From Salvator merianae (taxonomy: Eukaryota; Chordata; Lepidosauria; Squamata; Teiidae): DNA of 64,000 nucleotides. Location: positions 45,307,469 to 45,371,468 of the forward strand of contig QVOM02000073.1 in NCBI GenBank assembly GCA_003586115.2, read 5' to 3'. This document shows positions 1 to 64,000 of the stretch, one piece after another (the stretch's first letter is position 1; every line of letters starts with the position of its first letter). Below the pieces are notes generated by a model. The model did no database searches. It was not told the origin of the DNA and worked only from the letters and a program-made list of their open reading frames with translations. Made by a program: the position numbers and the translations under genes.

Positions 1-615
1 CAAAATCAATAGATGTACTTCTACCTCAATTGATGGATAAAAGCAGACAGCTATTTTGCCAAAGATCTGCATGGGATTTGTAGAAAAATTCATCACACAA
101 ACACACACACATACACACACATCATGTTAAGCTGCAACATGTAAAAATGTTCTCTGTTAGGACTGTGTACTGCAAGCAGTTCAAAAGAAAATGGTAAAAA
201 AAAAGGAATTATAAATAAAACAAAAATATTTCTTTTTGATACTTTCAGAGACAGGCACGTATCTATGGTTGCGTTCACACACTGCAAAAAGAAAGCAAGA
301 ACCTCTGAGGCAGCTCAGAGACAACTGATGGTTCTGAGGTGAGACCCTTCACAGGACAGTCTGCCCCTCCCCCTCTCAGGAATGTTCTAGGCTGAAAAAG
401 GTGGACTAGAGATGGGATCAGAACATGAGGAACACGTGCTACTGTCTCCAGGGTTTTGTTTTGCTACGTGTGAACACAACCTACCTATGACTGTGGCAGT
501 TCAAATTATTACATTTCTTTCTTCCGGCAGCAAACATTTGGAATATTGAACAGGAACAAGGTCTTGGGTTTAGGTCAAAGCTGTTGTTTCCCCTTCAATA
601 ATGGTTTCCTGGACT
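1..615 (-). other. Copy A 3' UTR / downstream flank
   Basis: Homologous to 12421-13192 and 25790-26588 downstream of copies B and C. It contains a short (AC)n run near 101-122 and scattered TAAAT/ATTTA-type AU-rich motifs on the sense strand. The conserved AATAAA seen in units B and C would fall left of the window edge, so the transcript end is not visible. Confidence 0.5.
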
Positions 616-729
616 TTACTTCACATTTGTTTCCTGTAGGCATCGATTGCGTATAGTTCTAATATAATTCTCTAGTCTTTCGTAAAACTCCTTCATAGTT
701 ATTCGATCTTTTGTGATGGTACAGCTGTC
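616..729 (-). CDS. IL4/IL13-like: Copy A exon 4 (C-terminus and stop)
   Basis: Terminal coding exon of 37 codons plus TAA, after a pyrimidine-rich acceptor ending TTCAAG. It begins DSCTITKDR, continues KEFYERLENYIRTIRNRC and ends LQETNVK. The FYERL...RC pattern parallels the last helix of IL-4 (FLERL...KC). Confidence 0.87.
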   Translation of the reverse strand, partial: DSCTITKDRITMKEFYERLENYIRTIRNRCLQETNVK

Positions 730-3700
730 CTTGAATAGAGGAAGAAAAAGAAATCTCAGCCAAAACAAAGGGCAAAAATAACCACATCCATCATTTGACT
801 CTTTAAAGAGAAGCCGTGTACCTTAGGAGCCCCTGTTTGATTTCCAAAGAACACACATACAAGAAGGGGTAACTCGAGGGTATGAGCCCAGCCCTGAGAC
901 ACCACTGGCAGTGGGCTAGATTCCTGGGCTGTCTACAGATTTGTCAGAAATGTGGCTGGTTGTATCATGCGCATTGCCCTGTCCCATGCCTTGACGTGAA
1001 ACCTATTTCTAAGCTCCACTTTATGATGGTGGCTTGCCATTCAGCTGGAAAGCACTTCTGTACTCAGAATAGCACGGACGAGTGTGCTGAGACCTCAAGG
1101 GTCTGGGCAGCAGGACTGGAAAAGGACGGCTTGCTTTATGTGCCAAACAAGGCTGACAGCACTGATGTGCAGCACCAGCCTTAGCCACCATGGCCTTTTC
1201 CACATGGTCCCTTCTTCCAGAATAGATTCTGCCCCATGGTCATGCTTCAGCTGCATTGAATGAAACACGACTGGGCAGACTAGTATGCCGAAAATGACAC
1301 CCAACCCCAGGATCGTCGTAGAGCTCAATCTTGAGCTCTATAACTGGTCCAGGGGTAATATACTGGACCACAGAGGCCCAGTATACTATGGGGGACCCTT
1401 TTCAGTGGCACTCCAGTGGCAAGGACTTGAGTGAAATGGGTGTGCACATGCAAACTGCCCCGTCCCCCTCCACTTGCAACCCGACCCAGGTTGGCACTGT
1501 TGTTTATTCCAGGATGGGACAACCCAGCCTGCTCCAGAAAGGCAAGCGTGAAAAAGTCTCAGCCCTGGAGCACATGTGGGCACATCAAGCTCTTGGTCCT
1601 AAATGAGTCATTGGCCCTTCAAAGCTGGTTCAGGTTGGGCTATCCACCATGCCCGGACTGCCTAGCATGGCCAGCCCAGCGCAGGAGTTTGCAGGCAAAA
1701 AGAAGCTGGAATACTTGCTGAGGGAAGGAACACATCCCATAGCCTCGTTTTTGTTGGTGGAATCAAATATATATTCTCAATCCAAAGTCTAGATCTCCGC
1801 TGTGCCTGTGCAATGGGATCCCTCCCTCCGCCTGTTCTAGTTCCCAGGATTTTCTGAATGGTTGCTCCTTGTGAACTGAGCTGCACTGTCACTGCAGGAA
1901 AACACGCTGTGTTTGTGCGTGGCCTTCTGTACCTGCACACAGTGGATGAGGAAGCCTGAAGGCACAGGCATGGAGACTTGGGAATGACAGCCTTGGGGAC
2001 AACAGTGGAACCATCATGCCCTTCTCCAGGGTCGCCTGAGGCTGCAAACGAGGCTGCCCAATGCAGCCCAGGGGTTGGCACAGTGAAGACATGGACCCTG
2101 TCCTTGCCCTTTGTTTGAAGTCCACATGGAACTGGAAAACTGTCTTTTGATCTGACCCATTAAACACTGGCTGCTACTGCTAATTAGCATGGAATATATG
2201 GAGACCTGAGTTTATTTTTGTCTACCCAGCAAATATATTCTGTTAATGCTAATGTTTAATGTGGATTGTAATTATGCATTTTTTTTTACTTCAAGGAAGC
2301 TCTTTTCTTACATTTGCAAGAATAAATCTTAAATGTTTTCTAGCTTACATTGCTAATTTGTTTGTTTTTCTGTATGTTTGCATATCTATTCCACCCAATA
2401 CCTTAAGGTCTGAGGTCAGATTACTATAAAACCAATAAGATAAACAAAGACAAAAAGTAATTCATTAAAAAAACCACACCTTTAAGGAGTGATAGTGGAG
2501 GCACAGATCTCCCACAGATCTAAGGTATCATAATTATAAACAAAACTGTAAAAAAAATGTTCAAAGTTGCATTCTATACTTACATAGCCTCCAACCAAGA
2601 TCTTTGGTGCTTTGATTCTTGCGACAATGCTACTGCAAACAGGTTGAGAGAAATTCTGCAGAGCTTTGTTGACTTCACAGAAAGCTTTCTTGTAACCTGA
2701 ACACTGTAAGGAAGATGATAGAATGGACTGAGCACTGAAGGTTTATCAACGTTTCTGAAAGCAGCATTCATACCTTGTTCCCCTTTGAGGTTTCTGTTCT
2801 GGGGTAACATTAGGGATGGTCTTCTACACAGGTTGTGTTGAAAACATTGTATTTATTTTATTAATTAAAATGTTTCATGCTGCATGCCATTATAAAATAA
2901 AGCAGTTTGTAATAATAAAAAACGCAGACATAAGAACATAAGAGGAGCCTTGCTGGATCAGGCCACGGCCCGTCTAGTCCAGCATTCTGTTTCACACAGT
3001 GACCCACCAATTGCTTCTAGGCATTCTCAAGCAGAAGATAAAGGCAAAACCTTCACCTGCTCTTGACTCCCTGCAAATGGTTTTACAGACAAAAAGATTT
3101 GTACATAAAAACAAAGACCCGCAGTGCATGGGGAAAGAAAAGCCATTCTCACACAGGGAAGGCCTGGGCTTAAAATGGGCCTTTTACCACTATCCACATT
3201 AGAATGGAATTGAATGTGCAGCACAGATACTGCCCACACTGCATGTATTTTCCCGTTGAAAATATTTTGTTTCCCAAATTTGTTATTTTAACTTTAAGCA
3301 TTCACCTAATCCAACCCCCGTTTAGAAGCAACTTTCCCATTGCTATTCTCAGCTGTCCACCCTTAACTGAAAACTTTTCCTCTAGATTTACTTCTTCATA
3401 ATATGTTTTCATTTTCACAGCCTCTCAGATATGGACAGGTATTTTGAGCCAACAGTCCAGAATGATGAGTGAAGAATGGTTGGTGCCTCCTTTGGTAAAA
3501 GGTTTGTAAAAACCTGACCTATTTTGACCATTTATAACGGTAATATTTTTTTCAAATGTCATCATTTGGACACAAAGCTGCCCCCATCCACCCCCCAAAA
3601 TGCTTTATTTTAATAACATCGTAGCTTGCATATGCTCTGCTAAGGCTTTCACTTACTATTGGTTCATCGGAAAAGTCGATCTCTCTTATTGGTTTGTCTC

Positions 3701-4959
3701 CACATTTCTGCAAAACAAAATATAACCAACCAAGCAAGGAATACTTTGTTTTTGTCTTCTGTGGTTAGAAAGCCTGGGCCAATGAAATCCACCTCTGATG
3801 CCTGCCCTTTCTATCAGCTTTGAAGCCTTGAAATCATGGCATATAAAAGACCCCTGATTTTTGCATGTCACAGATATCCTTTGTTACTAAGAATCGGTAA
3901 ATTCTAGTTTGTAAAGCAATGCAAATTACAATACGGTCCTTGATAACAAGACACTTCTTCATGCAGAAGTGGGCAGAAAGCAAATGGAACTGACCAATAG
4001 TGTACCGAGCTCACATTCTCAATTCTGTTTTAGGGGAAGCAATCATAAAGGACTTTTGCACATAGAAAAGATGCACAGTGACTATAATAGCCCAGTGAAG
4101 TCTCTCTGTCTTTAGTAATGCAATATGTAAGGATAAGATTTGGAAAGAAACTACTTGGCATGTCTACTGCCATCAAACATTATCTATGAGCCTGCCAAAG
4201 TTCTTCTCCTGTAGACCAAGCCTGAGTGGTAAAAAGCTGCTATTTCAGATTGATAATCCATCAGACTTAATACTGATCTGCAACTTAACAGAATCAACGC
4301 ACCAGCCAATATCAAGCACATGGGGAAAGGTCTGTGAGAAGGGGAAAGGGATATTTACTTCTTCCTCCAAATTTTATGCTGCTCAATGTACTTTTGGTGG
4401 AGGGACACCATTCTGCTTCCTGAGCTTGTGTGGGCAGAGAAGACTATGCACCCACATCCTGTTTTCCCAAGCACCAGAGACCCAGGAGCATTTCTGACCC
4501 GTGTCTGCTTAGGCCTGTGGTCAAGAAGTAAGGAGCCCAAGGCAGAAGTTAAGGGAATGCATAATGCCAGTTTCAATATAGCACTGCATCAGCTGTTAGA
4601 TGCAATATTTTCCTTCCAACCAATTCTGTTAAGAAGGTCCGACTTCTAACAGAGATCAGAAACGCAAAAGGCAGCAATTTCCCCATAGACTTTGCTTCAA
4701 GCACATTTAGCACACTCCTTGTCATTCTATAATTGTTAAGCAAGCAAAACATGCAATAAAACAAAGATATTTGATTTACCTTCAAGATAGCTTTTGTTTG
4801 AGTGATATTTGTGTACAGGCCTTGCACATCTCTTGTGAATTCATTGTTCTCTGGTTCCTTTGCGCTTCTTTTATGCATTGCTATAGGTTGTAATGGAATA
4901 GTAGAAGTAATTTCTAAGAACACAGAGATTGCCAGGATTACTTTCAAGACCGTGATCAT
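616..4959 (-). CDS. IL4/IL13-like: IL-4/IL-13-like cytokine, copy A (4 exons)
   Basis: Predicted secreted type-2 helical cytokine of 154 residues. Coding exons in transcript order are 4959-4780, 3707-3657, 2703-2584 and 729-616, all flanked by GT-AG and joined in phase 0. Seen: an N-terminal hydrophobic signal (about residues 1-20), a basic HKR at 29-31, N-glycosylation motifs NIT (51) and NFS (94), and cysteines at 62, 78, 86, 100, 120 and 147. Exon 3 FC-(13)-C resembles IL-13 (YC-(11)-C), while the C-terminal SC...FYERL...RC pattern resembles IL-4 (SC...FLERL...KC). The exon sizes fit either gene, and the position downstream of RAD50 in the same orientation is that of IL13/IL4. By family knowledge it would bind IL-4R-alpha-type receptors and drive type-2 immunity; this is inferred. 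IL-13 versus IL-4 orthology is unresolved. IL-5 is unlikely because it lies on the other side of RAD50. Confidence 0.87.
730..2583 (-). other. Copy A intron 3, with unit-specific repeat block
   Basis: A 1.85-kb intron. The block at roughly 1330-2170 recurs in copy C (27290-28300) and inverted at 23100-23684, but is missing from copy B, whose intron 3 is only 0.84 kb. Open frames in this block recur only because the DNA is duplicated. A degraded L2 3' tail lies near 2340-2520. No exon is recognised. Confidence 0.55.
2584..2703 (-). CDS. IL4/IL13-like: Copy A exon 3
   Basis: A 120-bp exon after acceptor CTTACAG and before donor GTAAGT, encoding 40 residues. It starts CSGYKKAFCEVNKALQ and ends with APKILVGGY. 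It holds three cysteines and the glycosylation motif NFS. The first-codon cysteine is absent from mammalian IL-4 and IL-13. Confidence 0.87.
2931..3085 (+). mobile_element. Interspersed repeat insertion in copy A intron 2
   Basis: The sequence begins TAAGAACATAAGAGGAGCC and contains GGATCAGGCC and GTCTAGTCCAGCATTCTGTT, a common reptile interspersed repeat. It is flanked by CAGACA at 2925-2930 and again at 3086-3091. Copies B and C have a single CAGACA at the equivalent site, so this is a copy-A-specific insertion made after duplication. A related fragment lies in the opposite orientation at about 49420-49500. Confidence 0.7.
3657..3707 (-). CDS. IL4/IL13-like: Copy A exon 2
   Basis: A 51-bp exon after acceptor TTTTGTTTTGCAG and before donor GTAAGT. 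It encodes KCGDKPIREIDFSDEPI in phase 0. The size sits between human IL4 exon 2 (48 bp) and IL13 exon 2 (54 bp), and the single cysteine near its start matches both families. Confidence 0.88.
4780..4959 (-). CDS. IL4/IL13-like: Copy A exon 1 (signal peptide and helix A region)
   Basis: The exon has 60 codons, starts at ATG 4959 and ends ...AAG before donor GTAAAT. The start is chosen because the hydrophobic leader MITVLKVILAISVFLEITST follows directly and a TATA box lies about 60-70 bp upstream. It ends with TNITQTKAILK, close to the end of IL-13 exon 1 (NITQNQK). It contains no cysteine, unlike human IL-4 exon 1. Confidence 0.88.
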
Positions 4960-5020
4960 CTTCTTTTGAATGAAGATCTACCAGTGGGATCCTTAGTAAT
5001 TGATGCTTGCTTGAGCACCC

Positions 5021-5122
5021 AATATTTATATCATGCACCCAGCAAAAAAAGAAAAAAAGAAAGAAAAGCTGACGTAAAATTTTGTTTCCCCCACCACAGG
5101 ATCCTAATGATAAGATAAGATG
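5021..5122 (-). promoter_or_regulatory. Copy A proximal promoter
   Basis: Read on the minus strand towards ATG 4959: tandem GATA motifs (5109-5121, seen as GATAAGATAAGA on plus), a RUNX-like TGTGGT (5093-5098), an NFAT-like GGGGGAAA (5085-5092), a CRE/ATF-like site (5070-5077, TGACGTAA on plus) and a TATA box TATAAATATT (5021-5030). The order and spacing recur in copy B and, apart from GATA, in copy C. GATA3, NFAT and RUNX are known regulators of mammalian Th2 cytokine genes; binding here is inferred. Confidence 0.65.
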
Positions 5123-5302
5123 CAAAATTAGTAATTTTGCTCCACAGCTTTGTAAGATTAGTGTTTTCAGTATTTTCCTAGTTTTTTTTAAATTGAATTG
5201 TTAATTTTAGCATATTACTGTAATTTTTTTTCCGTTTTGTATTACATTTTAGCTTGGACCCTGAGATCATTAGAGCAGACTGTAAATCAGATAAATATAT
5301 TG

Positions 5303-5852
5303 CTGAAAACAATTAGGGGAATACATACGCATCACAATATAATTCCAAGTCAGTTAAACTTCAGGGATATCCATCTGTCCAATTAGGAAGCATAAGCAAT
5401 TGTGAATCAGTTTCATTTGCTTTGGTGCAAATGAAAGTGACAATAGATGCATTAGAGTGGCAAACCCAAAAAGGGAATGGTTTTGCAGATGGTGGCCACA
5501 GACAATAATCCCTCTATATCATTCCTGACTGATTCTTCTCTAGTTTTGCATTATGTTAGCATCCTTGTCACTACTGGGAGCATGAGGTGATACCTGCAGC
5601 CCATTCAGGTTGCACAGGTAGTCCAGCTCCTCTTTGATTGCACATCCATACAAGCCATTGCAAGAAGGTTCGAAGTGTCTCCCAGCACAGTCTCAAGAGC
5701 ATGGAGCTGATTACATGAGAAGAGCTGAACAGGGTCATAGAATGGCATCAACCCAGCATCAGGACCAGTATCTGCTTCTTTGTGTGAATAGAAACAGGAG
5801 GAGCACTGCCAGAACACTACAAAATGACCTCCAGCCAGCTGCTGGTGTGTTC
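5303..5852 (+). mobile_element. Tc1/mariner-like element, 5' part
   Basis: It starts CTGAAAACAATTAGGGGAA, a degraded form of the TACTGCTCAAAA terminus common in vertebrate Tc1 elements, and matches 24117-24670 closely. Its frame shows a transposase DNA-binding remnant ([13 protein letters not shown]). It sits where unit A loses homology to units B and C. The 3' half is missing and the sequence changes abruptly into an L1 at about 5852. Confidence 0.7.
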
Positions 5853-7884
5853 CAAAATTATAACCTATTATGTCAGGATTGGAATGAAGATGAAATGCCA
5901 AGACATCTATAACTAAAAGGAAGAGGATTGGTGAAAGAGGGCAACCCTGATAGATTCCTTTAGCCAATTGAAATGGATAAAAATGAGTATTGTTGGTCTT
6001 TAATTGAACCAAGGAGGAGCTACAAAGGGAGCCCAGAAATTTTATTAGTTGTAAATTAAACCTCATATGTTCCAATACAGAAAATAAAAAGTTATGATCA
6101 ATGTTATCAAAAGGTTTGTAAATGTCCAATGATAATAAAGCTAAGGTCTTGCCTGTGCATCTGGCATGGTGAATTGCATTAAGGGCAAGTCTAATTGGGT
6201 TGGCAATAGACTTTTTGGCATAAAACCGTATTGTTCCTTTCCAATTATTTCAGTAATGAAAATATTTAGTCTTTGGGATAAAATAGGAGAGAGGGTTTTA
6301 AAATCAACATTTAACGGTGAAATAGGTCTAGATGTGGTTATTATCTGATTAAATTTTCCATTTTTCAAGCAGATAACCTTTGAAGAAGAGCGCCAGAAAC
6401 CTGGTATGGAACTGGAATGTAGAATCAAGTTATATAAACTGACCAGTTTTGGAGAGAGAAGATCAGAAAAAGATTTGCAGAACACAGAAGAGAAAACATC
6501 TAATCCAGGGACTTTATTGTTTTTGAGGTGTTTAATAGTGTTTTGGACTTCTTGTAAAGTGATGCCTTGCTCTTTTATTTCTCTGTGGATGGCAGATAAT
6601 TTAGGGAGAGAAGAAGACAGATAGGAAGAAGAGTCAAGAGATAAAGATGGAGAAAAATATAGCTCTTGACAGAATTCCAATGTAGTAGAAATAATTTTGG
6701 AAGGATCAGTGGTAATCTGGCTAGCTTGGGTTTTTAGTCTAAAGATAATTTTTTTTGTCTCTTCTGTTTAAGGAGCGAGGCTAAAAGTTTAGACTTTTTA
6801 TTGACAAATGCATAACATTTGTGCCACAAATATATCTGGTTTCTGGCATCTTGTTCAGAATCAATCAGAGCAAGGTCATGACATTTGGCAGACAATTTGG
6901 CATACACTGAGAAAGCCTGAATGAGCGTGTAGTTTTTCTAATTTTTTAATTTTTCAACTCTCTGGTATCTTTGTACAGAGGTATTTTTTTTCCTGCCTCA
7001 GAAATACATAGGCCTCTAATTACAGCTTTCGTAGCTTCCCATTGTGTTACTATAGATGTATCTGGAGTGTCGTTGAATTCAAAATAGTTTTGGAGTTCTT
7101 TAGGAATTTTATCTTTAGAAGTTGACCAATTAATTAATGAGGGATTAAAGCGCCATAATTTGGAAGCAGAAAGAGGAGAGTTTAATGTAAGTCAGGCAAT
7201 CAAGTGGTCAGAAAAAGAACAAGGCAAAATATTAGAAGACGTAAAAGATAAAACTGATGGCTTGTTACAGAGAATATAATCAATCTGGGAGAAAAAAAAG
7301 GAAAATTCTCAGGAATTAGCATTTAGCAGTCTAAATGTGTCAATTAAATTAAATTTATTAAATACCCTTCCAGAAGTTTTCCCTTTGTGTGAACGTGGCC
7401 CAGTGGCACAGGACTTTGTCTCTGTGGAGGTGTCTGCTGTAATGTTGAGGTCACCAGTTACAATGAGGTTTTCATAAGAAAAAGAAGCAAGTTTCTGAAA
7501 AGTATTGTGTAGACATGGAAGTTGGTTACTGTTAGGGGTGTAGAGATTGGGCAGTGTTATTTTCTTACCATATAATGAAGCATTAAGGCTTAAGAAGCTA
7601 CCTTTAGGGTTTTTCCATATTTCTTCCAATTGAAATGGAAGAGATGGGTCAATAAAGATAGCCACCCCGCAGGATTTTGAAGTGCCAGGGGCTGAGTATA
7701 CTCTTGAAAAATGGGATTGTTTAAAAATAGAGTGAAATTTTCCTGTGAAGTGGGTTTCCTGCAGAAGTAAAAAGCACAGAGTGACTTGGTGAAAGAAATT
7801 TAAGACCTTTCTACATTTCACCACATGGGTGAGACCATTCACGTTAAGTGACATGAGTTTACTTTCTGTCATGGAACATATCAA
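5853..7884 (-). mobile_element. L1-type LINE ORF2 fragment, degraded
   Basis: Minus-strand frames give an endonuclease domain (7884-7309: start KLMSLNVNGLTHVVK, then LLQETHF and VTGDLNITAD), then an RT segment (6680-6141) and [18 protein letters not shown] near 5980. The frame is broken in several places, and the RT is cut at about 5852 where Tc1 sequence begins. The C-terminal third and 3' UTR are therefore absent. It is a dead retrotransposon. Confidence 0.85.
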
Positions 7885-8294
7885 AATCAGCTTTCAGGCG
7901 AAACTCTAGTAAGTGGGGTCCCAGTAGCCAGTTAAGAAGAGCTGATACATTTAAATACAATAAGGAGGTTGTCAAGAAAGAAAATAACCAAAAACTGTGT
8001 CCCTTCTGAACTAGGGACCGAATAAGAAATTCTTAATGGGGCTCTCAACATTGAAAGGAAACTTGCCCATAAGTGGGGACAAATCCAGAAAAATAGTTCT
8101 GGATTCCAATATGAGAACTACGAAACAAGTGGCTGTTATCATGAAACAGAATCAGATGAAGGAGTTAGAGCTTTTCCTCCCCGCTGGAGACAAGAATAGG
8201 TAAAGACAATTGAAAATGGCCCAGTGACAAGAACTGTGAACAATCAGGGCTAAAAGATTTAAATCATGGAAAAATTCCGATTGTCCAATAACTT

Positions 8295-10262
8295 ATATAT
8301 GGATACATTTATTTATTTATTTATTTATTTGTATCTTTATCCCACCTTATATCTGAAGGTCTCAGAGCGGGTTACTACAATTAAAAAAAAAACGTAAAAG
8401 GCACACAATAAAGCAGTAGCCTGAAACTGGGGAGGGAAAGCTGTACCTTGCCAAAGGTGAGGGTAAACAGGTGTGTCTTTACTGTTTTCCTACAGATGTA
8501 AAGTGAAGAAGCTTGACGCATCTCAGGGAGAAGAGTGTTCCACAGTCTGGGGGCCACCACTGAAAAGACCCTATCCCAGATGCCCATGCTTCTAGTTATT
8601 GAAGGTAGTGGTACAACCAGGAGGGCATCTGCAGATCTTAAGGCATGGGCAGGTTGATATGGGAGAAGACGTTCCTTTAGGTATTTGGGGCCCAAGCCAT
8701 TTAGGGCCTTGTAGGTTAAGGTTAACATATTGAATTGGGCTCAGTGCAGCTCTTTTAAGACCAGCATGATATGCATCCGGCCAGCCGTTCTAGTCAGCAG
8801 TCTTGCTACTGCATTCTGCACCAGTTGCAGCTTCCAAACCGTCTTCAAGGGTAGCCCCATGTAAAGAGTGTTACAGTAATCCAATCCTGAAGTTACCAAA
8901 GCATGAATTACTGTGGCCAAATCGTTTCTGTCCAGAAGGGGTCATAGTTGGCAAACCAGCCGTAGCTGGAGGTATGCATTCTTGGCCACTGCCTCCACCT
9001 GAGTTTCAAGTGTAAGTGCAGAGTCCAAGAGTACACCCAGATTCCACACCTGTCCTTTCCAGGGCAAAGCAAATACCCATCAAGGGCCAGATGCTTTCCA
9101 ACTTCCTGGACCCGAGACCCTGTGATACACAGTACCTCCGTCTTGTCTGAATTCAGCTTCAATTTATTGGCCCTCATGCAACCCATTACTGCATCCAGGC
9201 ACCTGTCCAATGCTTCAACGACCTGTCCTGATTCAGATGGCACAGATATGTAGAGCTGAGTGTCACCTGCATATTGATGATATCTGACTCCAAATCTCCT
9301 GATGACCTCCCCCAGTGGCTTAATATAGATATTGAAAAGCATGGGAGATAAGATCGATCCCTGAGGAACCCCACACCTGAGTTCCCAGGATGTTGAGCAG
9401 GAATCTCCCACAACTACCTTCTGGAATTTTACCAGGGAATGATCAATCCATGACAATGGGCTTATCATTAGCCCTCCTATCGATGGATTCTCATCAGTCG
9501 GGTCTGTGCCAAAGACCAGATCGAGGGTATGGCCTGCTGTGTGAGTTGGGCCGCTTACAAACTGAGACAGCCCCATAGTTGTCATGGAGGCCATGAAGAA
9601 CGGAGCTAGGCCACTGAGGATAGTCTCCACATGGATGTTAAAATCTCCCAACACCACTGTGGCAGGGGCCTCCAATACCACATTGGAGATCACCTCAACC
9701 AGCTCAGATAGGGAGGCTGCTGGGCAGCGGGGTGGGCGGTACACCAGCAACATCCCTATTCCGTTTCTGTGGCCCAGTAACAAAAACAGTGCCTCAAACG
9801 CAGTTGTAGAGCAGATTGGTTGTCTGGTAAGAGAGATAGAAGTCCTATGGACCACAGCAACACTCCCTCCCTCCCTTCCGGTCTGGAACAGTGCTGCATC
9901 GAATAGCCTGGGCGACAAAGCTGGGTAAGATTAGGCCCACCCAGTTCATCTATCCAGACCTCCATAAAGCATGTCAGATCTGCCCCTTTATGCAGGATTA
10001 AGTCATGGATGAGTGATGTTTTATTCTGGACTAATCTGACATTCAAAAGCAGCAGCACCAGGGTGGTGGGCCACTTGGCAGACATCCCCAAGTTCTGCCA
10101 GTTGGAAGGCAGAACAGAAGGAGTGATAGCTTTAATACATCTAACACTCCTTCTCCTAATCTGTGGCTTCTGCCTCCCAGCGCCATATCTCCCCCTGCCT
10201 ATCATCACAGGGATGGTAGCCCCCTGTGACAGTTCTCTCCCTCCAACCCTGCCTTGACACAT
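8295..10262 (-). mobile_element. L2-type LINE, 3' half with internal deletion
   Basis: Minus strand. The endonuclease part (10262-9450) shows LLNVRLVQNKTSLIHDLIL and VVLGDFNIH. It runs into RT GVPQGSILSPMLFNIYIKPL (about 9370) with most of the N-terminal RT deleted. The YADD box reads YAGD, which would abolish polymerase activity. The C-terminal L2 signature FSVVAPRLWNTLLPEMRQ is in 8381-8728. An ATTTA-type tandem tail at 8306-8332 marks the 3' end. Several frame breaks are present. Confidence 0.87.
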
Positions 10263-11257
10263 TATTCCCTCCCCACGAAACGAATAAAAAATACTACAAT
10301 GAAAAAGCTAAAACAGTACTAAACAACAAGTAAATTAAAAAGCACATTTTTTTGTTTTATAAAACCCTCCAATAAAAAAGAAATAGAAGAAAAAGAAAAA
10401 CAAGGGACTTGGTCAGAGTGGCCCTTGGGGCGGCCCTTATATAAGTTCACAGCAGCTGGAATAACGGGCCAGGTGTTGGTTGAGGGCTGCCTTGCAGGCC
10501 CTAGAGTTGTCAAGAAGCACCAACTCCCACAGCTAGCAGGTTCATCAGGTGCAACCACCTCTACAATCTGAAACAGGAGTCCAGCAGGCCAGAGGAGGTA
10601 TCAGGAATACTGTTGACTAGGCCATAAGGAAGTTGATGGAACTGTCCCTTACAGGGCGGATGGAGTGGCCCTGCATCCCCCCTGTCTTCCTCCTGCAGAT
10701 TTAAAGAGGTTGTAATGTTGGTGTGCTAATTTATTAATAAATATAACCATAAAAGAGTGTATGTCACTATTCTATTAATAAATTTAGATGAGATAAATCA
10801 TAAAGGTTTAAAATAAGGAGATTTTTTAAAAAATACGTTTAAAATAAGGGTAAATGATCAGCATTATTTTTGATAAGCCAGACTTGATGAGTAAGGGCAG
10901 GGGTCTCTTGACTGTTGTGGGAACAAGTGAAATTCCATGAAGGTGCTGCGGTTTCCTGTCACGAAATGCCTGCTGTGTGACATGGGGACAAGGACAAAAG
11001 TTTAATCCCAAGCAAAGGATGTCACTCCTCCTCTTTGTTTGCCACTATGGACTGAGGGTGGGGTATCTGATCTGAGGTATAAAGTTAGAGAATCAGAGGT
11101 TGTTTAGATGCCAGAGGCTGATGCGTTGCTTTAATAAGGGAAAGCAGAAAATATATCCTCAGTTTGTTTTGCTTCCATGGGTCCAAACTTCAGTGGGTGC
11201 TTTGGTGTGCATATGCACTTCTTTATGCTCTACATATTCCAGCAGCTAGAACTTTTG
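10263..11257. other. No gene recognised
   Basis: The first part may be the 5' remainder of the neighbouring L2. The rest is AT-rich unique-looking DNA. I see no exon, RNA gene or recognisable repeat. Confidence 0.4.
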
Positions 11258-12030
11258 ATAAACGAAGAAGATACTGGCATAGGAGAACGTGACAGCAGTG
11301 GGTGAGGGGACCAATGGGAATGTTACTATCCTGTGGGCAACACGTTTCCTTAAGAACAGTGGGAATGGATTGTTCCTCCTATTTGGCACTCATTCCTAAC
11401 CATAGGCTGCATCTAGACAGGGTCAAAACCTCACAGCTCTTTCAGAATTCTATTTGGTTTGCCAAATGTGATTATGGTGCTCTCAATACAGTGCCGAAAT
11501 ACAGACCCGATATCCCATGTTTCAGGTATTCTGTTGCATGCTAAATTGTGGAATATCGAACTAAGGTCTGGGCAAAGTGAAATAATCCTAGGAGTATCCA
11601 GAATAGAAGAATAGGTAAGTGATGTCTAGAGGGAGCCGTAGTGCCTGTCGTTCCATGACCATCTGCTTTGCATGAAAGAAACCCAGGTTTGATCCCATTT
11701 GTCTAGAGGGCTAACCGCTTCCATACTGATGCACAAATACCGTATGGGCACATCTATACAATCACCAGTAGGCAGGATTGTCTTGTGGATACCATTACTT
11801 AAACAACGTAGGAAGGTTCGATCCATCATTTGATTGGTATAAATGGCCAAACTGGAGCGGTAGGGTTGCTGTAATTTCTACCTCCACCTTTCTCTCTCTT
11901 CCCCTGCTACAACTTTCCCTACCCGTTTCTAGTAGATATTCATTTCTAAGAATGGATTAGGATAGTTTAACCCTTACACAGATGTACTAGATGGGCTTAG
12001 GAAGAAATTTTATAAAGCTAGAAATATTGG
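11258..12030. repeat. Direct repeat of 21618-22430 (unit B downstream flank)
   Basis: Starts GAAGAAGATACTGGCATAGG and matches 21618 onward nearly throughout, including a tRNA-like SINE remnant (CATCTGCTTTGCATG...CCCAGGTTTGATCCC) at about 11660-11700. It marks the downstream end of unit B and shows that a fourth unit began at 21.6 kb. Confidence 0.75.
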
Positions 12031-12063
12031 GAAAAAGCACGCCTAAAGAACCTTGCGCAAGAT

Positions 12064-12069
12064 TTTATT
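12064..12069 (-). terminator. Candidate polyadenylation signal, copy B
   Basis: AATAAA on the minus strand, conserved at the equivalent place in unit C (25410-25415), about 1.1 kb past the stop. AU-rich TAAAT repeats lie between at 12260-12415, as expected for an unstable cytokine mRNA. The alternative AATAAA at 13083-13088 is closer but is not conserved in A or C. Confidence 0.4.
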
Positions 12070-13192
12070 GTGATCTTGACAATTTAAATACTTTCATTAT
12101 CATCTTGCAGTATAACAACACAAGAGATCCGTTTCACTATAAATTATAACATAAATACATATTAAGTTACAGATGCCATTAAATTTGATGGAAACAGGAG
12201 TAATATTTTGACAGTGAGGCAATAAGAAAGAACACTACCAATGATAACCAAGTACAAAATATGAAGTATTAAATATTAAATAATGACAATTACTCTTAAA
12301 ACACTGCTTTCAATAGAAAAGTAATAGGAACATATTGCTTTCTGATGTTGATCAGAAACTGTTAGATTATACAATATTAAATATATTAAATAGAATAGAA
12401 ATAAATAAGTTGGATACAAAATCAATACATGTACTTCTACCTCAATTGATGGATAAAAGCAGACCACTATTTTGTCACACATCTGCACTGGATTTGTAGA
12501 ACAATTTATCACACAAACACACACACACATCATGTTAAGCTGCAACGTGAGAAAATGTTCTCTGTTAGGACCTTGTACTGCAAGCAGTTCAAAAGAAAAT
12601 GACAAAAGAAAGGAATTATAAATAAAACAAAAGATTTTCTTTTTGATACTTTCAGATTGCTTCAACAGTGTCATGTATGATGATACTTTACGTGGGAATT
12701 TGCTAGGATGCCAATTATGAAATGTGGACAGGAAGAGATATGGGCCTATGCCCGCACATGATCCATCCACGTGATCCATCTACCACACAAAACGGGTACA
12801 TAAAATGGGACCCATGCACATGAGGAGGCATGGAAATATATTTGCTAACATAGACATGTATATATAGTTGCATTCACACACAGGAAAAAGAAAGGAAGCC
12901 CCTCTGAGGCAACTCATAGATGGTTCACAGGATAGTCTGCCCCTCCCCCTCTCAAGAACATTCTAGGCTGAAAAGGGTGGACTAGAGATGGGATCAGAAA
13001 ATGAGGAACACACGCTACTGTCTTCAGAGGTTTTTGTTGCTACTTGTGACCCCAGCCTATTTATGACCGTGGCAGTTCAAATTTTATTGCAATTCTTTTT
13101 TCCGGCAGCATACATTTGGAATACTGAACAGGAACAAGGTCTTGGTTTAAGTCAAAGCCGTTGCTTCCCCTGCAAGAATATTTTCCTGGACT

Positions 13193-13309
13193 TTACTTCG
13201 CATTTGTTCTCTTTAGGCAATCATCACGTATATATATAACATAACGCTGAAGGGTTTCGTAAAAGTCCTTCACAGTTATTCGGTTATTATGTTCGATGTT
13301 GCAGTTGTC
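13193..13309 (-). CDS. IL4/IL13-like: Copy B exon 4
   Basis: 38 codons plus TAA after acceptor TGTTAAAG. It begins DNCNIEHNNRITVKDFYETL and ends RDDCLKRTNAK. It has one codon more than copy A. A possible AATAAA lies about 105 bp downstream (13083-13088). Confidence 0.87.
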   Translation of the reverse strand, partial: DNCNIEHNNRITVKDFYETLQRYVIYIRDDCLKRTNAK

Positions 13310-14083
13310 CTTTAACAGAAGAAGAAAAAGAAATCTCAGCCAAAATAAAATATAAGAATAACCACATCCATCGTTTTCCTTTTTAAAGGGAAGTCATGCA
13401 CCTGAGGAGCCCCTTTTTGATTTCCCAAAGAACACACATGCCAAAAGAGGCAACTTGAGGGCATCAGCACAGCCCTGGGACACCACTGGCAGTGGGCTAG
13501 ATTTCTGGGCTGTCTACAGATCTGTCAGAAATGTGGCCGGTTGTATCATGCACATTGCCCTGTCCCATGCCTTGACATGAAACCCTTAATCTAGTAAATG
13601 TTCTGCCCCACAGTCATGCTTCAGCTGCGTTGCACAAAGCATGGACAGGGCAGCCTCGGGTGCTGAAAATGGCATCAACCCAGGATCACTGTAGACCTCA
13701 GTGTTGAGGTCAATAACTGGCTGAGGGGTAATAACTTCAAGGAAGCTTTTCAGTTGCAAGAATAAATTTTGAATGTTTTCTAGCATACACTGCTAATTCA
13801 TTTGCTTGTTTGTTTCCATTTCTATGCCACCCTGTAACTTAAGGTCTCAGGGCAGATTATAATAAAACCAAATTGGAATTCATTTAAAAAATATAACTAG
13901 AAGTGCCTGAAAAGGAAGAGCACGCTACTTTTTCAGCCAAATCCTATGACGAAAAGGTGTGTCTTTATCATGTGTCTGAGATTGACGATCTGGAGGCCAC
14001 TACAGAGAAGGCCCTGTTACATGCTGCCTCACTTTTAAGGAATTATAGTAGAGGCACCCCGAAGATCTACGGTATCATAATTG

Positions 14084-14121
<38 letters not shown>

Positions 14122-17100
14122 TATTTGAAGTTTGCATTCCATACTTACATTGTGTCCAACCAAGATCTTTGGTGCCTTGATTCTTGGGACAATCCTACTG
14201 CAAACATCTTGAGAGACATTCTGCAGAGCTTTGTTGATTTTACAGAATATTTCATTGTACTTTAAGCACTATAAAGAAGATGATAGAATGGTCTGAGCAC
14301 TGTAAGTTTATCAACATTTCTGAAAGCAGCATTCATACCATGTTTCCTTTTATTTTATTAATTAAAATATTTCATGCTGCTTGGCATTATAAAATAAAGC
14401 AGTTTATAATAATAAAAAATCAGACAAAGAGATCTGTACATAAAAACAAAGACCTCCAGTGGGTGGGGAAAGGAAAACCATTCTCGCACAGGCAGGACCC
14501 AGATGAAAAATTCTTCCTACAACAGGTCCTTGGAAGTTGCAAAGGTCCGGGCCTTACAAATATCTTGCAGTGACCCCAAATCTGTGCAGGGGAAAGGCCC
14601 AAGAACGAAACAGAATTTGCAGAGATCACTCTCCTCCCAGTCCCCCAAAGTGCAGCCTGTGTCGTTGGGTCTTGAAAAGCTCTTCAGCAAAAGCAGCTCA
14701 AAAGGACAGCAGGAGTCAAACACAGCAACTCCTTGCACACCTGCTCAGACATAAGCAGCTCCAAATCCAACACAACGCGGTCCAAAGCCACAATAAATTA
14801 GACAGTGCAGACTAACCACTTCCCCTCTGATCTAAGTCCTGTTGGGCCCAGTAGTACTACCAGCCTGAACGCGCTCAAAAAAAGATCTGAATCAATTCAT
14901 GGACGCTGGGAGTCTCAACGCGGATGGGCTCTTAGCCCTGATGGCAGCAGGAGGTGGTCTGACCCCAAGACCACTGCCGGGAGACTGCGGGCAGAGCAAG
15001 CTGTGTGCTCGTGTCCTCCAGTGGGGGCTGATTTTAAACCAGATTCCAGCCCTTCAGTAGCCCCCCTCCCCGTGCATCCACATAGGGGGAAGACAGAGGT
15101 GAATCCTTCCAAACTCTATGCAGAGGATTATAGTAAAGTTTGGCGGCTGAGCAGTTTAGGAGCTCCCTAGGACACGGGAAGCTCTAGGCACATGGGACAT
15201 GGGGAACGGATGTCTGGACACCTGACCTCTTCTAAAAGGCACAGCAGAGGAAGATTCATTCTACACACACACACACACCCTACAACCGGATGCTCATAAG
15301 GGCCTTGCAGGATTTGGAAAATGCTGCTACTGCTGCTGTATTCCAGTTAAGATGTTGCCCTCTTCACATGCTAAATGTCACAGAAAATACTGTTGATCCA
15401 GTCAGCGCCTTCCTCAAAAATGCAAGGAAGGGAGACGCTCAGCAGCATTTATGCTTGTGGGAAGCAGAAAACAGTAAAGGAAGTGTATTTGCCCGTTGAA
15501 AATACTTTGTTTCCCAAATTTGGTATTTTAACTTTAAGCATTCACCTAATCCAACCCCCTTTTAGAAGAAGGTTTCCCATTGCTATTTTCAGCTGTCCAC
15601 AGTTAACTGAAAATTTTTCCTCCAGATATACTTCTTCATAATATTTTTTCATCTTCACAGCCTCTCAGATATGGACAGGTATTTTGAGCCAAGGTATACA
15701 ATTTCTCAAAGAAATGCAACAGTCCAAAATGATGAGTGAAGAATGGCTGGTGCCTCCTTTGGTAAGAGTTGTGTAAAAATGTGACCATTTAAAATGGTCA
15801 CATTTTTTTTGGTCTCATCGTTTTGACACAAAGCTGCCCCCATCCTCCCCCCCAAATGCTTTATTTAAATAACATCATAGCTTGCATATGCTCTGTTAAG
15901 GCTTTCACTTACTAATGATTTAACAGGGAAGTTGATATCGCTGATTGGCTCATCTCCACATTTCTGCAAAACAAAATGGGATCAGTCAAACAAGGAATAC
16001 TTGGTTTTTGTCTTTGGTGGTTAGAAAGCCTGGGACAGCAAAATCCACCTCTGATGCCTGCCCTTTCTATCAGCTTTGAAGCCTTGAAATTATTGTATAA
16101 AGACCCCTGATTTTAGAATGTTCCCAAGAAAGGCATACTGCTGTACATGCACAGATTATCACCTCCAGTTTGTAAAACATAGCAAATTACAATACGGTCC
16201 TTGATAACAAGACACTTCTTCATGCAGAAGTGGGCAGAAAGCAAATGGAACTGACCAATAGTGTACCTAACCCACATTCTCAATTCTGTTTTAGGGGAAG
16301 CAATCATAAAGGACTTTTGCACATAGAAAAGATGCACAGTGACTATAATAGCCCAATGAAGTCTCTCTGTCTTTAGTGATGCAATATGTAAGGATAAGAT
16401 TGGCATGTCTACTGCCATCAAACATTATCTATGATCATGCCAAAGTTCTTCTCCTGTAGACCAAGCCTGAGTGGTAAAAAGCTGCTATTTCAGATTGATA
16501 ATCCATCAGACTTAATACTGATCTGCAATTTAACAGAATCAACGCACCAGCCAATATTAAGCACATGGGGAAAGGTCTGTGAGAAGGGGAAAGGGATATT
16601 TACTTCTTCCTCCACATTTTATGCTGCTCAATGTACTTTTGGTGGAGGGACACCATTCTGCTTCCTGAGCTTGTGTGGGCAGAGAAGACTATCCACCCAC
16701 ATCCTGTTTTCCCAAGCACCAGAGACCCGGGAGCGTTTCTGACCCATATCTGCTTAGGCCAGTGGTCAAGAAGTAAGGAGCCCAAGGCAGAAGTTAAGGG
16801 AATGCATATTGCCAGTTTCAATATAGCATTGCATCAGCTGTTAGATGCAATATTTTCCTTCCAACCAATTCTGTTAAGAAGGTCCAACTTCTAACAGAGA
16901 TCAGAAACGCAAAAGGCAGCGATTTCCCCTTAGACTGTTGCTTCAAGTACATTCAGCTCACTCCTTGTCATTCTATAATTGTTAAGCAAGCAAAACATGC
17001 AGTAAAACAAAGAAAGATATTTGATTTACCTTCAAGACAGCTTTTGTTTCAGTGATATTTGTGCACAGGCCTTTCACATCTCTTCTCAATTCATCGTACT

Positions 17101-17209
17101 TTCGTTCCTTTGCGCTTCTTCTATGCATGGCTATAGGTTGCAATGGAATAGTAGAAGTAATTTCTAGGAACACAGAGATCGCCAGGACTACTTTCAAGAC
17201 CGTGATCAT
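13193..17209 (-). CDS. IL4/IL13-like: IL-4/IL-13-like cytokine, copy B (4 exons)
   Basis: Predicted 155-residue secreted cytokine. Coding exons are 17209-17030, 15963-15913, 14268-14149 and 13309-13193, with canonical splice sites and no internal stop. The leader is almost identical to copies A and C, but the mature part diverges strongly. Cysteines lie at 49, 62, 78, 86, 100, 120 and 148; residue 49 (GLCTNIT) is tyrosine in the other two copies, so B has an odd number. N-glycosylation motifs NIT (51) and NVS (94) are kept. The signal cleavage region and exon phases match copy A. Intron 3 is the shortest of the three. It is likely functional by its intact frame; whether it signals like IL-4, IL-13 or neither cannot be seen. 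Confidence 0.87.
13780..14080 (-). mobile_element. L2 3' fragment in copy B intron 3
   Basis: Degraded minus-strand L2 C-terminal region and tail; the same insertion is seen at 28480-28830 in copy C and inverted at 22765-23090. Because it is shared by several units, it predates the duplications. Confidence 0.55.
14088..14118. repeat. (AT)n microsatellite
   Basis: About 15 AT units in intron 3 of copy B, about 30 bp downstream of the exon 3 donor. It is absent at the equivalent site of A and C. Confidence 0.95.
14149..14268 (-). CDS. IL4/IL13-like: Copy B exon 3
   Basis: 120 bp after acceptor CTTTATAG and before donor GTAAGT. It begins CLKYNEIFCKINKALQNVS and ends APKILVGHN. Three cysteines are conserved. 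The C-terminal half RIKAPKILVG is invariant among copies, whereas the first half varies. Confidence 0.87.
14495..15487. repeat. About 1-kb GC-richer insert in intron 2 of copy B (shared with C)
   Basis: Present almost unchanged in copy C (29225-30217) and replaced by about 90 unrelated bases in copy A (3165-3255). Both strands contain open frames of 65-120 codons, but none resembles a known protein. The class is unknown; a solo LTR or another retroelement piece is possible. It includes a short (AC)n at 15265. Confidence 0.5.
15775..15812. repeat. Near-perfect palindrome in copy B intron 2
   Basis: AAAAATGTGACCATTT followed at once by its near-complete reverse complement. The same palindrome lies at 30505-30542 in copy C. 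Copy A has only a degraded form near 3505-3550. It lies about 100 bp downstream of exon 2. Confidence 0.7.
15913..15963 (-). CDS. IL4/IL13-like: Copy B exon 2
   Basis: 51 bp encoding KCGDEPISDINFPVKSL, between TTTTGCAG and GTAAGT. It differs from copy C by a single residue (D versus N) but from copy A by about nine of 17. Confidence 0.88.
17030..17209 (-). CDS. IL4/IL13-like: Copy B exon 1
   Basis: 60 codons, ending KAVLK before donor GTAAAT. It differs from A and C in the stretch RRSAKERKYDELRRDVKGLC, which adds charge and one cysteine in the predicted helix A region. The leader is MITVLKVVLAISVFLEITST. Confidence 0.88.
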
Positions 17210-17270
17210 CTTCTTTTGATTGAAGATCTACCAGTGGGATCCTTAGTAATTGATGCTTGTTTGAGCACCC

Positions 17271-17356
17271 AATATTTATATCATGCACCCAGCAAAAAAA
17301 AAGCTGACGTCAAATTTTGTTTCCCCCACCACAACATCCTAATGATAAGATAAGAT
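17271..17356 (-). promoter_or_regulatory. Copy B proximal promoter
   Basis: Same module as copy A: a TATA box (17271-17280), a perfect palindromic CRE TGACGTCA (17305-17312), an NFAT-like GGGGGAAA and a RUNX-like TGTGGT (17320-17333), and paired GATA motifs (17344-17354). It is the only copy with the full consensus CRE. Confidence 0.65.
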
Positions 17357-18785
17357 CCAAAATGAGTAATTTGCTGCACAGTTTTGTAAGATTAGTGTTT
17401 TTAGCATTTTCCTAGTATATTTTTTATTATTAAAGTGTTAATTTTTGCATATTACTGTATTTTATTTTCGTTTTGTATTACTTTTTAGCTTGGACCCTGA
17501 GACCATTAGAGCAGGTTATATACCAAATAAATATATCAAAAAATAAAACTGAGAACATTTCAAGTACCAGTAGCCTCGCCTTCTCTTTCAGTCCCAGGCT
17601 CAGCCAGCATATGCAATAGTCTGTCTCCAGAGGGACTGTCTTCCTCCCTAGACGCCTACCTGGACCATAACCCCTTACCTGGATGTTTAATACCAATTGA
17701 GGATGGGTTTCCATTTCGCTGACCGGGATGAGCTGCCATGCTTCCATTTGTGCCGGCAGGAGGCGCCCCACAATGGGCACGGCATCCCAGCAGAGGGCGG
17801 AAATGCCACAGGGGCTGCCCTTGCAGGAAGGACTCAGTTTCTCCTCCTCTGAAACAGTGCCCTTCCAAGGCGAGCCGGGCACTGTCGCCATGGCGCCTGC
17901 CCTCAGGCCCTCTCCCCCAGTCACATGGAGACTGGTCTGAGATGAGTCAGGTGGGCAACCTTGAGGATGGTGCTCCAGTTGATAAACATTTGAGAAAGCT
18001 GTCTTAGGGTTTTTGCTGGTCCTAGGTGAAGATCTGACACGGCCGTTCTTTCTCCTGGCCTTTTATATTTGTGTCGTTTCTTGGCTTCATTAGACCCTGT
18101 ACACACACACAAGCATTCATAGATCCAGTATCACGTCCAATAGTGATGGCATGGCTTGTGGACGCCTAACCAGATTCACTGTATGTTTGTTATGTGAGTG
18201 AGTCGAAATAGGCTGTCTACAAGGTCCCTGTGCCTTACTGTTGAGAACACGAACTCAGCCTGCTAAATAGGGGTGACCCGTCAAATAGCCAACCATCAGG
18301 TATTCACCCAACAACAGCAATATTATTTGCCTTCACAACAACACTAGGAAGAAAAATGGGAAATGTATCAGAAGGAATAGGGCTCGCACTGAGGCCAGAC
18401 ATCATAGGGATAATCTTTCTCAGGGGAAGAAGGACTGAATATGTGTTTCGATTCTTCCCACATTTGTATTATAACATGGACTCAATTTGCTCGTTCTCAC
18501 TCTTCATTTTTCCCTGCTTGGCCTGGGGAAACTGTATCTTTCTCTCTACATGTCCTCCCTGTGCAGTCAGCAATTGGAAGCAGTTCCAGTGTTCAAATCT
18601 TGACTTCATAGGGGCGAGGAAGTCAAACTCCACTTTCTGCATTTCCCTTCTGCTGCATCAAAACATCGATTCCCTCGGTGACATAACTGGTCATTTATCA
18701 TTTGTTCTTCTCCACTCCAGCCTGTATCCCCTCAAGAAGAACTTCAATTTCACATCTACCACACAGTAAAGCGTCTTGAAGGCCA

Positions 18786-19199
18786 ATTCGGAATGGTTCC
18801 AGCTGTAGCAGTCCAGCTCCTATAAGTGTGAAAATACCCTAAATTTACTATGCGAGGCCTCCAGTTATGCCATCTAGAATGACACGGATGTGCTGCATTG
18901 TAAAGAAAACACACAGATTTTTCTGTATCCACACCAATGTATCTTGAGTCACATCCTGGACTGGAGACATACATTGATCCAACTCTGGCTATTTGAATTA
19001 TAAATCAAAATTTAGTTTAGTGGGCTTGGTAGACAGCAACCATCTTACTTATATGAGTTTTGGGACATTAGTGTAGCAAACATTACCCATAATTCTGAAG
19101 TTCTAGGGTGCTGTGCTACCAAAGGCCAGGGTCTGCCAAGGTACAAACACCTCTGGATCCCAGAACTGGATACTGGCATCACAAATACAATTGGCACAT
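18786..19199. other. No gene recognised
   Basis: Unique-looking sequence beyond the end of unit B homology. I see nothing that can be supported here. Confidence 0.4.
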
Positions 19200-20430
19200 A
19201 GGTTTCTTTTTTTTAAATTTTTTTTTAATTTTTATTATTTTTTTTATTTTAACGTATTTTATTATTCTTGTATGTTAAATATATAAAATTACAGTTTACA
19301 TTACATTCTTATATCACTATTATTATCAAATTCCCCCTTCATTAACAGTTTCTTCTAAACTTCCTGTTCTTCAACATCCTGTTTTCCTTCCTTCTTTTTC
19401 CACTGAAACTCTTCTTTCTTTTTCTTTTTTTTTTTATTCTTCAAATCCAGCCATCGCAAGTCCATTATCCATCTCTTGCAGAAAGTCAATAAAGGGCCTC
19501 CAGTTCCTGTAAAACCTATCAACTGTCTTAATTCTCAAAAGATTTGTCAGTTTGTCCATCTCGGCCAACTCCATCATTTTCACTAACCAATCGTCCACTG
19601 TTGGTAATAACTCTCCTTTCCACTTCTGAGCATATACAATTCTGGCAGCAGTTACCATATTTTGCAATAACACATTGACACCTTCAACATTATTTTCCAC
19701 TATCCCCAATAGGAATAATTCCGGTCTAAAAGGAATATTTGTCTTTAAAATTTTCTGCATAGCTGTGTGAATTTGAACCCAATACTTTTTGGTTTTTACA
19801 CAAGTCCACCACATATGATAAAAAGTACCCTCATGCTTCTTACATTTCCAACACTTACTTGACATACCTTGATACATTTTTGAAATTCTAAAAGGTGTTA
19901 AGTACCATCGATACATCATCTTATATATATTTTCTTTCAACATATTACATACAGTAAATTTCATATCTTTGATCCACAATTTTTCCCATTGCTCCATTGA
20001 AATATTATAACCAAAATTTTGTGCCCATTTTATCATACAATCTTTAACTTGCTCTTGTTCTAATTCTATTTTCAAAAGAAAATCGTACAATACCCCTATA
20101 ATCCCCCTTTCTTCTTTTTCCAATTTTTCTTCCCATTTCTGTCTTTCTAATTCAAAATTCATCCTTCTTTTATCTTCTTTAAAAACATCCATCAATTGAG
20201 CATACATTAGCCATTGTACCTCTAATCCCTCCTGGTTTAACTGATCTCTCGTTTTCAAGGAGAATTCATCTGTTTCATTATTTTTACTCAACACCGCCTC
20301 ATATTTAATCCATCTTTCCCTTCTCCCAAATTCTTTAAACAAAGCTTCGTGAGGTGAAACCCACATTGGTATTCTGGGATACAATTTACTCCTGTACTTA
20401 CGCCAAGTTATCCATAACGCATGGATTTCA
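19200..20430 (-). mobile_element. L1-type LINE, 3' end
   Basis: A minus-strand open frame (about 20504-19434) matches the L1 ORF2 C-terminus: the segment MMYRWYLTPFRISKMYQG, the zinc-knuckle-like KCWKCKKHEGTFYHMWWTC, then the terminal RNA-binding region. An A-rich tail in minus orientation lies at 19207-19250. The frame of more than 300 codons is intact, so this is a fairly recent 5'-truncated insertion. Confidence 0.88.
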
Positions 20431-20566
20431 AGTGCATGGAATTCAACCAGGAAGCCTGGGTCTCTGTACCAGATCAGGATCCATCTCTGTTCACTCGAAT
20501 CCATATAAAGACAGATCTGATTTTTAACAGGATAAGAAATGATTGCAAAATATTATCTCTCTCTCT

Positions 20567-20745
20567 GGCCTTTTCTGCACTTGGCCTTATTGAGGATTAT
20601 ATCCCGGAATAGGGACCTGCCATCCACATGCTAGTGCAAACTATAAAAGGTCTTGCCCAGGGACTACCATAGTCTGCACTAGCATGCAGATGGCAGGTCT
20701 CTATTCTGAGATATAATCTGGAATAAGTCCAAGTGCAGAAAGGCC
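20567..20745. mobile_element. MITE-like palindromic element
   Basis: Almost the whole 179 bp is an inverted repeat: it starts GGCCTTTTCTGCACTTGG and ends with the reverse complement AAGTGCAGAAAGGCC. Interior arms carry the CTGCCATC...GCATGCTAGTGCA motif in both directions. A second copy is at 51803-51982. The GGGCC ends suggest a hAT-like non-autonomous family; the target duplication is unclear. Confidence 0.75.
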
Positions 20746-21189
20746 CTCTGCCTAAACCAAATGGGCTTAGATCAGAGATATCTGCATAAGCAGGGCTGAA
20801 TCAGAGAGGAAGTCCATGCTCAGGAGAAATAATCCACTCAGATGGCTTGGTTGTAGCTGGCATGTTCTTGGGCAGAATGTAAAAAGATAACATCAAGAGC
20901 TATTTGGCAACCCAGACCAAGCAATTGTTAACAGCCTTGGTTATATAACTGATAAGATTGTCATTAAGAATGTAAGGCACCAGTATTGAAATCTGGTTTG
21001 AAACTGGTTCCAACCAGAGATTGTCTTTTTGTCTAAGGTACATGTCACTCATTTAAACATTAACATTGTCCAAAGGTGTTGCAGGCTTATCCTCTCATCT
21101 GTATTTTAATTGTTAACGAACTGGACATGACCTGTCCCACAACCACTTTTTCTCACCATACCTTTTTTCTAAAAGGACCAAACTAAGTA

Positions 21190-21617
21190 AAGTTCCAGTT
21201 TAAAAGGAATGTTTATCTTTAAGATCTTCTGCATAACCATAAATATTTGGACCCAATTTTTTTTGCTTTTACACAGGTCTGCCACATACGATAAAAAGTG
21301 CCTTCTTGCTTTTTACATTTCCAACACTTACTTCACATGCCTTGATACATTTTTGAGATTTTATGAGGTGTTAAATACCTTCGATACATCATCTTATATA
21401 AATTCTCTTTTGATACACTACAGACAGTGAATTCCAAATCTTTAGTCCAAAGTTTTTCCCATTCTTCCATCAAGATATTATAGTTAAAATTTTCAGCCCA
21501 TGTTATCATACATTCTTTAACTTGTTCTTGTTCTAATTCTGTTTTCAAAAGTAGTTTATACAATGTACCTATAGTACTCCTCTCTCCTTCCTCAAGATCT
21601 TCTTCCCATTTCAACAA
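21190..21617 (-). mobile_element. L1 ORF2 C-terminal fragment
   Basis: A minus-strand frame (21632-21333) has LLLKTELEQEQVKECMITWA and YKMMYRRYLTPHKISKMYQG, parallel to the larger L1 at 19200-20430 but diverged. It is truncated on both sides and abuts the unit-D direct repeat at 21618. Confidence 0.82.
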
Positions 21618-22430
21618 AGAAGACACTGGCATAGGAGAACGTGACAGCAGTGGGTGAGGGGAGCAATGGGAATGTTACTATCCTGTGGGCAATACATTTC
21701 CTTAAGAACAGTGGGAATGGATTGCTGTTCCTATTTGGCACTCATTCCTAACCATAGGCTGCATCTAGACAGGGTCAAAACCCCACACCTCTTTCAGAAT
21801 TCTATTTGGTTTGCCAAATGTGATCATGGTGCTCCCAATACAGTCCCGAAATACAGACCCAATATCCCAAGTTTCAGATATTGTGTTGCATGCTAAATTG
21901 TGGAATATCGAACTAAGGTCTGGCCAGAGTGAAATAATCCTAGGAGTACCCAGAATAGGAGAATAGGTAAGTGACATCTGGAGTGCCAGTAGTTCCATGG
22001 CAGGCCATCTGCTTTGCATGCCAGCAACCCAGGTTCGATCCCATTTGTCTAGAAAGAGACAAGGGCTAACCGCTTCCATACTGATGCAGCAACACTATAT
22101 GGGCACATCCATACAGTCACCAGTAGGCAGGCATGCCTTGTGGTACCGTTACTTAAACAACGTAGAAGGGTTCAATCCATCCTTTGATTCGTATAAATGG
22201 CCAAAATGGAGTAGTAGGGTTTGCTGTGATTTCTACCTCCACCTTTCTACCTCCATCTCTCTTCCCCTGTTACTACTTTCCCTACCGATTTCTAGTAGAT
22301 ATTAATTTCTAAGAATGGATAGGGATAGTTTAACCCACACATAGATGTACTAAGTGGGTTTAGGAAGACATTTTATAAAGCTAGAAGTGTTGGGGGGGGG
22401 GGAAACACGCCTAAAGAACCTTCCACAAGA
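21618..22430. repeat. Relic unit D, downstream flank in direct orientation
   Basis: Close copy of 11258-12050, ending CACGCCTAAAGAACCTT as unit B does. After that point the expected continuation into a 3' UTR is replaced by inverted gene sequence. A G-run of about 10 occurs at 22392. Confidence 0.75.
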
Positions 22431-23684
22431 TGTTTTCAATACAACTCGTGTAGAAGACCATCCCTGATGTTAGCCTAGAACCGAAACCTCGAAAGGGAAC
22501 ATAGTATGAATGCTGCTTTCAGAAATGTTGATAAGCTTACAGTGCTCAGTCCATTCTATCATCTTCTTTACAGTGTTCAAGTTAAAATGAAACATTCTGT
22601 AAAGTCAACAGAGCTCTGCAGAATCTCTCTCAAGAAGTTTGCAGTAGCACTGTCGAAAGAATCAAGGCACAAAAGGTATTGGCTGGTGCATATTGAAGTA
22701 TGGAATACAAATTTTGAATTTATTTTTTTAACAACTTCGTTTATAATTATGCTACTTTAAATTTGTGGGAGAAGCCCCCTTGGTGGTACCTCCACTATCA
22801 TTCCTTAAAGGTAGGGAAGCACATCATGGGGCCTTCTCTGTAGTGGCCCCCAGGCTGAGGAATAATTTCACATCTCAGATACATCTCACACGCTCATTAT
22901 ATGCATTCAAAAACACGATAAAGACACACCTCTTTATCCTTAGGCGTTGGCTGAAAAAGTAGCTTGCCGTCCCCTTTCAGGCACTTCTAACTGTGTTTTT
23001 TTAAATGAATTCCATTTTCGTTCTGTTTATCTTATTAGTTTTATTGTAATCTGTCCTGAGACCATAGAGTACAGGGTAGGATAGAAATGCAAACAAACTA
23101 ATTAGCAGTGTTGAAATGGGTCAGATCAAAACAAAATTTTCCACTGCCATGTGCACCTCAAAGAAAGGGCACAGACAGGGGCAATGTCTCCATTGTGCAG
23201 CCCCTGGGCTGATTGGTTGCCCTCCTTCACAGCCTCAGGCATCCCTGAAGAAGGGCCTGATAGTTCCTCTGCTGTCCCCAAGGATGTCATTCCCAAGTCT
23301 CCATGCCTGTGCCTTCAGGCTTCCTCATCCACTGTGTGCAGGTACAGGAGGCCACGCACAAACACAGCGTGTTTTCCTGCAGTGACAGTGCAGCTCAGTT
23401 CACAAGGAGCACCCATTTGGAAAATCCTGGGTACTAGAACAGGTGGAGAGAAGGATCCCATTGCACAGGCACAGCGGAGATCTAGACTTCTGATGGAGAA
23501 TATGTATTTGATTCCACAAACAATGCATTCCTTCCCTCAGCATGCATTCCAGCTTCTTTTTGCCTGTCAACTCCTGCAGAAGTCTGTTTCTATAGGTCAG
23601 AATGGCCCTTTCCACATCCTGTGCTGGGCTGGCCATGCTATGCAGTCTGGACATGACAGACAGCCCAACCTGAACCAGCTTTGA
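22430..23684 (+). repeat. Relic unit D, inverted piece
   Basis: On plus, this matches the minus strand of unit A from about 2850 down to about 1620 (intron 2 edge, exon 3, intron 3). L2 C-terminal sequence (FSVVAPRLRNNFTSQI) lies at 22830-22960. Exons 1, 2 and 4 are not included. Confidence 0.8.
22574..22693 (+). pseudogene. Orphan dead exon 3 of an IL-4/IL-13-like gene
   Basis: An acceptor CTTTACAG is kept, but the exon reads TGT TCA AGT TAA, a stop at codon 4. The donor GTAAGT of the other copies has become TTGAAGTATG. It is on the strand opposite to the three live genes and has no partner exons nearby, so it is non-functional. Confidence 0.8.
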
Positions 23685-23698
23685 AGGTCAGACGTACT

Positions 23699-24114
23699 CA
23701 CTGGCATAGCAAGGGGTGGCGCGGGTGGCGGTGCGCACTGGGTGGCGCCTTGTTGGGGGCGGCAGCTGCCTTTGACTTGGGCCCTCCCGCCCGCCCTGCG
23801 TCCGGTTTGCCTTTAGTCGGCTTACCGGTGCGTCCGCTGCTCGCTCGCCCCGCCCGCCGCTCGCTCGCCCCGCCCGCCGCTCGCTCACCTCGCTCGTCCC
23901 GCCCCGCCCGCCGCTCGCTCGCCCTGCCCGCCGCTCGCTCACCTCGCTCGCCCCGCCCGCCGCTCGCTCGCCGTGCCTGCTGGCGTGCGCGCGCGCGGCC
24001 ATCATCACGGCGAGTAGGCAGCTGCAGGGCGGGGCGTCCTGCAGGGCGGGGCGCCCTGCTCGGCTACCGCCGTTTCGTCCGCCCCGGGCGGCGGAACATG
24101 TAGCTACACCACTG
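23699..24114. mobile_element. Non-autonomous hAT-like transposon with 8-bp TSD
   Basis: The ends CACTGGCATAGC and GCTACACCACTG are imperfect inverted repeats of the widespread CAGTGGCGTAGC terminus. The element is flanked by an exact 8-bp duplication GACGTACT (23691-23698 and 24115-24122). The interior is extremely CpG-rich, with tandem copies of a CGCCCGCCGCTCGCTCGCC unit at 23840-23975. Open frames across it are compositional. Confidence 0.85.
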
Positions 24115-24116
24115 GA

Positions 24117-25375
24117 CGTACTGCTCAAAACAATTAATGGAACACGTAAGCATCACAATATGACTTCAAGTCACTTAAACTTCAGGGATATCCATCTGTC
24201 CAGTTGGGAAGCATAAGCAATTGTGAATTGCTCTGGTGCAAATGAAAGTGACAACAGGTGCACTTGAGGGGCAACAGCAAGACAATACCCAGAAAGGGAA
24301 TGGTTTTGCAGGTGGTGGCCACACACAATACTATCTCCTTATCATTCCTGACTGATTCTTCTCTAGTTTTCCATTATGCTAGCATCCTTGTCACTACTGG
24401 TAGCATGGGGTGATACCTGCAGCCCATTCAGGTTGCACAGGTTGTCCAGCTCCTCCAGGATGGCACATCCATACATGCTGTTGCAAGAAGGTTTGATGTA
24501 TCTCCCAGCACAGTCTCAACAGCATGGAACAGACTCCAGGAAATGGGCTGTTACATGAGGAGAGCTGGACAAGGCCGTAGAAGGGCATCAACCCAGCATC
24601 GGGATTGGCATCTGCTTCTTTGTGTGAGGAGGGACAGGAGGAGCACTGCCAGAGCCCTACAAAATGTCCTCCAGTGAGCTACTGCTGTGCATGTTTCTGA
24701 CCAAACTATCAGAAACATAATTCACGAGGGTGCCCTGAGGGCCCAACATCCTGTAGTGGGACTTGTGCTCCCAGTCCAACACCATGCAGCTTGATTGGTA
24801 TTTGCCAGAAAACACCAGAATTGGCAGGCCCACCACTGGTGCTCAGTTCTCCTCACAGATGAGAAGAGGTTCACACTGAGCACATGTGACAGAGATGAAG
24901 GAGTCTGGGGACATCGTGGTAAATGTTATGCTGCCTGCAACATCATCCATCATGACTGGTCTGGTGGTGGGTCAGCAATGGTCTGGGGAGACATGACCTT
25001 GGAAAGTTGCACAAACCTCTACATGATGATGAAGTCATTGAGGCCATTGACTGCCCTCACGTTCCCCAGGCCTGAATCCAATTTGAGAACCTCTGGGACA
25101 TTATATAGCGGTGCATCTGATGATGCCAAGTAGTGCCCAGACTGTCCAGGAGCTCACTGATGCCCTGACCCAGGTGTGGGAGCAGATCCATCTGCAATCT
25201 CATCAGGAGCATGTCCAGACATTGTCGGGAGTGCATACAGGCATGTGGGGGCCATAAACACTACTAAGTCACATTATGAGTTGCCATGATGAAATTCAAG
25301 CAAATTGGATCTGTTTGTGATTTCAATTTTTTACTTTGATTTTCAGGGTGATTTGGAATGCAGCCCTCAATTGGT
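24117..25375 (+). mobile_element. Tc1/mariner-like transposon, degraded
   Basis: The 5' terminus TACTGCTCAAAACAATTAAT is typical of vertebrate Tc1 elements. A decayed transposase follows: the helix-turn-helix part (about 24440-24670) and a catalytic part (24795-25133) with LTDEKRFTL and GGGSAMVWGDM. Frameshifts separate them. The sequence stops at GCAGCCCTCAATTGGTT, just short of the expected 3' terminal repeat, and abuts unit C. Confidence 0.85.
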
Positions 25376-25409
25376 TGAAAAAACATGCCTAAAGAACCTT
25401 GCTGAAGAT

Positions 25410-25415
25410 TTTATT
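25410..25415 (-). terminator. Candidate polyadenylation signal, copy C
   Basis: AATAAA on the minus strand at the position equivalent to 12064-12069. It lies about 1.2 kb past the copy C stop, after AU-rich TAAAT clusters at 25620-25770. Confidence 0.4.
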
Positions 25416-26588
25416 GTGATCTTGACAATTTAAATATTTCCATTATCATCTTGCAGTATAACAACAAAAGAAATCCGTTTCACTATAAATTATAACATAA
25501 ACACATGTTACGTTATAGATGACCCCTAACCATTATATTTGACAGAAACAGGAATAATATTTTCATGGGTAGGCAACAAGAAAGAACACCACCAATAAGA
25601 TAACCAAGTACAAAATATAAAATATTAAATATTAAATAATGACAATAATTCTTAAAAACACTGCTTTCAATAGAAAAGTAATACTTAGGAACATATTGCT
25701 TTCTGATGTCGACCAGAAACTGTTTAGATTATACAAAATTAAATATATTAAATAAAATATAAATAAGTTCAATACAAAATCAGTACTTGTACTTCTACCT
25801 CAACTGATGGATAAAAGCAGACAACTATTTTGTCACACACCTGCACTGGATTTGTAGAAAAATTCATCACACAAACACACACACATCATGTTAAGCTGCA
25901 ACATGTAAAAATGCTCTCTGTTATGACCTTGTACTACAAGCAGTTCAAAAGAAAATGGTAAAAAAAGAAATTATAAATAAAATGAAAGCTATTCTATTTG
26001 ATACTTTCAGATTGCTTCAACAGTGTCATGTATGATGATACTTTGTGTGGGAATTTGCTAGGATGCCAATTATGAAATGTGGACAGGAAGAGAAATGGGC
26101 CTATGCCCGCACATGATCCATCCACGTGATCCATCTACCACACAAAACGGGTACATAAAATGGGACTCATGCACATAAGGAGGCATAGAAATATATTTGC
26201 TGACATCGACATGTATCTACAGTTGCATTCACACACAGCAAAAAGAAAGCAAGAACCTCTGAGGCAGCTCAGAGACAACTGATGGTTCTGAGGTGAGACC
26301 CTTCACAATACAGTCTGCCCCTCCCCCTCTCAAGAACATTCTAGGCTGAAAAGGGTGGACTAGAGATGGGATCAGAAAATGAGGAACACACACTACTGTC
26401 TCCAGGGTTTTGTTTTGCTGCGTGTGAATGCAACCTACTTATGACTGTGGCAGTTCAAATTATTACATTTCTTTTTTCCAGCAGCATACATTTGGAAGAT
26501 TGAACAAAAACAAGGTCTTGGGTTTAGGTCAAAGGCCATCATTTCCACTGCAATATTTTTTTCCAGGAGTTTACTTCACATTTGTTTC

Positions 26589-26684
26589 CTATAGGCAACG
26601 ATCACGTATATTTCTAACATAATCCTCTAGTGTTTTGTAAAAGTCCTTCACAGTTATTCGGTTACGTTCGATGGTGCAGTTGTC
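26589..26684 (-). CDS. IL4/IL13-like: Copy C exon 4, early stop
   Basis: 31 codons plus TAG: it begins DNCTIERNRITVKDFYKTLE and ends RDRCL. The downstream codons that would encode the copy A-like tail are still present after the stop, so the truncation is a recent single-base change. Confidence 0.86.
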   Translation of the reverse strand, partial: DNCTIERNRITVKDFYKTLEDYVRNIRDRCL

Positions 26685-29600
26685 CTTTAACAGAAGAAGA
26701 AAAAGAAATCTCAGCCAAAATAAAAGACAAGAATAACCACATCCACCGTTTCCTTTTTAAAGAGAAGTCATGCACCTGAGGAGCCTGTTTTTATTTTCCC
26801 AAAGAACACACATGCCATAAGAGACAACTTGAGGGCATCAGCCCAGCCCTGGGACACCACTGGCAGTGGGCTAGATTTCTGGGCTGTCTACATATCTGTC
26901 AGAAATGTGGGTGGTTGTATCATGTGCATTGCCTTGATGTAAAACCTATTTCTAAGCTCCACTTTATGATGATGGCTTGCCATTCAACTGGAAAGCACTT
27001 CTGTACTCAGAATAGCATGGATGAGTACACTGAGACCTCAAGGTTTTGGGCAGCAGGACTGGAAACGAACAAGGGACAGCTTGCTTTATGTGCCAAACAA
27101 GGCTGACAGCACTGATGTGCAACACCAGCCTTAGTCACCATGGCTTTTTCCACATGGCCCCTTCTTCCAGAACAGATTCTACCCCACAGTCATGCTTCAG
27201 CTGCATTGAATGAAACACAAACTGGGTAGGCTTGGGTGCTGAAAATGGCACCCGACCCTAGGATCATTGTAGACCACAATACTGAGGTCAATAACTGGCC
27301 CAGGGGTGATATACTGGACCACGGAGGTTCATTATACTATGGGGGACCCTTTCAAAGGCACTCCAGTGGCAAGTACTGGAGTGAAATGGGCTGTGCCCAT
27401 GCAACCTACCCTGTCCCCCTCCACTTGCAATCTGTTCCAGCCTAGCACTGTTGCTTATTCCAGGATGGGATGGCCCACCCTGCTCCAGAAGGGCAACCGT
27501 GAAAAAGCCTCAACCCTGGAACACATGTGGCCATCAAGCACTTAGTCTTAAATGAATCATTGGCCCTTTCAGCCTTGGGCTGTTAGATTGGCCCATTAGA
27601 GTGCACAGCACACGTAGTCCTCACGGTGGTCCAGTATACTCTCCAGTAGACTGGCCTGTCCACATAGGACCAGGCCACAGTGTATGCTGCTTCACCAGTA
27701 AACTGCTTATTCCATGGTGGTACACCAGACCACAGACAGCCTGTGGATGGCACATGTCTGTGGGCCAATATACAATGACTGACTGCCATGCCTGGAGTGC
27801 CTAGCATGGCCAGCACAGCGCAGGAATTGGCAGGCAAAAGGAAGCTGGAATGCATGCTGAGGGAAGGAATGCATCCCACAGCCTTGTTTTTGTTCGTGGA
27901 ATCAAATACATATTCTCCATCAGAAGTCTAGATCTCCGCTGTGCCTGTGCAAAGGGATCCCTCTCTCCACCTGTTCTAGTACCCAGGATTTTCCAAATGG
28001 TTGCTCCTTGTGAACTGAGCTGCACTGTCACTGCAGGAAAACACGCTGTGTTTGTGCGTGGCCTCCTGTACCTGCACACAGTGGATGAGGAAGCCTGAAG
28101 GCGCAGGCATGGAGACTTGGGAATGACATCCTTGGGGACAGCAGAGGAACCGTCAGGCCCTTCTCCTGAGGCTGTGAAGGAGGCCATCCAGTACAGCCCA
28201 GGAACTGACACAGTGGAGACATGGACCCTGTCCTTGCCCTTCGTTTGAAGTCCACATGGCACTGGAAAACTGTCTTTTGATCTGACCCATTAAACACTGG
28301 CTGCTACTGCTAATTAGCATGGGATATATGGAGACCTGAGTTTATTTTTGTCTACCCACAAATATATTCTGTTAATGCTAATATTTAATTTGGATTTTAA
28401 TTATGCGGGTTTTTTTACTTTAAGGAAGCTCTTTCCTTACATTTGCAAGGATAAATCTTAGATGTTTTCATTGCTAATTTGTTTTTCTGTTTGTTGTTTG
28501 CATTTCCATCTCACACTGTAGCCTAAGATCTCAGGGCAGAATAAAACCAATAAGATAAACAGAACGAAAATGGAATTCATTAAAAAAAACACAATTAGAA
28601 GTGCCTGAAAAGGGAGGGCAAGATAATTTTTCAGCCAAAGCCTAAGATAAAGAGGTGTGTCTTAATCATGTTTTCCAATGCATATAATGAGGGGGTGAGA
28701 TACACCTCAGATGTGAGAGATTGTTCCTCAGTCCAGGGGCCACTATAGAGAAGAGCCCATCAAGTGCTTCCATACGTTTAAGGAGTGATAGTGGAGACTC
28801 TGCCAAAAGGGCTTCTCTCACAGATCTAAAGTATCATAATTATAAAAAAGAGGTTCACTGTTTGCATTTCATACTCACATAGCCTCCAACCAAGATCTTT
28901 GGTGCCTTGATTCTTGGGACAATGCTGCCACAAACAGCTAGAGAGAGATTCTGCAGAGCAGTGTTGACTTCACAGAATGTTTTATTGTAATTTGCACACT
29001 GTAAAGAAGATGATAGAATGGTCTGAGCACTGTAAGTTTATCAACATTTCTGAAAGCAGCATTCATACCATGTTTCCTTTTATTTTATTAATTAAAATAT
29101 TTCATGCTGCTTGGCATTATAAAATAAAGCAGTTTATAATAATAAAAAATCAGACAAGGAGATCTGTACATAAAAACAAAGACCTCCAGTGGGTGGGGAA
29201 AGGAAAGCCATTCTCACACAGGGAAGACCCGGATGAAAAAACTGTCCTACAACAGGTCCTTGGAAGTTGCAAAGGTCTGGGCCTTACAAATATCTTGCAG
29301 TGACCCCAAATCTGTGCAGGGGAAAGGCCCAAGAACGAAACACAATTTGCAGAGATCACTCTCCTCCCAGTCCCCCAAAGTGCAGCCTGTGTCGTTGGGT
29401 CTTGAAAAGCTCTTCAGCAAAAGCAGCTCAAAAGGACAGCAGGAGTCAAACACAGCAACTCCTTGCACACCTGCTCAGACATAAGCAGCTCCAAATCCAA
29501 CACAACGCGGTCCAAAGCCGCAATAAATTAGACAGTGCAGACTAACCACTTCTCCTCTGAGCTAAGTCCCGTTGGGCCCAGTAGTACTACCAGCCTGAAT

Positions 29601-31954
29601 GCGCTCAAAAAAAGATCTGAATCAATTCATGGAAGCTGGGGGTCTCAACCCGGATGGGCTCTCAGCCCTGATGGCAGCAGGAGGTGGTCTGACCCCAAGA
29701 CCACTGCCGGGAGACTGCAGGCAGAGCAAGCTGTGTGCTCGTGTCCTCCAGTGGGGGCTGATTTTAAACCAGATTCCAGCCCTTCAGTAGCTCCCCTCCC
29801 TGTGCATCCACATAGGGGGAAGACAGAGGTGAATTCTTCCAAACTCTATGCAGAGGATTATAGTAAAGTTTGGCGGCTGAGCAGTTTAGGAGCTCCCTAG
29901 GACACGGGAAGCTCTAGGCACATGGGACATGGGGAACGGATGTCTGGACGCCCGACCTCTTCTAAAAGGCCCAGCAGAGGAAGATTCATTCTACACACAC
30001 ACACACACCCTACAACCGGATGCTCATAAGGGCCTTGCAGGATTTGGAAAATGCTGCTACTGCTGCTGTATTCCAGTTAAGATGTTGCCCTCTTTACATG
30101 CTAAATGTCACAGAAAATACTGTTGATCCAGTCAGCGCCTTCCTCAAAAATGCAAGGAAGGGAGACGCTCAGCAGCATTTATGCTTGTGGGAAGCAGAAA
30201 ACAGTAAAGGAAGTGTATTTGCCCGTTGAAAATACTTTGTTTCCCAAATTTGGTATTTTAACTTTAAGCATTCACCTAATCCAACCCCCTTTTAGAAGCA
30301 GGTTTCCCATTGCTATTCTCAGCTGTCCACAGTTAACTGAAAATTTTTCCTCCAGATATACTTCTTCATAATATTTTTTCATTTTCACAGCCTCTCAGAT
30401 ATGGACAGGTATTTTGAGCCAAGGTATACAATTTCTCAAAGAAATGCAACAGTCCAAAATGATGAGTGAAGAATGGCTGGTGCCTCCTTTGGTAAGAGTT
30501 GTGTAAAAATGTGACCATTTAAAATGGTCACATTTTTTTTGGTCTCATCGTTTTGACACAAAGCTGCCCCCATCCTCCCCCCCAAATGCTTTATTTAAAT
30601 AACATCATAGCTTGCATATGCTCTGTTAAGGCTTTCACTTACTAATGATTTAACAGGGAAGTTGATATTGCTGATTGGCTCATCTCCACATTTCTGCAAA
30701 ACAAAATGTGATCAATCAAACAAGGAATACTTTGTTTTTGGTTTTGGTGGTTAGAAAGCCTGGACCAGTGAAATCCACCTCTGATGCCTGCCCTTCTATC
30801 AGCTTTGAAGCCTTGAAATTATTGTATAAAGACCCCTGATTTTAGAATGTTCCCAAGAAAGGCATACTGCTGTACATGCACAGATTATCACCTCCAGTTT
30901 GTAAAACATAGCAAATTACAATACGGTCCTTGATAACAAGACACTTCTTCATGCAGAAGTGGGCAGAAAGCAAATGGAATTGACCAATAGTCTACCTAAC
31001 CCACATTCCCAATTCCGTTTTAGGGGAAGCAATCATAAAGGACTTTTGCACATAGAAAAGGTACACAGTGACTATAATAGCCCAATGAAGTCTCTCTGTC
31101 TTTAGTAATGCAATATGTAAGGATAAGATTTGGAAAGAAACTACTTGGCACGCCTACTGCCATCAAACATTATCTATGAGCCTGCCAAAGTTCTTCTCCT
31201 GTAGACCAAGCCTGAGTGGTAAAAAGCTGCTATTTCAGATTGAGAATCCATCAGACTTAATACTGATCTGCAACTTAACAGAATCAACGCACCAGCCAAT
31301 ATCAAGCACATGGGGAAAGGTCTGTGAGAAGGGGAAAGGGATATTTACTTTTTCCTCCAAATTTTATGCTGCTCAATGTACTTTTGGTGGAGGGACACCA
31401 TTCTGCTTCCTGAGCTTGTGTGGGCAGAGAAGACTATCCACCCACATCCTGTTTTCCCAAGCACCAGAGACCCGGGAGCGTTTCTGACCCGTGTCTGTTT
31501 AGGCCTGTGGTAAAGAAGTAAGGAGCCCAAGGCAGAAGTTAAGAGAATACATAATGCCAGTTTCAATATTAGCATTGCATCAGCTGTTAGATGCAATATT
31601 TTCCTTCCAACCAATTCTGTTTAGAAGGTCCGACTTCTAACAGAGATCAGAAATGCAAAAGGCAGCAATTTCCCCATAGACTTTGCTTCAAGCACATTTA
31701 GCACACTCCGTGTCATTCTATAATTGTTAAGCAAGCAAAACATGCAATCAAATAAAGAAAGATATTTGATTTACCTTCAAGTCAGCTTTTGTTTGAGTGA
31801 TATTTGTATACAGGCCTTGCACATCTCTTGTGAATTCATTGTTCTCTGGTTCCTTTGCGCTTCTTTTATTCATTGCTATAGGTTGTAATGGAATAGTAGA
31901 AGTAATTTCTAAGAACACAGAGATTGCCAGGATTACTTTCAAGACCGTGATCAT
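26589..31954 (-). CDS. IL4/IL13-like: IL-4/IL-13-like cytokine, copy C (4 exons)
   Basis: Predicted 148-residue secreted cytokine; coding exons are 31954-31775, 30693-30643, 28998-28879 and 26684-26589. Splice sites are canonical (the exon 3 donor is GTGAGT). Cysteines lie at 62, 78, 86, 100, 120 and 147, and glycosylation motifs NIT (51) and NLS (94) are kept. The end is six residues shorter than copy A because a CAG codon became TAG right after the last cysteine and leucine; all six cysteines are retained, so function is plausible. Exon 1 is nearly copy A, exon 2 nearly copy B. The proximal promoter lacks the GATA pair and a foreign element lies about 220 bp upstream of the TATA box. Being next to RAD50 it occupies the IL13 position. 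Confidence 0.86.
27290..28830 (-). other. Copy C intron 3 block
   Basis: Same block as copy A intron 3 (1330-2170) followed by the shared L2 3' fragment (28480-28830). It contains an extra stretch at 27560-27790 with a repeated CCAGTATACT/CCACCATGG-type motif not seen in A. No exon is recognised. Confidence 0.45.
28879..28998 (-). CDS. IL4/IL13-like: Copy C exon 3
   Basis: Begins CANYNKTFCEVNTALQNLS and ends APKILVGGY, with donor GTGAGT. About 14 of 40 residues differ from copy B despite near-identical flanking intron 2 sequence. Confidence 0.87.
30643..30693 (-). CDS. IL4/IL13-like: Copy C exon 2
   Basis: Encodes KCGDEPISNINFPVKSL; one residue from copy B. Same acceptor and GTAAGT donor. 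Confidence 0.88.
31775..31954 (-). CDS. IL4/IL13-like: Copy C exon 1
   Basis: 60 codons; only two residues differ from copy A (MNKR versus MHKR, and ADLK versus AILK near the end). It differs from copy B at many positions after residue 29. The donor is GTAAAT. Confidence 0.88.
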
Positions 31955-32015
31955 CTTCTTTTGAATGAAGATCTACCAGTGGGATCCTTAGTAATTGATG
32001 CTTGTTTGAGCACCC

Positions 32016-32080
32016 AATATTTATATGATGCACCCAGCAAAAAATGTGCTGACGTCGAATTTTGTTTTCCCCACCACAAC
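32016..32080 (-). promoter_or_regulatory. Copy C proximal promoter (GATA pair lost)
   Basis: TATA box (32016-32025), a CRE half-conserved as TGACGTCG (32050-32057), an NFAT-like GGGGAAAA and a RUNX-like TGTGGT (32067-32078). Where A and B read CTAATGATAAGATAAGAT, copy C reads CTAATCAAGATTC, so both GATA motifs are gone. Confidence 0.6.
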
Positions 32081-32243
32081 ATCCTAATCAAGATTCAAAA
32101 TGAGTAATTTTGCTGCACGGCTTTGTAAGATAAGTGTTTTTAGTATTTTCCTAGTATTTTTTTTAATTAAATTGTTAATTTTAGCATATTACTGTATTTT
32201 TTTTTCATTTTGTATTACTTTTTAGCTTGGACCCTGAGACGCT

Positions 32244-32840
32244 GGGCCTGTTTGCACTGAGCTCGGTAGATCATTCCCAGTAGTTGGCTTCGGACCGGAG
32301 ACGTTGGAGAACGCTGGCTGCCCTTCGCACTCCCAGCCAGAGGAACGGACCCGAAGCTGACCAGCAGAGGGAACAGTGTGGATGCCATCTGCTAGTTCCG
32401 TACCGCACTCCGTACCATCGAGCTCCGCTTCGTACCATCGAGCTCCGCTTCATAACCAGAGGGCTCCTTACGGAGTCAGCTTCGTAACGGCAGCTCGGCT
32501 GCCATGCCCAAAGGGCTATCCAGGGCATGAAGCACCGGACCAGGGTATGAAGCACCGGACCGGGGTATGAAGCACCGGACCACGCATGCGCAGCCGCGCC
32601 AGTCCCGCCCCACCGCCATTTCAAACGCGGACGGGAGTGCGAAAGCACCTACCCGGATCTTCACTCCATCGTGCAAGTCGGAATGAAGACAAGCTTTTAC
32701 TTGTCTGGCCTTACCCAGGATCAGGTACGAATCGGGTATGAAGTGGTTCTGATCGGGTGAGGTGTGTGCCCGCGGCAGTGCGGAAGCTCCGTTCCAGCGA
32801 ACGGATAAGAACGTTCCACCGCTGTAGTGCGAACAGGCCC
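32244..32840. mobile_element. CpG-rich TIR element upstream of copy C promoter
   Basis: It interrupts sequence that is continuous in unit B (17500-17520). The ends GGGCCTGTTTGCACT and AGTGCGAACAGGCCC are inverted repeats. Internal tandem motifs: GTACCATCGAGCTCCGCTTC twice (32412-32452) and ATGAAGCACCGGACC three times (32527-32581). No transposase. The family is not identified; the ends resemble those of the 20567 and 51803 MITEs. Confidence 0.72.
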
Positions 32841-34135
32841 TATTAGAGCAGGTTATATACCAAATAAATATATCAAAAAATAAAACTGAGAGCATTTCAA
32901 GTACCTGTAGCCTCGCCTTCTCTTTCAGTCCCAGGCTCAACCAGGATATGCAATAGTCTGTCTCCAGAGGGACTGTCTTCCTCCCTAGACGCCTCCCTGG
33001 ACCATAACCCCTTACCTGGATGTTTAATACCCATGGAGGCTGGGTTTCCATTTCGCTGACTGGGATGAGCTGCCATGCTTCCATTTGTGCCGGCAGGAGG
33101 CGCCCCACAATGGGCACGGCATCCCAGCAGAGGGCGGAAATGCCACAGGGGCTGCCCTTGCAGGAAGGATGCAGTTTCTCCTCCTCTGAAAGAGTGCCCT
33201 TCCAAGGCGAGCCGGGCACTGTCGCCATGGCGCCTGCCCTCAGGCCCTCTCCCCCAGTCACACGGAGATTGGTCTGAGATGAGTCAGGTGGGCAACCTTG
33301 AGGATGGTGCTCCAGTTGATAAACATTCGAGAAAGCTGTGCCTAGCCTCTGTCTTAGGATTTTTGCTGGTCCTAGGTGAAGATCTGACATGGCCGCTCTT
33401 TCTCCAGACCATTTATATTTGTGTCGTCTCTTGGCTTCATTAGACCCTGTACACACACACAAGCATTCATAGATCCAGTATCACGTCCAATAGTAATGGC
33501 ATGGCTTGTGGACGCCTAACCAGATTCGCTGTATGTTTGTTATGTGAGTGAGTCAAAATAGGCTGTCTACAAGGTCCCTGTGCCTTACTGTTGAGAAACA
33601 CGAACTCAGCCTGCTAAATAGGGGTGACCCATCAAATAGCCAACCATCAGGTATTCACCCAACAACAGCAATATTATTTGCCTTCACAACAACACTAGGA
33701 AGAAAAATGGGAAATGAATCAGAAGAAATAGGGCTCTCACTGAGGTCAGACATCATAGGGATAATCTTTCTCAGGGGAAGAAGGATTGAATATGTGTTTC
33801 GGTTCTTCCCACATTTGTATTATAACATGGACTCAATTTGCTCGTTCTCACTCTTCATTTTTCCCTGCTTGGCCTGAGGAAACTGTATCTTTCTCTTTAC
33901 ATGCCCTCCCTGTGCAGTCAGCAATTGGAAGCAGCTCCTGTGTTCAAATCTTGACTTCACAGGGGTGGGATAATCAAACTCCACCCTCCGTATTTCCCTG
34001 CTGCTGCATCAGAACCAGGGGATCCCTTGGTGGCATAACTGGTCATTTATCGTTTGTTCCTTATCCCCTCCAGCCTGTATGCACCCAAGCACAACTTCAA
34101 TTTCACATGTACACACAGTAAAGCTTCTTGAAGGC

Positions 34136-35742
34136 CAGGTCTCAATTTCTCTACCTTTGTAATTTCAGTTTTGTGCAAATGTGCAATTTGAAAGCTATGT
34201 GCAGTGCATGAGAGCTCAATGAAAAGTGGAGAATGTGTGATCTTCATGATAATGAAGTTAGTGTTCAGCAAATGGATTCCACCTCCCCTCCCCCCTGAGA
34301 CATCCACAGTGTCATGTGTTCCACAATAAAATTGCATGGTTCGGATGGCAAAATTGATGGTTACGAAGGTCACTGTTGGGGTAAGAAGACTGCACCCCCA
34401 AACAGGTTCAGCCAAGGCATACACTTGCCAGCATGTACCCCCACTTCCGAGAATTCTCAAGACTGATAGGCTGTACTGTGCTGTTTGCCCTAGAACCACT
34501 GAAGCACATTGTCGGTTTTGCACAGAAGTCCTCTTTTAATGGAAGGAAATATTGTTTCCCTTGTGCATTGTCAAAGGAAAAGGAATGAAACCTTTTGTCC
34601 TTCTCCATCCAGGGACTGGAGAGAAAGGAAAATGGAGGGTACATTCTCCTTCTACATGCAGGGACGGGAGCGAAAGAAGGAGTCATGCATTTTGAGAGTG
34701 TACTGTGGTGCCTAGCCAACTGTGGAATAGGGTGTTGCTCAAGGCAGATGAAGCGTAATTTCCACTGTAATTTCTCTTTTGTTGAAAAATAAAACAGTAA
34801 AAAAATCAAACTGTTTGAAGACACAAAACAGGACAACACGGTGGAAACCAGGAAATATATGCCGTGCTCTTTTCCCACCCAATAGAAATGTTCTCTCCTC
34901 CTGAGTACAAGACCCACAACAAAGTCTGTCATTGGATGGGAGGAAATGGGGAGCCCTCCTTCTGCACACCCAAAAAAGTATGGTTCTCTCCCTAAATAGT
35001 CTATATTCTCACTTTGCAAAATAAGTGAACTAACAATCTGAAATGAGCAGAGAACTCATTTAATCCAAATGTAAAAAATTCCTAATTTAAGCAATTCATT
35101 TCAGAAAAAGACTGAAGAGGCAAGATCTTATCAGGACAGTCAAAACTGAAGACAGCCTGTAAACTGATGAAATGCTGAGTCTGCCCGTGCCCTGAATGTG
35201 CTAAATTATATCTATAGATACACCTTTAAAAATAAGGACTATAAATCAGCCACTTTGTCATAGTGGAGATTATAGTGGCCTGTTGATTAGCAGTCCTGTT
35301 CAGTAACTTCCAGGCACTTGTTCTCCATTTTTAGGGCTTTGGGTTTGTTGATTGATTTAAGCCAGTCAACTGGATTTGAACTAGAGAATGTTTTAAACAC
35401 TGGTGACCTCAAGGCTAATTCTGCAGGGCAGCAAGAGAGGAATGCAGGTCTCAATGGAAACTGACCTTTGATCTCTTAAAACCCTGTTTTGCTTTGATTT
35501 GCCATAGAAGGCAAAAGCTATACTTGGATTTTTGCTCCTCCAAAATCACCCTGCAGTCCTTGTCCACAGACTACTGCTGCTTTCAAACAGTCTTTCTGCA
35601 AGCCCTTCAAGCACAAAACTCTCCTTTGTTAGCAGAACACACTACCTTTGTGGCCTTTTCAGTTTTGGCGCCTAATCTCTAGAGTTTAGACCAATGTGAC
35701 CCTGCCAATATAGGCTTTAAAAAGGCTCAAGACTAACTAAAA
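34136..35742. other. Intergenic, no gene recognised
   Basis: Starts where units B and C lose homology. A 203-codon minus frame (35019-34408) has no recognisable domain, signal or splice context and is probably chance. A purine/pyrimidine mixture without repeats follows. Confidence 0.4.
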
Positions 35743-35801
35743 GGAAGGAAGGAAGGAAGGAAGGAAGGAAGGAAGGAAGGAAGGAAGGAAGGAAGGAAGG
35801 A
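35743..35801. repeat. (GGAA)n microsatellite
   Basis: About 15 uninterrupted AAGG/GGAA units. GGAA is the core ETS-factor motif, so such arrays can act as enhancers in some contexts; here that is only a possibility. Confidence 0.95.
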
Positions 35802-37224
35802 AAGTGTCGTCTTATTCTCATCCCAACTGTGGATAAGCGTATGGTGATGGGTTAAGTGGGCTGCTGAATATTCAGGAAGCAACTTAGAATGTGATTGATG
35901 TATCTGTTTCAGTTGTATTGACAGTGTGGCCTCTGACATTTTAGGTGCTTCTGCTAATTAAGCCTGATGCAGGACAGTTCTTACTCTGTTAATAATTGTG
36001 TTAACTATTTTAATTGTATTGTGTTGTATCAAATGCCCAGTATGTTGCTTTGAACTTCTATATAGTCAGACATAAAGATTTGAAGGGCATAATGATTTAT
36101 TAATAATGATTTATTTCCCTTGTACAAGATTAGCAAAATGAAAATGGCTATGCTGTAAAAAAGAGTTAATTATTGACATCATCACATACTATGGGAAAGA
36201 AAGAAAGATGGGCAAAAGAAAGTTTCTTCTAAAATGCAACTAGCATTATCAGGAAATAGGAGTGCCAGTTCTTAAAATAGCCCTCGATGATGGGACAGAC
36301 ACCTCACTTCAAGTAAGGAGATAAAAGATTTTTATCACAAAGTGACAGAGAAAAGTAAATGACAGGGCAGAAATTGGTGGTAATAGTTCCTACAGCATGG
36401 GGAGGAGATGGAAAGAGATTCTAAGAATTTGCCCCAGAGGTTTTAGAATTATCAGACTAGCTGAAGTAATTGGGCTTGCCATTTTAGGCAGAATATATGG
36501 GGTGGAAATTCAAAGCAGATTATTTAACAATGAAAGTGGCATTAAATTGTCAGCAACAATGTTCTACCCAGTATACCTAATTCATTCAATTATAGTTATT
36601 ACCCTGTGATCAAATTACCGCTTGTACTACAGATTTAGCTGGCCTTGACAGTGGTCTAGTTGATCGCAACATTTATAGGCACAGATCTAGCTAAAATCAG
36701 GAATAACCAAATAGTACTTGTAAATAATATCTGCAGCCCCTTCAAGAAGAAAGCCTTTGTTTAAAGTTATAAAGTCCTGATCTCAAAATAAAGGATCTTT
36801 TTAAAAAAAGATCCCCTCATTGTGAGGGAGGGCCACTTATGTCTTTATGCTATTTAACCAGCTGTTTATTCATATGAAAAAACAGCCTCTCACCCTATAA
36901 CTGAAGGCCAAGTAGGCAGTAGATCTGTAAAACCAGCAGCAACAATAAAAAAAATAAGAAAAGAAACAAAAATACAAATAAAAAATTAAAATGCAAAAAC
37001 ATTTAAGGTACTTCATTTTACATATAATGTAACAAAACATCAAAAATCCAATGTTTTTCCAATAATGGCCATGTGTAATTTGGAGTAAGCACTTAGAGTA
37101 CATTATACGTATATTTTACTCACATTACCTTGAAGTCATTTTCCTCTTTCCTTTTTCTTGTTTATTTTCTAACTCAGTTTCTCCATATTCCTGCATAAGT
37201 AGTCAGTAGATCTTAACACCCAAG
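35802..37224. other. Intergenic AT-rich DNA, no gene recognised
   Basis: No exon, RNA gene or repeat family identified by eye. Confidence 0.4.
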
Positions 37225-37450
37225 CAAATCTAGAGAGAAGAAGCGTTCCTTTAGGTAATTGGAGTGTTTGGGGCTTTTCATGCTAGTATTAGTATCTTGA
37301 ATTGGGCTCTTTTAAGACTAGCGTGATGTATTCTTAAAGACAGCTTTAAGAAAAGACTGGACAGATTCATGGAGGTCAGGTGTATCAATGGCTACTAGAA
37401 TGGAGCTTCTGAACAATCTTCAAGGAAAGCCCCATGTAGATCCATTCTGA
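37225..37450 (-). mobile_element. L2 3' fragment interrupted by another repeat
   Basis: AAGCGTTCCTTTAGGTAATT and TTGAATTGGGCTCTTTTAAG match the L2 at 8660-8770. After a foreign piece at about 37333-37385 (GGACAGATTCATGGAGGTCA, a common reptile repeat), L2-like sequence resumes (TCTTCAAGGAAAGCCCCATG). Confidence 0.6.
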
Positions 37451-37610
37451 GTTTGGTTAGTCGGGGACATGTGGGGAACTTTTGAACAGAGAGTTTTGAA
37501 AGAATCACAATGCTCAGGAACTGAATGCAAGGAGAGACTGAAAGAGGGAAACGCTTTTGTATGGCTGCATACACATCTAAGTTTTAATCCAGCTTCAGTC
37601 CATTTTCAGA

Positions 37611-37738
37611 GTGAAAGAGCACATCAGCAAAGTGTCAAGCTGTTTTCTTTCAGCATTATCTAACCACGAAAATCCAGGTTTTGGGTTAGAGAAAGTGGAA
37701 AGAAAATGACTGGACACTTTGCTGATGTGTTCTGTCAC
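37611..37738. repeat. Inverted repeat, MITE-like
   Basis: The left arm contains GCACATCAGCAAAGTGTC and the right arm GACACTTTGCTGATGTGTTC; each arm is about 42 bp, with a spacer near 45 bp. It may be the core of a small non-autonomous DNA transposon. Confidence 0.65.
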
Positions 37739-37922
37739 TGTGAGGGCCTTTTTTATCCTGTTCTACAGTAGTACAAACCTAGCAGCATGGCAGCCATCCT
37801 CACTGCAAGTCTTGGAATAGAGCAACAGTAGGATACCAGCTTTTGTAGTGCTGGGCACAGCTTTCAATCTTCTGTAGATATATATTTAAACTGATAGAGA
37901 CAATTTACTTGTTGCTTTGACT

Positions 37923-38437
37923 CAGGGTGCGATCAGACGGGCTATTTCGTGTGACTTCCGGTCGCACGGAAGCTCCGTCGTTCACAAAGCCCGCCGTAGA
38001 AGGCGCCTTCGCGGCTGGCGGAGGCAGCTTCGGGTCTCATTTTCTGCAGCCGGGATCCTCGAGATCTCGAGGCGCCTTGCCCACGAAATCTCGCGTAGAG
38101 GCTAAATACCGCGAGAAACTGCTATCACAATGCCCGATGTCAGCAATAATCTGCCTACAAGAATTGCATCACAATAGGGGCGGCCAGTTGTGTGCCCGGG
38201 AACTCCTGGAATGCAATATCCTGTTACCGCCCTTCCCCGTGCCATTCCCTTTCAGCGGCATAAAGGGACCAATCAAAGCAGAGCGTCGCGTTGCTAGGAA
38301 ACTCCTGCGGATCGTAGAGCGCACGGGGACTCGAGGACTCGGGGGCAAATGTGGATGGGCATAATTGATTGCCGCCTTAAGTAGATGCGTATACGCGTGG
38401 ACATTCGACTCCAACATGGGATGTGTGATGGTACCCT
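37923..38437. mobile_element. CpG-rich TIR-like element with promoter-like motifs
   Basis: The left end CAGGGTGCGATCAGAC and the right end (reverse complement AGGGTACCATCACAC) are partly matching inverted ends. The interior is CpG-rich in an AT-rich setting. It contains a CCAAT box (38269-38274) and, 16 bp later, GTTGCTAGGAAAC (38290-38302), close to an RFX X-box. The transposon call is tentative; a CpG-island promoter of a non-coding transcript is an alternative. Confidence 0.4.
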
Positions 38438-39185
38438 CAGTTTAGTGACAGCAAAGCACCTAGCAGTGAGGTGGAGTTGCAACCAAGTAACATGTGTCAG
38501 CTTTAGAATCATGAAGGGAACTATACCTTTTCTCTCCTTGTATTGTAGCCACTGGTCAGTTGGTAAGAACAAGATAGGAAGAGTGGTACCAGTGGGGTTC
38601 TGGGAAGGACCAAGGGAGGCAGAATCAGGATTCAGTGAGATTCGGAGTGGCTTTTGACTCCTGCTTTAACTCTCGAGTGAACAGCAGACATATACACCTC
38701 CTCTCCGCATTCACATTAAAGAATAGCGTTATGTTCATAGCACTATTCGTCAGTGTAGATGGGTGCTGTTTGCACACTGACTTCCCCCCGTCAGATCATC
38801 AGATCAAAGATTGTCTTTGAGGAGGCTTTGAACCCAGGAAGAAGGCCTGGAATTATTCCCTATGTTTGATGACATTGCTTCCCCTCCCCCCCTTCTTGAG
38901 TTAAGAGAGGCTTCAACCTTGACTTGGGGGAAAATGGGGAGGCAGCATCTCCCTGCTGTCAACGTTGAGTACAGTGTGCCCAGTGTTGATGTGAGGGCAG
39001 AAAATCCCCTGCCTGTTGTGAACAAAGCCAGGGTATCCCTGGCTTTGATCTCAGTGGTGAGGGGAAAGGGTTGCTCCCACTGTCAGGTTCAAAGCAGGAG
39101 AATCCCTGGCTTTGAATCTGATGGCAGGAGCATACTGAACACAGGATATGGTCCCATGGATTATTTTCTGTGTTCTATAACACAG

Positions 39186-39496
39186 TGTCAGAATCACCAC
39201 CTCTGCTTCTCTTTCCAAGCCCCAGAGACCAGGACTCAGAACCCAGACTTAGCAGCATGGATGTTCCTTTATTGTTGATAACAGAATACAAAGGGCAGCT
39301 CAAAACAGGAGGCATATAACTGTTCAACTCTCAGGAGTTTCCCACACCTCCCTGCCATGGACTAAACATCACTTGTTTCCAGGCTCTCAGCATGCCAGCT
39401 AACCAGGAACAAGGGGGAAGGCTGGGATAGTGAGGAAAGCAAGGTCAAGAGTTGTGAATGTGCAAAGACGGCTGCACAGTGGCCAGCGAGCTGACA
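39186..39496 (-). mobile_element. 3' LTR of a Ty3/gypsy element
   Basis: On minus it begins TGTCAGCTCG directly after a polypurine tract GGGAGGGGGGATGG (39497-39510) and ends GATTCTGACA. The TGTCAG/CTGACA termini are a short inverted repeat, as in LTRs. Length is 311 bp. No second LTR is in the window. Confidence 0.75.
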
Positions 39497-41400
39497 CCAT
39501 CCCCCCTCCCAAAGAGATCCCCCCCCCAGGTTGAGCAAGGAGGCAGCAAGAAGATCAGGACCAGGCTTGGAAGGGAAATGGGAATGAAAAGAACAAAGCA
39601 GGTGTTTAGTGTTAATATCGGAGGCATTAACCCAGGATCGCTCAGAGGTGGGGTAGCCCAGCCAATGGGCAATTTATTGAAGGGTACCTCAAGAAATGTG
39701 AGAGTCAAGGATCTCAGAAATTTCAAAGTGTTCATGTTTGCCAGCCATGATGGAGGTGGTGGTGGAGGCAGAGAATCCCTTAAAGGGAAAAGAGGAGGCT
39801 CCTTGTAAAGGAGACTCTGGTGGAAGACAAGGTCGATTTGCATATGTTTGGGCAGTTTTAAATGAAAAGCAACATCATTAATTCTGGCAATGACCTTAAA
39901 AGGACCCATGTAACAGATATCCACTTCGTAAGAAGGTCGAGGAGACTTCAGGTGGTGTGTGGAAAGGTAAACAATGTCACCCACCAGGATTTTTAACCCT
40001 GGAGTGTGGGATTCATCAGCCGAAGCCAAAGTTAGCCCAAGCAGAGACATCCAAAGGGTCCTGGGGATCAGGAAGCAAAGAGGATAGGACATTTAGGTTA
40101 GAGCCATACACAGCCTCAAAAGGGGATACCTGTAAAGAGGAATGCACAGAGTTATTATAAGCAAATTCTAGTAAGGGCAAATAGGACTAGTCATTCTGCT
40201 GAAAGTTAGTAAAGTATCAAATATATTGTTCCAAAGTCTGATTTACTTGCTTCGTTGCCCCATCAGTTTCCGGATGATAGGCAATGGAGAATGAATGGTG
40301 AATGCCGAGTAACCTGGTAAAGGCTTTCCAAAATTTGGCAGTCATTTGAGCGCCTCTGTCAGAGATGATGTGTCCAGGTATCTCATGTAACTTAAATACA
40401 TGCTCCATGAATAGTTTGGCCAAAACAGAAGCAGAAGGGGTGTTCTTCAATGGAATTAAGTGGCCCATTTTCAAGAAATGATCCACAACAGTGCAAATGA
40501 CTCTATTCCCTGAGGACAGGGGCAGGTCTGTCATGAAATCCAGGCTAAGTTTCTCCCAGGGATGGGAAGGAACTGGAAACAGCTGCAAGAGTCCTTCCAG
40601 CTTGGACGGTCTTGACTTAGCCATGAGGCAAACAGGGCAGGAACATGCATATAGCTCTATCTGCTCGCGCATACTGGGCCACCGGTAGAGGCATTTAATG
40701 GCCAGCAGTGTCTTAAGGAAACCAAAATGTCCAGCAGTGGGACTCTCATGACAGAGTTGTAGGATTTTGGATCTGAGGGTAGCAGGAATGTAGATCTTCC
40801 CTGCCATGGTGGGCAGGGGCTGACTGCTGTCAAGCCTGGAGGTGTTAGCAATGTACTAGTCATCCGAGGGTAAGGCAGTCTGAATTTCAGCATACAACGG
40901 GTTTGTAACATCCAGTACTGATGCTGCCAGGCCCAATTGCTTTGGGGTGAGCACTGTCATTTTAGTGTCATTTTCAGTAGCTCGGTACTGTAGCTTACGC
41001 AATGGCACATCAGCCAAGCAATCCCCCCCCCCCCCTTGAAGTACTTAAGGACAAAGTCAAAGTGACTAAAGAATTCACTCCAGTGGAGCTGGCAGGGGGG
41101 GAAAAGTCTGCAGGCTGCTTGCAGGGCTTGCAGATTCTTGTGATCAGTCCAGACCTCAAAGGGGTGGCTGCCCCCCTCCAGGTATTGTCTCCAGGAAGCC
41201 AGACAATATTTGACCGCCAGCAGTTCACGATCTCACACCAGGTAATTCTGTTCAGATGGGGTTAATGACCCGGAGAGAAAGGCACAAGGGCAGAGTTCTC
41301 CAGTGTCAGAGTCTTTTTGTAAAAGTGCCCCCACCCCCACGGCAACATCACTGGCATTGCATTGCACGACAATGATTGAGTAGGGTCCGGGTGCTTTAGA
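39497..41400 (-). mobile_element. Ty3/gypsy retrotransposon, RNase H and integrase part
   Basis: Minus strand. A decayed RNase H region (about 41390-41050) shows LLAVKYCLASWRQYLEGG and WTDHKNLQALQA. The integrase (40807-40217) shows an HHCC zinc-binding set (HESPTAGHFG...CPVCL), the catalytic-core aspartate LDFMTDLP and the H-x-ETDG segment near the third acidic residue. The integrase C-terminal GDIVYLSTHHLK follows at about 39980. Frames are broken; gag, protease and RT are absent (5' truncated). It is non-functional. Confidence 0.88.
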
Positions 41401-43880
41401 ATGGTTTCTTTAGCAAATACAGCTTTAACACTCAGCAGTCCATGTAAATATAGGAAAGTGGGTGCATTTACGTTTGCCTGGTTTTGCAGCTTTATTTATC
41501 CTGGCTTTATCCTGGTACAAGCTCAAGTGTGGGAAATATCTCTGTGTCCCAGCCAGGAAAACAGGGAAGGGATCTGTTTTCATTGAGGTCAGGGATACAG
41601 CCATCCCTTATTATTTACAATATTAATAAGTGAGTTCTGTCTATTCACAAGTGGGGAAATGGATCTGTGACATAGTTATTCATACATTACTGAGACCTTA
41701 TAGCTTTTGTTCTGCAGATCTTTTCATTTTAGCCACCTAAACTCAATGTGTTCAGTATTTTCATCAACCCCCAACAATAAAAGGTACAGAGATTTTTTTT
41801 TACATTTTTTCAGACCTTCTCTATTTGTGCACTTCTGAATCCTGACACTGATGTGTTTCTTCACTGCTGACTTAAGGTGCTACTGTCTTTTGGCACTCCA
41901 ACATCCTGTCACTGCTGAGTTATACTTTGACAAGAGGGTTAAGAAAGGAAATCCATCACATCTAGGCTCTAGAATTAATCTGAATCGTGTCTCTCTCCCC
42001 ACTGTTTCCAATGGAGTTTCAGAGACTGGTTTCCTTAATCCCCATTTTCCCATAGGTACAATGCTTTAGTATCTGTGGATTTGATACTCATGAGGTTGTC
42101 AAAGCACCACAGTCAAGTGAACAATGCGAGGCAACATATTTTAGCATCCTCTTTATCTTGCAGGGAGAAGTTCAGAATGAGATCATGGAGGCCTCAGGCC
42201 ATTTGGGCGGCCGGAAGCTACTTGAAGATCTGGGACAAAGCAAAGCTTTCTCATTCCCAAGAAAGCTTAATTCCATTGTATAGGAATTACAGGAACGGAG
42301 AGGGTCACACAACAAAATAAACAGCAACTCCTCTACTATTTTTAATTAAATTTTGTGCTTCCTTCTGCAGCAATGTCGGTGTTGATTGACAGGAGGTGCT
42401 GCAGATGCATCTGCACTTAGTTTGCTGGAGAGAATCATGAATTAAAAAAAAAAAAATGTTAACCATTTTTTATTAATAAACATGTTATATTACAAATATG
42501 CATATTGTGTTGTACTTTTCCATACAATTACTCCCTGCCCTCCCCTCTCCATTCCAGAGATTCTAGGGTTTTTCCTGTTGTCTTCTATGCTTCCATTCAT
42601 TTTTGTAGAAATTCTTTTTCAGGTGTCTCTAATTCCCTTTTCTTTTTCATCTCTTCCAGGCAAGTTTTCCATATTTGATAAGCTTTATTTTCTTGTCTTG
42701 CACCTTGCATAGCCTTTTGTTGTGATGTTATAATTTCATTTATCATTATTGACCATAACTCTCAACACCATTTCTGAACAGATAAGTTATCAGCATATTT
42801 CCACCTTTGTGCAATATGAGAATCATGGATCATGGATGTTTTCTGAATTCCTACTTCCCAATCTTTTCATGGTGTTGCTTAGGAAATATTCGACCCCTCT
42901 GGCTGGAAACAGCACACTGGGTTCTCATGAAGCTAAGAAGAAAAAACGGTTAGCTGGCAAGCATTCACACACGCACCCAAAATAGACAGAGACAAAGCCT
43001 TTGGCCAAAGGGACCCCACAGTACAACAGATTGTAGCTGTGTAGCAGTTTATTGAGCAAAGATAGGCTACTTTTATAGAGAACCAGTAAAACAGCAATAC
43101 CTGATTACAATCTTTAGCATAAGACAAATTTACAGCTGAATAGAGTCCTGATGTTCTGTTCTCAAGTTACTCCCATCTTGCTAATCACCCTATGTGTTAT
43201 TCTAATCTTTCTAATCAAAGATAACTCCCTTTCACAACTGTCAATAGTACCTGGGTCCCATCAAAATGACAAAAGAAAATACCTTAAAGGAACCATCTTT
43301 GGTGCTAAATTACTCTTGTATCCTTCCAGCGGTCCCAGACATCACAATAAACATCACAATAAACAAACTAAAACATTCTACCTTTAAGTGCTAACTTAAA
43401 ATAACTTAAAACATTTGCCAGGTTACAAAAACATAGCCTTTGCTGGAGTCATAAACCTTCAAGGAAACTTAAGATTTAACATAGCCAAAAAGCACCAAAG
43501 TAAACCAGCACTTCAGAGAGACATCAGAATTTTCATTATAATGGCCCTTGCCCATCTGCCGGCAGGATCCTTCAAGCTAAAGTCCTGAGACTACAGATCA
43601 GGGGAGAAGATGTAGGGGAAGAAGGATTAGGAGGGGAGTTCTGCATTGCATATTACATTGCAACAGCTGATTAACGTCTACCAGAGTATGAATAATTGTG
43701 CCTATTGCTATTCCTATCTATTAAGAATCATAGTTAGTGGATTAGTTGAACCTGAAAACAGGCACTCCTAGCTAGTACTGCCTTCTGAGACTCTTGTGAC
43801 AGTTATGATCCAGGAGTATCTGCAAGCTATGGGCTTGTGTTCTCCCTGGTCAGGAATCCTTTGTTTTAACTTAATTGAGT
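41401..43880. other. Intergenic, no gene recognised
   Basis: AT-rich sequence. 42430-42720 may contain very old LINE-derived sequence but I cannot assign it. No exon seen. Confidence 0.35.
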
Positions 43881-44120
43881 TTCAATAATTAGTCCATATC
43901 CAGCTCATTAGCACTTCAACTGCCCCTCCTAATTCAGATGAAATGGAGAGACAGAGCTGGGTGTTAATTAGCATATGGATTCCACCTTATTCCAGATCTC
44001 TTGATAATTCCCAGTAACTTCATACAGATATAAAAGGGTGTGGGACATGACTGACCCATTAAGAAACTCCACAAATGACTTGGGTACCTCCTTGGAATTG
44101 AGAGAACTGAGGTCTGCAGT
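43880..44120 (-). mobile_element. Old L2 RT fragment
   Basis: Reading minus, GIRWNPYAN followed by a stop and HPAL parallels the L2 motif GVRYHQYADDTQLY. Flanking text is also L2-like. Heavily decayed. Confidence 0.5.
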
Positions 44121-46094
44121 GTGTTGCTGTTACAGCTGCCCAAGCAATATCATGGCTATTCTAAAAACTTTGGTTAAAATAAGGTCAGCCAAATTCCATT
44201 TCACCATGCACTGATTGTGCTAATAAGCTCCAGCTGTAGGGTACCATCTTGTATTCAGTGTCCAAACCAGAACTGGCCTCCTTGAAGACTATAAAATAAA
44301 AAACATTACATGGGGGATTATTTGATCTTCTATCTCACCCATAGTGGCTCCTGTACTACTTGTGAAAACAAAAACAGGTGACAAGAATGCGTATAAATGC
44401 TCAGGTCCCAAAACAAGCTAACGGATTGTTCTGATCATGGTTTTGCTTTTGGAGACAAGTAAGAGAGAACGTAGCCCTTTCCATGCATTATGGATGAATT
44501 GGTTTTTTCAGCATCTCATAATTAATATGTTAAACAAGCTTCCTGTTATGGTCTGCTTACCTGTTCAGAATTCCCACAACTGCATGAGCAGCATTAAGGA
44601 ATTGCTTTAGTGCCTAAAGAAGTATCACTTATTTCTTAACATTGACTTGTGTTGGGTTTCTTGAGTTATAAATGGCACCTAGATTGATCCCTTTTGAGAT
44701 CCAAGCAACACTGGGTAAGGATAGCTGGAAGCCGCACTGTTGTGTGCTTGGGGGAATGCTCAGTTGGGGGTATGCTCCCCAGCTGAGGAGGAATACATAG
44801 GTTGTTACAGAAAGTTGCATAGGAGTATCCACTTGAGATGATCTTGATGTAAGGAGGCAGAAGTTGAGTTCAATCCCCCACCGCAGTGAGATCCTGCCAA
44901 AGAAGGAGGAACTGCTGTACAGGCCTGGAATGACACCGTGTCCAAGACATTAAACTGATATAGAAAATACATTTCCCTAACAGACTGGCCAACTTCAGTA
45001 AGTCTGGCTAACCTGTAAGGGTAGCATGTTATTGGACACAGGGGTAATAACATTCAGTGCCTCCTAGGGAGCCTGCATTTACCGCACTCCTTCTGGGGGG
45101 GGGGGACACGACGGTAATTGAGGACAGTCTGCTGGAAATGCTAGAGTCTGTGGGATAGGGTTGGCGTGATGATTGTCCATCGTCCATTGCAATTCTATTT
45201 CGCTCATTTTTTCTGGACAAGTAGCAGGTTAACACAACCCCTTCTAGGGGGATAGTCAATGCAGGTTCTAGCTGCATCAGAGTGTGTTTTGAGCAGTATT
45301 TTGAACTGTATTGTATATCTCTATCAAAGATATATTAACTTCAGGCACACAATGAAGCTTTCAGCAAGCACATTTAAATGCTATTTCTAGGCACATGCTT
45401 TGTTCAGTTCACCTCCCCTGAATTGTCTCAAATGGTCAGACTGCTGAGGACATTGTGAGGATAGATCTCTTAAAGTCTTCTCTTCATTCCGCTTTCTCAG
45501 CACAGTCTACATCTAGGAAGTGAAATAATGTAGTAATATGGGGGGTGGTCCTGACCCACTGCATATGTCCAGTTATTTCCAGAGCTCCACTCAAATGTAG
45601 AAACATCCCAGAATACTTTGCATTCATCAGCCAAGAAAGGCATAGTTGAAGAAATTCTTGAAAGCCCAAGTTTCATCCACTGTGCATTTATTGAAGGAAA
45701 TGTGTGCATTTACTCATACGTAGCTATCACTTTTCATGATTTTATTAAGCTTACTTTTTTTGAAAGTAAAACTTGCAGCAATGTATTGGTGCCTGCCCCC
45801 TTGGACGTTCTGTACAGCACCTCTAGCCTTTCAAATGTTGTGACCACCATTCAGGTCATCCCTGAGAAATGGGAGTTCAGGTTTTCCTTTGGCAATGGAA
45901 GCTCATTGAATGGCCTTGGGATAATAATGTACCTCAACCCATTCTACCTTGTGATGACAAAATGGAGAGCAGAACAATGTTCGCAACTCTCAGTTCTTAG
46001 GAAACCAGAATATAAATGCAAATGCACTCAGTTCTTAGGAAACCAGGATATAAATATAGGTAGATTGAAGGAAAGGATGAAGCATTCTTAAGAG
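44121..46094. other. Intergenic, no gene recognised
   Basis: A 157-codon plus frame (45618-46091) and several shorter ones show no recognisable domain. G-runs are at 45098-45106 and 45540-45545. I see nothing that supports a gene. Confidence 0.35.
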
Positions 46095-46210
46095 GTGATT
46101 GTTGGGTACCACTGAGTCATGACCGATTCCTGGTTGACTGCACGGGTATTCCCGTAAGCACTTCTGTGCAGAATTCTTGGCAGAGATACAGAAGCAGTTT
46201 GCCATTGCCT
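46095..46210 (+). mobile_element. SINE-like reptile repeat
   Basis: Contains GGTACCACTGAGTCATGACC and TTGGCAGAGATACAGAAGCA then GTTTGCCATTGCCT, a sequence common in squamate interspersed repeats. Family name not assigned. Confidence 0.5.
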
Positions 46211-47114
46211 GACAACCTCTCTTTACAGGCTATTTGTTTGCCCTACCAGCTTCCTGAAGAAGTGATGAGTACAACATTAGTTTTAATTTCTACCTGATGT
46301 GAATTGGGCGTGAGAGCAGGTAATTGGGAAAGGTCCTGGAGTCCACAACTACAAAAGCAGTCCTGCTCAATCAGATTTCAAAGCCAGACTGGTCCAGCAT
46401 ACACTTGAAATACAGCTAACATTCTGTTTAACCCGAAAAGTAAGAAATTTAGCAATGCTTATAGTTTCATAGTTGCAAAGTGACATATCTCTGTTTCTTC
46501 CACATAACCTTTTCACTACTGCTTTATAATGCAGCACTGATTTTAAGTTTTTAAAAAATATATTTTTAAAAAATGCTATTGGAAGAGGGAAAGGCTCCTA
46601 CACATCGTTAAAAATATTTTAAATATTCTGTATCAGAACACAGGATGAAAGTGTTGCATGAAAAGAAAGAATTGCATGCAAATGCTTGTTACTAAGTATT
46701 GTATCAGGTTTCATGGTAGCATGCTAATTATCTTTTTATCAGTGGTTGCTTTCTGAAACCATTTGTTTCAATTCTTATTTTGTATATGGACCACAAGATA
46801 TAAGCAAATAATGTAGGCATTCTGTAAGCTCACCACAGCATGATAATATATTTTAGGGAAAAATGCAAAAAGATAAAGTAAAATATTCAAATTACTATGA
46901 TTGCCAAATGAATGATGGTGTGATAATATGAAAAGGATAGTATGTATTTAACAAATATTGTACCATATGCATTATAAAATTGCATAAATACCTAAATACT
47001 AAAATTTTCTTTTAAAATAGGTGTTTAGTTAAAAGCAGTGACTCTAGCTATCCCAATAAGCAAACTTTAAACTGTGCAACTTATCTTAATAAAGGTAAAT
47101 TGTACTTGGGGCAT

Positions 47115-47324
47115 TCTGTAGCACCAAGAAAGAAAAGAGAGAAAAAGAGAGAGAAAGAAAGAGAGAAAGGAAGGAAAAAGAAAAAAGAAAAAAGAAAAAA
47201 GAAAGGAAGGAAGGAAGAAAGAAAAAGAAAGAAAAAGAAAAAAAAAGAAAAAAAAAGAAAAAAAGAAAAAAAAAGAAAAAAAAGAAAAAAAAAGAAAAAA
47301 AAAGAAAAAAAAAGAAAAAAAAAG

Positions 47325-47395
<71 letters not shown>

Positions 47396-47844
47396 AAAAA
47401 AAAGAAAAAAAAAGAAAAAAAAAGAAAAAAAAAGAAAAAAAAAGAAAAAAAAAGAAAAAAAAAGAAAAAAAAAGAAAAAAAAAGAAAAAAAAAGAAAAAA
47501 AAAGAAAAAAAAAGAAAAAAAAAGAAAAAAAAAGAAAAAAAAAGAAAAAAAAAGAAAAAAAAAGAAAAAAAAAGAAAAAAAAAGAAAAAAAAAGAAAAAA
47601 AAAGAAAAAAAAAGAAAAAAAAAGAAAAAAAAAGAAAAAAAAAGAAAAAAAAAGAAAAAAAAAGAAAAAAAAAGAAAAAAAAAGAAAAAAAAAGAAAAAA
47701 AAAGAAAAAAAAAGAAAAAAAAAGAAAAAAAAAGAAAAAAAAAGAAAAAAAAAGAAAAAAAAAGAAAAAAAAAGAAAAAAAAAGAAAAAAAAAGAAAAAA
47801 AAAGAAAAAAAAAGAAAAAAAAAGAAAAAAAAAGAAAAAAAAAG

Positions 47845-47915
<71 letters not shown>

Positions 47916-47984
47916 AAAAAAAAGAAAAAAAAAGAAAAAAAAAGAAAAAAAAAGAAAAAAAAAGAAAAAAAAAGAAAAAAAAAG

Positions 47985-48015
<31 letters not shown>

Positions 48016-48045
48016 AAAAAAAGAAAAAAAAAGAAAAAAGAACGA
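47115..48045. repeat. A9G decamer repeat, about 0.9 kb
   Basis: After a GAAA/GGAA-rich lead-in (47115-47230), the sequence is almost only AAAGAAAAAA repeated with period 10, with two pure-A stretches (about 47344-47393 and 47844-47912). It lies between the RAD50 3' end and the cytokine cluster. The 300-codon frames on both strands are artefacts of the repeat. Confidence 0.95.
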
Positions 48046-48567
48046 ACTACAGGCACAGAGTGTATGCTACGGGAACCAGTGACTGGTCTAAGGACAACAG
48101 AAAAAGAACTCTTGGAATTTGAATCTTGTTCTTATCCCTGGAGTCTAACATTTTAAATAAGTCATACCAGCTACATGTCTATACGGATATGCAAAGCAAT
48201 TTGCTTTGGCCTATGCATGGAACTTGGGATGAATGCCTTTGATCTGTAAATTAGTCAGTAGCTTTAAGATGTATAATGCTATCTTGCTTTATCCACCATT
48301 ATGTAAGAATACTGTATGGACACTGCTTATTTGCCTGCACCTACCAGATAAACTTGAAATCCCTAACCCTCATCAATAATTTTATCTTCAAGACATATGA
48401 AAGTGAATTCATGTATGCTTTTCTTCTCTTGTCTTCAACAGATTTATTGAATGAACATTCTAATTTCAGAAGAACTAGTGAACATCCTGGTCTTGGTAAT
48501 GTTTTCTCATAAAATGAGGTATCTGCATACAGAATTACCTCTTAGATCACCACATTTCTTATTCAAA

Positions 48568-48573
48568 TTTTAT
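48568..48573 (-). terminator. RAD50: Candidate RAD50 polyadenylation signal
   Basis: AATAAA on the minus strand about 165 bp past the RAD50 stop. No other canonical hexamer was noted closer to the stop. Confidence 0.45.
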
Positions 48574-48736
48574 TTTTTTAATTTCTTTCATACTTTCAAA
48601 TAGTTTAACTGTTTAGTACTAGTGACAAATTCAGAAAAAACAGTTACAATCGCAAAACAGTAGAGCTCCTACATGCAAGCATTGTTATTTTCGTGAAGGT
48701 TTTGACTAGCAGTATACTAAAAATAATCTGAAAACT

Positions 48737-59492
<10,756 letters not shown>

Positions 59493-59819
59493 CTTTAAGT
59501 AAAAGATAACAGAACCTTTAGATGGAACATTATTATTAATGAAAACTTCTACTGAACATGTCTAAGAGTTTTTACAGTTGAAACAAAACTTCGTGTGTGT
59601 TGATTCTCTTAAGTCTGAACTGAACCTCTGAAAATCAAGCTGTCAAAAATTATCTATGGTCTAACTTCAGTCTTCATACACAATGTTTCCCTTCCAGAGA
59701 AAGCAGCACCTAAGTGGAATCAAGTAAATTGACCAACTGGCTTTAATACAGAACCAGAGTTAGGTCAACCGTGGCTTAGCTGTATTATACAACATCAGTG
59801 AAAATTACACTGATTTTCA

Positions 59820-60960
59820 CTGGGTTGACTGATCTACCTGAAGATTTACATTTATTTGAATGGGGAAATGGCATCTCAATGCAAATCAATGGAGGAAAAG
59901 AAAACTTCCACTAACTTGCACTGGGTTAACTAATCTGCTTGAAAATTTAGATTGACCTGAATGGTGAATTAGCCTCTCAGTGATAGTCAATGGAGGAAAA
60001 GAAAACCTACATTGACTTGTATTGGGTTGAGTGATCTGTTTGAGAATTCACACTGCTTTGAATGAGGAATTGGGTTCTCAATGCAAGTCAGTGGAAAAAT
60101 GGAACCTGCATTCAAAGGGGCACAGCAGAGCCACCCCAGAGAAGATCTACAATAGTAACAATGGCAAAACACACAAATGCCATTCCTGAAACCTGCACCA
60201 CACAGACAATAGACAGCAGTTCTCATCCACACCCAGATGCAATATTGAAACTCACAGATGCCAGCTCCCAAACCCCAGAGAAAGGTTTTGAATGGACTGT
60301 AATGCTGTAACACGGATATGCCAGCCAGGATGTCAATACCCTTCCCATCCCCCAGACATGAATTAAATGACAAAATTCAGCAGGAATGGCAGGAACAAGA
60401 ATATCAGTAGGAATGGCAGGAACAAAACACTTCTGAAGAGGAAAAACATGAAGGTGGAAGATAGTGTGCAGGTAGGATGGCAGAAAATAGAGCCATTTTT
60501 TTTTTCCAAAATGTATGCACCAAAGAAGTGTACACAATGAAATGTGTGTGCACAATAAAAACTGCACAGAAAAGTTGTATGCATGAAAAAACAAACAGCA
60601 TTACACATCCACACCAAAAAGGGTTCTGCACTAACTCAGGAGCTCAGTCAGCAACTGCAGCACACCCATGATATACAGAAAACATTAACCAACAGACCAA
60701 ATGAATGCCTTCTTCACTGTAGACACACAAACAGAAAATGGCCCTTGGAGAAGGTCCCACCATGCTGTAGAGTTGCCCTCTGACTTCAGAGTTTGGCTGG
60801 CAAACCTCACCAATGATCCATTCTACTCTACTGACTTACATTGATTTAACACTGATGTCAATATAATTTTCAGGCAGGTCAGTCAAGCCAGACCAAGCCA
60901 ATGGAGGTTTTCTTTTGTTTCACTGATGTGTACTGAGAAGGCAATTCCCCATTCAAGTCA
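59820..60960 (-). repeat. Imperfect tandem and inverted repeat family in RAD50 intron
   Basis: 59820-60100 holds about three imperfect copies of a unit near 110-120 bp containing ATCAATGGAGGAAAAGAAAAC, CACTGGGTTGACT and GAATGGGGAAAT-type text. 60110-60320 is the inverse of the 50640-50880 repeat, and 60800-60960 again shows CAATGGAGG/AAGTCAATG motifs. No known family recognised. Confidence 0.55.
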
Positions 60961-61565
60961 ATGTAATTTTGAGATGGGTCAGTCAATTCAATGCAATGAT
61001 TTTGCAAGAAACTGTGCAATAGCAAATCAATGAGTGTATGTAAATGAAGCAGGTGACAATTTGGCAATCACAATATCATGAAACTGCACTGTCGTAAACT
61101 GCACAAATTGAGGTATGGCCATATTTTTAGACCTTCAGCTACAAATCATTATTCCTGAGTTACACAGGAATAGCCTTTTATGACTTTAGATTTACGCTCA
61201 TGGTGCCTTACAGTCTATTCATGAGGCTGCAGCACAAAGAGACCCAAAAGAGATCCCATGCTGCCATCTCACACCTGCTACTCTCTTCTCTCACACCCCT
61301 GCTGGTGGTCAGCTCATGCCCCTGTCATCTCCCTGCCTTGCAGATGGCCACTCTACAAGGCTGTTCTACAAGGCCTTCATAAGCTGAGCAAACAAACCCA
61401 GCAAGATTCAGCTTACCTTTAAAGCCATACTTAAAATGTTGGCTAAGTTCACCTCAGTGACGATACTGGCAAATTCCCGCTATTCACTGCAAGCTGAATA
61501 GCAGCAAATATGGCTTAGCACATCACTATAAAAATTCTAGTGTACAGGGCAAGCTATAAATAAAT

Positions 61566-61588
61566 TGTGTGTGTGTGTGTGTGTGTGT
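61566..61588. repeat. (GT)n microsatellite
   Basis: About 11 GT units in a RAD50 intron. Confidence 0.95.
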
Positions 61589-64000
61589 AGGCATGTGTAT
61601 GTCTGAGAGACAGAGAGAACAAAGACTCAGCTCAAATGATCTGCAATCTAATAAGTGCATAGCTTCTGTCATTTTTCATCATTTCTTTTAGATAGGAGTG
61701 CTGAAATAATAAGGACTGACAGTTTCTAAGCTGTTCTAACAATTATTTCAGTGCTCCTTATACTTAAAGCATATGTTTTAAAAATAAATTTATGGTTGGA
61801 TATACAGAATTTAATTAATGCAGTGCAACAGAATTTATCTAGATTACAACTTTCCCCAGAAGCCAACGTTTTATATATTCTCCCGTTCCTCCTTTCCCCT
61901 ACTGGTCCCTTCTTCAATGATTTCTTCTATTTCTTTGGGGAAATCTCTCATTGCCCCTTCTCTTTCCTCTTGATCCTTTATGGTCTCAATGTTATTTAAT
62001 AGCTAAGTCCCCCAAATTGATCTAAGACAGAGCTTACTTTGTAACCCTATCTTGCAAGGACAGTTTTAGTGCGGGAGCATACTTTTCTATTACTTTTGCC
62101 CTTTTTATTTCTGACTTGCTTTATCATTTAAATTAGTATGCCACAACATTAAAGATAACCAACAGAAAAACTTTTATAATGAAAAAAGCCAGCCAGGCAC
62201 AATCAACATATACTTTTCTGATACTGGACTATCAGTGGCCATGATGAATGGGACTAAGGAAAACATAACGTTGGCTCTGTGGTATAATAAATTAATGTTA
62301 TTTATTTACTCTCTCCAGAAGGCCTGGATGTTATTTTAAAAAAAGATGAATAGATGCTTGATGAATGTCAAAATTTAGGAAAGAAACCACAAAGGCTAGG
62401 AAGAAGTAGGCATAGTTGATTAGCAGTACCAATTAAACCAGTAAGCTTAAGAAAACTTCCTTCAGAAATAGAGGGCCTTTCTTAACAAAGAAAACAAAAG
62501 GGAACACAACTTTGGTGAAAGAAATGCAAACAGAAAGGGACTCAAAAAGAAAAAAATGAGGAACATGCTGCCAAAAGTGTAAAGATAAACAATAAAAATT
62601 TTGGCAGAAAAATTCAGAATTCAGAAAATTCAGAATTCAGAAAAAATAATTTGGGACAGATACCTCAATCTGAGCTCATTTTCTTAGGAAAAGAATCTAA
62701 TGAACTAGGGTAAATAATGAGGCCAAAAGAAGAAGTGACAGGCCTTACTCATAAAAATCAATAAATTACTAGCCTGAATGATAATCATTCAAGAGTTATT
62801 GAAGAAATTTATCTGTAAACCCAGCTGCTGTAGCTGAGTACTGAAAGATGGTCAGTGTCCTGTCCTAAGTACAATTATGGAAACTATTATCAAAGCCAAA
62901 GTTATCAAATATTTAGAGACCTACCTAGACTTTGTTCCAAGATCACCAACAAGGCTCCTGGAATAGGGAGGCTTGTCTAACTATTCTTTTGAGTTTTTTG
63001 AAAGCATCAGTAAATGGGTGCCTAAAGGTGATCTGATAGATATTGTCCACTTGAACTTTCAAAAACTTTTCACAAGGTCACTAAGAATTCTTCAGTGAGA
63101 GAGTTTAACAGTCATGAAATAATAGCTCTTCTTATGGGTAAACAACTGGTTAATTGATAGAAAACAAAGGCAGGACTAAATGGACACATCTCATAATGCA
63201 GATCCATAACAAGCAGTTTTCAAAGGTTCTCTACTGGGACCACTGCTTTTAACATATCCATAAATGATCTAGAGTCAGAAGCATGCAGCAAATGACCAAG
63301 ATGACACCAAATTGTGCATAGTGATGAAAATAAAGAGATTAGAAGACTCCAAAAGGATCTCTGTATAATGGAGAAATAGTCATCAAAACAACAGATGCTG
63401 TTTAATTTGAACTACTGTAAAGTAATATGCACTGGAGCAAAAAATACATACTACACCTGTAGACTAAGTTGGAACCAAGTTGGCTGTGACTTACCAAGAA
63501 AGTCAACTTAGTATAGTGGTAGGTAGCCTAGTGAAAACATTGACCTAGTATACGTCAGCTTTCAAAAAGGCCCACAGTACCCAAAATATAAAAAGGAATG
63601 GCAAGAAAAAAACCCTGTCAATATTGTAATGCCTTTGTATAAAGTGATAGTACAACCACATCAGGAATAATATGTACAGTTTTCACTGTCAATTTGAAAA
63701 AAAAAAGATACAGAAGCATTGGAAAAAGTTTAAGGAGGTGAGTTACAAGGAATATGACAGAGGAGTATAAAATTAGGGACTGTATGGACAGAACAAAAAA
63801 GGACAGGTTCTTCTTCTCCAGCCAACACACCAGAACCAGAAGTTATATCAAGAAGTCTAATCTAAAAACAATAAGATAGACAAAGCAAGGTATTTTTCAC
63901 ACAGTATATAGCTAGTCTTTCAAATTCTTCACCATAAGATATTGTTAGGCACTAATTTCAAGGATTTCAAGGACAGTTTGTATTAATTTATAATATACAG
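61589..64000. other. RAD50 intron sequence, nothing recognised
   Basis: AT-rich DNA with short direct repeats such as CAGAATTCAGAAAATTCAGAA (62613-62640, motif AATTCAGAA). I found no coiled-coil exon of RAD50 here. Confidence 0.45.

What the first reader, a model, noticed from the sequence alone, without database searches (positions are those of the whole stretch)
616..31954. Three intact IL-4/IL-13-like genes in tandem next to RAD50
Four-exon cytokine genes A, B and C share phases, splice sites, leader and cysteines, lie on the RAD50 strand and follow its 3' end, where other tetrapods have one IL13 and one IL4. All three have uninterrupted frames. A lineage-specific expansion of the type-2 cytokine locus would change how this animal runs anti-parasite or barrier immunity.
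Basis: partly seen in the sequence, partly recalled or inferred. Interest (0 to 1): 0.88.

Follow-up and report, generated by a model that had tools for sequence, protein, structure and literature searches.

The report
Five tandem IL-4-like cytokine genes
In this unnamed vertebrate genome (probably a reptile), the spot where mammals and birds carry one IL-4 and one IL-13 gene holds instead a row of five intact, diverging IL-4-like genes, which suggests that this lineage expanded its main anti-parasite, allergy-type immune signal.

Summary
A, B and C are complete four-exon genes at the stated place; the same assembly holds two more (D, E) just left of the window. All 15 genome-wide tblastn matches lie in this array, in gap-free sequence between RAD50 and KIF3A. 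Exon number, intron phase, strand, synteny and a helix-D exon resembling IL-4 place them in the IL-4/IL-13 family; Pfam alone does not. IL-4 is the best-scoring relative; exon 3 (120 nt) has the size reported for undivided IL-4/13 genes. I found no separate IL13 or IL4 there. DNA blocks of 1 kb or more differ by 4-17%, so these are not haplotype duplicates. Neutral simulation rejects decay; a site model supports diversifying selection, though no single gene pair does. Exons give different trees, so copies have swapped segments. Corrections: five copies, not three; A ends six residues early; closest to IL-4, not IL-13. Expression, receptor binding, species and spread are untested. Tandem IL-4/13 sets are reported in elephant shark and frog: a new variant of a known kind.

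The parts
31775..31954 (-). gene A exon 1 (signal peptide and predicted helix A; 60 codons)
30643..30693 (-). gene A exon 2 (17 codons)
28879..28998 (-). gene A exon 3 (40 codons)
26589..26684 (-). gene A exon 4, ends at a TAG six residues before the end of C; protein 148 aa
17030..17209 (-). gene B exon 1
15913..15963 (-). gene B exon 2
14149..14268 (-). gene B exon 3 (identical in DNA to exon 3 of gene D outside the window)
13193..13309 (-). gene B exon 4; protein 155 aa
4780..4959 (-). gene C exon 1
3657..3707 (-). gene C exon 2
2584..2703 (-). gene C exon 3
616..729 (-). gene C exon 4; protein 154 aa
32018..32025 (-). TATAAATA, 71 bases upstream of the A start codon
17273..17280 (-). TATAAATA, 71 bases upstream of the B start codon
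5023..5030 (-). TATAAATA, 71 bases upstream of the C start codon
22574..22693 (+). inverted exon-3 relic with an internal stop, inside an inverted piece of the gene body at about 22430-23577
48740..64000 (-). 3' part of RAD50 (the gene continues to about +116100, outside the window); flanking anchor gene
   Evidence: recalled human RAD50 as query

Best explanation
A lineage-specific tandem array of five secreted four-helix cytokines of the IL-4/IL-13 family, closest to IL-4, fills the interval between RAD50 and KIF3A in which mammals and birds have one IL13 and one IL4. Shown here: five genes with the same exon structure, signal-peptide-like leader, splice sites and TATA box; retention against neutral decay; mosaic exon histories; site-model support for diversifying selection. 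Inferred: the array grew by unequal exchange of units of about 11-15 kb, copies then traded segments by gene conversion or recombination, while selection changed the mature protein, most of all exon 4, the helix-D exon that in IL-4 recruits the second receptor chain. Each copy would be secreted by type-2 lymphocytes, bind IL-4R-alpha and pair it with the common gamma chain or IL-13R-alpha-1, the copies differing in potency, receptor pairing, timing or cell of origin. Expression and receptor binding were not tested.
For: Exons, phases and splice sites: 5 of 5 genes. Genome-wide tblastn: all 15 matches at E<=0.001 lie in this array. Synteny: RAD50 minus strand 116100..48740, KIF3A plus strand -80393..-54675 in window coordinates, one gap-free interval. 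IL-4 likeness: human IL-4 26.5 and mouse IL-4 23.0 are the two highest hhalign scores of ten cytokine sequences, 0 of 150 shuffles each reaching them; exon 4 against human IL-4 exon 4 gives 36 identities over five copies, reached by 2 of 20,000 shuffles. Six cysteines kept in 5 of 5; sequons at residues 51 and 94 in 5 of 5. Retention: 0 of 20,000 neutral simulations. Selection: M2a over M1a 2dlnL 17.84, p=1.3e-4; exon 4 alone omega 2.85, p=0.011. Mosaic: three partitions give three different best trees; B/D exon 3 0 of 120 differences beside exon 4 17 of 117.
Against: Pfam IL4 matches 2 of 5 members, best E=0.014, below its cut-off, while the unrelated EME1-MUS81_C matches 3 of 5, best E=0.04. 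Nothing in PDB by sequence (only a nitroreductase at E=1.7; none at E<=10); no hit in the protein collection. Human IL-5 and GM-CSF also score above all 150 shuffles, though lower than IL-4 (19.5 and 19.7). No pair of copies has dN above dS at bootstrap P<0.05; joint omega 1.44 does not differ from 1 (p=0.11), nor do exon 3 (p=0.23) or exon 1 mature plus exon 2 (p=0.46). Only B has AATAAA close behind the stop; in A, C, D, E the first is 963-1173 bases away. A is shortened by six residues. No transcript evidence.
Confidence: 0.8

Rival explanations
1. Assembly artefact or unmerged haplotypes: one or two real genes written several times.
For: Repeat-rich region; the copies share leader, introns and flanks.
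Against: Pairwise blocks of 1 kb or more are 83-93% identical and the closest long block 95.6% over 7.5 kb, not about 99%. Exon 3 and exon 4 differ by up to 17.5% and 27% between copies. The only run of N in the 264 kb examined lies beyond KIF3A. All 15 matches lie on one chromosome-sized sequence in one array.
Confidence: 0.03
2. Decaying duplicates: one copy works and the others are young pseudogenes under relaxed constraint.
For: Pairwise dN/dS of the mature protein is near 1 (0.61-1.39); A has lost six C-terminal residues; a relic exon exists; four of five copies lack a nearby AATAAA.
Against: No stop before codon 146 and no lost cysteine in any of 5 copies, against P=0.0056 and 0.0030 under neutrality, 0 of 20,000 for both; all splice sites and TATA boxes kept; site model with omega>1 preferred.
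Confidence: 0.12
3. The array is not IL-4/13 but an IL-5/GM-CSF-type or new four-helix cytokine that moved into the interval.
For: IL-5 and GM-CSF exceed all 150 shuffles; Pfam does not reach its cut-off for IL4.
Against: IL-4 (human, mouse) scores highest of ten cytokine sequences; the place and strand are those of IL-4/13, not of IL-5 on the far side of RAD50; four exons with phase-0 introns and a 120-nt exon 3 match the IL-4/13 description. The exon-structure match alone would not separate it from IL-5, which has the same layout (recalled).
Confidence: 0.07
4. Some copies are IL13 and some IL4, made alike by gene conversion, rather than an expansion of one gene.
For: Conversion or exchange is clear; no separate IL13 or IL4 was found in the interval.
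Against: All five share the same exon sizes and six cysteine positions; no copy carries the 105-114 nt exon 3 reported for IL-13.
Confidence: 0.15

Closest known systems
IL-4 of mammals and birds
   Same: Position between RAD50 and KIF3A on the RAD50 strand; four coding exons, phase-0 introns; exon 4 with cysteines at the places of C99 and C127 and the T108, F112, L116 positions (IL-4 numbering).
   Different: Five copies instead of one; exon 3 of 120 nt against 126-177 nt reported for tetrapod IL-4; the N-terminal cysteine of IL-4 (C3) has no counterpart, and a cysteine at the first codon of exon 3 is kept in all five instead.
IL-13 of mammals and birds
   Same: Place next to RAD50; an N-glycosylation motif just before exon 2 and one in exon 3, as in human IL-13 (correspondence by eye).
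   Different: No profile similarity beyond shuffles for the human protein (20 of 150) and weak for the mouse one (1 of 150); exon 3 longer than 105-114 nt; extra C-terminal cysteine.
Tandem IL-4/13 genes of elephant shark, and of frogs
   Same: Several IL-4/13 genes in the RAD50-KIF3A interval; exon 3 of 120-129 nt in non-teleost fish, shark and frog (PMC4905449, PMC9465101 and PMC4690019, passages).
Teleost IL-4/13A and IL-4/13B
   Same: Fast-evolving IL-4/13 family with lineage-specific cysteines (PMC4905449, passages).
   Different: The teleost pair comes from whole-genome duplication and sits at two loci; the five here are tandem at one locus.

Membership tests
IL-4/IL-13 family (type-2 cytokine locus) | Lies between RAD50 and KIF3A, on the RAD50 strand | tested here: met
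   RAD50 minus strand, KIF3A plus strand on the other side, five genes minus strand between; human RAD50 and KIF3A queries were recalled.
IL-4/IL-13 family (type-2 cytokine locus) | Four coding exons with three phase-0 introns (PMC4905449, passage) | tested here: met
   5 of 5 genes; definition.
IL-4/IL-13 family (type-2 cytokine locus) | Secreted: N-terminal signal peptide | tested here: met
   Hydrophobic leader in 5 of 5 by a Kyte-Doolittle scan; no dedicated signal-peptide predictor was run.
IL-4/IL-13 family (type-2 cytokine locus) | Matches the Pfam IL4 profile above its cut-off | tested here: not met
   2 of 5 match, best E=0.014, below cut-off. The profile rests mostly on mammals (recalled), so a miss is weak evidence.
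IL-4/IL-13 family (type-2 cytokine locus) | Up-up-down-down four-helix bundle | not tested
   The structure tool takes proteins that the DNA gives letter for letter; these are exon-joined, so none was sent.
IL-4 proper | Sequence nearer to IL-4 than to other short-chain cytokines | tested here: met
   Human 26.5 and mouse 23.0 against 11.8-19.7 for eight other sequences.
IL-4 proper | Exon 3 of 126-177 nt (tetrapod IL-4, PMC4905449 passage) | tested here: not met
   120 nt in 5 of 5.
IL-4 proper | Three disulfides including C3-C127 | tested here: not met
   The C127 place has a cysteine in 5 of 5, the C3 place in none; a cysteine at exon 3 codon 1 may replace it. Bonds themselves not testable.
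IL-13 proper | Exon 3 of 105-114 nt and IL-13-like sequence | tested here: not met
   Exon 3 120 nt; 20 of 150 shuffles reach the human IL-13 score and 1 of 150 the mouse one.
Undivided IL-4/13 (shark, gar, frog) | Exon 3 of 120-129 nt | tested here: met
   120 nt in 5 of 5.
IL-4/IL-13 family (type-2 cytokine locus) | Binds IL-4R-alpha and signals through STAT6 | not testable with these tools
   Needs recombinant protein and receptor.

The most novel reading that the evidence does not exclude
The array is a cytokine repertoire made of agonists and natural antagonists: the place that in human IL-4 is Arg121, needed to recruit the second receptor chain, reads R, I, R, G, K in copies A, B, C, D, E, so copies such as B and D might bind IL-4R-alpha without recruiting the second chain, like the drug pitrakinra (R121D/Y124D; PMC10357448, passages), while others signal. 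Gene conversion and selection at helix D would keep re-sorting agonist and decoy copies.
Probability: 0.15. Interest if true: 0.85.

Novelty: new variant of a known kind. Interest (0 to 1): 0.62.

Why it matters
A review (PMC9465101, passages) says that amphibians and reptiles must be studied to learn when IL-4 and IL-13 parted. A gap-free array of five IL-4-like genes with no recognisable separate IL13 or IL4 gives such a case and makes it testable: did this lineage lose one of the pair, never separate them, or blend them by conversion. It also offers natural variants at the second-receptor surface of IL-4, of use for relating sequence to receptor choice, and a candidate reason for differences in anti-parasite and barrier immunity. 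In six searches of the held library I found no report of such an array in a reptile; most subscription papers are not held, and none of the listed papers was read whole.

Tried and rejected
Pfam, PDB and protein-collection searches were little help. Direct tblastn with recalled human IL4, IL13 and IL5 found nothing significant in 264 kb (best IL4 E=0.14, on the wrong strand of D and B). A possible sixth gene at about -3600 (window coordinates; one tblastn fragment, E=0.48) was read and dropped: repeat-like sequence, no exon structure. Scans for other signal-peptide exons between RAD50 and KIF3A: a strict donor rule missed all five genes (useless as a control); a looser one recovered all five plus four other minus-strand places at about 37.1, 32.9, 16.4 and 12.5 kb that I judged by eye not to be cytokines; with a TATA box required, seven minus-strand rows gave the five genes, a second ATG of E and one row beside E, and six plus-strand rows gave nothing convincing. 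A diverged IL13 or IL4 that these scans miss is not excluded. IL5 was not found within 48 kb beyond RAD50 by a crude scan and was not pursued.

I considered calling the exon-4 divergence of B and D (17 of 117 in a block diverged by 3.0%) an exon-only acceleration and dropped the claim: windows around exon 2 are as divergent (137 of 7058 overlapping windows outside exon 4 reach 17) and the 3' UTR is raised too, so a conversion tract explains part of it. In the intron distances, flank blocks more than 30% diverged were dropped before averaging. In-44 codons of A behind its stop were set to gaps; the codon models are my own code, with five sequences and separate trees per exon group.

The Pfam IL13, IL4 and IL5 searches of the whole genome did not complete: PF00727, PF02025, PF03487. 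So absence of a distant IL13 elsewhere in the genome is untested.

Full report
What is there. The window is C1688:45307469-45371468 of a 2.05-Gb assembly held as G000. Genes A, B and C lie on its minus strand with exons at A 31954-31775, 30693-30643, 28998-28879, 26684-26589; B 17209-17030, 15963-15913, 14268-14149, 13309-13193; C 4959-4780, 3707-3657, 2703-2584, 729-616. All introns are GT-AG and phase 0, and the joined frames are open. A stops six residues before C, at a TAG that replaces a sense codon in the alignment.

Two more genes. A tblastn of protein C against the whole assembly gave 15 matches at E<=0.001 from 23 candidates, all scored, all in one stretch of C1688. Placed exon by exon, they are the exons of A, B and C, of two further complete genes D (C1688:45299943-45294587) and E (C1688:45288789-45284642), and one inverted exon-3 relic inside the window (22574-22693, + strand, with a stop). 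Start-to-start distances of neighbouring genes are about 11 to 15 kb.

The neighbourhood. A recalled human RAD50 maps on the minus strand from about +116100 to 48740 and a recalled human KIF3A on the plus strand from -80393 to -54675 in window coordinates, so the five genes sit between them in the arrangement described for mammals and chicken (PMC9465101, passages). The only run of N in the 264 kb examined is beyond KIF3A. Scans for other signal-peptide exons in the interval, one of which recovers all five genes with a TATA rule, gave no further convincing cytokine gene, and no separate IL4 or IL13 was found; a diverged one is not excluded.

Which family. Pfam does not settle it: the IL4 profile matches 2 of 5, best E=0.014, below its cut-off, and an unrelated family matches 3 of 5, best E=0.04. 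Profile-to-sequence alignment does better: human IL-4 scores 26.5 and mouse IL-4 23.0, with 0 of 150 shuffles reaching either; human IL-13 14.5 (20 of 150), mouse IL-13 17.9 (1 of 150), IL-5 19.5 and GM-CSF 19.7 (0 of 150 each), IL-3 15.1, IL-21 15.9, IL-2 12.2, IL-9 11.8, none above the best of 30 shuffles. The IL-4 match is the helix-D exon. B, D and E align to human IL-4 exon 4 with no gap over 31 columns, A and C with one single-residue gap; the cysteines at C99 and C127 and T108, F112 and L116 are kept in 5 of 5, and the summed identities (36) are reached by 2 of 20,000 shuffles. A published comparison gives four coding exons with phase-0 introns for the whole family and exon 3 of 126-177 nt for tetrapod IL-4, 105-114 for IL-13 and 120-129 for the undivided IL-4/13 of shark, gar and frog (PMC4905449, passages); here it is 120 nt in 5 of 5. 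I therefore file the genes as IL-4/13 family, IL-4-like, not as IL-4 or IL-13 proper.

Anatomy of the proteins. Six cysteines are invariant (residues 62, 78, 86, 100, 120 and 147 or 148); B and E have one more at 49. Sequons at 51 and 94 are in 5 of 5. Compared with IL-4, the N-terminal cysteine is missing and one at the first codon of exon 3 is new; in an up-up-down-down bundle the start of helix B and the end of helix D lie at the same end, so this cysteine could replace the partner of the C-terminal one. That is inference.

Are they real and kept. Pairwise blocks of 1 kb or more are 83-93% identical, the closest long block 95.6% over 7.5 kb, too far apart for haplotypes. Placing the observed 23-43 differences per copy at random on the consensus gives, on average, 3.2 copies with a stop; P for none before codon 146 is 0.0056, for all 30 cysteines kept 0.0030, for both 0 of 20,000.

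Selection. Pairwise dN/dS of the mature protein is 0.61-1.39 in ten pairs and no pair has dN above dS at bootstrap P<0.05. In my codon models the three exon groups have omega 0.78, 1.79 and 2.85; only exon 4 differs from 1 by itself (p=0.011; exon 3 p=0.23; exon 1 mature plus exon 2 p=0.46; all together p=0.11), but a class of sites with omega 5.7 (21%) is preferred (M2a over M1a, p=1.3e-4), with four sites above 0.9 posterior: two in exon 2 and two in exon 4. With five sequences and known exchange between copies this is support, not proof.

Exchange between copies. Best trees are (B,E),(C,D) for exon 1 mature plus exon 2, (A,C),(B,D) for exon 3 and (B,D),(C,E) for exon 4. Exon 3 of B and D is identical while exon 4 differs at 17 of 117 positions within a block that differs by 3.0% on average. 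D and E differ at 28 of 117 positions of exon 4 but at 2 of 297 just downstream. Raised divergence also reaches the 3' UTR of B/D and the surroundings of exon 2, so conversion tracts account for part of the pattern.

How it most likely works. Each gene has a TATAAATA box 63-71 bases before the start codon and a CRE-like ACGTCA site before that. The proteins should be secreted and act through IL-4R-alpha with the common gamma chain or IL-13R-alpha-1 (established for IL-4; PMC7274943, passages). Helix D of IL-4 recruits the second chain, and R121D/Y124D makes IL-4 an antagonist (PMC10357448, passages). The residue at the place of Arg121 is R, I, R, G, K in A-E and at Tyr124 R, R, R, H, R. So the copies may differ in second-chain use; that some are natural antagonists is my boldest reading and untested.

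Against the reading. No transcript data; only B has AATAAA close behind the stop, the others first at 963-1173 bases (C has an ATTAAA at 844); A is shortened; family profiles are below cut-off; the genome-wide Pfam searches did not complete.

Novelty. Tandem or multiple IL-4/13 genes are reported in elephant shark and frogs (PMC9465101, PMC4690019 and PMC4905449, passages), so the kind is known. Five copies, IL-4-like helix D with an undivided-type exon 3, mosaic exons and site-level selection make it a new variant.

Noticed in passing
window 47129-48039: A 910-base A-rich microsatellite of unit AAAGAAAAAA (91 copies) lies just downstream of the RAD50 3' end.
   Followed up: no
window 40217-40852, minus strand: Reading frame with Integrase_H2C2 (E=5.3e-18) and rve (E=1.7e-10): part of a retroelement of the Ty3/gypsy kind by my reading.
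   Followed up: partly
window 8908-9930 and 6141-6767, minus strand: Pieces of LINE reverse transcriptase and endonuclease (PF00078 E=5.7e-14; weaker in the second) between B and C.
   Followed up: no
window 24414-24677, plus strand: Helix-turn-helix piece of a transposase (HTH_7 E=6.9e-09), probably Tc1/mariner-like, between A and B.
   Followed up: no
window 23839-23972: GC-rich tandem repeat (units of 29 and 54 bases) between A and B.
   Followed up: no
window 22430-23577, plus strand: Inverted piece of the gene body (end of intron 2, exon 3, part of intron 3), 72-88% identical to the five genes.
   Followed up: partly
window 8547-16002 and C1688:45289916-45297384: The closest duplicated block (95.6% over 7.5 kb) joins B and D, which are not neighbours, so the array did not grow by simple neighbour-by-neighbour doubling.
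   Followed up: partly
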